Notes under the pieces: generated by a model
The model's database searches: none
Seen by the model: the letters and a program-made list of their open reading frames with translations, nothing else
Told to the model about the DNA's origin: nothing
Shown: in pieces, positions 1 to 64,000 of the stretch
Layout of the letters: every line of letters begins with the position of its first letter
How positions within the stretch are numbered: the first letter of the stretch is position 1
From: Microbacterium sp. TPD7012
GTDB lineage: Bacteria > Actinomycetota > Actinomycetes > Actinomycetales > Microbacteriaceae
Direction: 5' to 3'
NCBI RefSeq assembly: GCF_003075395.1
Contig: NZ_QDFV01000002.1
Location: 496,001 to 560,000, forward strand
DNA length: 64,000 bases
Program-made: the position numbers and the translations under genes

Positions 1-953
<953 letters not shown>

Positions 954-957
<4 letters not shown>

Positions 958-1748
958 GAGCGGGCCTTTCCGGTGCCGCGGGCGACGCGGCCGATGACGA
1001 GGAGCAGGACGAAGACGAAGACCAGGGCCAGCAGGGTGAAGATCGCGGGTGCGTAGGGGTCCTGCTTCTGGACGACCACCATCGCGGTCTGGAAGACCTG
1101 GCGGTTCAGGAGAGAGGCGATCGTGAACTCGCCGAGCACGACGGCGATCGAGATCAGGGATGCGGCGAGCAGGCCCTGACGGATGTTCGGAGCGAGCACT
1201 TTCAGCACGACGGTCGGCCAGCTCGCCCCGAGGGAGCGGGCGGCCTCGGCGAGGGTCTTGAGATCGGCGGCGTCGATCGAGGCCTGGATGGAGCGGAACG
1301 CGAACGGCAGCACCGTGATGCCGTAGGCGAACGCGAGCGTCCAGGTCCCGGTGCCGAGGGAGCGGCCGATCTGCAGGTAGATCGGCGCGAGGCCGACGAC
1401 GAGCACGATCGCGGGGATCGAGATCGGCAGCAGCACCGCGAACTCGAACGCCGGCTTGAGCTGGGGGAAGCGCAGGTTCACCAGGATCATCGTCGGTGCC
1501 AGCAGGAAGAGCACGATCGCGACCGTGACGACGGCGAGGATGAGCGAGTTGCCGAGTCCGATCCAGATCGGCTTGATGGCGGCGGATGCGGCGGGGTCGA
1601 ACAGCGCCGTCCAGTGGATGAGGGACATCCCGCCGGACGGATCGCGCAGGGTGAAGAGCAGCGTCGACACCAGCGGGATCGCGAAGAAGGCGCCGACCAG
1701 GATGCCGATGACCCAGCGGGTCGCGAGCGAGGGGCCGAGGCGGTTCAC
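954..1748 (-). CDS. ABC transporter permease (binding-protein-dependent, MetI-like)
   Basis: Second membrane subunit of the importer, about 264 aa with about six hydrophobic segments. The cytoplasmic EAA loop that docks on the ATPase is visible as EAARSLGASWPTVVLKVLAP. I chose the GTG at 1748 because it overlaps the upstream permease stop by 4 bp (GTGA), as at the other two junctions of this operon. A GTG at 1757 in the same frame would add three residues. The gene overlaps the ATPase start by 4 bp at its 3' end. It resembles PotC/FbpB-type permeases of the polyamine, iron and phosphonate group. Confidence 0.9.
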
Positions 1749-2683
1749 GACTGCCACCGCGCGGCTCGACGCTGGATGAGCGAGTACAGGGCCATCACGA
1801 CTCCGACGATGACGATCATGCCGAGGGCGAGCGCCCCGGCGAGGTTCTCCCGGCCGAGCACGGTCTCACTCGTGAGGGCGGTGCGGATCTGCAGCGGCAC
1901 GATCTGCGAGCCCTGGCTGGCGAGGGCGGCCGCGGTCGCATAGGACGAGAACGCGTTCGCGAACAGCAGCATCAGGCTGGCGAGGAACGAGGGGGCGAGC
2001 ACAGGGATGCCGATGCGCAGCCAGAAGCTCGCGCGGGTGCCGCCGAGCGTGAGGTTCGCCTCGGACCACTGCGGCTTGAGCGCGGCGAGTGCGGGCATGA
2101 ACGTGATCACCATCAGCGGGATCTGGAAGTAGATGTAGGGCAGGATCAGGCCGGGAAGCTCGTACAGCCAGGTGCCGTTCGCGTAGATGTCGATGCCGAA
2201 GGAGTCCTGGAGGAAAAGCTTGAGGACGCCCTGGATGCCGATCGTCGCGATGAACGCGAACGCCAGCATGACGCCGCCGAACTGCGCGAGCACGCCCGCC
2301 GCGGCATCCACCATCGACCGGATGGCCCCCTCGGGGTTCATGCCGAGCAGCGCGTAGCAGACGAGGGCGCCGACGAGCGCCCCGACGACGGCGGTGAGCA
2401 GCGACAGGCCGGCGGAGTTGGCGAACGTGGTCAGCACGACCGGATCACCGAGCGCCGACACGTTGGTCCATGTGAAGGCGCCGCTCTCGGTGAAGAAGCC
2501 GGAGCCGATCGCAAGGGCCGTCGGGACCGCCAGGAAGAGGACGACGTAGGCGGCGAAGGGCACGAGGCCCAGCCAGGCCCACGAGGGCGAGGACCGCCGG
2601 GCCCTCGCGTCATGCGAGGTCCCGGCGGTGGTGACGGGGGCGGATGCCGCGGCATCCGCCCCCGTTCGGGTGAGGGTCGTCAC
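1745..2683 (-). CDS. ABC transporter permease (binding-protein-dependent, MetI-like)
   Basis: First membrane subunit, 312 aa. An N-terminal tail of about 30 mainly Ala/Ser/Thr residues precedes the first membrane segment (LGLVPFAAYVVLFLAVP). The EAA-type loop reads EANLTLGGTRASFWLRIGIP, so the leading motif is degenerate but in the expected place. The GTG at 2683 overlaps the stop of the binding-protein gene by 4 bp (GTGA). Longer in-frame extensions upstream would run through the binding-protein gene and are unlikely. It pairs with the next permease to form the membrane channel. Confidence 0.88.
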   Translation of the reverse strand: MTTLTRTGADAAASAPVTTAGTSHDARARRSSPSWAWLGLVPFAAYVVLFLAVPTALAIGSGFFTESGAFTWTNVSALGDPVVLTTFANSAGLSLLTAVVGALVGALVCYALLGMNPEGAIRSMVDAAAGVLAQFGGVMLAFAFIATIGIQGVLKLFLQDSFGIDIYANGTWLYELPGLILPYIYFQIPLMVITFMPALAALKPQWSEANLTLGGTRASFWLRIGIPVLAPSFLASLMLLFANAFSSYATAAALASQGSQIVPLQIRTALTSETVLGRENLAGALALGMIVIVGVVMALYSLIQRRAARWQS

Positions 2684-3822
2684 TGGACGGCCGCGGCCCA
2701 CTTCTCGCCGAGCAGGGTACCGGCGTTCGTGGACTGCTCCTCGGTCGGCACGACGGTCTCGGCCGGAACCTCGGGAAGGGCCGCGGCCAGGTCGGAGTCG
2801 ATCGTGCCCGCCTCGGTCATGGCCTCCATGCGGGCCGGACGTGCGCCGCCCTTGAGCCACAGGTTCTGGACCTCGTCGCTGTAGAGGAACTCCTGCCACA
2901 GGCGCGCGGCGGCCGGGTTCGGGGCATCCTTGTTGATCGCCTGGTTGTAGTAGCCCGCGTAGCCGGTGCCGTCGAGCACGACGACCTTCCAGTTCTCGTT
3001 GTCGGCCACGTGCGACGCGTTCAGGTAGTCCCAGTCGAAGACGACGGGGGTCTCGCCGCTCGTGACGGTCGCGGTCGTGACGTCGACCTTGAGCAGGTTG
3101 CCGGCCTTCTGCAGCTCCGAGAAGAAGTCGATGCCGGGCTGGAAGTCGTCGAGCGTGCCGTCGGACTGGACCGTTGCGAGGCCCACCGCGGCGAACGCCG
3201 CACCGGCCTGGGTCGGGTCGCCGTTGATCGCGACCGCGCCCTTGTAGTCGGCGCTCTTCAGGTCGTCGAGCGACTCGGGGGCATCGAACTTCGAGGAGTC
3301 GTAGCCGATCGACATGTACCCGCCGTAGTCGCCGACGAACAGGCCGGTCGGCTCCTTGAGGGCGTCGGGGATGTCGTCCCAGGTCTCGACCTTGTACGGC
3401 GCGAAGACGTCGGTGTTCTGCAGGGCGACGGTCAGACCGAGGTCGAACACGTCGGGGGCGGTGTCGAGGCCCTGGTTGGTCTCGGCGGCCTGGATCTCCT
3501 CGGCGCTGGAGACGTCGGGCGACGCCTCGTTGATCGTGATCTCCGGGTACTTCTCGGCGAACAGATCGAGGATCTCGCCGTAGTTCGCCCAGTCGCGGGG
3601 GAGTGCGATGACGTTGAGCTGCCCTTCCGCCTTCGCTGCAGCCTCGAGGTCGGCGAACGTGCCGAAGTCGGCGACCGACGTCGCGGATGCCGCATCGACG
3701 GCGGAGTCGCCGCCACCGGCGGAGGCGTCAGCGGCGCCGGAGCACGCGGTGAGCGCGAGTACGGCCGTGGTGGCCAGGGCGATGCCGGCGCCGATGCGCG
3801 CGCGGCGGATGTTGCGAGCCAT
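2680..3822 (-). CDS. ABC transporter substrate-binding lipoprotein
   Basis: Extracellular receptor of the importer, 380 aa. The N-terminus has a twin-Arg-like basic stretch (RNIRRARIG), a hydrophobic core and a lipobox ending LTACSG with the lipid-bearing Cys at about residue 27, followed by an Ala/Gly-rich linker. The fold resembles the family that binds polyamines, ferric iron or 2-aminoethylphosphonate (DVFDLG, SIGYDSSKF and VFDWDYLNAS stretches). An AGAGGAA Shine-Dalgarno sequence lies shortly before the ATG. It is the first gene of a four-gene operon with 4-bp overlaps. The ligand is not determinable from the sequence read here. Confidence 0.88.
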   Translation of the reverse strand: MARNIRRARIGAGIALATTAVLALTACSGAADASAGGGDSAVDAASATSVADFGTFADLEAAAKAEGQLNVIALPRDWANYGEILDLFAEKYPEITINEASPDVSSAEEIQAAETNQGLDTAPDVFDLGLTVALQNTDVFAPYKVETWDDIPDALKEPTGLFVGDYGGYMSIGYDSSKFDAPESLDDLKSADYKGAVAINGDPTQAGAAFAAVGLATVQSDGTLDDFQPGIDFFSELQKAGNLLKVDVTTATVTSGETPVVFDWDYLNASHVADNENWKVVVLDGTGYAGYYNQAINKDAPNPAAARLWQEFLYSDEVQNLWLKGGARPARMEAMTEAGTIDSDLAAALPEVPAETVVPTEEQSTNAGTLLGEKWAAAVQ

Positions 3823-4052
3823 GTGATTCCTCTCGGGTGACCGGCGAAGGCCGGTTCGGGGTTGCGAGAGGACACTATGAGGGCGAGGTTGCCGATTGTG
3901 CCGGCGAGGGTGAACGTCAGGTGACCGGGTCGTGGCGAGAACGCGCTCGCGAGCGCCTGCGGAGGAGAAGTGCGCTACGGGAGGACGAATCCGGACGATT
4001 CATCCTTCGGAAGCGCGCTACTCCTGCGCTGCGGAGCGGATGCCGGTGGCGT
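3823..4052. other. Non-coding gap upstream of the ABC operon
   Basis: This 230-bp gap must hold the promoter of the minus-strand ABC operon. A minus-strand hexamer CATAGT near 3877-3882 could be its -10, but no good -35 is seen. A short imperfect palindrome (GAATC-N5-GATTC) lies near 3988-4002. I see no gene here. Confidence 0.4.
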
Positions 4053-4568
4053 TCAGCCCTGCGGGACCGCGTACTTGAAGCCCTTGTGCGAGCCGACGTA
4101 CCCGAGGTGCTCGTAGAAGCGGTGCGCGTCGATGCGGCTCGCGTCCGAGGTGAGCTGGACCATGGCGGCGCCGAGGGCCGGTGCAGCGTCGTCGGAGACC
4201 CAGCGCATCAGTGCGGAGCCGATGCCGGAAGAGCGCAGGTCGCTGCGCACCCGTACGGCCTCGACGAGAAGCCGACGGGCGCCCCGTCGCGACATGCCGG
4301 GGATCGAGGTGAGCTGCAGGGTTCCGACGATGGCGCCGTCGAGTTCGACGACGAGCAGATCGTTCGAGGCGTCGGCGAGGATCTCGACGAGTCCGGCGGT
4401 GTACGCGGGGCGATCGTCGTCGGATGCCACGTCACCGCGGGCAGCGCTGATCGCGTCGTCGGCGAGCAGGGCGATGACGGCATCCGCGTCGTCGATCGTC
4501 GACCGACGCAGGACGGCGGCGCCGGCGCGGGAGTCGATCGGATGCGGCAGGGCGAGGGCATCGAGCAT
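4053..4568 (-). CDS. GNAT family N-acetyltransferase
   Basis: Likely transfers an acetyl group from acetyl-CoA to an amine; substrate unknown. At 171 aa it has the usual single-domain GNAT length. The acetyl-CoA-binding motif A reads VRSDLRSSGIGSALM, and the C-terminal motif B region includes RFYEHLGYVGSHKGFKY. I chose the ATG at 4568 because a CAGACT hexamer lies 6 nt upstream, fitting the leaderless-start pattern seen elsewhere in this window. A longer start near 4601 would overlap the divergent gene at 4594. Confidence 0.88.
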   Translation of the reverse strand: MLDALALPHPIDSRAGAAVLRRSTIDDADAVIALLADDAISAARGDVASDDDRPAYTAGLVEILADASNDLLVVELDGAIVGTLQLTSIPGMSRRGARRLLVEAVRVRSDLRSSGIGSALMRWVSDDAAPALGAAMVQLTSDASRIDAHRFYEHLGYVGSHKGFKYAVPQG

Positions 4569-4593
4569 GCGTCCAGTCTGACATCCTGAGGGG

Positions 4594-5418
4594 ATGGACA
4601 TCGGCGCACTCCTCGGGCTCGAGCAGCTCACCTGGGGGATGCTGATCCTCGTCATCGTGGCGGCTTTCGCAGCCGGTTGGATCGACGCGGTCGTCGGCGG
4701 GGGAGGTCTGCTCCAGCTTCCTGCCCTCCTGCTGATCCCCGGGATGGCGCCCATCCAGGCCCTCGCGACGAACAAGCTCGCCTCGGTCTTCGGCACGGCG
4801 ACCAGCAGTGTCACGTACTACCGACGGGCGAAACCCGACATCCGCACGGCTCTGCCCATGGCCGGGATCGCCCTCGCCGGGTCCTTCGGCGGGGCGGCGG
4901 TGGCGACGATCCTGCCGCCCGCCGCCTTCAAGCCCATCATCGTGGTCGCGCTGCTGGCCGTCGCGCTCTTCACCGCGTTCCGACCGCAGATGGGGGCGGC
5001 GACGAAGCTGCGGTTCCACGGGCACAAGCACCACGTCATGGCCGGTCTCGCGGGTCTCGCGATCGGCTTCTACGACGGGATGATCGGCCCGGGAACCGGC
5101 ACGTTCCTCGTCATCACCCTGGTGGCGCTGCTCGGCTACGACTTCCTGCAGGCGAGCGCCAAGGCCAAGATCGTGAACTTCGCGACGAACGCGGGTGCCC
5201 TGCTGCTGTTCATCCCGAACGGATCGGTGCTGTGGCTGCTCGGCGGCATCCTCGCGGTGGCGAACGTCGGCGGCAGCTATCTCGGGTCGCGGATGGCGAT
5301 CTCGCGCGGCACGACGTTCATCCGCGTCGTGTTCCTCGTCGTGGTGATCGGGCTCATCGGCAAGCTCGGCGTCGACGTCTGGAACGAGAACATCGCGCCG
5401 GCGCTGGCCGCGGCCTGA
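4594..5418 (+). CDS. TauE/SafE (TSUP) family anion exporter/permease
   Basis: Integral membrane protein of 274 aa in the TSUP family, whose members move sulfite, sulfonates or other small organic anions across the membrane. Family hallmarks are the glycine-rich first repeat (DAVVGGGGLLQLPALL) and its counterpart in the second half (YDGMIGPGTGTFLVI), the internal repeat of this fold. About seven to eight hydrophobic segments are visible. It diverges from the acetyltransferase at 4568 with only 25 bp between start codons. The substrate is not indicated by its neighbours. Confidence 0.9.
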   Translation: MDIGALLGLEQLTWGMLILVIVAAFAAGWIDAVVGGGGLLQLPALLLIPGMAPIQALATNKLASVFGTATSSVTYYRRAKPDIRTALPMAGIALAGSFGGAAVATILPPAAFKPIIVVALLAVALFTAFRPQMGAATKLRFHGHKHHVMAGLAGLAIGFYDGMIGPGTGTFLVITLVALLGYDFLQASAKAKIVNFATNAGALLLFIPNGSVLWLLGGILAVANVGGSYLGSRMAISRGTTFIRVVFLVVVIGLIGKLGVDVWNENIAPALAAA

Positions 5419-5429
5419 CGATCACCCCG

Positions 5430-5576
5430 AGTGCTGAGCCCGCCCTCTGGGTTGCTGAGACCACCCTCTGGGTTGCTGAGCCTGCCTTCTGGGTTGCTGA
5501 GCGTGCCTTCTGGGTTGCTGAGCGTGCCTTCTGGGTTGCTGAGCGTGCCTTCTGGGTTGCTGAGCCTGTCGAAGCA
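5430..5576. repeat. 21-bp tandem array, about seven copies
   Basis: Seven head-to-tail units of 21 bp, consensus GTTGCTGAGCGTGCCTTCTGG. Units start at 5430, 5451, 5472, 5493, 5514, 5535 and 5556. The 5493, 5514 and 5535 units are identical; the outer ones have drifted. The last unit changes after GTTGCTGAGCCTG into the dispersed TGAGCCTGTCGAAG element, which suggests the array grew by slippage from one arm of that element. No spacers are present, so it is not a CRISPR array. Confidence 0.9.
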
Positions 5577-5604
5577 CCAGCGACGGGGCCCTTCGACAGG
5601 CTCA
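5561..5604. repeat. Inverted pair of the dispersed 20-bp element (possible two-way terminator)
   Basis: TGAGCCTGTCGAAG at 5561-5574 is the exact reverse complement of CTTCGACAGGCTCA at 5591-5604, with a 16-nt loop. A 14-bp perfect stem between convergent genes fits a bidirectional terminator, though no T-run follows. The right arm extends to 5610 as CTTCGACAGGCTCAGGGACC. Confidence 0.75.
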
Positions 5605-5631
5605 GGGACCCAGGGCTCGGGGACCCAGGCG

Positions 5632-5651
5632 CTTCGACAGGCTCAGGGACC
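5632..5651. repeat. Dispersed 20-bp element, family 1 copy
   Basis: An exact copy of CTTCGACAGGCTCAGGGACC in the same orientation as the one at 5591-5610. Between them, GGGACCCAGG is itself repeated twice (near 5605 and 5620). Confidence 0.85.
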
Positions 5652-5684
5652 GAAGTGGCGGCAGGCTCGACGACCGGAGGAGCC

Positions 5685-5731
5685 CGGTCGTCGAGCGATC
5701 GAAGCGAGACGAAACGCCGTGAGACGAGACG
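5685..5731. repeat. Family 2 intergenic repeat copy
   Basis: The stretch CGGTCGTCGAGCGATCGAAG followed by CGAGACGAAACGCCGTGAGA resembles the two tandem copies at 40458-40543, sharing the pattern GTCGAGCGA...GCGA(C)GAGACGAAACG. Both sites lie between convergent genes. Confidence 0.7.
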
Positions 5732-5737
5732 CGCGGA

Positions 5738-7519
5738 TCAGGCCTCGTCGTCCTCGGGCTCGAAGTCGACCCCGGCCTCGGCGCGCTGCGCCGGGGTGAT
5801 CGGAGCCGGAGCCGCGGTCAGGGGGTCGAAGCCGTTGCCGGACTTCGGGAAGGCGATGACCTCGCGGATCGACTCGGTCTTCGACAGGTGCTGCAGCACG
5901 CGGTCCATGCCGAGCGCGATGCCGCCGTGCGGCGGAGCGCCGAACTTGAACGCGTCGAGGAGGAACCCGAACTGCTCGTCGGCCTGCTCGTCGCTGATCC
6001 CCATGACCTCGAACACGCGCTTCTGCACGTCTTCGCGGTGGATGCGGATCGAGCCGCCGCCGAGCTCGGAGCCGTTGCACACGATGTCGTACGCGTAGGC
6101 GAGGGCCGAGCCGGGGTCGGTGTCGAACGTGTCGGCGAACTCCGGCTTCGGGCCGGTGAACGCGTGGTGCACGGCGGTCCAGGCGCCGGCGCCGACGGCG
6201 ACGTCGCCCGAGGCCACGGCATCCGCCGCAGGTTCGAACATCGGGGCGTCGACGACCCAGGTGAACGCGAACTCGTCCGGGTTCAGGTAGCCGAGGCGGC
6301 GGCCGATCTCGACGCGCGCGGCGCCGAGGAGCGCACGGCTCTCCTTGGTGGAACCCGCGGCGAAGAAGACGCAGTCGCCCGGCTCGGCGCCGACGAAGGC
6401 CGCGAGGCCCGCCTGCTCCGCCTCGGACAGGTTCTTCGCGGCGGGGCCGCCGAGCGAGCCGTCCTCGTTGAAGAGCACATAGGCGAGACCGCGGGCACCG
6501 CGCTGCTTGGCCCAGTCCTGCCACGCGTCGAGCTGCTTGCGCGGCTGGCTCGCGCCGCCGGGCATCCGCACGGCGCCGACGTACTCGGCCTGGAAGACGC
6601 GGAACGGCGTCTCGGCGAAGTACTCGGTCGCCTCGACGAGCTCGAGTCCGAAGCGCAGGTCGGGCTTGTCGGAGCCGTACTTCGCCATCGCGTCGGCGTA
6701 GGTCAGGCGCGGCAGCGGGGTCGCGACCTCGACGCCGATCGTCTTCCACATCGCGACGACGAGCGACTCCATCAGCGCGATGACGTCTTCCTGGTCGACG
6801 AAGCTCATCTCGATGTCGAGCTGCGTGAACTCCGGCTGGCGGTCGGCACGGAAGTCCTCATCGCGGTAGCAGCGCGCGATCTGGAAGTACTTCTCGACGC
6901 CGCCGACCATCAGCAGCTGCTTGAACAGCTGCGGGGACTGCGGCAGCGCGTACCAGCTGCCGGGGCTGAGGCGCGCGGGCACGAGGAAGTCGCGGGCTCC
7001 CTCCGGCGTCGAACGCGTGAGGGTCGGGGTCTCCACCTCGGTGAAGTCCTCGGCGTGCAGCACGTCGCGGATCGCCTTGTAGACGTTCGAGCGCAGGCGC
7101 AGGTTCGACGCCTGAGCCGGACGACGAAGGTCGAGGTAGCGGTACTTGAGGCGTGCCTCCTCGCCGACGGTCTCGGTGTCGGCGACAGCCGTCGACACCT
7201 GGAACGGCAGCGGAGCGGACTCGTTGAGCACCTCGACGTCGCTCGCGATGAGCTCGATCTCGCCGGTCGGGAGGTTGGGGTTCGCGTTGCCCTCGGGGCG
7301 CTGCGAGACCTCGCCGGTCACCTTCAGCACGAACTCGTTGCGCAGCGGGTGGGCGATCTCCTCGTCGCGGATGACGACCTGGGCGATGCCCGACGCATCC
7401 CGAAGATCGATGAAGGCGACTCCTCCGTGATCACGACGGCGATCGACCCAACCCGTGAGGGTGACGGTCTGACCGATGTGCTCGGCTCGCAGAGAGCCTG
7501 CCGAGTGGGTGCGAAGCAC
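5738..7519 (-). CDS. aspS: Aspartyl-tRNA synthetase
   Basis: Charges tRNA-Asp (possibly also tRNA-Asn) with aspartate; cytoplasmic, class II. The 593 aa match bacterial AspRS, with an N-terminal OB-fold anticodon-binding domain ([19 protein letters not shown]), class II motif 2 ([18 protein letters not shown], about residues 215-232) and motif 3 at the C-terminus ([11 protein letters not shown]). The bacterial insertion domain lies between motifs 2 and 3. The start is GTG at 7519 with AAGGA about 7 nt upstream. Whether it discriminates Asp from Asn tRNAs cannot be decided by eye. Confidence 0.97.
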
Positions 7520-7629
7520 GGAGGATTCCTTCTGATCTGGGAAATGGCGAACCCGCCCAGTCTACGGGCGCGGGAACCCGGAACGATGCGGGGTCGGCCA
7601 CGACGCCACGACGCGACGAGGGCAGTCGC

Positions 7630-7635
7630 TAGACT
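7630..7635 (+). promoter_or_regulatory. Candidate -10 (TAGACT) for the DUF5684 gene
   Basis: TAGACT lies about 56 nt before the ATG at 7692. Unlike many genes here, this one also has a clear AAGGAG Shine-Dalgarno, so a leadered transcript is likely. No good -35 is visible. Confidence 0.4.
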
Positions 7636-7691
7636 CACGCCGAAGCCACGACGGTACGAGGGGCCGGCGGGCGAACAACGAAGGAGAACCC

Positions 7692-8057
7692 ATGGATTCC
7701 AACATGCTGAGCGAGCAGGTCTTCAGCACGAGCTCGGTCGTCATCTCGGTGATCTACTACCTGATCTACGCGATCACGATGTGGAAGGTCTTCTCCAAGG
7801 CCGGATACCCGGGAATCCTCGCGCTGATCCCGATCGTCAACTGGGTGTTCCTGGTCAAGATCGCCGGCATGTCGGGCTGGGCGGCGCTGCTCTACCTCAT
7901 CCCGATCGTGAACGTCATCTTCGCGATCGTCGTCGCCATCAAGGAGGGCAAGAACTTCGGCAAGGGCGGGGTCTTCTCCTTCTTCCTGCTCTGGCTGTTC
8001 CCCTTCATCGGCCACCTGATCATCGGCTTCGGCTCGGCCCAGTACAACAAGGTCTGA
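7692..8057 (+). CDS. DUF5684-type small membrane protein
   Basis: A 121-aa protein with about four hydrophobic segments. Glycine and proline motifs (FSKAGYPGILALIPIVNWV, LLYLIPIVNVIFAI) are typical of the uncharacterised DUF5684 family, often annotated as signal-peptidase-associated or simply hypothetical. An AAGGAG Shine-Dalgarno lies 8 nt before the ATG. Its stop overlaps the next gene's start by one base (TGATG), so the two are probably co-translated. No function can be assigned. Confidence 0.85.
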   Translation: MDSNMLSEQVFSTSSVVISVIYYLIYAITMWKVFSKAGYPGILALIPIVNWVFLVKIAGMSGWAALLYLIPIVNVIFAIVVAIKEGKNFGKGGVFSFFLLWLFPFIGHLIIGFGSAQYNKV

Positions 8058-8686
8058 TGTCGCGAGAGCGCCTGCATCTCGTCAGACACGGTGAGGTGCA
8101 CAATCCTCATCGTGTGCTCTACGGGCGACTCCCGGACTATCACCTGAGTGAAGCCGGCCGGCGCATGGCGAGGGCGGCGGCGGACCACGTCGCCTCCCTC
8201 GACCGCCCGATCGCCGCGCTCTACTCCTCGCCGCTGGAACGCGCGCAGGAGTCGGCCGAGCCGTTCGCCGAGCGCTTCGACCTGGTGCCGGAGATCGACG
8301 TGCGCGTGATCGAGCCGACCAACGTGTTCGAGGGAACCCAGATGCGGCGATCCCTGATGAACCCGCTCAACTGGTGGCACCTGCGTCAGCCGGCGCTGCC
8401 GAGCTGGGGCGAGCCGTACGCGTCGATCGCCGAGCGGATGCTGGGCATCATGGACGAGGCGTGGGATGCCGCCGACGGCGGCGACGTGGTCATGGTCTCG
8501 CACCAGGCGCCGATCTGGATCACCCACCTTCGGGTGGCGGGTCTTCCGCTCCGCCACGATCCGCGCACACGGCGCTGTGCGCTGTCGAGCGTCACCTCGT
8601 TCGAGAGGGTCGGGGATGTCTGGCGCGAGGTCGCCTACGCGGAGCCCGCAGCGACCGACGGCGCGGTCGACGTCGGGGCGGTCTGA
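8057..8686 (+). CDS. Histidine phosphatase family protein
   Basis: Cytoplasmic phosphatase of the phosphoglycerate-mutase-like branch, 209 aa. The catalytic RHG motif is near the N-terminus (LHLVRHGEVHNP), so His at about residue 10 would take the phosphate. YSSPLERAQESAEP carries the second conserved arginine, and VMVSHQAPI the second catalytic His. The length is typical of the family. Substrates in this family range from sugar phosphates to cobalamin intermediates, and nothing nearby narrows this. The start overlaps the previous stop (TGATG). Confidence 0.88.
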   Translation: MSRERLHLVRHGEVHNPHRVLYGRLPDYHLSEAGRRMARAAADHVASLDRPIAALYSSPLERAQESAEPFAERFDLVPEIDVRVIEPTNVFEGTQMRRSLMNPLNWWHLRQPALPSWGEPYASIAERMLGIMDEAWDAADGGDVVMVSHQAPIWITHLRVAGLPLRHDPRTRRCALSSVTSFERVGDVWREVAYAEPAATDGAVDVGAV

Positions 8687-8725
8687 CCGGCAGCCTCGTC
8701 CACCCCATGCATAGGAACCCGCACG

Positions 8726-8731
8726 TAAACT
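8726..8731 (+). promoter_or_regulatory. -10-like TAAACT, leaderless start
   Basis: TAAACT is 7 nt before the GTG at 8739, the spacing expected if transcription starts at the start codon. Confidence 0.5.
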
Positions 8732-8738
8732 GGGAATC

Positions 8739-9404
8739 GTGCCACAGACCAGCTGGGTCCCTGAGCCTGTCGAAGGGCCGATCCGCAGCGGCCGCCCCTC
8801 CCGCACCCGCCTCCCGCGGCGTGCGCTCGGAGTCGCGCTCGCCGCGCTCTTCGCCGTCGGCTTGAGCGCGTGCGCCCCGGATCCGGTGAGCGAGTCGTTC
8901 CTGAGCGGTGACAACACCGGCTACGTTGCGGCCGACGGCGCGATCGTCGAGATCCCCGAGGGCGAGCGCGGTGAGCCGGTGGACTTCGGCGGAGTCACCG
9001 AGACCGGGGAGAAGCTCGACAGCGCCGACCTCGCCGGGCAGGTCACGGTCGTCAACTTCTGGTACGCCGGGTGCGCACCGTGCCGTGTGGAGGCCGCCGC
9101 TCTGGAGAGCGTCTGGCAGGAGTACGAGGGAGACGGCGTCTCGTTCGTCGGCATCAACACCCGCGACCAGGCCGACACGGCGGTCGCGTTCGCCGAGGAG
9201 TACGGCATCACGTACCCGAGCCTGATCGACGTCGACACGGCCGAGGCCAAGCTCGCCTTCGCCGAGGTCACCCCGATCGCGGCCACCCCGACGACGCTGG
9301 TCCTCGACAAGCAGGGCCGTGTCGCCGCTCGCATCATCGGGCCGATCGACGGCACCTCGATCCTCTCCACGCTCGTGGGGGACGCGCTCGCGGAGTCCTC
9401 GTGA
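8739..9404 (+). CDS. Thioredoxin-like (TlpA/ResA type) lipoprotein for cytochrome c maturation
   Basis: Probably reduces apocytochrome c or other envelope disulfides, handing on electrons delivered by the CcdA encoded next. The 221 aa include a cytoplasmic head with a family 1 repeat peptide (WVPEPVEGP, residues 6-14), a hydrophobic signal ending in lipobox LSAC, and a thioredoxin fold with active site WYAGCAPCR and cis-proline region ATPTTLVLD. GTG at 8739 is supported by TAAACT 7 nt upstream. Starting later would remove the repeat-derived head, but no good alternative start precedes the signal peptide. It heads the ccdA-resB-ccsB operon. Confidence 0.9.
   Translation: MPQTSWVPEPVEGPIRSGRPSRTRLPRRALGVALAALFAVGLSACAPDPVSESFLSGDNTGYVAADGAIVEIPEGERGEPVDFGGVTETGEKLDSADLAGQVTVVNFWYAGCAPCRVEAAALESVWQEYEGDGVSFVGINTRDQADTAVAFAEEYGITYPSLIDVDTAEAKLAFAEVTPIAATPTTLVLDKQGRVAARIIGPIDGTSILSTLVGDALAESS
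8756..8777. repeat. Dispersed element, family 1 copy inside a coding region
   Basis: GGTCCCTGAGCCTGTCGAAG, plus GG, is the reverse complement of the core element. It is read here in frame as V-P-E-P-V-E-G in the cytoplasmic head of the lipoprotein precursor, upstream of the signal peptide. Confidence 0.88.
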
Positions 9405-9420
9405 CCGCCACGGGAGCGCT

Positions 9421-10227
9421 GTGAACACCGAGACGATCATCGGATCCGGCGCCCTCTGGCTCGCGATCCCTGTCGCCATGCTGGCCGGGCTCGTGTCGTT
9501 CCTGTCCCCGTGCGTGCTGCCGCTCGTGCCCGGGTACCTCGGATTCCTCGGGGGTGCGGTCGCGCCTCGGTCGGTTTCGTCGGATGGCGCCCTTCGACAG
9601 GCTCAGGGACCCAGTGGTGCGACCGACGCGACGGCCACGGCCACGGCCACGCGGGGGCGGCTCGTGCTCGGGGTGCTGCTGTTCATCCTCGGGTTCAGCA
9701 TCGTCTTCATCCTCTACACGGTGCTCGGCGGCACGGCGGGCGTCTTCCTGCTGCGGTGGGGCGATCTGATCACCCGCATCCTCGGTGTGGTCATCATCGC
9801 GATGGGCCTGGTGTTCCTCGGGCTGTTCGGATTCGCGCAGCGCGAGTTCCGGTTCCACGTCGACTCGAAGTACGGCGTCGTCGGAGCCCCGCTCCTCGGC
9901 ATCGCGCTCGGCATCGGCTGGGCGCCCTGCATGGGGCCGACGCTGGCCGCGATCGTCGCGCTGTCGTTCAACGCCGGTGACCCCGTGCGCGCGGGCTTCC
10001 TCGGACTCGCCTACTCGCTCGGCCTCGGCATCCCGTTCCTGCTGGTCGCTCTCGGATTCGGCTGGGCCACCAAGGCGATCGGCTTCCTGCGCCGCCACAT
10101 CCGCGTCGTGAACATCATCGGGGGCGTGCTGCTCGTCGTCCTCGGCATCCTGATGGTGACCGGACTTTGGACCGACATCATGTCCCGGCTGACGGCGGTG
10201 ATCGGCAGTGTCATCCTCCCGCTCTGA
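9421..10227 (+). CDS. ccdA: Cytochrome c biogenesis protein CcdA
   Basis: Membrane electron carrier that passes reducing power from cytoplasmic thioredoxin to extracytoplasmic thiol proteins such as the lipoprotein encoded upstream. The 268 aa hold about six membrane helices. The two redox cysteines are visible: C31 in FLSPCVLPLVPGY and C170 in GWAPCMGPT. GTG at 9421 is the natural start just after the previous stop. The loop after helix 1 is enlarged by a family 1 repeat peptide (residues 57-64, ALRQAQGP) and an ACGGCC microrepeat coding Ala-Thr pairs. That loop is probably tolerant of inserts. Confidence 0.93.
   Translation: MNTETIIGSGALWLAIPVAMLAGLVSFLSPCVLPLVPGYLGFLGGAVAPRSVSSDGALRQAQGPSGATDATATATATRGRLVLGVLLFILGFSIVFILYTVLGGTAGVFLLRWGDLITRILGVVIIAMGLVFLGLFGFAQREFRFHVDSKYGVVGAPLLGIALGIGWAPCMGPTLAAIVALSFNAGDPVRAGFLGLAYSLGLGIPFLLVALGFGWATKAIGFLRRHIRVVNIIGGVLLVVLGILMVTGLWTDIMSRLTAVIGSVILPL
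9592..9611. repeat. Dispersed element, family 1 copy inside ccdA
   Basis: An exact CTTCGACAGGCTCAGGGACC, read as L-R-Q-A-Q-G-P. This is a different frame and orientation from the copy in the upstream lipoprotein gene. It sits in the loop between the first two helices of CcdA. Confidence 0.9.
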
Positions 10228-10255
10228 GACCGACGCCACGAAGAACAAGGATGCT

Positions 10256-11989
10256 GTGAACAGCGACATCAGCGACCCCCTGCGTCCGTCCGACCATGTC
10301 GACGGCGACGACTCGATCTCGCAGCCGCGCCTCGGCCTCGTCGGCTGGCTCCGGTGGGGGTGGCGACAGCTCACCTCGATGCGCACCGCGCTCATCCTGC
10401 TGCTCGTGCTCGCGATCGCCGCGATCCCCGGCTCGATCTTCCCGCAGCGGATGGCCGACCCGAACGGCGTCACGCAGTGGCAGCGCGACAACCCCGACCT
10501 CTTCCCGGTGCTCGACGCCCTGAAGCTGTTCGACGTCTACCTGTCGCCGTGGTTCTCGGCCATCTACCTGCTGCTGTTCGCCTCGCTGGTCGGCTGCGTC
10601 ATCCCGCGCATCAAGCACCACGCGAAGGCGCTGCGCGCGCGTCCGCCGCGCACACCCGCCCGTCTGCAGCGTCTCGAGGACTACCGGTCGGTGGTGCGGG
10701 ATGCGACGGATGCCGAGGCCGCATCCGCGTCGATCGATGTCGCGACGAAGCAGCTGAAGGCGCTCGGCTACCGCGTCGAGCGCTACGACCGCGGCCGCAC
10801 CTTCTCGGTGTCGGCCGAACGCGGATACTGGCGCGAGACGGGCAACCTGCTCTTCCACCTGGCGCTCGTCGGCGTGCTCGTCACGGTCGGCATCGGCGGA
10901 GGCTTCTCGTACACCGGCCAGCGCGTGCTGGTCGAGGGCGAGACCTTCGCGAACACGCTGGTCGACTACGACTCGATGAACCGCGGGCGCTTCGTCGGCG
11001 ACGACGCGCTGGCGCCCTACTCGATGCGCCTCGACTCGTTCGATGTGTCGTACCAGCCGTTCGGCGAGCCCGGATCCGGGCAGGCCGGGGACTTCTCCGC
11101 GAACATGACCGTGCAGGAGAAGGGCGAGGAGCGCACCGGCGCGGTCAAGGTCAACGAGCCCCTCGCGGTCGCCGACGACGACGTCTTCCTGCTCGGCAAC
11201 GGGTACGCTCCGACCGTCACGGTGCGCGACCCCGACGGCGACGTCGTCTTCACCAACAGCACGCCGTTCCTCCCGCAGGACAACAACATGACGTCGCTCG
11301 GCGTCCTCAAGATCCCCGACGGACTCGCCGAGCAGGTCGGCCTGGTCGGCTTCTTCTACCCGACCACCGGCATCCTCGAGAGCGGCGCGTTCTTCTCGGC
11401 CTACGGCGACCTCACCAACCCGACGCTCACCCTCGACGTCTACACCGGCGACCTGGGCATCAACGACGGCGTCCCCCGCTCGGTCTACGTGCTCGACACC
11501 ACCGGCATGACGAAGCTGACCGGACGCACCACCGACGTCGAGTCGATCGAGCTCACGCCGGGGGAGACCGCCCAGCTGCCGAACGGCCTCGGCAGCGTGA
11601 CGTTCGACGACGAGTCCCCCGCGGGGGCGACCGACGCCTCGGAGTCCGTCAAGCGGTTCGCGTCGCTGCAGATCCACCGCGACGACTCCGGCCCCTGGGT
11701 GCTCGGCTTCGCGCTGCTCGCCCTCGCGGGCCTCATGATCGCGCTGTTCGTCCCCCGACGCCGCGTCTGGGTCAAGGCGACCGCCGACGGTGGCGCCGTG
11801 ACCATCGAGTACGCCGCGCTCGCCCGCGGTGAGGACCCGACCCTCGCCGCTGCCGTCGACGACCTCGTCGCCGGGCACGCGCGTCTGCTCGATGCAGCGG
11901 GTGGCACCACCGCCCGCGAACCCCAGGCCGACGCCGATCCGTCCACGGCGCAGCAGGCCCCGGCATCCGATTCCCCGAAAGTAGACTGA
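10256..11989 (+). CDS. resB: Cytochrome c biogenesis protein ResB
   Basis: One half of the system II heme delivery/ligation complex, working with CcsB encoded next to attach heme to apocytochrome c outside the membrane. About 577 aa, with an N-terminal pair of helices (MRTALILLLVLAIAAIPGSI), a further helix (SAIYLLLFASLVGCVIP), a large extracytoplasmic domain and a final helix (LGFALLALAGLMIALFVPRR), the usual ResB layout. I chose GTG at 10256, preceded by AAGGA. A GTG at 10208 in the same frame would overlap ccdA by 20 bp. The Ala/Gln-rich tail is probably disordered. Confidence 0.92.
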   Translation: MNSDISDPLRPSDHVDGDDSISQPRLGLVGWLRWGWRQLTSMRTALILLLVLAIAAIPGSIFPQRMADPNGVTQWQRDNPDLFPVLDALKLFDVYLSPWFSAIYLLLFASLVGCVIPRIKHHAKALRARPPRTPARLQRLEDYRSVVRDATDAEAASASIDVATKQLKALGYRVERYDRGRTFSVSAERGYWRETGNLLFHLALVGVLVTVGIGGGFSYTGQRVLVEGETFANTLVDYDSMNRGRFVGDDALAPYSMRLDSFDVSYQPFGEPGSGQAGDFSANMTVQEKGEERTGAVKVNEPLAVADDDVFLLGNGYAPTVTVRDPDGDVVFTNSTPFLPQDNNMTSLGVLKIPDGLAEQVGLVGFFYPTTGILESGAFFSAYGDLTNPTLTLDVYTGDLGINDGVPRSVYVLDTTGMTKLTGRTTDVESIELTPGETAQLPNGLGSVTFDDESPAGATDASESVKRFASLQIHRDDSGPWVLGFALLALAGLMIALFVPRRRVWVKATADGGAVTIEYAALARGEDPTLAAAVDDLVAGHARLLDAAGGTTAREPQADADPSTAQQAPASDSPKVD

Positions 11990-11993
11990 CACC

Positions 11994-12968
11994 ATGCTCG
12001 AGCTCAACGAGATCTCGCCGATCCTGCTGTGGACGGCGATCGCGATCTATGCGGCGGCCTTCGTGGCCTACGCCTTCGATCTCGCGCGCCGCTCCGAGGT
12101 GTCGGCGGATGCGCAGACCGTGCGCGAGTCCGCCCTCGTCGGCGCAGGGGGAGGCGCGGTCAAGGCCTCCGGTGCGGCATCCGTCACCGACGCGAAGCCG
12201 CAGCGGTTCGTGATGGCGCGGATCGGCACCTCGCTCACCGTGCTCGCGTTCCTCTTCCATCTCGGGGCGACGCTGACCCGCGGCATCGCGGCCGGTCGCG
12301 TGCCGTGGGCGAACCTCTACGAGTTCGCGATGATCGGCACGCTGCTCATCGTGGCTGTCTTCCTCGTGGTGCTCACCCGCATCGATCTGCGCTTCCTCGG
12401 CACGTTCATCACGGGTCTCGTCGTCGTGCTCCTCGGGCTCGCGGCGACGAACTTCTACGTCGAGGTCTCGCCGCTGATGGACCCGCTGAAGAGCGTGTGG
12501 CTCATCATCCACGTCTTCGTGGCGTCGCTCGCGACCGCCTTCTTCGCGCTTGCCTTCGCGCTCTCCGTCATCCAGCTCATGCAGTCGCGACGCGAGCGCC
12601 TCATCTCCGAGGACGCGCAGAAGACGGGCCCTGGCTTCCTCCGCACGTTCCCCTCCGCCGAGCGGCTCGAGAGCATGGCGTACCGCTTCACGATCATCGG
12701 GTTCATCCTCTGGACCTTCACGCTCATCGCCGGATCCATCTGGGCGTACTACGCGTGGAGCCGCTTCTGGGGCTTCGACGTGAAGGAGACCTGGACCTTC
12801 GTGATCTGGGTCATCTACGCCGGCTACATCCACGCGCGGGCGACCCGTGGCTGGAGGGGCAACCCCTCGGCATGGCTCGCCATCGTCGGCTTCTCGGCCG
12901 TGATCTTCAACTTCACGATCGTGAACGTCTTCTTCAAGGGCCTGCACGCGTACTCCGGCCTCAGCTGA
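11994..12968 (+). CDS. ccsB: System II cytochrome c biogenesis protein CcsB/CcsA (ResC)
   Basis: Heme-handling partner of ResB, a polytopic membrane protein of 324 aa. The heme-binding tryptophan-rich signature is present as WSRFWGFDVKETWTFVIWV, followed by YIHARATRGW, typical of the family. External histidines such as LIIHVFVAS fit axial heme ligands. TAGACT is 6 nt before the ATG, but that hexamer overlaps the end of resB (gap of 4 bp), so translation may simply continue from the operon message. With the three genes before it, this completes a system II apparatus. Confidence 0.92.
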   Translation: MLELNEISPILLWTAIAIYAAAFVAYAFDLARRSEVSADAQTVRESALVGAGGGAVKASGAASVTDAKPQRFVMARIGTSLTVLAFLFHLGATLTRGIAAGRVPWANLYEFAMIGTLLIVAVFLVVLTRIDLRFLGTFITGLVVVLLGLAATNFYVEVSPLMDPLKSVWLIIHVFVASLATAFFALAFALSVIQLMQSRRERLISEDAQKTGPGFLRTFPSAERLESMAYRFTIIGFILWTFTLIAGSIWAYYAWSRFWGFDVKETWTFVIWVIYAGYIHARATRGWRGNPSAWLAIVGFSAVIFNFTIVNVFFKGLHAYSGLS

Positions 12969-13069
12969 GTCCGGCTCGCTCTCGGAGAACGGAGAGCGGA
13001 TGCCGTCGCCTCGGCGTGTCGGGCGGGGACGCGCCGAGTCCGTCGTGCACGGTCTGGGTTTCCCGGGCT

Positions 13070-13660
13070 TCAGCCGCCGAGGGGGATGAGCTCCGCGTGC
13101 TCGGCGCCGTCCTGGTACCAGACCAGTTCCGCCTCGGCGATCGTCTCGGTGGGTGTGCGTCCGAGCTCGCTCACCGACGTCTGACGGAACTCCTCCCACA
13201 CCGCAGGCTCGAGTGACCTGCCGTAGACGACGGAGAGATGGAACGTCCAGTCGTCGACGCTGAGCTCGTCGAGCCGTCGGAAGTCGGTGCCCGCCAGGGC
13301 CGCGGAGAGGCTCGCATAGGCCGCGACGAGGGAGGGTGTGCGTGCGAGACGCACGATCAGAACCTGCCACGGTGCGGGGAACGCGTCGATCGCCTCGGCC
13401 GTGACCTCGATCGGGGGCTGGTCCGCCGCCCACCGGCGGATCAGCGCGCCGAGCTCCGCCCGACGGTCCGGCTCGAAGAACGCGCGCAGCGTCGCATGCT
13501 CGGTGTGCGGATGCCGGATCTCACCGCCGAAACGCGCGAGCGCGGCATCCTGCACCTCTCGGAAGAGGGAGGCGACGCCGAGCGTCGGACGCAGCACGAG
13601 GTACTGCTGACCCTCCAGCGAGGCGAGCTGGTCGGGCGAGTCCATGAACGGTCGGCGCAT
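13070..13660 (-). CDS. 2'-5' RNA ligase-like (2H phosphoesterase) protein
   Basis: Small cytoplasmic protein of 196 aa with the two H-x-T/S-like motifs of the 2H phosphoesterase superfamily: HATL in the first half and HLSV in WTFHLSVVYG in the second. Family members open or form 2'-5' or cyclic phosphodiester bonds in RNA or nucleotides. The substrate here is unknown. ATG at 13660 has TACGCT 6 nt upstream. A second ATG five codons in (MDSPDQ) is possible but lacks this spacing. It lies alone between ccsB, which converges on it, and the YhgE gene. Confidence 0.78.
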   Translation of the reverse strand: MRRPFMDSPDQLASLEGQQYLVLRPTLGVASLFREVQDAALARFGGEIRHPHTEHATLRAFFEPDRRAELGALIRRWAADQPPIEVTAEAIDAFPAPWQVLIVRLARTPSLVAAYASLSAALAGTDFRRLDELSVDDWTFHLSVVYGRSLEPAVWEEFRQTSVSELGRTPTETIAEAELVWYQDGAEHAELIPLGG

Positions 13661-13666
13661 GACGCG

Positions 13667-13672
13667 AGCGTA
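13667..13672 (-). promoter_or_regulatory. -10-like TACGCT, leaderless start
   Basis: On the minus strand TACGCT lies 6 nt before the ATG of the 2H phosphoesterase gene. Confidence 0.5.
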
Positions 13673-13695
13673 CGCCGAACACGTGCGATCCCGGG

Positions 13696-13775
13696 CACGG
13701 CTTCGGAGCTGCGGCCCGACTCGCCGTGTTCGAGGGGCGATTCTCGGCGAGTCGAGGCCGATCTCCGAAGTCGTG
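13696..13775. terminator. Long imperfect palindrome after the YhgE gene
   Basis: Nested arms form a structure of about 80 bp: CTTCGGAG (13701-13708) pairs with CTCCGAAG (13763-13770), and CGACTCGCCG (13717-13726) pairs exactly with CGGCGAGTCG (13745-13754). Outer CACG/CGTG and middle GGCC/GGCC also match. It follows the minus-strand YhgE gene, so it may end that transcript. There is no T-run. Confidence 0.6.
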
Positions 13776-13820
13776 CGGTGGGGGTGCCGTGTTGCGGCGA
13801 GGGGAGCCCGAGCGCCGGGG

Positions 13821-15791
13821 CTACGCGGTGGCGAGGACCGCCTTCGCCGAGGTCGTGCGGCGCAGAGTCACCGCGAGCGTCGTCGCGACGAGGGACAGCA
13901 CGCCCCACACGACCAGCGCCGCGATCGCCGAGCCGTTCCCCGCGATCAGGCCCGCGAAGGCCGGAGCCGTCGGCAGGGCGGCTCCGAGACCGGCGAGCCA
14001 GTCGGGAACCGTGGAGATGAGCCCGGTCGCGACCGCGAGGACGCCGACCAGGGCCGCGATCCAGCGTCCCGTGCCGCCGAAGAGGGCGACGAGCGCCTGG
14101 TTCACGGCGGCGAACACGATCCCGGCGAGCACCGCGGTGCCCGCGAACGCCCACCACGCGGCGGCGTCGTAGCCGGCGATGATCTGCACGACCAGCGAGA
14201 CGAGCAGGCCCTGTCCCGCACCGATCAGCGCGGCCGGAGCGAACGCGCGCAGCGTCAGGGCGGCCGACGGACGCCGCGAGGTCAGAGTCCGGGCGGTGTG
14301 CGCGCGCATCACCAGGAACGACGCGAATCCGCCGAACCACAGCACGACGGCCGCGAGCAGCGGGATCGCGGTCGGGCCGAAGATGGTGTTCATCGACGAG
14401 TCCGTCGACACGGGGTCGGCGATGACCGAGGCGAGCGACGTCGACTCCTCATCGCTGAACGAGGGGAGCGAATCGGCCGCGGTGCGCAGACCGCCGGCGA
14501 GATCGCCGGTGCCCGTCGCGAGGGTGTCCAGTCCTGTGGCGAGCTCGGACGTGCCGGTGGCGAGCTCGGTCGCGCCGCCCGACAGCTGGGTCGCACCGGA
14601 CGACAGCGAGCGCGCACCGGCCGCTGACTGGTCGATGCCCTCACCGGCGAGCTGGTTCAGTCCGCCCGCGAGCTGCGAGGCGCCGGCGCCGGCCTGAGAC
14701 ATGCTCGCCGCGAGAGTGCTGAAGGTTCCGGGAATCGCGGCGACACCGGGGGCGACCAGGTCGCTGTTCAGCACTCCGGATGCGGTGCCGGCGGACTCCG
14801 CGGCGACGCCGGCATCCGCGGCTGCAGCGGAGAGCTCATCGCACATCGCCTGTCCGTTCGTGGCGGGGACGCAGGCAGCCGCCATCTCGCCGAGACGCTG
14901 GGCCAGATCGGCCGACTGCGTCGCCGCCGATCCCGCGGAAGCGGAACCTGCCTGGATCGCTCCGACGAGCTGGTTCATGCCTCCGACGTTCTGCTCCAGA
15001 GCTGCAGCTCCGCTCGTGAGTCCGGCGCCGATCTGCCCGGCGCCGGTGGCCGCTTCGCGCGTCTTGCCCGCGATGGTGTCGAGCCCGGAGGCCAACGACG
15101 ACGCCCCCGTCGCGAGCTGGCTCGCCCCGGAGGCGAGCTGCGTGGCGCCGTCGGGGATGGCGGCCGCGCCGTCGGCGGCCGATCGGGCGCCGGTGGCGAG
15201 TTCGACGGCGCCGTCGGCTGCCTCGCCGATCTGATCGCCGATCGTGGTGAAGCCGACGAGGATGTTGTCGGTCGTCGCCTCGGTGAGCATGGTTCCCATG
15301 GTCGATGCGGCGACGTTCGCGATCTGACCGGTGATGAGGTCGTCGGCGACGAGGCCGTCGTCGGGGGTGGTCACCGTGATGGTGGCCTTCTCGGCATCCC
15401 CTCCGCCGTCGGCGACGGCCTGCCCCGCGGAGGTCGCCGCCGCGGAGAAGTCCTCGGGAATCGTGATGACGGCCTGGTAGGTGCCGTCGGCCAGCCCTTC
15501 CTTCGCGTCGTCCTCGTTCGAGATGACCCAGGTGAGGTTCGAGTCGAGCTCGTCAGAGCCCTCCACGAGTCCCGAGGCCAGCTGACGCCCGAGGGGCGTG
15601 AGCTGGTCGTCGATCGTGACAGGCTCATCCAGGTTCACGATCGCCGCCGTCATGGAGTCGAGCCGCTCGGTCGGGTTCTGCAGCGCCGCGACGAGGATGC
15701 CGCCGACGGCCGCCGGCAGGAGCAGGATGCCGAGGATGGTCAGCCACGTGACCGGCTTGCGGGAGCGGGCGCGCTCGATGGGGAGTGTCAT
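13821..15791 (-). CDS. YhgE/Pip domain-containing membrane protein
   Basis: A 656-aa protein with one N-terminal membrane anchor (VTWLTILGILLLPAAVGGIL), a long extracellular region and a C-terminal membrane bundle of about five helices related to ABC-2 permeases. The extracellular part is built of L-x-x-G-type short repeats (ATQLASGASQLATGASSLAS and SSGATQLSGGATELATG), typical of YhgE/Pip proteins linked to phage adsorption, type VII secretion or envelope function. Its ATG overlaps the MMPL stop by 4 bp (ATGA), so the two act as a unit and are presumably under the TetR gene at 18691. Exact role unknown. Confidence 0.87.
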   Translation of the reverse strand: MTLPIERARSRKPVTWLTILGILLLPAAVGGILVAALQNPTERLDSMTAAIVNLDEPVTIDDQLTPLGRQLASGLVEGSDELDSNLTWVISNEDDAKEGLADGTYQAVITIPEDFSAAATSAGQAVADGGGDAEKATITVTTPDDGLVADDLITGQIANVAASTMGTMLTEATTDNILVGFTTIGDQIGEAADGAVELATGARSAADGAAAIPDGATQLASGASQLATGASSLASGLDTIAGKTREAATGAGQIGAGLTSGAAALEQNVGGMNQLVGAIQAGSASAGSAATQSADLAQRLGEMAAACVPATNGQAMCDELSAAAADAGVAAESAGTASGVLNSDLVAPGVAAIPGTFSTLAASMSQAGAGASQLAGGLNQLAGEGIDQSAAGARSLSSGATQLSGGATELATGTSELATGLDTLATGTGDLAGGLRTAADSLPSFSDEESTSLASVIADPVSTDSSMNTIFGPTAIPLLAAVVLWFGGFASFLVMRAHTARTLTSRRPSAALTLRAFAPAALIGAGQGLLVSLVVQIIAGYDAAAWWAFAGTAVLAGIVFAAVNQALVALFGGTGRWIAALVGVLAVATGLISTVPDWLAGLGAALPTAPAFAGLIAGNGSAIAALVVWGVLSLVATTLAVTLRRTTSAKAVLATA

Positions 15792-18559
15792 GCGGTCACC
15801 TCGGTGGATTCTGCGGCGATTCGGCGCGGAGCGCGCGTGTCGAGTGTGTCGGCGTCGGGCCAGCCGGCCTCGGCGAGAGTCGTGCGGGCCGATGCGGCAT
15901 CGGCAGCGGTGGCGAAGACGGCGAGGGGCCGTGAGGCCGCGGCATCCCGGAGCATCGCTGCCGCCTGGTCGCGCTGGCCGCCCGTGAGCCGGTCGAGGCC
16001 GTCGATCACGACGACCGCGGAGGTGCCCCGCAGGGCTTCGGCGAGATCGTCGAGCGCGGCATCCGCATCGTCGACGAGCACGCACCCGACGTGCGAGCGC
16101 ACCCAGGCCGCGCGGCCGGGGAGCAGGTGGCCGCCGACCCGGAGACGCCCGTCGCTCGGGGCGATGCGGCCGGCGATCGTGAGCGCCAGAGCGCGGCGGG
16201 TGCGCGCGTCGCTTCCGGTCGCGACCACGGCGCCGCCCTCGAGGATGCGCACCGTCAGGCCTTCGATGACCGGCGCGTCCGCGCTGATCACCAGGTCGTC
16301 CGCTGCCACGACGGAGCCGTCGCCGGGCCACTCGGACAGGTGGCGCTCCCGTTCGACGGCCTCGCCCTCGATGTCGACGCGGGGGAGGATCTTCTCCAGC
16401 CAGGTCGGGATCTCCCAGGCGCGCTCGCCGAGGATGGCCATCAGCGCGGGGATCAGGGTCATGCGCACGAGGAAGGCATCGATCGCGATGCCGGCCGCGA
16501 GGCCGAGGGCGATGGGCTTGAGTGACGAGTCGCCCTCGGGGACGAATGCGACGAACACCGCGAACATGATGAGGCCTGCGGCCGTGACGACCTTCGCCGA
16601 GCCGGTGAATCCGCTGCGCACGGCGCGGAGGGCGGCGGCACGACGGGTCGCGCGATCGGAGCTTTTCGAGGCGGGATCGTGCACGAAGTCCTCGCGCATG
16701 CGGGAGACGAGGAACACCTGGTAGTCCATGGCCAGGCCGAACAGCACGCCCATCAGGATGATCGGCATGAAGCTGATGATGGGGCCGACCTTGGCGACAT
16801 GGAGGAGATCGGCGAACCAGCCCCATTCGAAGACCGCGCCGACGACGCCGAATGCGGCGACGATCGAGAGCAGGTAGCCGAGGGCGGCGGTGATCGGCAC
16901 CCAGAGCGAGCGGAACACGATCGTGAGCAGGATCAGCGAGAGCCCGATCACGAAGATGCCGAACGGCAGGAGGGCGTTGCCGAGCTGATCGGAGATGTCG
17001 ATGCCGACGGCCGTGAAGCCGGTGACCTTGAGGTCGATCCCGAATTCGTCGAGCCACTCGTCGTGGTGAGACCGGAGTTCGCGCACGAGGTCGGCCGTCG
17101 CAGGATCATCGGGTGCCGTCTCCGGGATGATCTGCACGATGCCGGTGTCGGCGGTCTCATTGGGGGTCGCGAGGGCGACTTCCTTGACGCCGGGGATGTC
17201 GGCGACGGCGTCCCCGAGATCCTCCATGAGCGTGAGCGGATCGGTCGAGGTGACGATGGTTCCGGTGAGGATCAGGGGACCGTTGAAACCGGGCCCGAAC
17301 TCCTCGCCGACGAGATCGTAGCTCTGGCGCGCCTCGGAGTCCTTCGGCAGCACGCCGGCGTTGGGGAGGGCCAGGTTCAGGCTGAGCGCGGGCACTGCCA
17401 CGATGCCGAGCCCGATCACCACGGCGAGCGAGACCAGGACGGGATGCTTGGTGACGCCGCCGACCCAGCGGTCGCTGAACCCGCGACGCGGAGCGGCGAC
17501 CTTCTGTCCCTTCTTGGGCTTGGGCGCGCGACGCGGGCGGCCGACGACCTTGCCCTTCATGAAGCCGAGCAGTGCCGGAGTGAGCGTGACCGCGATCGCG
17601 ACCGCGATGGCCACCGCGACGGATGCCGCGATGCCCATGGTCGTGAGGAACGGGATGCCCGCGAATCCGAGACCGATCAGGGCGATGAGCACCGTGACGC
17701 CGGCGAAAACGACAGCGGATCCGGCCGTGCCGACGGCTCTGGCCGTGGATTCCTCGGGATCGACGCCGTCGCGCACCTGGTCCTGATGCCGGGCCATGAT
17801 GAACAGCGCGTAGTCGATGCCGACCGCGAGGCCGAGCATGAGTGCCAGAAGCGGGGTGGTGGAGGAGACGGTGGCGAACGCGGTGGCCGCGAAGATGCCG
17901 GCCATCGAGATGCCGACGCCGAGGACCGCCGTGAGGAGGGGGAGCCCGGCGACGACGAAGGAGCGGAACGTCACGATCAGCACGAGCAGCGCGATCAGCA
18001 GCCCGACCGCCTCGGTGAGCGTCAGGCCGGGGATCGATGTGGCGAAGAGGTCGCCGCCGAGCGCTGTCTGCGCGCCGTCGGGGAGCGCTTCGCCGAGCTC
18101 ATCGGACACCGCCCGCAGGGAGTCCTTCGTCTCGTCCGAGACGTCGGTGGATTCGCCGTCGAACTGCAGCCGCACGATCGCGGCGGTCTCGTCGTCGTTG
18201 ATCATGCCGCTGACCATCTCGTCGTAGGGCGAGTTGGCCGCGAGCACGCCGTCGAGGTCTTCCATCTCGCCGATGGACTGCTCGATCTCGTCGCGATAGT
18301 CGTCGTCGGTGACCTTGTCGCCGTCGGCGGCGACCACGATGATCTGCGCGCTGGTGCCGCTCACCTGGGGGAACGAGCGCGACAGTTGCTCGAGACCGGC
18401 CTGCGATTCGGTGCCGGGGATCGAGAACGAGTTGTCCGTTCCGGCACCGAGGACCAGGGCGCCCGCCCCGGCGATGCCGAGCGCGAGGAGCCAGGAGACG
18501 AGGACACGCCACGGATGCCGGTAGGACCAGCGACCGAGCGAGGACAGGAGAGTGGACAC
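15788..18559 (-). CDS. MMPL/RND family transporter with a degenerate ABC-ATPase-like C-terminal domain
   Basis: A 923-aa exporter. It has two repeats of one helix, an extracellular domain and about five helices, typical of MMPL lipid or drug exporters (GIDYALFIMARHQDQVRDG and AMDYQVFLVSRMREDFVHD carry the expected Asp-Tyr pairs for proton coupling). After about residue 735 comes an extra domain of about 190 aa resembling an ABC ATPase start to end, but with GSDARTRR (about 782-789) where the Walker A lysine motif should be. A Walker-B-like VVVIDGLDRL remains at about 848. The GTG at 18559 follows GGAGGA. It starts the MMPL-YhgE operon, divergent from TetR. Confidence 0.9.
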   Translation of the reverse strand: MSTLLSSLGRWSYRHPWRVLVSWLLALGIAGAGALVLGAGTDNSFSIPGTESQAGLEQLSRSFPQVSGTSAQIIVVAADGDKVTDDDYRDEIEQSIGEMEDLDGVLAANSPYDEMVSGMINDDETAAIVRLQFDGESTDVSDETKDSLRAVSDELGEALPDGAQTALGGDLFATSIPGLTLTEAVGLLIALLVLIVTFRSFVVAGLPLLTAVLGVGISMAGIFAATAFATVSSTTPLLALMLGLAVGIDYALFIMARHQDQVRDGVDPEESTARAVGTAGSAVVFAGVTVLIALIGLGFAGIPFLTTMGIAASVAVAIAVAIAVTLTPALLGFMKGKVVGRPRRAPKPKKGQKVAAPRRGFSDRWVGGVTKHPVLVSLAVVIGLGIVAVPALSLNLALPNAGVLPKDSEARQSYDLVGEEFGPGFNGPLILTGTIVTSTDPLTLMEDLGDAVADIPGVKEVALATPNETADTGIVQIIPETAPDDPATADLVRELRSHHDEWLDEFGIDLKVTGFTAVGIDISDQLGNALLPFGIFVIGLSLILLTIVFRSLWVPITAALGYLLSIVAAFGVVGAVFEWGWFADLLHVAKVGPIISFMPIILMGVLFGLAMDYQVFLVSRMREDFVHDPASKSSDRATRRAAALRAVRSGFTGSAKVVTAAGLIMFAVFVAFVPEGDSSLKPIALGLAAGIAIDAFLVRMTLIPALMAILGERAWEIPTWLEKILPRVDIEGEAVERERHLSEWPGDGSVVAADDLVISADAPVIEGLTVRILEGGAVVATGSDARTRRALALTIAGRIAPSDGRLRVGGHLLPGRAAWVRSHVGCVLVDDADAALDDLAEALRGTSAVVVIDGLDRLTGGQRDQAAAMLRDAAASRPLAVFATAADAASARTTLAEAGWPDADTLDTRAPRRIAAESTEVTA

Positions 18560-18585
18560 GCGTTCCTCCGAGAGATGCCGATTGG

Positions 18586-18616
18586 ATACACAGGTGTACT
18601 CAATACATAGATGTAT
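18586..18616. promoter_or_regulatory. Twin palindromic operators, likely TetR sites
   Basis: Two matching inverted repeats lie between the divergent MMPL and TetR genes: ATACAC-AG-GTGTAC (18586-18599) and ATACAT-AG-ATGTAT (18603-18616, perfect arms). Their centres are 17 bp apart. The spacing, symmetry and position fit paired binding of the TetR dimer that would block both promoters. On the minus strand TTTACG followed 17 nt later by GTACAC could be the covered promoter. Confidence 0.82.
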
Positions 18617-18690
18617 CGTAAAGTGACCCGCCCGCTGGAGTCTGTGTGCGGGGTGTGAATCATGCGAGAGTGAAGGGTCAGGAGGTTTCG

Positions 18691-19314
18691 ATGACGACAC
18701 CCGCAACCCGCAGTCGGGAGAACACGCGTGCCCGACTCCTCGAGGCGGCGGCACAGGTCTTCGCCGAGGTCGGCCTCGACGGCGCCTCCGTCGAGGCCGT
18801 CTGCGAGCGCGCCGGTTTCACTCGCGGCGCTTTCTACTCCAACTTCGAGTCGAAGGACGAGCTGTTCCTCATGCTCACGGCCAGTGTGGCCGAGGTGCGC
18901 GTGAACGCGGTCCGCACCCGGGTCGAGGAGATGACGGCAGAGGGCGCGCTCGCCGAAGGCTGCGACCCCATCGACCTGGTGCAGCAGGTCATGGAGCTCG
19001 GGGGCGATGATCGCCTCGGGGTGATGCTGATGAGCGAGATCCGCATCCGTGCCCTGCGCGACGAGCAGTTCGGCATCGCCTACCTGGCGCAGGAGCGCGA
19101 GATGGTCGCGAGCATCGCGCAGATCGTCGAGGACATCGTCGCGGCGGGGCGGCTGAAGCTGCGACTGCCGGCCGACGTCGCGGCCCGCATGCTCATGATC
19201 GTCTGGGAGGGCATGACCGTCCGCGGTGCGATGGCCGGCCAGGACGACGAGAAGCTCCGCCACTCCGGGAGCGAAGAGCTCGGCCGGCTGGTGCAGCTGC
19301 TCATCGAGGGCTGA
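18691..19314 (+). CDS. TetR/AcrR family transcriptional regulator
   Basis: A 207-aa one-component repressor. The N-terminal DNA-binding domain shows the classic pattern: LLEAAAQVFAEVGLDGASVE, then CERAGFTRGAFYSNFESKDE. The C-terminal two thirds would bind the inducing ligand. The ATG at 18691 follows AGGAGG by 7 nt, a clear start. Because it diverges from the MMPL-YhgE operon with two palindromes between, it most likely represses that operon and itself, with a lipid or drug as the signal. The ligand is inference only. Confidence 0.92.
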   Translation: MTTPATRSRENTRARLLEAAAQVFAEVGLDGASVEAVCERAGFTRGAFYSNFESKDELFLMLTASVAEVRVNAVRTRVEEMTAEGALAEGCDPIDLVQQVMELGGDDRLGVMLMSEIRIRALRDEQFGIAYLAQEREMVASIAQIVEDIVAAGRLKLRLPADVAARMLMIVWEGMTVRGAMAGQDDEKLRHSGSEELGRLVQLLIEG

Positions 19315-19320
19315 GCCGGC

Positions 19321-20298
19321 TCAGGCCTCGGCGAGCACTCCGTGGCAGCGCTCGAGTCGGGCCAGCCACCAGTCGCGGCGCTCGGCCGAGGCGGCCAGGC
19401 GCGTGAGCGCTGCGGCATCCGGCGTCACCCGGCCGACGGGGATCGCGCCATCGACAGGGCGCAGGTCGGCGACATCATCGAGGAAGAGCGACGAGGTGCC
19501 GAGTCCGCAGTCGTAGTCCAGGTTCGGGAGAGCAGCCGCGAGGGCGGCGCCCTGTGACAGGCCGATCGCGGTGTCGAGTGCGCTCGACACGACGACGGGG
19601 AGACCGGCGGCCGTCACGATCTGCAGTGCGTGCGTCACTCCGCCCAGCGGTTGCGCCTTGATCACCAGGATGTCTGCGGCGCGGGCGCGGGCGACGGCGA
19701 GCGGATCGGACGACTTTCGCACGCTCTCGTCAGCGGCGACCGGGATGCCCATGTACTTCACCCGCTTGCGCAGGTCGGCGAGCTCCGGCACGGTCGCGCA
19801 CGGCTGCTCGACGTACTCGAGGTCGAATTCGTTCAGGGCGTGCACCGCGTGCTCGGCCTCGTCGACGTTCCACATCCCGTTCGCGTCCACGCGGATGCGA
19901 CCCTCCGGGCCCATCGCCTCCCGCACTGCGCGCACCCGGGCGACGTCGTCCGCGAGCGTCTGGCCGGGCTCGGCGACCTTCACCTTCGCCGTCCGGCATC
20001 CGGCGAAGCGCGCCAGGACCTCGGCGACGCGCTCCGCCGGGATCGCGGGGATCGTCGCGTTCACGCGTACTCGATCGCGCAGCGGCGCGGGCTGGGGATG
20101 CCAGCCGAAATCGATGGCGGCGGCGAGCCAGCTCGCGGCCTCCGCATCGTCGTACTCCACGAAGGGGGAGAACTCGGCCCACCCCTCCCGCCCCTCGAAC
20201 AGGAGCGCCTCCCGCGTGTCGACGCCGCGGAAGCGGGTGTGCATCGGGAGCGAGGCGACGCGGGCGGAAGCGAGGAGGTCTGCGAGCGGGGGGAGCAT
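19321..20298 (-). CDS. menC: o-Succinylbenzoate synthase
   Basis: Dehydrates SHCHC to o-succinylbenzoate in menaquinone synthesis; enolase superfamily, cytoplasmic. The 325 aa contain the catalytic Lys pair motif (TAKVKVAEP), the metal ligands in VDANGMWNVDE, EQPCATVPEL and AADES, and the second lysine in LVIKAQPLGG. Length and motif order match actinobacterial MenC. I chose ATG at 20298 with CACAAT 6 nt upstream; longer extensions lack support. menB and menE lie about 1.5 kb to the right on the other strand, so the pathway is grouped but not in a single operon. Confidence 0.92.
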   Translation of the reverse strand: MLPPLADLLASARVASLPMHTRFRGVDTREALLFEGREGWAEFSPFVEYDDAEAASWLAAAIDFGWHPQPAPLRDRVRVNATIPAIPAERVAEVLARFAGCRTAKVKVAEPGQTLADDVARVRAVREAMGPEGRIRVDANGMWNVDEAEHAVHALNEFDLEYVEQPCATVPELADLRKRVKYMGIPVAADESVRKSSDPLAVARARAADILVIKAQPLGGVTHALQIVTAAGLPVVVSSALDTAIGLSQGAALAAALPNLDYDCGLGTSSLFLDDVADLRPVDGAIPVGRVTPDAAALTRLAASAERRDWWLARLERCHGVLAEA

Positions 20299-20388
20299 GA
20301 CCCCATTGTGCCCCCATGCTTCTCGTTCCCGTGGCAGCTGTGGCGGGTCGTGGATGGAGACACCCGCCAGAACTGTCACGGGAGCCCT

Positions 20389-20400
20389 CACATAAATGTG
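20389..20400. promoter_or_regulatory. Palindrome CACAT-AA-ATGTG, candidate PadR operator
   Basis: A perfect 5-bp-arm inverted repeat just upstream of the PadR promoter. It contains the ACAT/ATGT half-sites typical of PadR operators, so self-repression is likely but unproven. Confidence 0.6.
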
Positions 20401-20403
20401 TGA

Positions 20404-20433
20404 TTGACAATGGTGTGTGACGCACAGTAACGT
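20404..20433 (+). promoter_or_regulatory. Promoter TTGACA-18-TAACGT, leaderless, for padR
   Basis: A consensus -35 (20404-20409) and a TANNNT -10 (20428-20433) are separated by 18 bp. The -10 is 7 nt before the ATG at 20441, so the transcript probably begins at the start codon. This is the best complete promoter of the leaderless class in the window. Confidence 0.78.
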
Positions 20434-20440
20434 GTGATTC

Positions 20441-20773
20441 ATGAACGAGACGCTCGACACACATCTGCAGGAGCTCAGGCGCGGCACCATCGTGCTCGCC
20501 TGCCTGCAGCTGCTGCGCACGGCGGGGTACGGCTACGGACTGCTCGAGGACCTCGAGCGCCGCGGCTTCGCCACCGACGCGAACACGCTGTACCCGCTGC
20601 TTCGCCGACTGGAGAAGCAGGAGTACCTGACGAGCGAGTGGAACACCGACGAGGCCAGGCCCCGCAAGTTCTACCGCACCTCGGAGACCGGCGTCCGGCT
20701 GGCCGACACCCTCACCGACGAATGGCGATCTCTCACGACGGCGATCGCATCCCTCACCTCAGAGGAGAACTGA
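20441..20773 (+). CDS. PadR family transcriptional regulator
   Basis: A 110-aa winged-helix regulator of the short PadR-s2 type. Recognisable stretches are GTIVLACLQLLRTAGYGYGL, NTLYPLLRRLEKQEYL and the wing RPRKFYRTSETG. Short PadR proteins usually pair with an adjacent membrane protein, and here the next gene follows after one base. Promoter and operator candidates directly precede the ATG. It probably controls this two-gene operon. Confidence 0.93.
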   Translation: MNETLDTHLQELRRGTIVLACLQLLRTAGYGYGLLEDLERRGFATDANTLYPLLRRLEKQEYLTSEWNTDEARPRKFYRTSETGVRLADTLTDEWRSLTTAIASLTSEEN

Positions 20774-20774
20774 C

Positions 20775-21767
20775 ATGCCTACCAAGACCACCCTCACCGA
20801 GCGGTACATCACCGCCACCATCCGCAGCCTGCCCGCGACGGCGCAGGCCGATGTGCGGGCCGAGCTCGAGGCATCGATCGCCGACGCCGTCGAGGCCCGC
20901 GTCGAGCAGGGCGAGCCGCGCGAGGCCGCCGAGCACTCCGTGCTCACGGAGCTCGGCGACCCGGGCGTCCTCGCCGCCGGCTACGCCGATCGCCCGCTGC
21001 ACCTGATCGGCCCGCGCTACTTCCTCGTCTGGTGGCGACTGCTGAAGCTGCTCCTCTGGATCGTTCCCGCCTGTGCGGCATTCGGCGTCACGATCGCCAA
21101 GATCCTGGAATTCGCGACGATCGGCGAGACCATCGGCGCGGTCGTCGTCGTGATCATCCAGGTGATCGTGAACGTGGGCTTCTGGACCACGCTCGTCTTC
21201 GCGATCCTGGAGCGGACGGTGCCGGTGCCGGAGACCGAGTGGAGCGTCGACCAGCTGCCGGAGATCTACGAGACCCGTGCCGGCTTCTCCGAGATGATCG
21301 GCTCGATCATCTTCCTCGTGCTAGCGGGTGCCGCGATCCTGTGGGATGCGCTGCGAGGCTTCGTCCGCACGGACGGCGAGGCGCTGCCCATCCTGAACCC
21401 GGAGCTGTGGCCGTGGTGGATGACGGCGCTGCTCGTCCTGATGGCGGCGGAGCTGCTGCTCGCGATCGCCGTCTACCGCGCCGGACGCTGGAACGCCGGC
21501 TTCGCCGTGGTGAACACCGTACTGGCCATCGCCTTCGCCGTTCCCGCGCTGTACCTGCTCGCCTCGGGTCAGCTGGTCAACCCGGAGTTCCTCGACTACC
21601 TCGCGACGAACCACGCAGACGACCTCGCGAATGCGAACGCCGGTGCCGCCGAGCAGGGCGGGGTGCTGCGTGTGGTCAGCGTCGTCCTCGGCGTCGTCAC
21701 GGCAGGGATCGTCGTGTGGGACATCATCGACGGCTGGCTGAAGGCCTCGCGCGCGCGCCGGAGCTGA
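20775..21767 (+). CDS. HAAS-type (permease prefix) domain membrane protein
   Basis: A 330-aa protein. The first 75 residues form an amphipathic helical domain (YITATIRSLPATAQADVRAE, then LTELGDPGVLAAGYADRP) of the type found beside PadR regulators and called HAAS or DUF1700-like. About six to seven membrane segments follow. Domains of this kind are thought to couple PadR to a membrane protein. No catalytic motif is visible. It is co-transcribed with padR (1-bp gap) and ends at the strong terminator at 21783. Confidence 0.8.
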   Translation: MPTKTTLTERYITATIRSLPATAQADVRAELEASIADAVEARVEQGEPREAAEHSVLTELGDPGVLAAGYADRPLHLIGPRYFLVWWRLLKLLLWIVPACAAFGVTIAKILEFATIGETIGAVVVVIIQVIVNVGFWTTLVFAILERTVPVPETEWSVDQLPEIYETRAGFSEMIGSIIFLVLAGAAILWDALRGFVRTDGEALPILNPELWPWWMTALLVLMAAELLLAIAVYRAGRWNAGFAVVNTVLAIAFAVPALYLLASGQLVNPEFLDYLATNHADDLANANAGAAEQGGVLRVVSVVLGVVTAGIVVWDIIDGWLKASRARRS

Positions 21768-21782
21768 ACTCCCGGCAGACGG

Positions 21783-21808
21783 AACGCCGCCCTCTTCGGG
21801 GCGGCGTT
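21783..21808 (+). terminator. Intrinsic-type hairpin after the PadR operon
   Basis: AACGCCGCCC pairs perfectly with GGGCGGCGTT around the 6-nt loop TCTTCG, then TCGTCG follows. A 10-bp GC-rich stem just after the operon fits a terminator. Confidence 0.85.
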
Positions 21809-21833
21809 TCGTCGTTCTCGGGGAGGGCGGGAA

Positions 21834-21839
21834 TAGGCT
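21834..21839 (+). promoter_or_regulatory. -10-like TAGGCT, leaderless start of menB
   Basis: TAGGCT lies 7 nt before the GTG of menB and just after the preceding terminator. Confidence 0.58.
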
Positions 21840-21846
21840 GGATCCC

Positions 21847-22791
21847 GTGACCACCGCATTCGTCTCCGATCTGTTCGACCCCGCCGAATGGGTGCTCGCG
21901 CCCGGAGCCGAGGACTACACGGACATCACCGCCCACGTGACGCACGACGGGGGCGTCGCCCGCATCGCGTTCGACCGGCCGGAGGTGCGCAACGCCTTCC
22001 GCCCCCACACGGTCGACGAGCTGTACCGCGCTCTCGACATCGCGCGTCAGGACCCTCGCATCGGCGCGGTGCTGCTGACCGGCAACGGCCCGAGCCCGAA
22101 GGACGGCGGGTGGGCGTTCTGCTCCGGCGGCGACCAGCGCATCCGCGGACGCGACGGGTACAAGTACTCCGACGCTTCGACAGGCTCAGGGGCCCAAGGG
22201 GCGACGGGCTCAGAGGCCGAGGGTTCCTCCGCTCGCGTGGGACGTCTCCACATCCTCGAGGTGCAGCGTCTCATCCGCTTCATGCCGAAGGTCGTCATCG
22301 CCGTCGTCCCGGGATGGGCAGCCGGCGGCGGGCACTCGCTGCACGTGGTGTGCGACCTGACGATCGCCTCGGCGGAAGAGGCGCGTTTCAAGCAGACGGA
22401 TGCCGACGTCGGCAGCTTCGACGCCGGATACGGCTCCGCCTACATGGCCCGCCAGACCGGGCAGAAGTTCGCGCGGGAGGTGTTCTTCCTGGCGGAGGAG
22501 TACTCCGCGCAGCGCGCCTACGAGGCCGGCGCGGTGAACCGCGTCGTGCCGCATGCCGAGCTCGAGGTCGAGGCGCTGAAGATGGCACGGACCGTGCTGA
22601 CCAAGTCGCCCACGGCGATCCGGATGCTGAAGTTCGCGTTCAACGCGGTCGACGACGGGCTCGTCGGACAGCAGGTGTTCGCCGGTGAGGCGACCCGCCT
22701 GGCCTACGGCACCGACGAGGCCGTCGAGGGACGCGACTCGTTCCTCGAGAAGCGCGACCCCGACTGGTCGTCGTTCCCCTGGCACTACTGA
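21847..22791 (+). CDS. menB: 1,4-Dihydroxy-2-naphthoyl-CoA synthase
   Basis: Closes the naphthoquinone ring from o-succinylbenzoyl-CoA; crotonase superfamily, cytoplasmic. The 314 aa carry SGGDQRIRG, the oxyanion-hole region GWAAGGGHSLHVVCDLTIAS, QTDADVGSFDAGYGSAY and the C-terminal DWSSFPWHY, all typical of MenB. Residues 110-125 (ASTGSGAQGATGSEAE) are encoded by a tandem family 1 repeat and sit in the loop after GRDGYKY, which as I recall is disordered in the M. tuberculosis enzyme. Start is GTG with TAGGCT 7 nt upstream. menE follows after 16 bp. Confidence 0.96.
   Translation: MTTAFVSDLFDPAEWVLAPGAEDYTDITAHVTHDGGVARIAFDRPEVRNAFRPHTVDELYRALDIARQDPRIGAVLLTGNGPSPKDGGWAFCSGGDQRIRGRDGYKYSDASTGSGAQGATGSEAEGSSARVGRLHILEVQRLIRFMPKVVIAVVPGWAAGGGHSLHVVCDLTIASAEEARFKQTDADVGSFDAGYGSAYMARQTGQKFAREVFFLAEEYSAQRAYEAGAVNRVVPHAELEVEALKMARTVLTKSPTAIRMLKFAFNAVDDGLVGQQVFAGEATRLAYGTDEAVEGRDSFLEKRDPDWSSFPWHY
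22175..22218. repeat. Dispersed element, family 1 tandem copy inside menB
   Basis: CTTCGACAGGCTCAGGGGCCC (one mismatch to the core) is followed by a decayed second copy, CGACGGGCTCAGAGGCC. Read as S-T-G-S-G-A and T-G-S-E-A, this is the third frame used by the element in this window. Confidence 0.85.
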
Positions 22792-22807
22792 AGCCCGCGG
22801 ACCTGCC

Positions 22808-23968
22808 ATGACCGCCCTGATCGCGACGGATGCCGAAGACCCGGGGCAGCTCCGCGACGCGCTGCAGCGCGCTCTCGACGACGGGCCGGCCCTGGGCTTC
22901 GGAATGCTCGCGGGTGCACCGGACGAGGTGCCGGACGGTATCGCGGCGGTCATCGCGACCTCCGGGTCGAGCGGCATCCCGAAGCGCGTCTCCCTGAGCG
23001 CGGAGGCGCTGCGGGCGAGTGCCGAGGCGACAGCGAGCCGCATCGGCAGCGGGCGGTGGCTGCTCGCACTGCCCGCCGGCTACGTGGCGGGGCTCCAGGT
23101 CCTGGTGCGATCGATTCTCGCCGGCACGGAGCCGGCGGTGATCGACGGCCGCTTCTCGCCGAATTCGTTCGCCGAGGCGACGTTCGAGATGCTGCGACCG
23201 GCGCCAGGGTCGAGCGCCGGCCTCCCGGACCTGTTCACATCCCTCGTGCCCGCCCAGGTCGCGACGCTGCTCGACGCGGCCGGGGACACGGCCGTGCGTG
23301 CCGCCCTGCAGGCGTATCGGGCGATCCTCGTCGGCGGCCAGTCGCTGCCCGAACCGCTGCGAGAGCGCGCCGCCGACCTCGGCATCCGTCTCGTCCGCAC
23401 CTACGGTTCGACCGAGACGAGCGGCGGCTGCGTGTACGACGGGGTGCCGCTCGAGACGGTCACGGTGCGATCGGTCGACGGCGAACTGCGGATCGCGGGC
23501 CCGATGCTCGCCGAGGGCTACCTCGGGGACGCGGCCCTGACCGCGCGCACATTCGTGCGCGACGAGCACGGCATCCGCTGGTATCGCACGGGTGATCTCG
23601 GACTCGTGGAGGACGGCGTCGTCCGTGTGCACGGGCGCGCCGACAACGTCATCGTGTCCGGGGGGATCAACATCTCGCTTGACCGCGTCGAGCGGATCGT
23701 GCGGCGCATCCCCGGCCTGCACCAGGCTGTCGTCGTCGGCGTCGAGGATGAACGCTGGGGGGAGGCCTCGGTGATCGTCGTCGCACGCGGCGAGGTCCTG
23801 CGGCGCAGCGAGGGGGAGCAGCTCGCGCAGGCACGCGACGCCGTGGGCGAGGAGATCGGCAAGCACGCACGGCCGGCCCGGATGATCGTGGTCGACGAGC
23901 TGGCGGCGCTCGCCTCCGGCAAGCCCGACCGCGAGGCGATCCGGCGCGTGGCCGCCGAGCTCCACTGA
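22808..23968 (+). CDS. menE: o-Succinylbenzoate-CoA ligase
   Basis: Adenylates o-succinylbenzoate and loads it on CoA, producing the MenB substrate; ANL superfamily. The 386 aa are shorter than typical ANL enzymes, as in actinobacterial MenE, lacking much of the N-terminal subdomain. Visible motifs: the phosphate loop ATSGSSGIPKRVSL, TYGSTETSGGCVYDG, YRTGDLG, and the C-terminal catalytic lysine in ALASGKPDREA. ATG at 22808 lies 16 bp after the menB stop, so the two are likely one operon. It would feed MenB directly. Confidence 0.93.
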   Translation: MTALIATDAEDPGQLRDALQRALDDGPALGFGMLAGAPDEVPDGIAAVIATSGSSGIPKRVSLSAEALRASAEATASRIGSGRWLLALPAGYVAGLQVLVRSILAGTEPAVIDGRFSPNSFAEATFEMLRPAPGSSAGLPDLFTSLVPAQVATLLDAAGDTAVRAALQAYRAILVGGQSLPEPLRERAADLGIRLVRTYGSTETSGGCVYDGVPLETVTVRSVDGELRIAGPMLAEGYLGDAALTARTFVRDEHGIRWYRTGDLGLVEDGVVRVHGRADNVIVSGGINISLDRVERIVRRIPGLHQAVVVGVEDERWGEASVIVVARGEVLRRSEGEQLAQARDAVGEEIGKHARPARMIVVDELAALASGKPDREAIRRVAAELH

Positions 23969-23996
23969 CACCCGGGGCTCCTGCCAGACTCGTCGG

Positions 23997-25058
23997 ATGG
24001 ACATACTGCGGTTGGCCGGAGTGCCCGGCGTGGGCAAGAGCACCGTCGCGTGGGCCGTCGCCCGCCAGCTGACGGCCGACGGCGTGCGCGTCGGATACGT
24101 CGACATCGACCAGCTCGGCATGTGCTATCCCGCCCCGTCTGAGGATCCCGACCGCTGGGATCTCAAGGAGAACGCGCTCCGACGCGTCGCCCGGTCCTTC
24201 GCCGCTGCGGGTGTCGAGCGGCTCGTCGTCTCGGGAGTCGCTGATCCGGCGGACCCGCCCCGGGCGAACGGTCACCCCACGGTCTCGCTCTGGCTGGATG
24301 CGGATGAGGCGACGAGGCGAGTGCGTCTCGCTCCCCGGGGCTGGCCGCAGAAGCAGGTCGACGATGTGCTCGCGGTCGGCACGGCGGAGGCCGCGGCGGC
24401 TCATCCGGCGTGGGCGAGGGTCGCCACAGACGGCAGCGCCGTCGAGGAGACCGTGCGCATCGTGCTCGAACGGCCGTCTCCCGGATCCGTCGCGACACCC
24501 GCGGAGTTCCCGCGGAGGGAGCCCGACGTGGCGGGAAGAATCATCTGGATCACGGGGCCACGATGCGCCGGAGCGTCCAGTGTCGGCTGGGAGATCGCCG
24601 CCGAGTCGTGGAGGGCCGGGCAGCGCACGGGATTCGTCGATGTCGCCCAGCTCGGGTTCGTATGGAACGTCGACCGCACCGTGGGGCTGCGCAACACGAC
24701 CTCGCTGCAGCGGCTGTTCGCCGGAGCCGGAGCGCGGACCCTCGTCGCGGTGGCCCCCTTCGAGACGAGCCCGGCGGCCGTGCGGGATGCCTTCCCCGGC
24801 TCCGACATCCGGTTCTTCCGGCTGGATGCCGACGACGACACCCGCCGCGCTCGCGCGCTGCAGGGGGCCGCGGGTACCGGTCCGCTGCTGGCCGGTGACG
24901 ATCTGATCGGGGCTTCCCCGCAGGCCGTCGACGACATCGTCGCCCTGGGTGCGCGTCAGCGGCAGACGCCTGTGCGCGCGGGAGAGCTTCTCATCGGCAG
25001 GGCCGGGATGTCGGCGTCCGAGGTCGCCGAGCAGGTGCGGGCGCACCTGCCAGACTGA
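23997..25058 (+). CDS. Tandem P-loop kinase-like protein, second half degenerate
   Basis: A 353-aa cytoplasmic protein made of two similar halves. The first has an intact Walker A (GVPGVGKS, residues 8-15) and continues VGYVDIDQLGMCYP. The second repeats the layout as GPRCAGAS (187-194), with Ala193 where Lys is needed, and TGFVDVAQLGFVWN. It looks like an internal duplication whose second copy lost nucleotide hydrolysis but kept the fold. Family resemblance is to AAA_33/shikimate-kinase-like P-loop kinases; the substrate is unknown. CAGACT lies 6 nt before the ATG. A methyltransferase gene follows after 5 bp. Confidence 0.75.
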   Translation: MDILRLAGVPGVGKSTVAWAVARQLTADGVRVGYVDIDQLGMCYPAPSEDPDRWDLKENALRRVARSFAAAGVERLVVSGVADPADPPRANGHPTVSLWLDADEATRRVRLAPRGWPQKQVDDVLAVGTAEAAAAHPAWARVATDGSAVEETVRIVLERPSPGSVATPAEFPRREPDVAGRIIWITGPRCAGASSVGWEIAAESWRAGQRTGFVDVAQLGFVWNVDRTVGLRNTTSLQRLFAGAGARTLVAVAPFETSPAAVRDAFPGSDIRFFRLDADDDTRRARALQGAAGTGPLLAGDDLIGASPQAVDDIVALGARQRQTPVRAGELLIGRAGMSASEVAEQVRAHLPD

Positions 25059-25063
25059 TCCGC

Positions 25064-25855
25064 ATGGCCCTGTACACCCACGGACATCACGAGTCCGTCC
25101 TGCGCTCGCACAACATCCGGAACATCGCGAACTCCGCCGCCTATCTCCGCCCTCACCTCGAGAAGACGACCCGCCTCCTCGACGTCGGCGCCGGCCCCGG
25201 ATCGATCACGGTCGACTTCGCGGGCGTCGTCGCCCACGTCACGGCCACGGAGATCGACGAGTCCGCGCTGTCCCTGTCGCGGGGCCTCGTCACCGAGCGC
25301 AGCCTCACGAATGTCGACTTCTCGGTGGAGGACGTCCACGCGCTGAGCTTCCCGGACGACTCCTTCGACGTCGTGCACGCGCACCAGGTGCTGCAGCATG
25401 TCGGCGATCCCGTGCAGGCGCTCCGCGAGATGCGTCGCGTCACCGTCCCCGGCGGGATCGTCGCGGCCCGCGATGCGGACTACGCCGGTTTCCTGTCGTT
25501 CCCCGTGCTTCCTGAACTCGACCGCTGGCTCACCCTGTACCGCGAGGCCGCTCGGGCCAACGGCGGGGAGCCGGATGCCGGCCGCCGTCTGCTGTCCTGG
25601 GCGCGGGCAGCAGGGTTCGACGACGTCACGGCGACGGCATCCACGTGGTGCTACGCGTCACCCGCCGAACGGGCATGGTGGGGAGGCATGTGGGCCGACC
25701 GGATCCTCGAGTCCGCGCTCGCGCGCCAGCTCGTCGACAGCGGGATGGCGACGCCGGAAGACCTCCGCGCCATCAGCGACGCCTGGAAGCGCTGGGCCGA
25801 TGACGGCGACGGGTGGTACCTGGTTCCGCACGGCGAGATCCTCTGCCGCGCATAG
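25064..25855 (+). CDS. Class I SAM-dependent methyltransferase
   Basis: A 263-aa methyltransferase of the UbiE/Methyltransf_11 type. The SAM-binding glycine motif is LLDVGAGPGSITVDF; EIDESALSLSR carries the acidic residue for the ribose, and FDVVHAHQVLQHV is motif IV. The C-terminal part (RAWWGGMWADRI and so on) would form the substrate lid. Substrate unknown. CAGACT lies 7 nt before the ATG, although the gene starts only 5 bp after the previous stop, so it could be read from either promoter. Confidence 0.88.
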   Translation: MALYTHGHHESVLRSHNIRNIANSAAYLRPHLEKTTRLLDVGAGPGSITVDFAGVVAHVTATEIDESALSLSRGLVTERSLTNVDFSVEDVHALSFPDDSFDVVHAHQVLQHVGDPVQALREMRRVTVPGGIVAARDADYAGFLSFPVLPELDRWLTLYREAARANGGEPDAGRRLLSWARAAGFDDVTATASTWCYASPAERAWWGGMWADRILESALARQLVDSGMATPEDLRAISDAWKRWADDGDGWYLVPHGEILCRA

Positions 25856-25902
25856 GCGCACGGATACATCTCGAGGCGGATGCCGGCGCTGAGGCGCTCG
25901 CG

Positions 25903-25908
25903 TAGCGT
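25903..25908 (+). promoter_or_regulatory. -10-like TAGCGT, leaderless start of the histidine kinase gene
   Basis: TAGCGT lies 6 nt before the GTG at 25915. Confidence 0.52.
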
Positions 25909-25914
25909 GGGGGA

Positions 25915-27123
25915 GTGATCCGCCCGCTCTCCCGTACGGCGCTGATCCTCGACATCGTCGGGGCAGCGCTGCTCTTCCTCGTCCTGACGCCCATGTCGGT
26001 CGTGTTCTACGGCCCCGGCACGGGCAACCAGGCGATCAACGGCGTCGCGGTCGGCGCCGTCGCCGTCTCGGGCTTCCTGATGTTCGGCGGCGTCGCGATC
26101 GGCCGACTCGCCCCGGGACTCGCACTCGCCGCCGCCTGGGCGGGTGCGGTCGTGCAGATGCTGGCGGGCTTCGGCCCGCTTCCGATCGACTTCGCGATCC
26201 TGCTCGTGCTCTACGCGACGTCTGCCTGGGGGACCAGGCGCGTGCTCTGGTGGGGGTTCGGATCGGCGCTCGGCGGCGGACTCATCGCCGCCCTGTACAT
26301 GGTCTTCGTCAACGGCGTCGCGCTCGGGCCCGGCACCGGCTGGGAGAAGCTGACCGCGGGGACCCTGCTGCTGATCGTCTCGGTGCTCGCCCTGGGCTTC
26401 GCGTGGGTCTGCGGTCTGCTCTGGCGTGTCGTGCTGCGCGCTCGGCGCACCCGCTCCGCGCAGCTGCAGGCGGAGTCGCTCGCCGCCGAGGAGCAGGAGC
26501 GCGTGCGCATCGCGCGCGACATGCACGACATCGTCGCCCACTCGCTGGCGGTCGTCATCGCGCAGGCCGACGGTGCTCGATATGCAGCCGCGACGAAGCC
26601 CGAGATGGCGACCGAGGCGCTCGGCACGATCGCCTCGACGGCTCGCGGAGCCCTGAGCGACGTGCGGATGCTGCTCACGCAGCTCCGCCACCGTCAGGGC
26701 GACGGGCCGCAGCCGACGCTCGCCGACCTCGAGGCGCTGTTCGCGCAGGTGCGTCAGGCCGGGGTGGAGCCGCTCGTCACGGTCGACCCGATGCCCCCGG
26801 GCGAGCCGCCGGGGTCGATTCAGCTGGCGGTCTACCGCATCCTCCAGGAGGCGCTGACGAACGCGATCCGCCACGGCGACGGCAGCGTCCATGTGCACCT
26901 GGCGTGGCTGCCGGAGCGCGTCGACATCGAGGTGCGCAACACGGTGTCCGGAGGAGCATCCGCGGCCCCCGGCGGGCACGGGCTCATCGGCATGCGCGAA
27001 CGGGCACAGCTCGTCGGCGGTAGTCTGCAAGCCGAACGCCGAGGGGCGCAGTTCGTCGTCCGCGGCTCGCTCCCGATCGGCCCGTCGACAGCCGCAGAGA
27101 CCCAGGAACGAGAGCACGCATGA
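25915..27123 (+). CDS. Two-component sensor histidine kinase (NarL-type partner)
   Basis: Membrane-bound kinase of 402 aa. About four to five helices in the first 165 residues form a small intramembrane sensor without a large outer domain. The HisKA_3 phosphoacceptor reads RIARDMHDIVAHSLAVV, with His at about residue 204. The ATPase domain has the N box in LQEALTNAIRHG and GHGLIGMRERAQLVGG. The stop overlaps the response regulator ATG (ATGA). Such kinases often sense envelope stress or peptides and control the neighbouring ABC exporter, here at 27869-30087. This last point is inference from order. Confidence 0.93.
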   Translation: MIRPLSRTALILDIVGAALLFLVLTPMSVVFYGPGTGNQAINGVAVGAVAVSGFLMFGGVAIGRLAPGLALAAAWAGAVVQMLAGFGPLPIDFAILLVLYATSAWGTRRVLWWGFGSALGGGLIAALYMVFVNGVALGPGTGWEKLTAGTLLLIVSVLALGFAWVCGLLWRVVLRARRTRSAQLQAESLAAEEQERVRIARDMHDIVAHSLAVVIAQADGARYAAATKPEMATEALGTIASTARGALSDVRMLLTQLRHRQGDGPQPTLADLEALFAQVRQAGVEPLVTVDPMPPGEPPGSIQLAVYRILQEALTNAIRHGDGSVHVHLAWLPERVDIEVRNTVSGGASAAPGGHGLIGMRERAQLVGGSLQAERRGAQFVVRGSLPIGPSTAAETQEREHA

Positions 27124-27755
27124 TCAGAGTCGTCCTCGTCGACGATCAGGCCCTGTTCCGCGCCGGCATCCGCATGCTCGTCGCCTCGCAGCCCGACCTC
27201 GAGGTGGTCGGAGAGGCCGGCAACGGACAGGAGGCGCTCGAGATCGTGCGCACCAGCCGTCCGGACGTGGTGCTGATGGACATCCGGATGCCGGTCATGG
27301 ACGGGCTGACCGCCACCGCGGAGATCCTGAATCGGCCGGAGCCGCCGCGCATCGTCATGCTCACGACCTTCGACCTCGACGAGGCCGCGGCCCGGGCGAT
27401 CCGCCAGGGGGCGAGCGGCTTCCTCCTGAAGGACGCCGACCCGGAGTTCCTGCTCGCGGCGATCCGCACGGTGCATGCAGGGTCCAGTGTCATCGCGGCA
27501 TCCGCCACCCGCGACCTGTTCGAGCACTTCTCCGAGGCGCCGAAGCCGGTGCCGCCGCAGTTCGCCGATCTCACCGACCGCGAGAAGGAGATCTTCGCGC
27601 TCGCCGCACGAGGTCTGTCCAACGCCGAGATCGCCGGACGCGAGTACCTCAGCGAGGCGACGGTGAAGACGCACATCAGCCGCATCCTGACCAAGCTCGC
27701 CCTGCGCGATCGGGTGCAGCTCGTCGTCTTCGCGTTCGAGCACGGCCTCGCCTGA
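27120..27755 (+). CDS. NarL/FixJ family response regulator
   Basis: Phosphorylation-controlled DNA-binding protein, 211 aa. The receiver domain has the acidic pair DD at 8-9, the phosphoacceptor Asp54 in VVLMDIRMP and the Lys in FLLKDADP. The LuxR-type helix-turn-helix reads LTDREKEIFALAARGLSNAE, then SEATVKTHISRILTKL. It overlaps the kinase gene by 4 bp and is its partner. The likely target is the ABC transporter operon starting 113 bp downstream. Confidence 0.95.
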   Translation: MIRVVLVDDQALFRAGIRMLVASQPDLEVVGEAGNGQEALEIVRTSRPDVVLMDIRMPVMDGLTATAEILNRPEPPRIVMLTTFDLDEAAARAIRQGASGFLLKDADPEFLLAAIRTVHAGSSVIAASATRDLFEHFSEAPKPVPPQFADLTDREKEIFALAARGLSNAEIAGREYLSEATVKTHISRILTKLALRDRVQLVVFAFEHGLA

Positions 27756-27784
27756 CGCCGAGCCACCCCTTTCGGCGCTCGGCG
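27756..27784 (+). terminator. Weak hairpin after the response regulator gene
   Basis: CGCCGAG (27756-27762) pairs with CTCGGCG (27778-27784) around a 15-nt loop. This is a modest stem without a T-run, so partial termination at best. Confidence 0.45.
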
Positions 27785-27868
27785 AGGGGACGCGATCATC
27801 CTTGCGATGTACACGGATGCCCCCTCCGGGCGACGCGCCGGGATGGACGCGGAAAATAGCGTCGAAGC

Positions 27869-28626
<758 letters not shown>

Positions 28627-28630
<4 letters not shown>

Positions 28631-30087
28631 CCGCCGTCGCCACGGTCGTCCCCGAGACCGCCGCCACCGGTCCGCGCCTCGCGTGGCTCCGCGACCGGGG
28701 CATGGGGGCGAGCATCCTCGTGGCCGCCCTGTCGGCGGCGTTCGGCGTGATCCTCGTCGAGGTCACGGCGTACATCGGCGCGGTGCTGCAGGCCGATCCG
28801 CTCATCGGCGACAGCGGCACCCTCGCCTTCATCGTGGGGATGCTGTCGATCCTGCTGACCGCGGTCGCGATGTATGTCGCCGCGATCGTCACGGCCAACA
28901 CGTTCGCGACGATCATCGCCGGACGCACCCGGCAGATCGCTCTGATGCGCCTCATCGGCGCGACCGCGCGCTCGCAGCGCGCGCAGGTCGGCAGGCAGGG
29001 CTTCCTCGTCGGCGTGCTCGGAGCGGGGATCGGGCTGCTCGCGGGACTGCTGCTGGCGGTGGTCGGCGTGCAGATCGGGTCCCAGCTCCTCGACAACGAC
29101 CCGACCGGGTTCTCGCTCGCGCAGCCGTTCATCGTGCTGCCGGTCGTCGGCGTCGCCCTCACCACCTGGGCCGCGGCGTGGGCCGGGTCGCGTCGGGTGC
29201 TCTCGGTCACCCCGCTGCAGGCTCTCGGCGGCTCGGTCGAGCGCACGCACGACGAGGTGTCCGGGAAGCCGGCGCGGCACATCGGCTCCTGGATCCTGCT
29301 GATCTCGGGAGCGGTGCTGCTCCTCGGCGGCGTCGTGATCGGTCTGGTGAGTCCGCTCGGGGTCGTCGTGGCGTTCGTCGGCGGCATCCTCTCGTTCACC
29401 GGACTCGTCCTCGGGTCGGTGATGTTCATGCCGCCGGTGCTGCGCCTGGTCGGGCGGATGTTCGGGTCGAGTGCGACCGCCCGTCTCGCGGCGGAGAACG
29501 CGCTGCGGTATCCGGAGCGGTCGTCGCGCATGGCGATCGGCGTTGTCATGGGCGTGACGCTGGTGACGATGTTCGCGGTCGCGCTGGAGTCGGCGAAGCG
29601 GCTCATGATGAGCCAGGTGACCGGAGAGATCCCGGAGGAGTTCTTCGCGCCGTTCGACGCGTTCGCCGCGATCATGATGGTGCTCGTGGCGGTCTCGGCG
29701 GTGATCGCGGCCGTCGGACTCGTCAACCTCCTCACGATCGGCGTGGTGCAGCGTCGCCGCGAGCTCGGACTCCTGCGGTCGATCGGACTGTCGAACGCCC
29801 AGGTGCGGACGATGGTGCTCCTCGAGGCGACGCACATCACGGTCACCGCGACCCTGACCGGGCTCGTCCTGGGCGTCGTCTACGGCTGGATCGCCGCGCA
29901 GTCGCTGCTCGGCTCCGTGCCGACCCTGCCGGACTTCACGCCGGCCGGACTCGTGGCGCCGCAGATCCCGTGGATCCCGGTGGCGATCATCGTCGTGGCC
30001 ACCGCCGTGCTCACTCTCGTCGCCGCCGCGACGCCCACCCGACTGGCGACACGAGTGGCCCCGGTCGAGGCGCTCGCCGCCGACTGA
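28627..30087 (+). CDS. FtsX-like ABC transporter permease
   Basis: A 486-aa membrane protein with two FtsX units: one near residues 60-190 (IAGRTRQIALMRLIGATARS) and one in the last 150 residues (GVVQRRRELGLLRSIGLSNA), each with the conserved coupling helix followed by membrane segments. It lacks the very large outer domain of BceB. With the ATPase it would form an export or mechanotransmission complex, plausibly controlled by the two-component system upstream. The substrate is not apparent. Confidence 0.92.
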
Positions 30088-30093
30088 CGCCTC

Positions 30094-30099
30094 TAGGCT
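30094..30099 (+). promoter_or_regulatory. -10-like TAGGCT, leaderless start
   Basis: TAGGCT lies 6 nt before the ATG at 30106. Confidence 0.58.
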
Positions 30100-30105
30100 G
30101 GACGG

Positions 30106-30765
30106 ATGTCGTCGCCGTTCGATCAGTCCACGTATCAGGTCCGTCTCGACTGGGGGACCGCGGGCCTCGCCCGTCTGGCCCCGGCCGACATCGTCGTGGT
30201 CGTCGACGTGCTGCGGTTCTCCTCGACGGTGGCGGATGCCGTCGCCGGCGGCCACGAGATCGACCTGTCCGACGCGGTGGAGTGGTCGACCAACGGCGCA
30301 GCCGTGGCGGCGGCCGCGAGTGCCGACGCCACGGTGCTCGTCGGCGGCATCCGCAACGCCTCCGCGGTGGCCCGGGCCGTGCAGACGGTGCAGGAGCGCC
30401 GGCAGGAGCGGACCTCGGTCGCCGTCATCGCGGCGGGGGAGTGGGACGAGGCGGGGCGTCCCCGGTTCGCGGTCGAGGATCACCTCGGCGCGGGAGCGAT
30501 CATCGCGGCGCTCACGGATCTGGGCATCGACCACACGGCACCGGACGCGGCGGTCGCGGCAGAGGGGTTCCGCGCGCTGCGGCGGGCCCTCCGTCATCTG
30601 CTGAGCGCGAGCGGCTCGGCCCGCGAGCTCGAGGTCGGGGTGCCGTCGACCGAGCGGATGGCGGCATCCGGTGTGGTGCCGACCGCGCCGGGGGATGCGG
30701 CCGTGCTCGACGCGGTCGACGTCGTGCCGGTGCTGCGCGACGGGCTGTTCACGCGTTTCGAGTGA
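30106..30765 (+). CDS. 2-Phosphosulfolactate phosphatase (ComB) family protein
   Basis: A 219-aa cytoplasmic protein matching the ComB fold: VVVVDVLRFSSTVADAVAGG, STNGAAVAAAA, AAGEWDEAGRPRFAVEDHLG and a small C-terminal helix. In methanogens ComB removes phosphate from 2-phosphosulfolactate on the way to coenzyme M. Actinobacteria lack that pathway, so this homolog probably acts on another 2-hydroxy acid phosphate. No coenzyme M genes are nearby. TAGGCT lies 6 nt before the ATG. Confidence 0.8.
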   Translation: MSSPFDQSTYQVRLDWGTAGLARLAPADIVVVVDVLRFSSTVADAVAGGHEIDLSDAVEWSTNGAAVAAAASADATVLVGGIRNASAVARAVQTVQERRQERTSVAVIAAGEWDEAGRPRFAVEDHLGAGAIIAALTDLGIDHTAPDAAVAAEGFRALRRALRHLLSASGSARELEVGVPSTERMAASGVVPTAPGDAAVLDAVDVVPVLRDGLFTRFE

Positions 30766-30777
30766 GCGGCCGCGCCT

Positions 30778-30837
30778 CCGACGGGAGGACTTCTCGGCGA
30801 TGGGAGGAGCCTCCGCGTCGCGTCCTCCGCCCGTCGG
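30778..30837 (+). terminator. Imperfect hairpin after the ComB-like gene
   Basis: CCGACGGGAGGAC (30778-30790) matches the reverse complement of GTCCTCCGCCCGTCGG (30822-30837) apart from a 3-nt bulge. A small GGAGG/CCTCC stem nests inside. It sits 12 bp after the stop and may end that transcript. Confidence 0.5.
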
Positions 30838-30889
30838 GGTGATCTCCGCCCCGGGCCGCGGGGCGCGCGCGGCCTCAGCGGTCGACACG

Positions 30890-30895
30890 TAGGGT
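30890..30895 (+). promoter_or_regulatory. -10-like TAGGGT, leaderless start
   Basis: TAGGGT lies 6 nt before the ATG at 30902. Confidence 0.5.
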
Positions 30896-30901
30896 CGTGG
30901 C

Positions 30902-31315
30902 ATGAGGTTCCTCCCCGCAGTCATCGTCGACGCCCTCTTCGTGCTGATCTTCGCCGCGATCGGTCGCGCGTCGCATCAGGAGGACCCGGCGGGATTCCTG
31001 CTGACGGCCTGGCCGTTCCTGGTCGCTCTGGTGATCGGGCACCTCGCGGCCGCACTGCTGCCGGGCAGGCCCCGCCGACCGTGGTCCCTGATGTGGGGTG
31101 CGGTCGTGTGGGTGGTGACGGTCGCGGGCGGGATGCTCGTGCGCGTCCTCGCCGGCGACACCGCGGAGGTGCCGTTCATCATCGTCGCGACGATCGTGCT
31201 CGGCGTCTTCCTCGTCGGCTGGCGCGGGATCGCGGCGCTCGTGCGGCGCGTCCGCGGCTCTCAGCCCACGGGTGACGCGGCCGTGGCCGACGACCCCGCC
31301 GAGCCGATCGACTGA
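30902..31315 (+). CDS. DUF3054 domain membrane protein
   Basis: A 137-aa protein with four hydrophobic segments. The sequence pattern (DALFVLIFAAIGRASHQED, then TAWPFLVALVIGHLA and RPWSLMWGAVVW) is typical of DUF3054 proteins, which are widespread in actinobacteria and of unknown function. The acidic, Ala-rich tail is probably disordered. It stands alone, with TAGGGT 6 nt before the ATG. Confidence 0.88.
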   Translation: MRFLPAVIVDALFVLIFAAIGRASHQEDPAGFLLTAWPFLVALVIGHLAAALLPGRPRRPWSLMWGAVVWVVTVAGGMLVRVLAGDTAEVPFIIVATIVLGVFLVGWRGIAALVRRVRGSQPTGDAAVADDPAEPID

Positions 31316-31339
31316 CCGGCTCTCGGAGGAGCATCGCGG

Positions 31340-31828
31340 TCAGCGCGGCATCTGGGCGGACAGGCGTGCGTCGGTCGTGATCTCGCGGCGCGTCCAGGAG
31401 AACACGTGCCGAGGGTCGAACGTGCGCGAGCACCGCGCGCACGAGGTCGCTCTCGTCGGGCGACGGTGGCGATACGTGACGTGTCCGGCCGGGCAGCGGC
31501 CGACCCACGGGGCGAGCTCGACGGCGGTCTCGCCGCGGTGCGTGGTGCCGCCGACGTAGCCGAGGTCGCGTGCGACGCCCTTCCAGGCCGGGCCGTGCGC
31601 CGCGGTGTGCCCGGCGAGGGCATGCGCGACCTCGTGCAGAAGCACCTGATGGATCTCGTCGTCCTCGAAGCGGGCGGCGAGATACCGCGACACGGTGATG
31701 CGCTTCTTCGTGTAATCGCACAGTCCGGCACGGCGCTTGGCGTTGTCGAAGCCGAAGGACCAGCTGTCATCCAGATGCAGCCTGATCAGTGCCTCGCCCC
31801 AGATGCGCACACGGTCAAGTTCGGCCAT
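31340..31828 (-). CDS. SprT-like zinc metallopeptidase-family protein
   Basis: A 162-aa protein with the HExxH zinc site (LLHEVAHALAGH) of SprT/SPRTN-like domains, followed by a possible zinc ribbon (CPAGH...CARC). Bacterial members are poorly characterised; eukaryotic relatives cut DNA-protein crosslinks. ATG at 31828 has TACCCT 6 nt upstream; an in-frame ATG at 31846 would add six residues. It converges with the DUF3054 gene. Confidence 0.85.
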   Translation of the reverse strand: MAELDRVRIWGEALIRLHLDDSWSFGFDNAKRRAGLCDYTKKRITVSRYLAARFEDDEIHQVLLHEVAHALAGHTAAHGPAWKGVARDLGYVGGTTHRGETAVELAPWVGRCPAGHVTYRHRRPTRATSCARCSRTFDPRHVFSWTRREITTDARLSAQMPR

Positions 31829-31873
31829 GCGCCCAGGGTAAGCCATGCCGCGGACATCGGGGCCGAGGCCTGC

Positions 31874-32401
31874 TCAGCCCGCGACGAGCTGCGTGGAGCG
31901 GCGCCGCTCGGCCGCCTCGATCGCGAGCAGCGCGGTCTCCAGATCGCGATCCTCCGCGCCGGACTCCCGCCGCAGGAACAGCGAGCGCTTGAAGCTCTCG
32001 CGAGCCGTCTCGTAGTCTTCCGCGTCATAGGCGTTCTTGCCGTGGTGGTGATGCGCGAACGCCGCGATCGACACCCAGCGCTGACCCTCCGCCTCATCGG
32101 CGCAGGTCGCCAGCTCCTGCTCGGCGGCGGCGTACGCGCCCCGGTACTGGAGGATCGTCGCGTGCAGCACCCGCGCACGCAGCACGTCCTTCCGGGTGCC
32201 CGCCATGCGCGCCTGCCGCACCGTCTCGTCCGCCAGTCGCAGTGCCTCGTCGAGCCGATCGAGCACCTTCAGCAGCCACACGCGCTCGAGCAGCGCGGGG
32301 AGGCTGCGCTGCGATTCGATCTCCGCGAGGCGCACCGCGCACTCGTCGAGATCGACCAGCTCGCGGAGGGTCTCCTGGTCGTATCCCTGGATCAAACTCA
32401 T
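31874..32401 (-). CDS. TPR-repeat hypothetical protein
   Basis: A 175-aa soluble protein made of helical pairs resembling tetratricopeptide repeats (LLERVWLLKVLDRLDEALRL, ATILQYRGAYAAAEQELATC, AYDAEDYETARESFKRSLFL). Such proteins are scaffolds for partner binding. No enzyme motif is seen. ATG at 32401 is preceded by AAGGAG at a good distance, so the start is firm. It may be transcribed with the SprT gene downstream (45-bp gap). Confidence 0.75.
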   Translation of the reverse strand: MSLIQGYDQETLRELVDLDECAVRLAEIESQRSLPALLERVWLLKVLDRLDEALRLADETVRQARMAGTRKDVLRARVLHATILQYRGAYAAAEQELATCADEAEGQRWVSIAAFAHHHHGKNAYDAEDYETARESFKRSLFLRRESGAEDRDLETALLAIEAAERRRSTQLVAG

Positions 32402-32507
32402 TGCTCTCCTTCCGCAGCGTCCCCGTTCAGTCTGCCTGGCGGTCGCGCGCTCCCCGGGGCGGCGCGCCCCGCACGTCGGCATCCGCTCTCCGGGATGTCC
32501 TTCTCGA

Positions 32508-32587
32508 GCACGATCTGCGGAGCCTGTCCCGATTCGCGGGCGTTCCGGGCGAGAACATCCGCAGATCGTGCCACCATCCGCAGATCG
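32508..32587. repeat. Three related inverted/direct repeat units in a gene-free gap
   Basis: GCACGATCTGCGGA (32508-32521) is the exact reverse complement of TCCGCAGATCGTGC (32558-32571), and a third copy, ATCCGCAGATCG, begins at 32576. TCCCGAT/ATCGGGA also match across the structure. The 223-bp gap 32402-32624 holds no gene, so this is either a folded RNA end of the PABS-like gene's neighbour or a dispersed palindromic repeat. Confidence 0.7.
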
Positions 32588-32624
32588 GGACGCCGCCGAT
32601 CCACGCGGCGGCAGCGGTGGGGGC

Positions 32625-33485
32625 TCAGCGCAGGAAGAGCGACGCGTCAGGGCGCGGGGATGCCACGGCGTCGGCATCCGTGACCACGCGCGCGCCCTGC
32701 ACGAAGGCGTCGACTTCGGCGCCCTGAGCGATCTTCGCGGGATGCGGACCGGCCGCCAGCATCCGCGGAAGCCACTCGGTCGGGAGCGGAGCAGCGGATG
32801 CCGCGATCACGAGGTTCCCGAATCGCCGCCCCTTCAGCACCTGCGTGTCGGCGAGGATGCCGATCTCGGGGAGCACCTCGGCGATCGTGGCGGCCTGACG
32901 CCGGGCGAACGCGAGGCCCGGCCCGTCCGCGACGTTCACCAGCAGCACGCCGGCCGGAGCGAGGAGTGCGGCGAGCTCGCGGTAGAACTCGATGCTGGTG
33001 AGGTGCGCAGGCGTCTGCGCGCCGGAGTAGACATCGGAGACGACGAGGTCGCAGTTCCCCTGCAGGGCGGCGGGGAGTCGGCGGACCCCTTCCCGTGCGT
33101 CGCCGATGCGGATGCGGATGCCGGCGCCCTTCGGGAGAGGCAGATGCTCTCGGACGAGCTGCGCGAGCGGCGCCTCGAGCTCGATCACCTGCTGTCGCGA
33201 ACCGGGACGCGTGGCATCGATGTAGCGGGGGATCGTCAGCGCTCCCGCGCCGAGGTGCACCGCAGTGAGAGGGCCGGGAGGCAGCTGATCGATCACCGCG
33301 CCCATGCGCACGATGTACTCGAAGTGCAGGTGGGTGGGGTCGTCCAGATCGACATGCGACTGCGGAGTCTCGTCGACGACGAGCTCGAATCCGGTGGTGA
33401 AATCGCTCGGCACGATGCGGGCGATTCCGCCGTGATCGAGGCGGGCCTGGGGGTGCTCGGTGTCCCGCGTTCGCATCCGTCCCAT
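32625..33485 (-). CDS. Spermidine-synthase-like (PABS fold) protein
   Basis: About 286 aa with the Rossmann fold of aminopropyltransferases and related methyltransferases (AVHLGAGALTIPRYI, QVIELEAPL, IRIGDAREGVRRLP, LVVSDVYSGAQTP). The usual GGGDG glycine loop is replaced by LGAGAL, so the standard putrescine reaction is uncertain; many actinobacterial homologs are annotated spermidine synthase without proof. ATG at 33485 has TAGGCT 7 nt upstream; a GTG at 33491 is also in frame. No other polyamine genes adjoin it. Confidence 0.8.
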   Translation of the reverse strand: MGRMRTRDTEHPQARLDHGGIARIVPSDFTTGFELVVDETPQSHVDLDDPTHLHFEYIVRMGAVIDQLPPGPLTAVHLGAGALTIPRYIDATRPGSRQQVIELEAPLAQLVREHLPLPKGAGIRIRIGDAREGVRRLPAALQGNCDLVVSDVYSGAQTPAHLTSIEFYRELAALLAPAGVLLVNVADGPGLAFARRQAATIAEVLPEIGILADTQVLKGRRFGNLVIAASAAPLPTEWLPRMLAAGPHPAKIAQGAEVDAFVQGARVVTDADAVASPRPDASLFLR

Positions 33486-33492
33486 GCGCACG

Positions 33493-33498
33493 AGCCTA
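33493..33498 (-). promoter_or_regulatory. -10-like TAGGCT, leaderless start
   Basis: On the minus strand TAGGCT lies 7 nt before the ATG at 33485. Confidence 0.55.
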
Positions 33499-33515
33499 CG
33501 CCCGGGCGCTGCGGG

Positions 33516-34772
33516 TCAGTTCTGCCTGCCGTTCGCGCAGGTCTCCTGATCCGCGGTCTGGCCCGAGACGCTCGGGGCGAGCGGGGCGCGGGTGGCCGGG
33601 GCGTCGGTCGAGGGTGTCTCGCCCTCCGGAGTCTCCTCCTCGGTCCCGGGCGCCGGATCCACCAGCTCGACGCCCTCATTGGTCGTCACGTCGCCCGTGA
33701 TCTGCACGGCCTGTCCGGCGCGCAGCGCGGCCCAGATCGTCTCGGCCGCGTCGTAGTCGGGCACTCGTCTGTCCTCGTCATCCGGGTCCACGAACACCGG
33801 ATACTGCAGGAACGCGAAGTCCGAGAAGGGCACGTCCTTGACCGAGAGGGCCAGCTGGGCCAGGCGGATCGGGTTGGAGAGCTCATCGCTCGGCTCGATG
33901 TTGTCGACCACGGTGTTGGCGAGGCCGAGCAGCTTCGCCGGGTCGGTGAGGACCTCGTCGCTCATGATCTTCTGGACCAGTCGCGACATGTACTGCTGCT
34001 GGTTGGAGATGCGGGCGAGATCGCTGCCGTCCCCGACACCGTGTCGCGTGCGGATGAACTGCAGCGCCTCGATGCCGGACACCGAGCGCATGCCGGCGGG
34101 CCAGTCGATGCCGGTCTGCTCGTCGCGGATGCCTTCGCCGCCGATGCAGACCTCGACGCCCCCGATCGCATCGGTGACCTCCATCACGCCGTCGAAACCG
34201 ATCTTGGCCGCGAAGGGGATCTCGATGCCGGTCAGATCGGTGACGCTCTTCGCGACGCAGGAGAGGCCGGCGCGCTGGTAGATCTCGTTGATGGCGGAGT
34301 AGTCGGTGGCCGAGGCGACCGATCCATCCGCCAGGGTGCACTCCGGCGTCGACATCATGAGGTCGCGGGGGAAGGACACGACGGTGACGTTCCGCGGCTC
34401 GGCGGAGACATGCACGAGCAGGTTGACGTCGTTGAGCACGCCCCCGTCCGCTTCCGAGCAGCGCTCGCCGAGCAGGCCGGTCGAGACCTCGCCGCACTCG
34501 TCGGTGCCGATGATGAGCATGCTGAACTCACCGGGGTAGGCGTCGATCGTCGGCGGCTCGACCTCGGGGGCATCCTCCAGGGTCACGGCGCCGTCGCCCA
34601 TGCGGTTGACGAGGTCCACGACGACGAATGCGACGACGGCGAGCGCCGACGTGAGGACGATCGCCAGCACGATGCCGGTGATCTTCAGGAACCGCGGGGC
34701 GGCGCCGCGTGTGCGCGTGTCCGCGTGGCGAGCGGCGGTGGATCGGTCGTCGTCTCGGGAGCGTCTGGGCAT
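33516..34772 (-). CDS. LCP (LytR-CpsA-Psr) family cell wall glycopolymer transferase
   Basis: Likely attaches teichoic-acid-like or other glycopolymers to peptidoglycan outside the membrane. The 418 aa have a basic cytoplasmic head, one helix (ITGIVLAIVLTSALAVVAFV) and an outer LCP domain: LIIGTDE, VVSFPRDLMM, and the arginine-rich active-site stretch FIRTRHGVGDGSDLARISNQ. The C-terminal Pro/Thr/Glu-rich tail is probably disordered. ATG at 34772 has TATGCT 6 nt upstream. Confidence 0.92.
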   Translation of the reverse strand: MPRRSRDDDRSTAARHADTRTRGAAPRFLKITGIVLAIVLTSALAVVAFVVVDLVNRMGDGAVTLEDAPEVEPPTIDAYPGEFSMLIIGTDECGEVSTGLLGERCSEADGGVLNDVNLLVHVSAEPRNVTVVSFPRDLMMSTPECTLADGSVASATDYSAINEIYQRAGLSCVAKSVTDLTGIEIPFAAKIGFDGVMEVTDAIGGVEVCIGGEGIRDEQTGIDWPAGMRSVSGIEALQFIRTRHGVGDGSDLARISNQQQYMSRLVQKIMSDEVLTDPAKLLGLANTVVDNIEPSDELSNPIRLAQLALSVKDVPFSDFAFLQYPVFVDPDDEDRRVPDYDAAETIWAALRAGQAVQITGDVTTNEGVELVDPAPGTEEETPEGETPSTDAPATRAPLAPSVSGQTADQETCANGRQN

Positions 34773-34778
34773 CCGGTG

Positions 34779-34784
34779 AGCATA
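34779..34784 (-). promoter_or_regulatory. -10-like TATGCT, leaderless start
   Basis: On the minus strand TATGCT lies 6 nt before the ATG of the LCP gene. Confidence 0.55.
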
Positions 34785-34861
34785 CCCACGGCAGTGCACG
34801 ACCAGCCGAGAAGGTGCAGGGAAGCCCGATGTTACGGGCGCGTGACGATTGTGAGAGTAAC

Positions 34862-34890
34862 TTGCAGCGAATTAGTTAGTCGTGGATACT
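34862..34890 (+). promoter_or_regulatory. Promoter TTGCAG-17-GATACT for the sugar ABC operon
   Basis: A good -35 (34862-34867) and -10 (34885-34890) are 17 bp apart, giving a leader of about 55 nt. An inverted pair TAACT/AGTTA (34858-34862 and 34874-34878) overlaps the -35 and could be a regulator site, perhaps for the RpiR protein encoded at 39581. Confidence 0.7.
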
Positions 34891-34951
34891 TTTTCCTATC
34901 CGGTGAGCACCCGATGCCCGCCAGGAGAAATTTCGAAGAGGAGATCCCCTG

Positions 34952-36238
34952 ATGCACAAGCGCATTCTTCCGGTCGTGGCGCTGGGCGCCGCGGCCACGC
35001 TCGGCCTGGCGGCCTGCGCCGGCGGTGCCACCGAGAGCGGCACCGACGGAAAGGGCCAGGAGCTCACCGTCTGGATCATGAAGGGCACCAACCCCGACGC
35101 GACCGCCTTCTACGACAAGGTCTCCGAGGCCTTCGAAGAGGAGACCGGCGCGACGGTGACGATCGAGGAGATCCAGTGGGCCGACGCCCACGATCGCTTC
35201 GTGACCTCCATCGCCGGCGGCACCACCCCCGACATCGCCGAGACCGGCACCACCTGGACGGCCGAGTTCGCCGACGCCGGCGCGCTCGAGCCGCTCGACG
35301 AGTACGTCGACGCGGAGAAGGGTCTGCGCGACGACCTCGTCGAGGGTCTCGCGGTCGCCGGCACCTACGACGACGCGCTCTACGGCATGCCGTGGTACGC
35401 GGGCGTCCGCTCGATCGTCTACCGCACCGACGTGTTCGAGGAGCTCGGTCTCGAGGCTCCGAAGACGTGGGACGACATCGTCACCGCAGGCGAGGCCATC
35501 AAGGCCGCGAAGCCCGAGATGCTCCCGTTCCCCGTCGCCGGCGACGCCGAGTTCCAGGTCTACCCCTGGGTCTGGGGCGCAGGCGGAGAGATCGCCACGC
35601 AGGACGGCGGCGAGTGGACCAGCGAGCTCGACAGCAAGGAGTCGCAGGCCGGCATCGAGTTCTACACGGGCCTCGCGACGCAGCACGGCTTCTCGTCGGC
35701 CGGTGCCACCACCTGGAAGGAGACCGACCTCCGCGACGCGTTCACGCAGGGCAACGTCGCCATGATGCTCTCGGGCTCGTGGACCCCGAAGGCGCTCATC
35801 GAGGCGAACCCCGACCTCGAGGGCAAGATCGGCGCGGCGGTCATCCCCGGCGAAGACGGCGGCATCGCTCCGTCCGTGCTCGGCGGGTCGCACCTCTCCG
35901 TGTTCAACACCACGAAGAACGCCGACCTCGCGTGGGAGTTCGTCAAGCTCATGACCACCGGCGAGTTCGCCGAGCAGTGGTCCAACGAGACCGGCTACTT
36001 CCCGGGCGTCCAGTCCGCCATGGAGGAGGCCCTGGCCTCGACCGACCCGCTCGTCGCGCCGTTCGCCGAGCAGATGGTCGACGGCGGAGCATCCGTCCCG
36101 GTCACGCCGAACTTCGGAGCCGTCCAGGCGAAGAAGACGACCAACGCCATGATCCAGGCCATCCTCAGCGGGCAGAAGGACGTCGCGACCGCGACGAAGG
36201 ACGCCGCCGCCGAGATGACCGAACTGCTCAACCAGTAA
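34952..36238 (+). CDS. Sugar ABC transporter substrate-binding lipoprotein (family 1)
   Basis: Captures a sugar or amino sugar at the cell surface. The 428 aa begin with a signal peptide and lipobox LAACAG (Cys at about residue 23), then the mature domain typical of bacterial family 1 proteins (LTVWIMKGTNPDATAFYDKV, TPDIAETGTTWTAEFADAGA, GSWTPKALIEANPDL). The nearest remembered types are chitobiose/N-acetylglucosamine binders such as DasA and NgcE. The ATG is preceded by GAGGAG at 8-9 nt. It starts the operon with two permeases and a GH3 glycosidase. The ligand assignment is inference. Confidence 0.9.
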   Translation: MHKRILPVVALGAAATLGLAACAGGATESGTDGKGQELTVWIMKGTNPDATAFYDKVSEAFEEETGATVTIEEIQWADAHDRFVTSIAGGTTPDIAETGTTWTAEFADAGALEPLDEYVDAEKGLRDDLVEGLAVAGTYDDALYGMPWYAGVRSIVYRTDVFEELGLEAPKTWDDIVTAGEAIKAAKPEMLPFPVAGDAEFQVYPWVWGAGGEIATQDGGEWTSELDSKESQAGIEFYTGLATQHGFSSAGATTWKETDLRDAFTQGNVAMMLSGSWTPKALIEANPDLEGKIGAAVIPGEDGGIAPSVLGGSHLSVFNTTKNADLAWEFVKLMTTGEFAEQWSNETGYFPGVQSAMEEALASTDPLVAPFAEQMVDGGASVPVTPNFGAVQAKKTTNAMIQAILSGQKDVATATKDAAAEMTELLNQ

Positions 36239-36253
36239 GGAAGCATCCCTTCC

Positions 36254-37228
36254 ATGTCGATGGTGCAAGCGCCACTGCCGACCACGAAGGCGGAGTCCAC
36301 CTCCGCCTCCGTGGTCGGCGGCCGGCCGAAGCGGGGCGTCTCGCTCCTCAAGGCCCGCCCCTGGCTCCTCCTCGCCCCCGGGCTGATCATCCTCGCGGTG
36401 CTCATGCTCTGGCCGCTCGTCCAGGTCGTCATCTACTCTCTGCAGGACTACGGCCTGCGCGAGATCAACACGGGCGAGAACAACTGGATCGGCCTCGAGA
36501 ACTACGCCGAGGCGCTCACCAACCCGACGCTCTGGACGGTGGTGCTGCCGAACACGGTCGGCTTCGCGGCCGTCGCCGTCTTCGTCACCGTGGCGGTCGG
36601 CACGCTCGTCGCCCTGCTGCTCGCCCGCCTCGGCACCACGTGGCGCGTCATCGTGTCGAGCTGCATCATGGTCGCGTGGGCGATGCCCGCCGTGACCGGC
36701 ACCTATGTCTGGACCTTCATCTTCGATGCCGACCGCGGCATCTTCAACACCGTGCTCAAGGACCTGGGTCTCATGGACGGCTCGGTCAACTGGTTCACGA
36801 ACCAGTGGTCGTTCTATGCCATCGTTCTCCTCAACGTCGTGCACCACGGATTCCCGTTCGTCGCCATCACGGTGCTCGCCGGTCTCCTCGGCGTCTCGAA
36901 GGAGATGCTCGAGGCGGCGGCCCTCGACGGCGCCGGCGCCTGGCGCCGCTTCTGGAAGATCATCTTCCCGACGCTCAAGCCGGTGTTCTCGGTCGTGATC
37001 ATCCTGTCGACCATCTGGGACTTCAAGGTGTTCGCGCAGGTCTATCTGATGCCCGGCGGCAGCGGAGGCAACCGCTCCGTGCTCAACCTCGGCGTCTGGT
37101 CGTATGTCGAGTCGTTCGGCCAGAACCGCTACGGCTTCGGCGCCGCTCTCGCGGTGCTGCTGACGCTCGTCCTGATCGGCATCACGATCGTCTACATCCG
37201 CTCCCTCATGAAGGAGGACGAGCTGTGA
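36254..37228 (+). CDS. Sugar ABC transporter permease (MalF-like)
   Basis: First membrane subunit, 324 aa, with a cytoplasmic head of about 35 residues and six helices. The EAA loop reads EAAALDGAGAWRRFWKIIFP. It ends with a 4-bp overlap (GTGA) onto the second permease. No ATPase gene is present in this operon, so a shared MsiK-like ATPase encoded elsewhere is expected, as is usual for actinobacterial sugar transporters. Confidence 0.92.
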   Translation: MSMVQAPLPTTKAESTSASVVGGRPKRGVSLLKARPWLLLAPGLIILAVLMLWPLVQVVIYSLQDYGLREINTGENNWIGLENYAEALTNPTLWTVVLPNTVGFAAVAVFVTVAVGTLVALLLARLGTTWRVIVSSCIMVAWAMPAVTGTYVWTFIFDADRGIFNTVLKDLGLMDGSVNWFTNQWSFYAIVLLNVVHHGFPFVAITVLAGLLGVSKEMLEAAALDGAGAWRRFWKIIFPTLKPVFSVVIILSTIWDFKVFAQVYLMPGGSGGNRSVLNLGVWSYVESFGQNRYGFGAALAVLLTLVLIGITIVYIRSLMKEDEL

Positions 37229-38058
37229 ATCCCCGCGCTTCGCTCCGGTCCCGCATCGGACTCGGCATCGCGGTCGCCGCGGTCCTGATCTTCACGCTGT
37301 TCCCGGTCTACTGGATGGTGTCGAGCGCCTTCGACAAGAAGGCGTCCAGCGGTGGGCAGTCGCTGCTCCCGCAGGAGTTCACGTTCGACAACTTCGCGTT
37401 CGTGCTCAACGAGGGCGGCTTCGGAACCTTCCTGCGAAACTCCGCGATCGTCGCGCTCGTGACGGTCCTCGTCAGCGCCCTCGTCTGCCTGCTGGCGGCG
37501 GTCGCCGTCGCGCGCTTCCGCTTCAAGTTCCGCACCACCGTCCTCATGATGATCCTCGTCGTGCAGATGGTGCCGCTCGAGGCCCTCGTGATCCCGCTGT
37601 TCCTCCAGGTGAAGAGCCTCGGACTGCTGAACAGCATCCTCGGCCTGATGATCGTCTACATCGCCCTGTCGCTCGCGTTCGGCATCTGGATGCTGCGCGG
37701 CTTCGTCGCCGCCGTCCCCGTCGAGCTCGAGGAGGCCGCGTACATCGACGGTGCGAGCTGGTGGCGCATGTTCCGCTCGATCCTGCTGCCGCTGGTCATG
37801 CCCGGCCTCGTCGCGACCAGCATCTTCAGCTTCATCACGGCCTGGAACGAGTTCATCTTCGCGATGACGATCCTCGGCGCCGAGACCGACCAGTACACCG
37901 TCTCGATCGGCCTGAAGTCGTTCTTCGGACTGTTCTCGAACGACTGGGGCAGCATCATGGCCGCCTCGACGATCATCACGGTTCCTGTCATGATCTTCTT
38001 CGTGATCGTTCAGCGCCGCCTCGCCTCCGGCATGGTCGCGGGAGCGGTGAAGGGATGA
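37225..38058 (+). CDS. Sugar ABC transporter permease (MalG-like)
   Basis: Second membrane subunit, 277 aa and six helices, GTG start overlapping the first permease stop. The EAA loop reads EEAAYIDGASWWRMFRSILL. The typical MalG C-terminus QRRLASGMVAGAVKG is present. The stop overlaps the GH3 gene's ATG by 4 bp (ATGA), coupling transport to cleavage of the imported substrate. Confidence 0.93.
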   Translation: MNPRASLRSRIGLGIAVAAVLIFTLFPVYWMVSSAFDKKASSGGQSLLPQEFTFDNFAFVLNEGGFGTFLRNSAIVALVTVLVSALVCLLAAVAVARFRFKFRTTVLMMILVVQMVPLEALVIPLFLQVKSLGLLNSILGLMIVYIALSLAFGIWMLRGFVAAVPVELEEAAYIDGASWWRMFRSILLPLVMPGLVATSIFSFITAWNEFIFAMTILGAETDQYTVSIGLKSFFGLFSNDWGSIMAASTIITVPVMIFFVIVQRRLASGMVAGAVKG

Positions 38059-39566
38059 GCATCGAACTCGAACGTCTCGCCAACGGTGTGCTCTGGCCCG
38101 GGTTCCTCGGGACGGAGGCGCCGTCCTGGCTCCTCGACGAGCTGCGCGACGGTCTCGCCGGAGTGGTCTACTTCGGGCAGAACGTCGGCGACGGGCTCGC
38201 GCACCTGAGCGACGAGATCCTCGCCGCGAACCCCGATGCCCTGATCGGCATCGACGAGGAGGGCGGAAGCGTCACCCGGCTGGAGTCCGCCTCCGGCTCG
38301 ACCGTCCCCGGCGCCGCGCAGCTGGGCCTGCTCGACGATCTCGTCGCCACCGAGCGGACCGGCGCCGAGCTCGCTCGGCGCGTGCGTGCCGTCGGCGCGA
38401 ACGTGATCCTCGGGCCGGTCGCCGACGTCAACACCGACCCCAGCAATCCGGTCATCGGCGTGCGCGCGTTCGGGGCCGATGAGGACCTGGTGTCCCGGCA
38501 CGTCGTCGCGACGGTCGACGGCATCCAGGACGGCGCGGTCGCCGCGTGCGTCAAGCACTTCCCGGGTCACGGCGACACGCACGTCGACTCGCATCATGCG
38601 CTGCCCGAGATCTCCCTCGACATCGAGGAGTTCGAGCGCGTGCACCTGGAGCCCTTCCGTGCCGCGATCGACGCCGGAGTGGATGCCGTCATGACGGCGC
38701 ACATCGTCGTCCCCGCCTGGGGCGAGGCGCCGGCGACCCTGAATCCCCGAGTCCTGGGGATGCTGCGCGAGTGGGGCTTCGACGGCGTGATCATCACCGA
38801 TGCGCTCGACATGGCCGCCATCCGCGAGACCGTCGGCATCGGAGGCGGGGCGGCTCTCGCGCTCGCCGCCGGCGCGGACCTCCTCTGCATCGGCAATCCG
38901 ACCAACCCCGGCGCCGCCGCGTTCCCCGACCAGGACCGACGCGACTTCCTCGCCGCCCGCGACGGGATCGTCGACGCCCTGCGCGACGGATCGCTCTCAC
39001 GGGAGCGGGTCGAAGAGGCCGCTCGGCGGGTCGCCGTGCTCGCTGCACGGCTCCGGATCGCCGCGGACGGGCAGCACGAGACGACCGAGGAGTTCGACGC
39101 GGCCGAGATCGTCCGTCGCGTCGTCTCGTTCACAGGTGACGCCCCGGCGGCGGCATCCGGACTCGCGGTGATCGACGCGCGGCGCCGATCGTCGCTGGCG
39201 GTCGACAGCGCCGCGGGCTACGTCTCCAACGCGCTCGCCGCGGACGGCTTCCGCGTGCGGCTCGACGTCGCGAGCAATCCGGTGGCCGAGCAGGACCGAG
39301 TCCTCGACGAGGCCGCCACGGCGGCCGGGACCACCGTGGTCCTGATCGATCGGCCCGACGCGGATGCCGCGCAGCGCGCGCTCGTGGAACGTGCGGCGGT
39401 CCGCGACCCGCAGGCGGTCGTCGTGAACGTCGGCCTGCCCGCTCGGCATCCGCTGCCTCTGCCGACCGTCGAGGTCGCGGCGGCCAGTCGACTCGGCGCC
39501 CAGGTCGCGAGGGAGACCCTGCTGGGTCGCTCCACCCCGCCCGAGAGGGTTGACGCCGCCGGCTGA
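38055..39566 (+). CDS. Glycoside hydrolase family 3, NagZ-like beta-N-acetylhexosaminidase
   Basis: Cytoplasmic hydrolase of 503 aa with no signal peptide, so it acts on imported material. The NagZ hallmark loop is complete: KHFPGHGDT at 167-175, then the catalytic Asp-His pair in VDSHH (D178, H180), with the nucleophile Asp249 in IITDALDM. NagZ enzymes release N-acetylglucosamine from cell wall fragments or chitooligosaccharides. A C-terminal domain of about 150 aa after the barrel is like that of two-domain Gram-positive NagZ. Coupled to the upstream permease by ATGA, and followed 14 bp later by an RpiR regulator gene. Confidence 0.92.
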   Translation: MSIELERLANGVLWPGFLGTEAPSWLLDELRDGLAGVVYFGQNVGDGLAHLSDEILAANPDALIGIDEEGGSVTRLESASGSTVPGAAQLGLLDDLVATERTGAELARRVRAVGANVILGPVADVNTDPSNPVIGVRAFGADEDLVSRHVVATVDGIQDGAVAACVKHFPGHGDTHVDSHHALPEISLDIEEFERVHLEPFRAAIDAGVDAVMTAHIVVPAWGEAPATLNPRVLGMLREWGFDGVIITDALDMAAIRETVGIGGGAALALAAGADLLCIGNPTNPGAAAFPDQDRRDFLAARDGIVDALRDGSLSRERVEEAARRVAVLAARLRIAADGQHETTEEFDAAEIVRRVVSFTGDAPAAASGLAVIDARRRSSLAVDSAAGYVSNALAADGFRVRLDVASNPVAEQDRVLDEAATAAGTTVVLIDRPDADAAQRALVERAAVRDPQAVVVNVGLPARHPLPLPTVEVAAASRLGAQVARETLLGRSTPPERVDAAG

Positions 39567-39580
39567 GGCGGGATCCGCCG

Positions 39581-40447
39581 ATGGACGCCGACGTTCTCGC
39601 ACTGGTGCGACGCTCGCTGCCGAAGCTGAGCGCGGCCGAGGCGCGCGTCGCGGAGACCATCCTGGGCGACCCGACGCTCGTGATCGACCTCGCGATCAAC
39701 GATCTCGCGAAGCTCTGCCGCACGTCGCTGTCGACGGTCGCGCGCTTCGCGCAGACGCTCGGCTACAGCGGGTATCGCGAGCTGCGGGTCGCCGTCGCGC
39801 GCACCGTCACTCTCGCGCAGGCTCAGCAGGCGCGGTTCGGGCTCGACAGCACGACGATCGACCCCGAGGACGAGCCTCCCGCCATCGCCGCGAAGCTCGC
39901 CGCGATGGAGATCGACGCGATCGAGAAGACCGCGCTGGCGATCGACGCGGCCGGAATCGATCGCGTCGCGAGGGCCGTGGTGGCGGCCCGGCACATCGAC
40001 CTCTTCGGGCAGGCCGCCTCGTCCCTGACCGCGCAGGACCTGCAGTTGAAGCTGTCCCGCATCGGCTGCTCGGTGTCGCATTCGCCCGACCCGCATCTCG
40101 CCGTGACGACGGCGTCGCTGCGTACGAGCGACGACGTGGCCATCGCGTTCTCCCACGGCGGGGAGACCCTGGAGACGGTGCGGGCCCTCGAGGTCGCGCG
40201 AGACGCGGGCGCGCTCGTCGTCGCCGTCACGAGCGTGGCCGACTCGACCCTCGCCCAGGTCGCCGACGTGGTGCTGCTCACCCATGCGCACGAGTCGCCG
40301 TTCCGGATGGCGGCGATGTCGAGCCGCATCGCCCAGCTCGCGCTCGTCGATGTGCTGTTCGTACGGGTGGTGCAGCACCGCGGCGAGCCCGTCGCCGTGT
40401 CTCTCCAGCTCACGCACGACGCGGCCGCCGCGCGCCGCCGTCGCTGA
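39581..40447 (+). CDS. MurR/RpiR family transcriptional regulator
   Basis: A 288-aa regulator: N-terminal helix-turn-helix (LSAAEARVAETILGDPTLVI, LAKLCRTSLSTVARFAQTLG) and a C-terminal SIS domain that binds a phosphorylated sugar (HIDLFGQAASSLTAQDLQLK, VAIAFSHGGETLETVRALEV). MurR in E. coli senses MurNAc-6-phosphate. Here, next to a NagZ-like enzyme, an amino sugar phosphate is the natural guess. It probably controls the operon from 34952 and perhaps the convergent kinase gene. Confidence 0.92.
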   Translation: MDADVLALVRRSLPKLSAAEARVAETILGDPTLVIDLAINDLAKLCRTSLSTVARFAQTLGYSGYRELRVAVARTVTLAQAQQARFGLDSTTIDPEDEPPAIAAKLAAMEIDAIEKTALAIDAAGIDRVARAVVAARHIDLFGQAASSLTAQDLQLKLSRIGCSVSHSPDPHLAVTTASLRTSDDVAIAFSHGGETLETVRALEVARDAGALVVAVTSVADSTLAQVADVVLLTHAHESPFRMAAMSSRIAQLALVDVLFVRVVQHRGEPVAVSLQLTHDAAAARRRR

Positions 40448-40457
40448 CAGATCCCGG

Positions 40458-40543
40458 GCGTCGAGCGAGGAGCGTCGGCGACGAGACGAGACGTGCCCCG
40501 TCTCGGTCGTTGAGCGAGGAGCGCCAGCGACGAGACGAAACGT
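40458..40543. repeat. Two tandem family 2 repeats between convergent genes
   Basis: Copy one (40458-40493) and copy two (40507-40543) share GTYGAGCGAGGAGCG...GCGACGAGACGARACG. Within and between them CGAGACG (40486-40492) and CGTCTCG (40498-40504) form a 7-bp hairpin with a 5-nt loop. A third copy lies at 5685-5731, also between convergent genes, so a terminator role is plausible. Confidence 0.78.
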
Positions 40544-40562
40544 TCCCACCCGCGACGGCGGG

Positions 40563-41483
40563 TCAGTCGACGTGGTCGCGGGTGCTGGCGAGAGCGCGCG
40601 TGGCGATGCGGTGGCCTCGCGCGAGGCTCCCCGCGAGCGAGAGACCGGTCAGCACTCCGGCGAGGAAGCCGGCGGCGAAGGCGTCTCCGGCACCGATGGT
40701 CTCCACGACCGGTACCTCCAGTGCGGAGCTCTCGGCGCGTTCGGCGCCGTCGAACGCCACCGCGCCGTTCGCATCCGTGACCAGGAGGTACCGGGGCTGC
40801 GGGAACAGTGCGCGCAGCCGATCCGGATCGCCGGCCCCGAACACGGCCTCGGCGTCGGGGCGCGAGCAGAACACGACATCGGACCGGCGGGCGAACTCGC
40901 TGATCAGCGCCCTGCCCTCCTCCTCGCGGGCGCGCCACAGCGCCGGACGCCAGTTCACGTCGAAGCTGAGCAGTCGATCGGGGCGACGATCCGCGAACAG
41001 CGACTCCTGCGCGGCACGGGCCGACGGCGAGAGGGCCGGGGTGATCCCGGACGTGTGCACGAGCGCCGCCTCGGCGAGGAGAGCGGATGCCGCGGGCGAT
41101 TCCAGCGTCTGGGGCGACAGGTCTGCCGCGGCGGACCCCGCGCGGTAGTAGTGCATCGTCCCGTCCACGGCGCCGTCGGGTCGAGGCGCGAGCTCTTTCA
41201 CGTAGAGTCCGGTCGGAGCATCCGGATCGATCTCCACCGCGGAGTCGTCGACGCCGTGTCGGCGCAGCTCCGCCGTCAGGAATCGCCCGAACCCGTCATC
41301 GCCCACGCGTGAGACCACAGCGGTGCGGATGCCGGCCGATGCCAGCGCGATCGCGGTGTTCCACTCCGCGCCCGCGAGCGAGCGGTGGAAGGTGCGGTTG
41401 TCCTCGAGCGGGGCCGCGAGGGCGGGGACGAGGGAGACCATGCCCTCACCGAAGCAGACGACGAGAGGGGAGGAGTCGGGCAC
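40563..41483 (-). CDS. PfkB family sugar kinase (KdgK-like)
   Basis: Phosphorylates a sugar or sugar acid with ATP. The 306 aa resemble 2-keto-3-deoxygluconate kinases (VVCFGEGMVSLVPAL, AEWNTAIALASAGIRTAVVS, DPDAPTGLYVKELAP) and end with the PfkB signature ETIGAGDAFAAGFLAG, whose Asp is the catalytic base. GTG at 41483 is chosen because TAGTGT lies 7 nt upstream; an in-frame start at 41507 would swallow that hexamer. Lying beside the RpiR and GH3 genes, it may phosphorylate the released sugar. Confidence 0.85.
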   Translation of the reverse strand: MPDSSPLVVCFGEGMVSLVPALAAPLEDNRTFHRSLAGAEWNTAIALASAGIRTAVVSRVGDDGFGRFLTAELRRHGVDDSAVEIDPDAPTGLYVKELAPRPDGAVDGTMHYYRAGSAAADLSPQTLESPAASALLAEAALVHTSGITPALSPSARAAQESLFADRRPDRLLSFDVNWRPALWRAREEEGRALISEFARRSDVVFCSRPDAEAVFGAGDPDRLRALFPQPRYLLVTDANGAVAFDGAERAESSALEVPVVETIGAGDAFAAGFLAGVLTGLSLAGSLARGHRIATRALASTRDHVD

Positions 41484-41490
41484 GATGTGG

Positions 41491-41496
41491 ACACTA
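41491..41496 (-). promoter_or_regulatory. -10-like TAGTGT, leaderless start
   Basis: On the minus strand TAGTGT lies 7 nt before the GTG of the PfkB kinase gene. Confidence 0.48.
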
Positions 41497-41549
41497 CCGG
41501 ATGACACCCAGTCGCGAGATGTCGATACCGGATCGCAACATGCGGGTGT

Positions 41550-41578
41550 TTGGTATCTGAGAATTCACTGGGTAGCGT
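41550..41578 (+). promoter_or_regulatory. Promoter TTGGTA-17-TAGCGT for the oligopeptide operon
   Basis: A -35-like (41550-41555) and -10 (41573-41578) with a 17-bp spacer give a leader of about 65 nt before the ATG at 41650. Confidence 0.65.
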
Positions 41579-41593
41579 CGAGGAATCACCGTG

Positions 41594-41615
41594 TCCGGGG
41601 CGAAGAGGCCCCGGA
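41594..41615 (+). promoter_or_regulatory. Leader hairpin in the oligopeptide operon mRNA
   Basis: TCCGGGGC pairs perfectly with GCCCCGGA around the loop GAAGAG. It lies between the promoter and the Shine-Dalgarno, where it could protect the mRNA 5' end or act as a protein site. Confidence 0.6.
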
Positions 41616-41649
41616 ACGTGCAGAAGCGCCCTACAGGGAAGGTCACAGA

Positions 41650-43323
41650 ATGCACCACACAGTCACACGTCGGCGAGGTCTCATCGCCGTCACCGGAGCA
41701 GCGCTCGCCGCTCTCGTCCTGGCGGGATGCGTCGCCAGCGAGCGGGGAGACGACGGTGGAGAAGGATCCGGAGATGTCGACGGCACGTTCGTCTTCGCGG
41801 CATCGTCCGATCCGGCCAGCCTCGACCCCGCGTTCGCTCAGGACGGCGAGACCTTCCGCGTCTCCCGCCAGATCTTCGAGGGCCTCGTGGGCACGGAGCC
41901 CGGCACCGCAGACCCCGCACCGCTCCTCGCCGAGTCGTGGGAGTCGTCCGAGGACGGCATGTCCCACACCTTCACCCTCAAGGAGGGCGTGACCTTCCAC
42001 GACGGCACGCCGTTCAACGCCGAGGCCGTGTGCTTCAACTTCGACCGCTGGTACAACTGGACCGGTCTGGCCGCGTCCGAGGCGTTCGGGTACTACTACA
42101 ACAAGCTCTTCAAGGGCTATTCGTCCAACCCCGAGGAAGCGGTCTACAAGTCCTGCACCCCGGACGGCGAGGGCAAGGTCACGATCGAGCTGAACAAGCC
42201 GTTCGCCGGCTTCGTCGCCTCGCTGTCGCTGCCGTCGTTCGGCATGCAGAGCCCGTCGGCGCTCGCCGAGTTCGGTGCAGACGAGGTCGGCGGCTCGGCC
42301 GAGGCCCCGCAGCTCTCCGAGTACGCCATGGGGCACCCGGTCGGGACCGGCCCCTACCAGTTCGACGAGTGGGCGCCGGGTGAGCAGGTCACCCTGAAGG
42401 CCTATGGCGACTACTGGGGCGACGCCGGGCAGGTCGACGAGATCATCTTCCGCACCATCGACGACCCGACCGCCCGCCGCCAGGCGCTGGAGTCCGGTTC
42501 GATCGACGGCTACGACCTCGTCGGCCCCGCCGACACCAAGGCACTCGAGGACGACGGCTTCACCATGGTGTCGCGCCCGCCGTTCACGATCCTGTACCTG
42601 GCGTTCAACCAGGCCGTGCCGGCGCTCCAGGACCCCAAGGTCCGTGAGGCGCTGTCGTACGCGATCGACAAGGATGCGCTGATCAGCCAGGTCCTCCCCG
42701 AGGGCACCAAGAAGGCGATCGAGTTCGTTCCCGAGGTCGTCAACGGCTACAACCCCGACGTCACGACCTACGAGTTCGACCCGGAGAAGGCCAAGTCGCT
42801 TCTCGCCGAGGCGGGCTACACCGAGGCCAACCCGCTGATGCTGGACTTCAACTACCCGGTCAACGTGTCGCGCCCCTATATGCCGGACCCCGAGCAGATC
42901 TTCACCGTGCTGTCCTCGCAGCTCGCCGAGGTCGGCGTCGAGACCACCCCGGTCTCGGAGGAGTGGGTCGAGTACCTCGACCGCACCACCGGAACGCCGG
43001 ACCACGGCATCCACCTGCTCGGCTGGACCGGTGACTACAACGACACCGACAACTTCGTCGGCGTCTTCTTCGGTCAGGAGAGCTCCGAGTGGGGCTTCAA
43101 CAACCCGGAGCTGTTCCAGAAGCTGGCCGAGGCACGCGGTGTCTCCAGCCTCGACGAGCAGACCCCGCTCTACGAGCAGATCAACGAGGATGTCGCGCAG
43201 TTCATCCCCGGTGTCCCGCTCGCGCACCCGGCGCCGACCCTGGCGTTCGACCCGCGCGTGAAGAGCTACCCGGCCAGCCCCGTGAACGACGAGGTCTTCA
43301 CCGACATCGTCCTCACCAAGTAG
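41650..43323 (+). CDS. Oligopeptide/dipeptide ABC transporter substrate-binding lipoprotein (family 5)
   Basis: Surface receptor for peptides or related solutes, 557 aa. Signal peptide and lipobox LAGCVA (Cys at about residue 27), then family 5 landmarks: SDPASLDPAFAQDGETFRVS, LAESWESSEDGMSHTFTLK, GTGPYQFDEWAPGEQVTLKA, PKVREALSYAIDKDALISQ. GGGAAGG precedes the ATG. It has its own promoter and a very stable hairpin directly after its stop, suggesting it is made in excess over the permeases. Confidence 0.93.
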   Translation: MHHTVTRRRGLIAVTGAALAALVLAGCVASERGDDGGEGSGDVDGTFVFAASSDPASLDPAFAQDGETFRVSRQIFEGLVGTEPGTADPAPLLAESWESSEDGMSHTFTLKEGVTFHDGTPFNAEAVCFNFDRWYNWTGLAASEAFGYYYNKLFKGYSSNPEEAVYKSCTPDGEGKVTIELNKPFAGFVASLSLPSFGMQSPSALAEFGADEVGGSAEAPQLSEYAMGHPVGTGPYQFDEWAPGEQVTLKAYGDYWGDAGQVDEIIFRTIDDPTARRQALESGSIDGYDLVGPADTKALEDDGFTMVSRPPFTILYLAFNQAVPALQDPKVREALSYAIDKDALISQVLPEGTKKAIEFVPEVVNGYNPDVTTYEFDPEKAKSLLAEAGYTEANPLMLDFNYPVNVSRPYMPDPEQIFTVLSSQLAEVGVETTPVSEEWVEYLDRTTGTPDHGIHLLGWTGDYNDTDNFVGVFFGQESSEWGFNNPELFQKLAEARGVSSLDEQTPLYEQINEDVAQFIPGVPLAHPAPTLAFDPRVKSYPASPVNDEVFTDIVLTK

Positions 43324-43340
43324 GTCTGACCATCTGAGGA

Positions 43341-43383
43341 GCCGTGTTCCGGTTCTCGCGCATCGCGAGAACCGGAACACGGC
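43341..43383 (+). promoter_or_regulatory. Perfect 20-bp intercistronic hairpin between binding protein and permease genes
   Basis: The 20 bases at 43341-43360 (GCCGTGTTCC...CTCGCG) are the exact reverse complement of 43364-43383 (CGCGAG...GGAACACGGC), with a 3-nt centre CAT. There is no T-run. Such stems, like the malE-malF REP, block 3' decay or attenuate transcription so that the binding protein exceeds the permeases. Confidence 0.9.
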
Positions 43384-43409
43384 GTACCTTCCGATCATCG
43401 GAGATCTCT

Positions 43410-44414
43410 TTGCTGCGCACCATCGGCAGGCGACTGCTGTTCCTCATCCCCACCCTGTTCGGGCTCAGCATCCTGCTGTTCGCCTGGGTCAGGGCCCTCC
43501 CCGGCGGCCCCGCCGTCGCTCTTCTCGGTGAGAAGGCGACTCCCGACGCCATCGCCAGAGTCAACGAGCTCTACGGCTTCGACAGGCCGCTGCTCGAGCA
43601 GTACTTCATCTGGATCGGACGCCTCCTCCAGGGAGACTTCGGCACGTCGATCCAGACCAACCGTCCCGTGGTGGAGGAGTTCTTCCGCCGCTTCCCTGCG
43701 ACGCTCGAGCTGAGCGTCATGGCGCTCATCTTCGCCGTCGGCGTCGGCATCCCGCTCGGCTACTGGGCCGCGCGCCGTCACGGGAAGCTCACGGACCACG
43801 CGTCCGTCGTGCTGAGCCTCGTCGGCATCACCATCCCGGTGTTCTTCCTGGCCTTCATCCTGAAGTACGTCTTCGCGGTGCAGCTGGGCTGGCTGCCGTC
43901 CGACGGCAGGCAGGATCCGCGAATAGACGCCACCCATCCCACGGGCTTCTACGTGTGGGACGGCCTCATCACCGGCGAGTTCGACGCGTCCTGGGATGCG
44001 ATCCTGCATCTCATCCTGCCGGCGCTCGCTCTCGGCACGATCCCGCTCGCCATCATCGTCCGCATCACCAGGGCCAGCGTCCTGGAGGTGCAGAACGCGG
44101 ACTACGTGCGCACCGGTCGGGCGAAGGGCGTGGGGTCGTCGACGCTGCGCAGCCGCTTCATCCTGCGCAACGCGATGCTCCCGGTGATCACCACGATCGG
44201 CCTCCAGACCGGTCTGCTCATCTCGGGCGCGGTGCTCACCGAGACCGTGTTCGCCTTCCCCGGGATCGGCTCGTTCCTCGCGAGAGCGATCTTCACGCGG
44301 GACTTCCCCGTGCTCCAGGGATTCATCATCTTCATCGCGATCGCGTACGCGCTGATCAACCTGGCGGTGGATGTCTCCTACAGCTTCATCGATCCGAGAG
44401 TGAGAGTGCAGTGA
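43410..44414 (+). CDS. Oligopeptide ABC transporter permease (OppB/DppB-like)
   Basis: First membrane subunit, 334 aa, with the family pattern RTIGRRLLFLIPTLFGLSIL at the N-terminus, DFGTSIQTNRPVVEEFFRRF and the coupling loop YVRTGRAKGVGSSTLRSRFI. I chose TTG at 43410 with GGAGA 5 nt upstream. A GTG at 43344 in the same frame would translate through the intercistronic hairpin and add 22 residues without family resemblance. The stop overlaps a 12-codon mini-ORF (TGATG). Confidence 0.9.
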   Translation: MLRTIGRRLLFLIPTLFGLSILLFAWVRALPGGPAVALLGEKATPDAIARVNELYGFDRPLLEQYFIWIGRLLQGDFGTSIQTNRPVVEEFFRRFPATLELSVMALIFAVGVGIPLGYWAARRHGKLTDHASVVLSLVGITIPVFFLAFILKYVFAVQLGWLPSDGRQDPRIDATHPTGFYVWDGLITGEFDASWDAILHLILPALALGTIPLAIIVRITRASVLEVQNADYVRTGRAKGVGSSTLRSRFILRNAMLPVITTIGLQTGLLISGAVLTETVFAFPGIGSFLARAIFTRDFPVLQGFIIFIAIAYALINLAVDVSYSFIDPRVRVQ

Positions 44415-44452
44415 TGTCCCTCACCATCGTCCGCACGGAGGCCGCATCATGA
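44414..44452 (+). CDS. Mini-ORF linking two permease genes (MSLTIVRTEAAS)
   Basis: A 12-residue reading frame starts on the upstream permease stop (TGATG) and ends on the downstream permease start (ATGA). It looks like a translational bridge keeping ribosomes moving from one permease gene to the next rather than a functional peptide. No family is recognisable. Confidence 0.45.
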   Translation: MSLTIVRTEAAS

Positions 44453-45414
44453 GCGTCGCACTCCCACCCGCACAGGGACCGTCGGCGGAGAGCGGCGGCG
44501 TCATCGACACCGTCGCGATCGCCCAGGCCGGTCTCAAGGACGGATCCGGAGGGTTCTGGCGCGACGTCTTCCGCCGACTCCGCCGCAACCCGACGGCGTG
44601 GATCGGCGCGGCCATCGTGCTCGCCTTCCTGCTCGTCTCGGCACTCGCACCCCTGCTCGCTCCCTATCCGGAGACGGCGCTGCCCGGTGCGAAGTTCATC
44701 ACCCCGACGCACATCCCCGGTCCCGGTGAGCTGCCGGAGTTCCCGCTCGGTCTCGACCGCTTCGGCGGTGATGTGCTCTCGAAGCTCATCTGGGGAGCGC
44801 AGGCATCGCTTCTGGTCGGCGTGATCTCCACGGCCCTCGGCCTGGTGGGCGGCATGGTGCTCGGCCTGCTCGCCGGCACGTTCGGGGGATGGGTCGACAC
44901 CGTCATCATGCGCGTCGTCGACATCATCCTGTCGGTGCCGAACCTGCTGCTGGCCGTGTCGATCGCGGCCATCCTCGGTCAGACGCCGTTCGCGGTGATG
45001 ATCGCCATCGGAGCGTCCCAGGTGCCGATCTTCGCGCGCCTGCTGCGCGCCTCGATGCTGCAGCAGCGGTCGAGCGACTACGTGCTGTCCGCGCAGACGC
45101 TGGGACTCGGCCGCGGACAGATCACCATGTCGCACGTGCTGCCGAACGCCATCGGCCCGGTCATCGTGCAGGGCACCCTGACGCTGGCCACCGCCGTCAT
45201 CGACGCGGCCGCGCTGTCGTTCCTCGGTCTCGGCGGCGGTCGCCCCGAGACGGCGGAGTGGGGCCGCATGCTCACCTACGCGCAGGCGGAGCTCGCGATC
45301 GCACCATGGCTGGCGTTCCTGCCCGGTATCTGCATCGCGGTCACCGCGCTCGGCTTCACCCTGCTGGGTGAGGCGCTGCGCGAGGCGATGGATCCCCGGA
45401 CGAGGGCGCGATGA
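44449..45414 (+). CDS. Oligopeptide ABC transporter permease (OppC/DppC-like)
   Basis: Second membrane subunit, 321 aa. OppC features: N-terminal FRRLRRNPTAWIGAAIVLAF, LGLDRFGGDVLSKLIWGAQA and the coupling loop YVLSAQTLGLGRGQITMSHV. The C-terminus LGEALREAMDPRTRAR is typical. The ATG overlaps the mini-ORF stop. The gene ends overlapping an ATG (ATGA) at 45411, from which the ATPase reading frame can also begin. Confidence 0.93.
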   Translation: MSVALPPAQGPSAESGGVIDTVAIAQAGLKDGSGGFWRDVFRRLRRNPTAWIGAAIVLAFLLVSALAPLLAPYPETALPGAKFITPTHIPGPGELPEFPLGLDRFGGDVLSKLIWGAQASLLVGVISTALGLVGGMVLGLLAGTFGGWVDTVIMRVVDIILSVPNLLLAVSIAAILGQTPFAVMIAIGASQVPIFARLLRASMLQQRSSDYVLSAQTLGLGRGQITMSHVLPNAIGPVIVQGTLTLATAVIDAAALSFLGLGGGRPETAEWGRMLTYAQAELAIAPWLAFLPGICIAVTALGFTLLGEALREAMDPRTRAR

Positions 45415-45434
45415 ACGCCGCGAAGGAGAATCAG

Positions 45435-47093
45435 ATGTCGACCGCACCGCTGCTGTCGGTCCAGGGCCTCGCCGTGGACTTCGCCACGATGGACGGCGTC
45501 GTGCACGCCGTCGAGGGAGTGGATCTCGAGATCGCCGCCGGCGAGACCGTGGCGATCGTGGGGGAGTCCGGCTCGGGCAAGTCCACGACCGCGATGGCCA
45601 TCATCGGGCTGCTGGCCGGCGGCGGGAAGGTCGCCTCGGGCAGCATCCGTCTCGACGGCAGGGAGATCGCGCACGCGCCGGAGAACGAGCTGCGGATGAT
45701 CCGCGGTCGTGACATCGGTCTCGTGCCGCAGGATCCGATGTCGAACCTGAACCCGGTCGCGAAGATCGGGACGCAGGTGGCGGAGACGCTGCTCGCCCAC
45801 GGTCTCGCCAACCGGCAGAACGTGCAGGAGAAGGTCGTCGAGGCGCTCACCGCCGCGGGGCTGCCCGACCCGGAGCGTCGTGCGAAGCAGTATCCGCACG
45901 AGTTCTCCGGCGGCATGCGCCAGCGAGCGCTCATCGCGATCGGCCTGGCGTGCAAGCCGCGTCTGCTGATCGCGGACGAGCCCACCAGCGCGCTCGACGT
46001 CACCGTGCAGCACACGATCCTCGACCAGATCGGCGCGATGACGCGAGAGCTCGGAACGGCGGTCCTGCTCATCACGCACGACCTGGGTCTCGCCGCCGAG
46101 CGCGCCGAGCGGGTCGTCGTGATGCACCGCGGCAAGGTCGTGGAGCAGGGCCCTGCGCGGCAGATCCTCGAGGCTCCGCAGCATCCGTACACCCAATCCC
46201 TCGTGGCGGCGGCGCCGTCGGTCGCGGCCGCGCGCCTGCGGCCGGAGGCGTTCCACGTCGAGGAGCGGACGGAGGCTGCGGACGAAGCCGAGGCGGCGAA
46301 GCCGAAGGACAACATCGTCGAGATCGAGAACCTCACCAAGGTCTACCCGGTGAGGGGTCGCGGCGAGGACTTCGTGGCCGTCGACGACGTATCGCTCGCG
46401 ATCCCGCGCGGCGAGACGGTCGCGATCGTGGGGGAGTCCGGTTCGGGCAAGACGACGACCGCGCGGATGCTGCTGAAGGTGATCGAGCCCACGAGCGGGC
46501 TGATCCGCTACGAGGGCAAGGACATCTCGTCGCTGAGCCGGGCGGAGACGAAGAACTTCCGCCAGCAGGTGCAGCCGATCTTCCAGGATCCGTACTCGAG
46601 CCTGAACCCGATGTTCACGATCGAGCGCCTGATCGCGGAGCCGCTGGACTTCTACAAGAGGGGGAGCGGTGCCGACCGGCGCAAGCGCGTGCGACAGCTC
46701 CTCGACGATGTGGCCCTGCCGCAGTCGATGCTGCGCCGCTACCCGTCGGAGCTCTCCGGCGGGCAGCGACAGCGGGTCGCGATCGCGCGGGCGCTCGCGC
46801 TCTCGCCGGATCTGATCGTGTGCGACGAGCCGGTCTCCGCGCTGGACGTGCTCGTGCAGGACCAGATCCTGAAGCTGCTCGGCGAGCTGCAGCGGGAGTA
46901 CGGCCTGAGCTACCTGTTCATCTCGCACGACCTCGCGGTGGTGCGACTGATCAGCGACTACGTGTGCGTGATGAAGGACGGCAAGCTCGTGGAGGCGGCC
47001 TCCTCGGAGGAGATCTTCACGAACCCGCGCGACCCGTACACGCGCAAGCTGCTGGCTTCGATCCCCGGCAACGAGCTGAACATCGCGTCCTGA
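45435..47093 (+). CDS. Fused two-domain oligopeptide ABC ATPase (OppD-OppF type)
   Basis: A single chain of about 552 aa holds both ATPase domains that are separate OppD and OppF proteins in E. coli. Each has Walker A VGESGSGK, and the signatures differ: [16 protein letters not shown] in the first half and [15 protein letters not shown] in the second. The OppD/F-type C-terminal region ([32 protein letters not shown]) follows each domain. ATG at 45435 has AAGGAG 6 nt upstream; an in-frame ATG at 45411 overlaps the permease stop and would add eight residues. Confidence 0.93.
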
Positions 47094-47100
47094 CCGGCCG

Positions 47101-47132
47101 ATCTCGGATGCTTTTACCGCAGCTTCCGAGAT
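47101..47132 (+). terminator. Hairpin after the oligopeptide operon
   Basis: ATCTCGGA (47101-47108) and TCCGAGAT (47125-47132) form an 8-bp perfect stem with a 16-nt loop, 8 nt after the stop and just upstream of the rpoB promoter. No T-run. Confidence 0.5.
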
Positions 47133-47148
47133 TGGTCAAGGACTGAGC

Positions 47149-47177
47149 TTGCCATGTCGCAGAATCACACGTATAGT
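47149..47177 (+). promoter_or_regulatory. rpoB promoter TTGCCA-17-TATAGT
   Basis: A strong -35 (47149-47154) and -10 (47172-47177) with an ideal 17-bp spacer give a leader of about 120 nt. The -35 lies in the 13-mer GACTGAGCTTGCC, which recurs upstream of rpoC. Confidence 0.85.
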
Positions 47178-47302
47178 TGGTAGTTGCGCTCGCTTCTCCC
47201 TGCCCTCATATGGTGGTCGGCATTCGTTGAGTCTTTGAGCGCACACTCCACCTGACGACAAAGGAATCGAGAAGCCCTGCGGGGCTCACGGAGGTTATTC
47301 CC

Positions 47303-50806
<3,504 letters not shown>

Positions 50807-50812
50807 TCCGCA

Positions 50813-50850
50813 GGCAAGCTCAGGAGCCCACCCGGGTGACTGAGCTTGCC
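50813..50850 (+). promoter_or_regulatory. rpoB-rpoC intercistronic hairpin and possible rpoC promoter
   Basis: GGCAAGCTCA (50813-50822) pairs exactly with TGAGCTTGCC (50841-50850) around an 18-nt loop. The right arm carries the 13-mer GACTGAGCTTGCC, also found at the rpoB promoter. Read as a -35 (TTGCCG, 50846-50851), it has AAGAAT 17 bp later, which could be a weak -10 for rpoC. Confidence 0.65.
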
Positions 50851-50893
50851 GGCGCCAGACTTCTCAAAAAGAATTTCCGACACAGGAGAACTA

Positions 50894-54769
<3,876 letters not shown>

Positions 54770-54782
54770 GGTGTGACGAAGT

Positions 54783-54818
54783 GAAGAAGGCCCCGGGGTT
54801 CGCCCCGGGGCCTTCTTC
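54783..54818 (+). terminator. Strong terminator after rpoC
   Basis: GAAGAAGGCCCCGGGG pairs perfectly with CCCCGGGGCCTTCTTC around a TTCG tetraloop: a 16-bp stem starting 13 nt after the stop. Confidence 0.95.
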
Positions 54819-55034
54819 GTGCGTTCACGCGCCTCCTCCCTCGCACGGGGGAGGAGAAATCGTCCCGTAGGCGGACCCGGTCGGTACCACCGGCGGATGC
54901 CGGGGTGGACCGGAGACGATTGGCTGGACTCATCGCTGCTCGACGGCGGCCAGGAATCGCGCACGACCGCGGCCGGGAGCCGCGACAGGGCCGCGCCTCT
55001 GCCCTGTCGCACCGAACGAAACTCCTCGCCACAC
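54819..55034. other. Non-coding region between rpoC terminator and RND pump gene
   Basis: About 216 bp that must carry the promoter of the RND gene. I see no convincing -35/-10 pair, operator palindrome or Shine-Dalgarno. No gene is recognisable. Confidence 0.35.
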
Positions 55035-58000
55035 ATGACATTCCTCACGCGCGCCAGCCTCGCCAACCGTGCCATCGTCGGCCTGATCACGATCGCCGTC
55101 GCCGTGTTCGGCATCATCGCGATGTCCTCGCTCCGTCAGGAGCTGACGCCGTCGATGACGCAACCGGGAGCGTACATCTCGGTGAGCTCCAGCGGGCTCG
55201 CGCCCGACCAGATGGTCCAGCTCGCCACAGAGCCGGTCGAAGAGGCGCTGGGAGGCGTGAGCGGGCTGACCTCGGTCAGCTCCACCACTCAGAGCGGCAG
55301 TGCGCAGGTGATGGTCAACTGGCCGTTCGAGCTCGACGCCGAGGAGACGCTCCGCGCGATCAAGGCGGCCGTCGACGGGGTCAAGACCGCGCTGCCGAAG
55401 GACTCGACCGTCATCGTGCAGTCCGGTTCCGCCGCAGACATCCCGGCCATGGTGCTGAGCGCGGGCTCGACATCGGATGCCGACACCTTCGCGGAGGCCC
55501 TCGAGCAGAGCGTCCTGCCCGAGATCCGCGCCGTGGCCGGGGTGCGCGCCGCCACGCTGGAGGGCCGCGAGTCGCAGCGGATCGAGGTATCGCTGCGGCC
55601 GGCCGACGTCGACCGTCTGAAGGTCGACCCGGCCATGGTGCTGGCGGCGCTGCAGAGCAACAGCGCCGTGCTGTCCGCCGGTCAGGTCGGCACCGATGAG
55701 GGTCAGGTGGCGGTCAACGTCGGTCCCGGCGTCGACAGCATCGAGACGATCGCGGCGCTTCCCGTGCAGGTCGCCGAGGGCGCGGTCCAGATCCAGGATG
55801 TCGCGGACGTCACGCTTCAGCCCGAGCCGACCGGTTCGCTGTCGCGCGTGAACGGCAAGGCGGCTCTCACGATCCAGGTGATGCCGGCCATCGGTTCGAA
55901 CGCCGTCGAGATCTCGCACGGTGTCACCGCGATCCTCGATCGGTACAGCGACTCGCTGAAGGCCGAGTTCCTCCCGATCTTCGATCAGGCTCCCTACATC
56001 GAGCAGTCGATCGAAGACCTCTCGACCGAGGGCGGACTCGGGCTGCTGTTCGCGGTCGTCATCATCTTCGCGTTCCTGCGGTCCTGGCGCTCGACGATCA
56101 TCGCGGCCGTGTCGATCCCGCTCTCGCTGCTGATCACGATGATCGCGCTGCTCTGGACCGACAACACCCTCAACATCTTCACGCTCGCCGCCCTCACGAT
56201 CGCGATCGGACGCGTCGTGGACGACTCGATCGTCGTCATCGAGAACATCAACAGGCATGCGGAGAGGAAGGTGCCGACGGCGGCGGACATCGTCGCCTCG
56301 GTCAAGCAGGTGTCGGGAGCGATCATCGCCTCGACGGCCACGACGATCGCGGTCTTCCTGCCGATCGCGTTCGTGTCGGGCGTCACCGGACAGCTGTTCC
56401 GTCCGTTCTCGATCACGGTGACGATCGCGCTGGCCGCGTCCCTCGTCGTCGCGTTGACGATCGTCCCGGTCCTGGCGTACGTCTTCCTGCGGTCACGCGG
56501 CGCGCGACGTGCCGCAGCGGCGACGGCAGGCGGCGCGATCGCCGCGACGGAGGCGGAGGCGCCCGTCGAGGATGCAGGTGCGTTCGCCCGCGCCGAGATG
56601 AGCGCACCGGAGGACAGGCTGCAGCGGGGGTTCATGTCGTTCCTCGGTGCGACCCATCGGAGGCCGGTCATCACGCTCGCCGCCTCGACCGCGGTGCTGC
56701 TGGCGACGTTCGTCCTCGCGACGCAGATCCCCACGGACTTCCTCGGGGAGTCCAGCCAGCAGAGCATCACGGTGACGCAGACGCCGGAGGAGGCGGGAAC
56801 GGTCGAGGACCGTGTGGCGGCGGCTGAGCCCGTCGAGCGCGCACTGCAGAAGGTCACGGGCGTCGAGAGCGTCCGCTCCACGATCCCCGGGGCATCCACC
56901 GGCGCCGGCGAGGAGAACGTCAACACCTTCGACGTCACGCTCGACAAGGGCGCGAAGGTCGCGGATGTGCAGGACGGCATCGACCGCAAGCTCGAGGAGC
57001 TCGGAGACCCCGAGCAGTTCGAGGTGCAGACGGCCGACTCCAGCGGTGCGGGATCGGGAATCGATCTGCGCGTGATCGGGGACGATCCGAAGGCGCTCGC
57101 GGCGGCGAGCGAGTCCCTGATCAAGGCTCTCGAGAAGGAGGGGAGCATCCAGAACGCCTCCAGCGACATCAGCGGCGAGCAGCCGCTCGTGCAGGTGACG
57201 GTCGATCCTCTCAAGGCGGCGGCGCTCGGTTTCGATCAGCAGCAGATCGCGTCGGCGATCACCGCTGCGCTGAACGGCACGCCTGCCGGCAGCGTGATGC
57301 TCGACGGTCGAGAGCGTGACATCGTCATCCGCACCGCCGCGGTCAGCGGCGGGGTCGACGCGGTCGCCGCGATGGCGCTCCCGGTCACGTCCAAGCAGAC
57401 CGCGGCGGCGCAGAAGGCAGCGCTCGACGCGCTCGAGGCGCAGCAGAAGCAGAAGGCCGAGGAGCAGAAGGCGAAGGCCGAGCGCGAGATGGACAAGCAG
57501 ATCGCGGACACGACCAACCAGCGCTCCGAGCTCCGCGATCAGATCAGCACGCTCCGAGGCCAGTTGGCCCAGTTGGAGGCATCGGCGCCCGTCGTGCCGG
57601 ATCCGGTCACGCCCGAGACACAGGCGGCGATCGACGCCGAGCGCGAGCGTCAGGAGCAGATCGCCGCGATGCTCTCCGCGATCGGACAGGCACAGGCCGG
57701 CGTCGAGGCCGCCGACGCGCAGCTGACGCAGCTTCGGGAGAGTCAGACGGAGGCCGCCGCGCAGCAGGAGGAGGCGACCCGGCTCGAGGCCGAGCAGAAG
57801 GCCGCGGCGGAGGTGCGCGGCACGGCCGTGCGCGTCGCCGATGTCGCGACCGTGACCGAGGAGATGACGGCACCGTCGATCTCGCGGATCGGCGGCGAAC
57901 GCGTCGTGACGATCACGGTCACGCCGAAGAGCGGGCAGCTCGATGCGGCGACGCAGGCGCTGGACGCGGCGACCGCGAAGTTCGATCTGCCTGCGGGCAC

Positions 58001-58688
58001 CCGATTCGAGGTCGCCGGTGTCGCTGCCGATCAGGATGACGCCTTCGGGCAGCTCGGCCTCGCCATGCTCGCGGCGATCGCCCTGGTCCTGCTGGTGATG
58101 GTCATGACGTTCCGCAATCTGCGTCAGCCGACGATCTTGCTCATCGCGGTGCCGTTCGCCGCCACCGGAGCGATCGTCGGACTGCTGCTCACCGGCACGC
58201 CGCTCGGCCTCCCGGCGCTGATCGGACTCCTGATGCTCATCGGCATCGTGGTCACCAACGCGATCGTGCTGCTCGACCTGGTCAACAAGCTGCGGGAGGG
58301 CGGGGCCGATCTCGCTGAGGCGGTCTACCACGGAACGCGACTGCGTCTGCGCCCGATCCTGATGACGGCGACGGCGACGATCTTCGCGCTGCTCCCGATG
58401 GCGTTCGGGATCACGGGAGGCGGGGTGTTCATCTCCCGTCCGCTCGCGATCGTCGTGATCGGCGGCCTCATCAGCTCGACCCTTCTCACGCTGGTGCTCG
58501 TGCCGATCCTGTACCTGCTGCTCGAACGCTCGCGTGAGCGCCGCATGGCCAAGCGCGCAGAGCGGCGGGCGCGGCGCGAGCAGGAGAAGCTCGACGCGCA
58601 GGAGCCGGGTGAGGACGAGGGCGTCGCGGTCTTCGACGACGGCTCCGAGGGTACGGACGACAGCGTGCCGGCGGTGCAGCGCGAGTGA
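55035..58688 (+). CDS. RND family efflux transporter with coiled-coil insert
   Basis: Proton-driven exporter of 1217 aa, related to AcrB/SwrC-type HAE pumps. The N-terminal helix motif (MTFLTRASLANRAIVGLITI), the proton-relay helix GRVVDDSIVVIENINRHAE (about residues 392-410) and the second-half counterpart (GLLMLIGIVVTNAIVLLDLV) are present. Between about residues 785 and 925 is a Gln/Glu/Lys/Ala-rich coiled coil (EAQQKQKAEEQKAKAEREMD) interrupted once by a Pro-Val linker; this is absent from standard pumps of about 1050 aa. The C-terminus is a charged tail. No adaptor or outer-membrane partner adjoins it, as expected for a monoderm. Confidence 0.92.
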   Translation: MTFLTRASLANRAIVGLITIAVAVFGIIAMSSLRQELTPSMTQPGAYISVSSSGLAPDQMVQLATEPVEEALGGVSGLTSVSSTTQSGSAQVMVNWPFELDAEETLRAIKAAVDGVKTALPKDSTVIVQSGSAADIPAMVLSAGSTSDADTFAEALEQSVLPEIRAVAGVRAATLEGRESQRIEVSLRPADVDRLKVDPAMVLAALQSNSAVLSAGQVGTDEGQVAVNVGPGVDSIETIAALPVQVAEGAVQIQDVADVTLQPEPTGSLSRVNGKAALTIQVMPAIGSNAVEISHGVTAILDRYSDSLKAEFLPIFDQAPYIEQSIEDLSTEGGLGLLFAVVIIFAFLRSWRSTIIAAVSIPLSLLITMIALLWTDNTLNIFTLAALTIAIGRVVDDSIVVIENINRHAERKVPTAADIVASVKQVSGAIIASTATTIAVFLPIAFVSGVTGQLFRPFSITVTIALAASLVVALTIVPVLAYVFLRSRGARRAAAATAGGAIAATEAEAPVEDAGAFARAEMSAPEDRLQRGFMSFLGATHRRPVITLAASTAVLLATFVLATQIPTDFLGESSQQSITVTQTPEEAGTVEDRVAAAEPVERALQKVTGVESVRSTIPGASTGAGEENVNTFDVTLDKGAKVADVQDGIDRKLEELGDPEQFEVQTADSSGAGSGIDLRVIGDDPKALAAASESLIKALEKEGSIQNASSDISGEQPLVQVTVDPLKAAALGFDQQQIASAITAALNGTPAGSVMLDGRERDIVIRTAAVSGGVDAVAAMALPVTSKQTAAAQKAALDALEAQQKQKAEEQKAKAEREMDKQIADTTNQRSELRDQISTLRGQLAQLEASAPVVPDPVTPETQAAIDAERERQEQIAAMLSAIGQAQAGVEAADAQLTQLRESQTEAAAQQEEATRLEAEQKAAAEVRGTAVRVADVATVTEEMTAPSISRIGGERVVTITVTPKSGQLDAATQALDAATAKFDLPAGTRFEVAGVAADQDDAFGQLGLAMLAAIALVLLVMVMTFRNLRQPTILLIAVPFAATGAIVGLLLTGTPLGLPALIGLLMLIGIVVTNAIVLLDLVNKLREGGADLAEAVYHGTRLRLRPILMTATATIFALLPMAFGITGGGVFISRPLAIVVIGGLISSTLLTLVLVPILYLLLERSRERRMAKRAERRARREQEKLDAQEPGEDEGVAVFDDGSEGTDDSVPAVQRE

Positions 58689-58713
58689 GCGCCCGCCGGC
58701 CGGCGCGCGGTCG

Positions 58714-59316
58714 TCAGCCGAAGAGGTGCGAGACGATCGACGACGTGTAGCCGGACGGCGCGAGGTTGGAATAGCGGGTGTCGATCATGATGTCGTCGCG
58801 CCAGAACAGGGTGCGTCCGTCGGTCACCGGGTACTGCGTGTTCGGCCACGTCTTCTCGCACCGGGTGCCGCCGTCAGGGGTGAAGCAGGCGAACCCCTCG
58901 GTGTCGGCGAGCGCGTTGAGCATGTCGAGAGCCGGGCCGCGGTTCATCGCGGAGATCGTCGTGACGAGACGGGTCGTGTCGGCTCGGGGGTCCGCCCAGA
59001 TGCAGGTGAGGGTCCCGTCGGTGCCGACGCCAGAGGGACCGAAGGCCGCGTCGTTGAGCGGCACGCCCTCGAGCTGGGCGAGCACGTCGTCAGAGAGGAT
59101 CGCCCGGCAGTCGGTCGGCAGGGCGACGCCCTTCGCGGTCGGTGACGGGCTGGGGGAAGGGGTCGGCGATCCGGTCTCGGCGGGGCCGTCGGATGCTCCT
59201 GGCGACGGACTCGGTGATCCGCCGGCATTCCCCGGGCCATCGGATGCCGTTCCGCACGCGGTGAGGATCGCCACGAGGAGGAGTGCCGCGGCGCCTGCGG
59301 GGAATCGCGCGTTCAT
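58714..59316 (-). CDS. Putative lipoprotein, DUF3558-like
   Basis: A 200-aa secreted lipoprotein: signal peptide, lipobox LTACGT (Cys at about residue 21), then a Ser/Pro/Gly linker of about 40 residues (GSPTPSPSPSPTAKG) that would hold the domain away from the membrane. The folded part has paired cysteines (LPTDCRAIL, TCIWADP, FACFTPDGGTRCEKTW), as in DUF3558-type proteins. Function unknown. ATG at 59316 has TACGGT 6 nt upstream. It converges with the RND gene, 25 bp apart. Confidence 0.75.
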   Translation of the reverse strand: MNARFPAGAAALLLVAILTACGTASDGPGNAGGSPSPSPGASDGPAETGSPTPSPSPSPTAKGVALPTDCRAILSDDVLAQLEGVPLNDAAFGPSGVGTDGTLTCIWADPRADTTRLVTTISAMNRGPALDMLNALADTEGFACFTPDGGTRCEKTWPNTQYPVTDGRTLFWRDDIMIDTRYSNLAPSGYTSSIVSHLFG

Positions 59317-59322
59317 GGGCAC

Positions 59323-59328
59323 ACCGTA
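59323..59328 (-). promoter_or_regulatory. -10-like TACGGT, leaderless start
   Basis: On the minus strand TACGGT lies 6 nt before the ATG of the lipoprotein gene. Confidence 0.48.
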
Positions 59329-59387
59329 GCGCGCTCGCGGGTCGCACGACAGCATTCGTGCCGCGCACTCGCGGTGGCGCGTCGCGA

Positions 59388-59393
59388 TAAGGT
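59388..59393 (+). promoter_or_regulatory. -10-like TAAGGT, leaderless start
   Basis: TAAGGT lies 6 nt before the ATG at 59400. Confidence 0.5.
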
Positions 59394-59399
59394 CGGCGG

Positions 59400-60329
59400 A
59401 TGAGCATCGAGACTTCCGCTGCAGGGTCCGTCGTCGTGATCGGCGATGCCCTGATCGACGAGATCCGCGACGATTCGGGCGTGCGCGAACTGGTCGGCGG
59501 GGCGGCCCTGAACGTGGCCGTGGGGCTCCGGCGACTCGGCGTCGCGACGACGCTGATCGCGATGGTCGGTGCGGACGAGGCCGGGGAGCACATCCGCGAA
59601 TACCTCGCCGATCACGGCGTCCGCCTCATCGAGAGCGCGGCCCCGCACGGGTCCTCGCGTGCGGTCGTGCAGCGGGCAGCCGACGGGGAACCCGACTACG
59701 TCTTCAACGAAGCGGCCCGGAAGCGCAGCATCCGCTATTCCGACGCGGCCCGCGACGCCATCGCGGAGGCGGGACTGGTCGCGATCAGCTGCTTCCCCTT
59801 CGACGTGCCGGCGGAGGTGGACGCTCTGCTCGAGGCCGCAGCGGGAGCGCGCCTTGCGATCGATCCGAATCCGCGGACCGGCATGTTGAGCGACCGGGAC
59901 GAGTTCGTGAAGGGCTTCGAGCGCGCTGCTGCGGGTGCCGCCATCGTCAAGGTCGGCGCCGATGACGCGGCGATCCTCTACGACGGCGACCTCGGCGCGC
60001 TGAGCGCCCGACTCCGCGACCTCGGAGTCGCGGCCGTGCTCGCGACGGCCGGCGCCGACGGCGCGATCCTCGAGACGGACGCCGGCACCGCGGCGGCACC
60101 GATCTCGGACCTCCCGGGCCGCGTCGTCGACACGGTGGGCGCAGGGGACGCGACGCTCTCGGCGGTCGCCGCCGGGCTCGTCGGGGGGAGTCCGGCACGC
60201 CTCGTCGAGTGGCGCGCGCTGCTCACCAGGGCCATGGACATCGCCGCCGCGACATGCCGCGCCGAGGGCGGTCTGCTGCGCACGCCGGAGTCGCTCGCAG
60301 AGGCCGAACGAGGCGTCTTCGGCAGCTGA
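59400..60329 (+). CDS. PfkB/ribokinase family carbohydrate kinase
   Basis: A 309-aa ATP-dependent sugar kinase. N-terminal substrate motif VVVIGDALIDEIRD and the GG hinge in LVGGAALNVAVGLRRLG; C-terminal PfkB signature DTVGAGDATLSAVAAG, with the catalytic Asp in GAGD. It differs clearly from the KdgK-like kinase at 40563. The substrate cannot be read; ribokinase- or fructokinase-like use is possible. It stands alone, with TAAGGT 6 nt before the ATG. Confidence 0.88.
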   Translation: MSIETSAAGSVVVIGDALIDEIRDDSGVRELVGGAALNVAVGLRRLGVATTLIAMVGADEAGEHIREYLADHGVRLIESAAPHGSSRAVVQRAADGEPDYVFNEAARKRSIRYSDAARDAIAEAGLVAISCFPFDVPAEVDALLEAAAGARLAIDPNPRTGMLSDRDEFVKGFERAAAGAAIVKVGADDAAILYDGDLGALSARLRDLGVAAVLATAGADGAILETDAGTAAAPISDLPGRVVDTVGAGDATLSAVAAGLVGGSPARLVEWRALLTRAMDIAAATCRAEGGLLRTPESLAEAERGVFGS

Positions 60330-60361
60330 CGCGTCGATTTCATGTGCCCGCGTCTGACGGG

Positions 60362-60367
60362 TATGAT
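60362..60367 (+). promoter_or_regulatory. -10 (TATGAT) of the tRNA-Tyr gene
   Basis: TATGAT lies about 49 nt before the mature tRNA 5' end, with a weak -35-like TTCATG 17 bp upstream (60339-60344). Confidence 0.6.
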
Positions 60368-60415
60368 GGTCTTTCGTGCCCCCGGTTGGCTGTCGAAGTC
60401 GGACGGGTGCGCTCT

Positions 60416-60500
60416 GGCGAGTTACCCAAGCGGCCAAAGGGATCTGACTGTAAATCAGACTGCATCGCATTCGGGGGTTCGAATCCCTCACTCGCCACCA
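60416..60500 (+). tRNA. tRNA-Tyr (anticodon GTA), CCA encoded
   Basis: An 85-nt type II tRNA. The acceptor GGCGAGT pairs with ACTCGCC, the anticodon stem TCTGA/TCAGA encloses CTGTAAA with GTA at 60450-60452, a long variable arm follows, and the T-arm reads GGGGGTTCGAATCCC. The 3' CCA is in the DNA. A promoter-like TATGAT precedes it and a strong terminator follows. Confidence 0.97.
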
Positions 60501-60512
60501 GCGCAGATCACA

Positions 60513-60549
60513 CGCAACAAGCCCCGGTCGCCCGGGGCTTGTTGCGTTT
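60513..60549 (+). terminator. Terminator after tRNA-Tyr
   Basis: CGCAACAAGCCCCGG pairs perfectly with CCGGGGCTTGTTGCG around a TCGC loop (15-bp stem), followed by TTTC. Confidence 0.94.
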
Positions 60550-60580
60550 CTCCCCGCGTTACGACCGGCCGCGTGCCCGA

Positions 60581-60586
60581 TACAGT
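60581..60586 (+). promoter_or_regulatory. -10-like TACAGT for the DUF2510 gene leader
   Basis: TACAGT lies 6 nt before the ATG of the 15-codon leader ORF, not before the main gene. Confidence 0.5.
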
Positions 60587-60592
60587 GACCTC

Positions 60593-60640
60593 ATGATGAA
60601 CCCCGTGGGCGTCTCCGTCGCCCTTCGCGAGGCGCCGTGA
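60593..60640 (+). CDS. Leader mini-ORF (15 aa) overlapping the DUF2510 gene
   Basis: ATG ATG AAC CCC ... TGA encodes MMNPVGVSVALREAP. Its stop overlaps the GTG of the next gene (GTGA). With a -10 box 6 nt upstream, the message would begin at this ATG, so the main gene would be translated by coupling. The peptide itself shows no family resemblance. Confidence 0.5.
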   Translation: MMNPVGVSVALREAP

Positions 60641-61596
60641 GCGCGCCGGCAGGCTGGTATCCCGACGCTGCGGGTGCTCCGCGCTGGTGGGATGGGTATG
60701 GGTGGGCCGACGAGTATCGGGCGCCGCCAGACCCGCTGCCGCCGCAGGCCGCTCCGGGAACGAGTTCGCACACGGTGTGGGTGTGGCTCATCGTGCTCTT
60801 CCCGCTGCTGAGCCTCTACCCGGCGTTCGTGTATCTCGACCAGATGTTGCGAGGGATGGTCGACCTGGTGGCGCTGTTCCCCACCGGCGGTTTGACTCCC
60901 GACCCCCAGCGCCTCGTCGCCGCAGAGCTGGCCCTCTTCTTCAATCCCTGGTTCCTCGTTCTGATGGTGATCGGTTGGGGATCGTCCGCCCTGTACGTGT
61001 GGTTCGCTTTCCTCGATGCGCGAGAGCTCGAGCGTCGCGGATTCGCAGACCCCTTCCACTGGCTGTGGACCTTGCTGTCTCCGCTTGCCTACGTGATCGG
61101 ACGCCACGCCGTCATCCGACGCCGAGGAGGCAAGGGGGCAGCACCTCTCATCGTGACGATCGCGATCCAGATAGCCGTCTTCATCGCGGCGATGGTCTGG
61201 ACTGTGGTGCTGGTGCTGCAGATGACTGCGGCCATCCTCCCTTCGAATGGCGCGTCGACGGCCCTCCCCGCTCCCGCGGAATCGGCCAGTCCTGTGGTGG
61301 ATGAGTGGGTCGTCGTGACATTCGAGGACCGTGATGCCGACTTCGACCTCTCGCTCATGGACGCGATGCTCGAGACCGAGCTGGCGGCGGACGAAGCGCT
61401 GACGAGGGCGGATGCCGGCCAGATCGACGGAAACGAGATCGGAGCGGGCGAATACGCGCTGTACTTCGTCGGTCCGGATGCGGAGCGCATCTGGGAGGTG
61501 ATCCAGCCGGTTTTCGACGACGCGCCGGTCCCGTGGACGCAGGTTCAACTGATGCAGGGACTCGATGATCCGTCTCCGGTGACGATCACCCCGTGA
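60637..61596 (+). CDS. DUF2510 domain membrane protein
   Basis: A 319-aa protein. The N-terminal DUF2510 motif is clear (GWYPDAAGAPRWWDGYGW), a short domain common on actinobacterial membrane proteins. About four helices follow (VWVWLIVLFPLLSLYPAFVY and others), then a C-terminal soluble domain of about 100 residues, Asp/Glu-rich (FEDRDADFDLSLMDAMLETE), probably outside. Function unknown. GTG at 60637 overlaps the leader ORF stop and has no Shine-Dalgarno of its own. Confidence 0.82.
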   Translation: MSAPAGWYPDAAGAPRWWDGYGWADEYRAPPDPLPPQAAPGTSSHTVWVWLIVLFPLLSLYPAFVYLDQMLRGMVDLVALFPTGGLTPDPQRLVAAELALFFNPWFLVLMVIGWGSSALYVWFAFLDARELERRGFADPFHWLWTLLSPLAYVIGRHAVIRRRGGKGAAPLIVTIAIQIAVFIAAMVWTVVLVLQMTAAILPSNGASTALPAPAESASPVVDEWVVVTFEDRDADFDLSLMDAMLETELAADEALTRADAGQIDGNEIGAGEYALYFVGPDAERIWEVIQPVFDDAPVPWTQVQLMQGLDDPSPVTITP

Positions 61597-61629
61597 CACC
61601 GAGGCCCTGCATCCGCCACACTGAGTCCC

Positions 61630-62526
61630 ATGGGATCAGCGTTGACCACCATCGGACTTCCCGTCGCCCTCGGCATCATCATGCTGGGGCTCGGGCTCAG
61701 CCTCACCCTCGCCGACTTCGCGCGGGTGCTGAAGCAGCCCAAGGCGGTGATCATCGCGCTGCTCTGCCAGCTGCTGCTTCTTCCGGCGATCTGCTTCGGC
61801 CTGGTGCTCGCGTTCCAGCTCCCACCGATCCTCGCGGTCGGCATGATGATGCTCGCCGCATCGCCGGGCGGCACGACGGCCAACCTGTACAGCCACCTGT
61901 TCCGGGGTGACATCGCACTCAACATCTCGCTGACCGCAGTGAACTCGGTGATCGCGGTGATCACGCTGCCCCTCATCACGAACTTCGCCATCGCCTACTT
62001 CCAGCCGTTCGACGACCGGCTCGGCCTGCAGTGGTCGAAGGCGCTCGAGGTGTTCGCGATCGTGCTCCTCCCCGTCGCGCTCGGCATGCTCATCCGTCGG
62101 TTCTGGCCGAGGTTCGCGACAGGGATGGACAAGCCCGTGCGGATAGCATCCGTCGTCATCCTCATCGTCGTCATCGTCGGCGCCGTCGTGTCGAACTGGG
62201 CATTGCTCATCTCCAACTTCACCCAGCTCGCGCTGATCACGGTGCTCTTCTGCGTGATCAGCCTGACCATCGGCTTCCTCATCCCGCGGTGGCTGCGGGT
62301 GGGCAGGCGACAGGCCATCGCCACCTCGTTCGAGATCGGCATCCACAACGCCACTCTCGCGATCGTCATCGCGCAGTCCGTGCTCGGCTCCGTCGAACTG
62401 AGCCTCCCCGCAGCTGTCTACGGCGTGCTGATGTTCTTCATCGCCTTCGGATTCGGGTTCCTCATCCGCGATCGGACGGCGGCGGAAGAGGTGGCGCCGG
62501 CCTCGACGACGTCCCAGGGTTCATAG
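61630..62526 (+). CDS. Bile acid:sodium symporter (BASS) family transporter
   Basis: A 298-aa membrane protein of the BASS/ASBT family, about nine to ten helices. Typical stretches are MMLAASPGGTTANLYSHLFR (sodium-site region) and FEIGIHNATLAIVIAQSVLG, the crossover motif. Bacterial members transport organic anions with sodium; true bile acid transport is not implied. CACACT lies 7 nt before the ATG. Confidence 0.9.
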   Translation: MGSALTTIGLPVALGIIMLGLGLSLTLADFARVLKQPKAVIIALLCQLLLLPAICFGLVLAFQLPPILAVGMMMLAASPGGTTANLYSHLFRGDIALNISLTAVNSVIAVITLPLITNFAIAYFQPFDDRLGLQWSKALEVFAIVLLPVALGMLIRRFWPRFATGMDKPVRIASVVILIVVIVGAVVSNWALLISNFTQLALITVLFCVISLTIGFLIPRWLRVGRRQAIATSFEIGIHNATLAIVIAQSVLGSVELSLPAAVYGVLMFFIAFGFGFLIRDRTAAEEVAPASTTSQGS

Positions 62527-62529
62527 ACT
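62524..62529 (+). promoter_or_regulatory. -10-like TAGACT, leaderless start
   Basis: TAGACT lies 6 nt before the ATG at 62536, although it overlaps the preceding stop codon. Confidence 0.5.
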
Positions 62530-62535
62530 GGAACG

Positions 62536-63027
62536 ATGCGAGCGCTCACCGAAGCCGAAGTCCGGGCATCGTTCGTCAACGCGGACGAAGACGAGCTGCG
62601 CACCCTCGAGATGCCGCACGACTTCGTGCTCGTCGACTGGGACTACCTCGACTTCTTCGCGTGGCGCGACCCGAGCGCGTCCAAGCGCGGGTACGTCCTG
62701 ATCCAGCACGACGGCGGCGTCGTCGGAGTGGTGCTCCGCGCGTCAGAACCGGGACGAGGGCGCTCCGGCATGTGCAACATCTGCCACACGATGCAGCCGG
62801 GAAACCAGGTGGCCATGCTCTCTGCCCGCCGCACAGGAGAAGCAGGACGCCGCGGCGACTCCTTCGGCACCTACATCTGCTCCGACCTCTCGTGCCACGA
62901 GAACGTGCGGTTGGCGCACCCCCTCGCACCCAACGAGGTGCGCTCACCCGGGCAGGTGGACTTCCGGCTCGACGGCACCCGTCGGCGGATGGAGGCGTTC
63001 GTCTCGCGCGTCTGGGCGCAGGACTGA
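62536..63027 (+). CDS. FBP (EF-G-binding-type zinc finger) domain protein
   Basis: A 163-aa protein with a C-terminal treble-clef zinc finger: CNICH in the middle and CSDLSC near residue 120, the FBP_C domain. Relatives named FusB/FBP bind elongation factor G and can rescue ribosomes from fusidic acid, but many actinobacterial members are untested. The pattern RGYVLIQHDGGVVGVVLRAS and DWDYLDFFAWRDPSASKRGY matches the family. TAGACT lies 6 nt before the ATG. Confidence 0.85.
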   Translation: MRALTEAEVRASFVNADEDELRTLEMPHDFVLVDWDYLDFFAWRDPSASKRGYVLIQHDGGVVGVVLRASEPGRGRSGMCNICHTMQPGNQVAMLSARRTGEAGRRGDSFGTYICSDLSCHENVRLAHPLAPNEVRSPGQVDFRLDGTRRRMEAFVSRVWAQD

Positions 63028-63073
63028 TCGCGGTTACGCTGGACCCACACGTCCCATGCTCGAAGGAGAAGCC

Positions 63074-63877
63074 ATGAGCGATGCCATCCTGTTCCGTGTC
63101 GAAGAGGGGATGGCACGGCTCACGCTGAACCGTCCGACCCGGCTCAACGCGTTCAACGCCGACCTCGCTCACGCCTGGAAGGACGTGACGGCCGAGGCCA
63201 CGTCGAGAGCGGATGTGAAGGCGATCCTGCTCGACGCATCGGGCCCGGCCTTCTGCGCCGGCGGAGACGTCATCGACATGGCCACGACGATGGGATCCTC
63301 CGCCGGGGCGGACATCACGGCGCTCGCCGAGGTGATCAACGCCGGCATCCGCTCGCTCACCGAATCGTCGGTTCCCGTCGTCGCCGCGGCGCACGGGACG
63401 ACGGCGGGCGGGGGACTCGGCATCCTCCTCTGCAGCGACTACGCCGTCGTCGGATCGCGATCCCGACTCGGCAGCCTCTACGCGAACATCGGTCTCACCC
63501 CGGACCTGTCGGTCTCGGCGCAGCTCGCCCGCGCCGTCGGGCAGCGCCGTGCGCTGCAGCTCGTCCTGCAGGACCGTCTTCTCACCGCGCAGGAGGCGGT
63601 GGCGTGGGGACTGGTCGCGGAGGCGGTCGAGGGAGAGGATGCCGCGACCGAGGCAGAGCGCGTGCGGGCACGCGGCGAGGAGATCGCACGCTTCTGGCTG
63701 GCCGGTGCCGCCGACGCCTACGGACAGGCCAAGCACCTGGTGCGATCCCAGCCGGAGCGCTCGTTCGTCGAGCAGCTGAGCGAGGAGGCCCGTTCGATCG
63801 GGGCAGCCCTCGAGACCCCGGACGCGCAGGCGCGGGTCGCGGCCTTCGCCGCGGCATCCGCGAAGCGATCCGTCTGA
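63074..63877 (+). CDS. Enoyl-CoA hydratase/isomerase family protein
   Basis: A 267-aa crotonase-fold enzyme. Oxyanion-hole residues lie in GPAFCAGGDVIDMAT and AAAHGTTAGGGLGILLCSDY. Where crotonases carry catalytic Glu residues, this one reads YANIGLTPDLSVSAQLARAV, closer to isomerase or PaaG-like members, so hydratase activity is uncertain. ATG at 63074 follows AAGGAGAA at the right spacing; an in-frame ATG at 63056 would add MLEGEA and overlap the Shine-Dalgarno. Confidence 0.9.
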   Translation: MSDAILFRVEEGMARLTLNRPTRLNAFNADLAHAWKDVTAEATSRADVKAILLDASGPAFCAGGDVIDMATTMGSSAGADITALAEVINAGIRSLTESSVPVVAAAHGTTAGGGLGILLCSDYAVVGSRSRLGSLYANIGLTPDLSVSAQLARAVGQRRALQLVLQDRLLTAQEAVAWGLVAEAVEGEDAATEAERVRARGEEIARFWLAGAADAYGQAKHLVRSQPERSFVEQLSEEARSIGAALETPDAQARVAAFAAASAKRSV

Positions 63878-63993
63878 CTGCTTCTGCACCGACCGCGCTC
63901 CGGCGGTGACTTTGCCCCGTCCGGGCGGCCGCCGGGGCAACGGGCCGCTCGCGTGGCAGGATGAGGGCATCGCCGCTCAACGAGAGGATGGCC

Positions 63994-64000
63994 ATGTCTC
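63994..64000 (+). CDS. Possible start of a further gene (cut by window edge)
   Basis: ATGTCTC begins 7 bases before the window end and is preceded by GAGAGG at Shine-Dalgarno distance. Only two codons are visible, so this is a guess based on the start context. Confidence 0.3.

Follow-up and report, generated by a model that had tools for sequence, protein, structure and literature searches.

A dispersed hairpin of Microbacterium, probably copied by a GIY-YIG nuclease whose gene it brackets

Among dispersed bacterial palindromes, the REP and REPIN elements of the GTAG superfamily, partnered with RAYT (TnpA_REP) proteins, have compensating stems and occur as inverted doublets and arrays; their partner gene lies between two inverted copies, and copies are more numerous where the partner is present, according to three papers (PMC2817692, PMC3116915, PMC8049555). 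A fourth describes CGTC-tagged REPs, high-copy palindromes with 8–9 bp stems, mostly 4–5 nt loops and a CCA-like tail, some of them inside genes and with no dedicated transposase known, as well as Rickettsia palindromic elements (RPEs), which lie in frame inside protein genes (PMC3733652). Typical GIY-YIG homing enzymes carry extra DNA-binding modules (PMC1564403). In the literature searched, we found no description of a hairpin paired with a GIY-YIG nuclease. Here we report that a 20-nt repeat of Microbacterium sp. TPD7012 is part of a dispersed hairpin that is probably copied genome-wide by a cognate single-domain GIY-YIG endonuclease, the gene of which is itself bracketed by hairpins.

The repeat lies in a 64,000-nt stretch of this genome (the window; NZ_QDFV01000002.1, positions 496,001–560,000), where the original prediction placed a dispersed element of about 20 bp inserted in three genes in three different frames. 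Allowing up to three mismatches, we found all six predicted copies of the 20-mer in the window, compared with a shuffle mean of 0.01 (six were reached in 0 of 100 shuffles). Inspection by eye verified the three frames, with their peptides VPEPVEG, LRQAQGP and STGSGA, and the freedom from stops of five of the six frames of the 20-mer. The copies and the genes that hold them are as follows.

5432–5557, + strand: 21-bp tandem array, GGGTTGCTGAGC..., resembling an amplified hairpin half
5555–5574, − strand: hairpin copy of the TG/CA stem type, GGTG-CTTCGACAGGCTCAG-CAACC, two mismatches to the 20-mer
5591–5610, + strand: hairpin copy of the CC/GG stem type, exact 20-mer, folded as DNA
5632–5651, + strand: hairpin copy, third of the intergenic cluster, exact 20-mer
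8739–9404, + strand: thioredoxin-like gene with a copy near the N terminus (Pfam AhpC-TSA/Redoxin), aligned with relatives
8756–8775, − strand: hairpin copy in the thioredoxin-like gene, read VPEPVEG, a gap in 7 of 9 aligned relatives
9421–10227, + strand: ccdA-like gene with a copy in a variable loop (DsbD_TM below cut-off)
9592–9611, + strand: hairpin copy in the ccdA-like gene, read LRQAQGP, absent from 8 of 9 aligned relatives
21847–22791, + strand: menB-like gene with a copy in a variable loop (Pfam ECH_1)
22175–22194, + strand: hairpin copy in the menB-like gene, read STGSGA, one mismatch

The proposed genome-wide count returned 204 copies with up to three mismatches in 4.08 Mb, compared with 2 for a reversed control. 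Among congeners, sampled as 119 genomes with one per species (G000 denotes the source genome and other G numbers its relatives), the exact 13-mer core was patchy, ranging from 0 to 565 copies per genome. Tandem arrays had 33-nt and 21-nt units, and the 21-bp array of the window may derive from an amplified half of the hairpin. At gathering scores, the sole Rfam match in the window was a tRNA.

Structurally, the repeat is a hairpin whose 11-nt loop, TCGACARGCTC, is constant and whose stem varies in compensating pairs, both inside single genomes and in Bacteroidota. Among 47 thinned G000 copies, stem positions 2 and 3 were paired in 89% and 94%, compared with 57% and 79% after shuffling (0 of 500 shuffles as high), and the same covariation was seen in G063, other Microbacterium and Bacteroidota; duplicates and near-duplicates were removed from this set, as were pattern-selected anchors for all groups except four whole-genome ones. 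Pairing covers positions 1–3 plus a T–A pair and partly positions 4–6, with a mismatch at position 4 in G000 stems. Single G000 copies folded as DNA no better than shuffles (z of −0.96 and +1.19), so it is covariation rather than folding energy that supports the hairpin; among eight folded sequences only a copy of a second hairpin family, described below, stood out (z of −3.15). By eye, copies end in GCC, GACG or GGTG. The family is a high-copy palindrome with compensating stem changes and, like the CGTC-tagged REPs, has some copies in genes; unlike them, it has stems of about 4–7 bp with an 11-nt loop, or a second inner hairpin, and lacks the features by which CGTC repeats are defined.

In the three genes, the copies are missing from most aligned relatives. 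The thioredoxin-like gene has a gap there in seven of nine relatives, which nets 15 nt in G029, G014, G001 and G021, the four for which it was measured, and altered copies occupy the site in G005 and G022. The copy in the ccdA-like gene is common only to G005 among the nine. The menB-like gene is longer, by match lengths, by 33 nt than in G001 and G034, 24 nt than in G002 and G029 and 18 nt than in G005, and had no match in G021 and G014 within the stretch fetched. Few perfectly clean empty sites were found, and no clean or convincing target-site duplication was seen at filled or empty sites, the relatives being diverged and the flanks often replaced too. In G022, the menB and ccdA loops hold a second-hairpin-like sequence where G000 has the first hairpin. 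The description of the three genes as essential-type proved a gloss: Pfam supports AhpC-TSA/Redoxin and ECH_1, the DsbD_TM match of the ccdA-like product (24.9 bits) is under its cut-off of 27.1, and the names ccdA and menB come from the original prediction. Its proposal that landing in genes is tolerated fits, but in-gene copies are a minority: in a rough codon-composition test of 43 sampled copies, 8 lay deep inside reading frames, 14 had coding signal on one side and 21 had none. RPEs, for which we know of no partner enzyme, were also invoked there; the comparison is a resemblance only, in that both are present in frame in protein genes.

The partner gene encodes a single-domain GIY-YIG nuclease, clade A of which is present in 16 of the 119 genus-sample genomes. 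All 16 clade-A genes have copies with up to one core mismatch on both sides within 600 bp (nearest at 23–127 bp), 13 of them with an exact core on both sides. By contrast, family-1 copies are missing from the 600 bp around 13 of 14 other small GIY-YIG loci, and the remaining locus has one near-match at a distance of 582 bp. Genomes with clade A hold a median of 109 copies (12–565, n = 16) versus 2 in those without (n = 103; Mann–Whitney p = 9e-10, kinship uncorrected), and at least 50 copies were found in 14 of 16 versus 5 of 103 (Fisher p = 2e-12, likewise uncorrected). The gene is flanked by two inverted repeats, with GIY-YIG in the place of RAYT: the nearest copies are inverted in a common (−,+) layout in 20 of 28 units and in the opposite layout in 3 (binomial p = 3e-7 if units are independent, kinship again uncorrected). 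Genes often lie within hairpin arrays. When 118 stretches were chosen by the hairpin alone, 7 contained a GIY-YIG frame, all within 21–141 bp of a copy; these genes recur in other locus sets, all but one (Microbacterium, L113) in one further set.

Presence and absence of the unit at one site were seen among relatives. A unit of about 1.2 kb that includes the gene is found at one location in G000, in G029 and, judging from the shared flanks, in G117 and G005, whereas G002 has less than 20 bp there and 1 exact core genome-wide. Because the clade-A gene is single copy in the genomes searched and has one common location in four species, there is hardly any hopping of the gene itself. The original prediction's palindromic mobile element thus stands in part, its mobility being favoured by patchiness among congeners, filled and empty sites and bracketing with a nuclease gene; it had overlooked the covarying stem, the copies in many phyla and the GIY-YIG partner.

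The link between gene and hairpin has exceptions. Five congeners have 53–162 copies and no clade-A gene (G070, G064, G058, G049 and G006; G070 and G049 are single-contig listings). Outside the genus, no family-1-bracketed gene was found among the GIY-YIG loci scanned, with part of the weak GIY-YIG hits fetched, in G383, G446, G120 (high-copy), single-contig G246, Enemella, Treponema, Roseiflexus and one Bacteroidales; the only copies close to such a locus were a pair beside a Treponema UvrC and one copy about 400 bp from a partial Treponema match. Conversely, a bracketed gene occurs with few exact cores in Ulvibacterium (4), G521 (1), G522 (3) and G523 (6), and the G523 gene is broken by two stops.

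The G000 nuclease is a 96-residue product that matches PF01541 at 55.7 bits (gathering score 22.6), with no second Pfam domain found. Residues Y5, Y15, G17, R26, H30 and E65 do not vary among the 33 members aligned; the Tyr, Tyr, Arg and Glu residues of GIY-YIG enzymes have catalytic roles. The closest matches of the AlphaFold model (pLDDT 93) are UPF0213 proteins, followed by Slx1, a structure-specific nuclease, and the best solved relatives by sequence and fold are the UPF0213 or small GIY-YIG proteins 1zg2 and 1ywl. These share PF01541; the subgroup with bracketed genes is linked to hairpins, which mostly does not hold for distant members. A post hoc observation was a Trp after the E..[x][QKHR] stretch, present at 86 of 97 loci, and bracketing on both sides was found in 65 of the 86 with Trp versus 0 of the 11 without; a first-guess protein signature had separated bracketed from unbracketed genes poorly (p = 0.13), and the HMM score was used instead. 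The protein resembles GIY-YIG homing endonucleases in its catalytic domain and selfish-looking gene, and differs from them in that no second Pfam domain and no intron host were seen. Three nucleases had no NCBIfam match, PADLOC gave one weak, unconvincing match (E 0.0024), and the tblastn matches among phages and plasmids (21 and 17 records) were all below 60% identity. In a test of phage carriage, no GIY-YIG frame was present among the at least 227 core-holding viral stretches listed, a count from which we claim no depletion.

Other nuclease clades are bracketed by other hairpins with a common motif, stem-GAGN...WCGA-stem'. After removal of duplicates, near-duplicates and loci with less than 250 bp of flank, 75 of 76 close family members had such a hairpin within 600 bp and 62 of 76 had one on both sides, whereas ten permuted motifs averaged 0 loci with hits on both sides and 3.8 with a hit on any side. 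Control loci had hits in 0 of 16 (UvrC, 16 of the 23 loci of the 11-mer test, none chosen by result, a soft control whose flanks, measured from the domain, lie partly inside that long gene) and 1 of 20 (ccdA), two duplicate loci being omitted from the type-B counts made alongside, and distant small GIY-YIG genes (HMM score below 70) were bracketed on both sides in 1 of 16. Hairpin type changed 15 times on the nuclease tree, compared with a shuffled mean of 40.0 (0 of 200 as low), with duplicates, near-duplicates and rows below a family score of 85 removed. In a motif-free comparison, at least three inverted 11-mers were shared between flanks at 23 of 24 type-B loci, 24 of 26 class loci and 10 of 16 clade-A loci, versus 4 of 23 UvrC/long-frame and 2 of 20 ccdA controls. 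In some type-B loci the shared 11-mers are parS-like palindromes only, and direct repeats are also frequent at ccdA loci (7 of 20).

Family-2 hairpins of this kind occur in the window.

5689–5716, + strand: degenerate family-2 hairpin, CGTC-GAGC...ACGA-AACG
40459–40493, + strand: family-2 hairpin, CGTC-GAGC...ACGA-GACG
40508–40542, + strand: family-2 hairpin, CGTT-GAGC...ACGA-AACG, fold of −12.6 kcal/mol in 40500–40546
40542–40558, no strand: site of the whole family-2 unit in G005, with no gene in this genome

The G005 unit, of about 590 bp, comprises hairpins, a GIY-YIG gene and a six-hairpin array. Across the whole window, GAG..CGA hairpins with 5-bp stems numbered 2, with up to 3 for permuted motifs, an uninformative count because G000 stems are mismatched at position 4. 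Four such hairpins in 60 kb of G002 (versus 0.2) were mutually unlike and unlike the families, and were taken as chance. The motif is not exclusive, also occurring in a RAYT-linked REP of Coxiella printed in PMC2817692.

Hairpin-flanked genes were found in Actinomycetota, Bacteroidota, Chloroflexota, a Deltaproteobacteria MAG and Bacillota and, with hairpins on one gene side only, in Brevinematales. On balance, we lean towards single-domain GIY-YIG nucleases being the engines of a new mobile-element superfamily of minimal GAG/CGA-internal-loop hairpins, each nuclease clade recognising its own inner loop, in about six phylum-level lineages, seeding short in-frame peptides into host proteins. 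From the sequence comparisons we infer that the nuclease would cut and copy the hairpins. It may recognise the folded hairpin through GAG/CGA plus the inner loop and nick it where extruded, the lagging strand being one example; repair or replication by the host could then join the freed hairpin to another site. The gene can be gained or lost together with its end hairpins as one unit, and in-gene copies would survive if they lengthen a permissive loop by a multiple of three bases.

With REP/RAYT systems this arrangement shares palindromes, compensating stems, inverted doublets, arrays, a bracketed partner and higher copy number where the partner is present. That ordinary REPs are moved here by a RAYT (Y1 tyrosine) transposase is nevertheless scarcely credible despite the similar look of short palindromes, inverted pairs, arrays and high copy number: Y1_Tnp (PF01797) was found in 1 of 119 congeners, a 2-copy genome, which refutes it as driver for this genus, and copies aligned by eye have no GTAG (or GTGG) end. 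The partner here is a GIY-YIG nuclease, the conserved part is the loop or internal loop rather than an end tag, and the elements occur in Actinomycetota, Bacteroidota, Chloroflexota and others. If copies were amplified only locally, through slippage of replication and gene conversion without a dedicated enzyme, the 33-nt and 21-nt tandem arrays would fit, but this is very unlikely, as it leaves unexplained the single copies at unrelated sites, the tie to a nuclease gene and the tracking of the nuclease tree by hairpin type.

We regard as doubtful, though worth more weight, that something else spreads or keeps the hairpins and the GIY-YIG gene is a homing-type selfish gene that targets their arrays. 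High-copy genomes without the gene exist, genes are frequently inside arrays, and at window positions 40459–40542, the site of a unit in G005, two family-2 hairpins are present but the gene is absent; but copy number follows the gene within the genus, the nearest copies in those 20 of 28 units are inverted like element ends and not direct as after insertion into a direct array, and G002, closer by identity to G029 than to G000, lacks the unit and has at most one exact core, so no pad was waiting. It is unlikely that a host function, such as at mRNA ends or in chromosome organisation, keeps the hairpins and that the nuclease is a repair enzyme by which they are trimmed or resolved. Some 21 of 43 sampled copies, about half, are in no coding frame, and the resemblance of the nuclease model to Slx1 would fit an Slx1-like structure selectivity; yet the range of 0 to 565 copies among congeners does not indicate that the set is required, copies are found within protein genes in any orientation, and there is no need for a repair enzyme to be flanked by copies of what it acts on in almost all close family members.

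Bacterial genomes commonly contain palindromic repeats, and for some, such as CGTC repeats (PMC3733652), no enzyme is known. With a nuclease family linked to hairpins of its own through position, copy number and co-evolution, the spread of such repeats becomes directly testable. It would assign a function to small GIY-YIG proteins named only 'GIY-YIG nuclease family protein', 'putative endonuclease' or similar, and would show a route by which host proteins gain short in-frame inserts. Should hairpins be copied by these nucleases, the proteins could be developed into small tools that cut DNA in a structure-directed way. If true, the pairing would be a second, transposase-free counterpart of RAYT for REPs, and other palindromic repeats that are still orphans may find their missing enzyme here.

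The original prediction placed six copies of a 20-mer in the window; all six positions were borne out (6 found against 0.01 expected), and a genome-wide count in the source genome G000 (4.08 Mb, 17 contigs) gave 204 copies at three or fewer mismatches compared with 2 for the reversed control. The sequences indicate that this repeat, hereafter family 1, is a hairpin. Its flanks come in matched pairs (GCC..GGACC, GACG..CGACC and GGTG..CAACC; in genome G063, GGTGGC..GCCACC and GGTCCC..GGGACC), and stem positions 2 and 3 paired far more often than with shuffled partners, and none of 500 shuffles matched this level in G000 (47 thinned copies), G063 (29), other Microbacterium (42) and Bacteroidota (20, in which stem position 1 varied as well). 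For 28 copies from other Actinomycetota, 0 to 3 of 500 shuffles reached the observed pairing. Pairing was weaker or uninformative in the small sets (G005, 12; G029, 8; Chloroflexota, 11; Spirochaetota, 5; other phyla, 3), and folding energy alone did not single out most copies. A 21-bp tandem repeat of six units (TGCTGAGCGTGCCTTCTGGGT) at window 5432-5557 looks like an amplified half hairpin.

The exact 13-base core, TTCGACARGCTCA, was patchily distributed among 119 congeners, at 0 to 565 copies per genome, being absent from 17 and present in at least 50 copies in 19. A stretch of around 680 kb in G005 (C1:426058-1105819) held no exact 15-mer copy among the 100 listed of that genome's 112, perhaps through avoidance of one chromosome region.

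Comparison of filled and empty sites gave length differences that were all multiples of three. The copy in the thioredoxin-like gene corresponded to a gap in 7 of 9 relatives (four of them were measured, at a net 15 nt each), with altered copies in G005 and G022, menB of G000 was 33 nt longer than that of G001 and G034, and three further sites differed between G000 and G005 by 36, 33 and 21 nt. The ccdA copy was common to G000 and, of nine relatives, G005 only. No target-site duplication was seen at these sites in relatives, where the flanks were often changed too. In menB and ccdA of G022 (L360 and L047), sequence resembling a second hairpin, family 2, occupies the loops where G000 has family 1 (GAGCGCAGCGAGACGAAACG in menB).

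A RAYT-type transposase was rejected as partner of the repeat, being found in 1 of 119 congeners. Small GIY-YIG nucleases were then tried as candidates on a guess, and in 40 congeners (20 high-count, 20 low-count) one type of match sat amid hairpin copies. This type, clade A (at least 108 bits to the G000 protein; next best match, 86), occurred in 16 of 119 congeners, and all 16 genes had flanking copies on each side at no more than 600 bp, with one mismatch allowed (exact cores on both sides in 13). The median number of cores was 109 (12-565) in genomes with clade A and 2 in the 103 without, whereas other small GIY-YIG genes alone had no effect on copy number (median 3 in 37 genomes versus 2 in 66 with none, p = 0.38). 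Against the pairing, clade A was absent from G070 (162 copies), G064 (110), G058 (103), G049 (55) and G006 (53).

The G000 nuclease has 96 residues and matches PF01541 at 55.7 bits. Residues Y5, Y15, G17, R26, H30 and E65, which include the catalytic residues of GIY-YIG enzymes, were invariant among 33 relatives, and the predicted model (pLDDT 93) matched UPF0213 proteins first and then Slx1-type structure-specific nucleases. Several small Microbacterium GIY-YIG genes (L249, L252, L257, L259 and L260, the last being the gene of L208) adjoin GTTTCACGTGAAAC palindromes, which we take to be parS-like.

Gene and hairpin arrays together form a unit of around 1.2 kb in G000 (contig C8), adjoining what is presumably lepA. 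The unit is at the same place in G029, its flanks are common to G117 and G005, and G002 has less than 20 bp instead. Around lepA, G002 is 88.5% identical to G029 and 82.7% to G000; it holds 1 exact core versus 109, though nearer G029 than G000. At window 40542-40558, G005 has a family-2 unit; G000 lacks the gene there and carries two family-2 hairpins. The nearest copies had the same inverted orientation in 20 of 28 units, and in several genomes the nuclease frame continues through the adjoining hairpins; at L214:1765-1935 and L270:850-1430, such frames yield DASTSSATQ or TERSRSQ repeat tails.

Family 1 extends across phyla. A scan of genome contigs found GGTNNCTTCGACARGCTCAGNNACC in at least 118 stretches, the matches listed including Bacteroidales, Flavobacteriia, Chloroflexota, Treponema, Brevinematales, Goldiibacteriota, several Actinomycetota, a Lachnospiraceae MAG and a Deltaproteobacteria MAG. 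Twenty-six genomes from these matches held 1 to 453 cores each (Viridilinea 453, Planctomonas 445, Roseiflexus 228, one Treponema 199, Enemella 158), compared with 0 or 1 in controls; outside the genus, large sets were few among 394 genomes of the class (G324, 139; G383, 126; G446, 73; G246, 39; G120, 34). Seven of the 118 stretches, fetched by hairpin pattern alone, contained a GIY-YIG frame (two Actinomycetota, five Bacteroidota), each 21-141 bp from a copy; that of G523 is broken by two stops. Whole-genome searches added bracketed genes, with copies on both sides, in Viridilinea (Chloroflexota), G324 and a Deltaproteobacteria MAG. In two genomes of Bacteroidota there is a further paralog, whose bracketing repeats have another loop (Ulvibacterium, TTCGACTGCGCTCA; G520, TTCG[TG]CAAGCTCA). 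High copy number is not required with a bracketed gene, because Ulvibacterium, G521, G522 and G523 have one despite 1-6 exact cores. At the GIY-YIG loci scanned, several from fragmented MAGs, family-1 bracketing was not seen in Lachnospiraceae, Goldiibacteriota, Enemella, Kaistella, Gelidibacter, Aeromicrobium, Roseiflexus or Anaerolineales; those of Treponema included a UvrC gene beside two copies, as well as a partial match that lay around 400 bp from a single copy.

Other nuclease clades were bracketed by other repeats. All bracketing repeats that were lined up follow a common scheme of stem, GAGN, inner part, WCGA and complementary stem. Family 1 and its sister have YTG or GNAG as the inner part; in other families this part is a second hairpin. 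A Chloroflexi gene has GGTT-GAGT..ATCGA-AACC on both sides; a Lachnospiraceae gene is flanked by ATCCC-GAGC..TCGA-GGGAT and, at its opposite side, by ATTCC-GAGC..TCGA-GGAAT (one side under a stricter flank definition). Motif counts far exceeded those of permuted motifs.

Occurrence of the motif beside GIY-YIG genes and controls
22 type-B Microbacterium loci, GAGY form: 119 motifs (permuted mean 0.7, maximum 3); any side 22/22, both sides 19/22
26 other loci of the class, GAGY form: 122 motifs (permuted 1.0, maximum 4); any side 19/26, both sides 17/26; 26/26 once the motif is loosened to GAGN, the base before CGA being free
Controls, GAGY form: 0 at 16 UvrC loci, 1 at 20 ccdA loci
97 distinct GIY-YIG loci by family-HMM score: at least 100, one side or more 75/76, both 62/76; 70-100, 3/5 and 2/5; below 70, 3/16 and 1/16

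On the nuclease tree (78 sequences, 91 columns, many weak forks), hairpin type, labelled for 74 rows, changed 15 times compared with a shuffled mean of 40.0, and 0 of 200 shuffles were as low. A RAYT-linked GTAG REP of Coxiella also has CT-GAGC-TTG-CGA-AG (PMC2817692, Table 1), so GAG/CGA may be a structural solution that the hairpins share with such repeats.

Searches of a mainly open-access set of papers found none that contains the 13- to 15-mer cores of family 1 or its sister. Titles and abstract openings of the literature matches listed gave no pairing of GIY-YIG with REP, REPIN, RAYT, palindromes or repeats, nor did those on UPF0213/COG2827/YhbQ, and the listed matches to 10-12-mers of other hairpin families looked unrelated on the same basis. 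We found no earlier description of the nuclease/hairpin pairing, and one elsewhere is possible.

Recognition of the hairpin by the nuclease is supported by their co-evolution. By analogy with RAYT, the nuclease would recognize the extruded hairpin through the GAG/CGA internal loop and the inner loop. Once the nuclease had nicked it, a copy would reach another place through host repair or replication; we infer the nicking and copying. As the chief alternative, a selfish nuclease gene may use hairpin arrays as its landing pads, which we consider less likely. Bracketed genes in low-copy genomes slightly lower our confidence in nuclease-driven copying, which we still consider likely: a cognate GIY-YIG nuclease probably copies hairpins around the genome and, at unit ends, the same action would move the gene itself.
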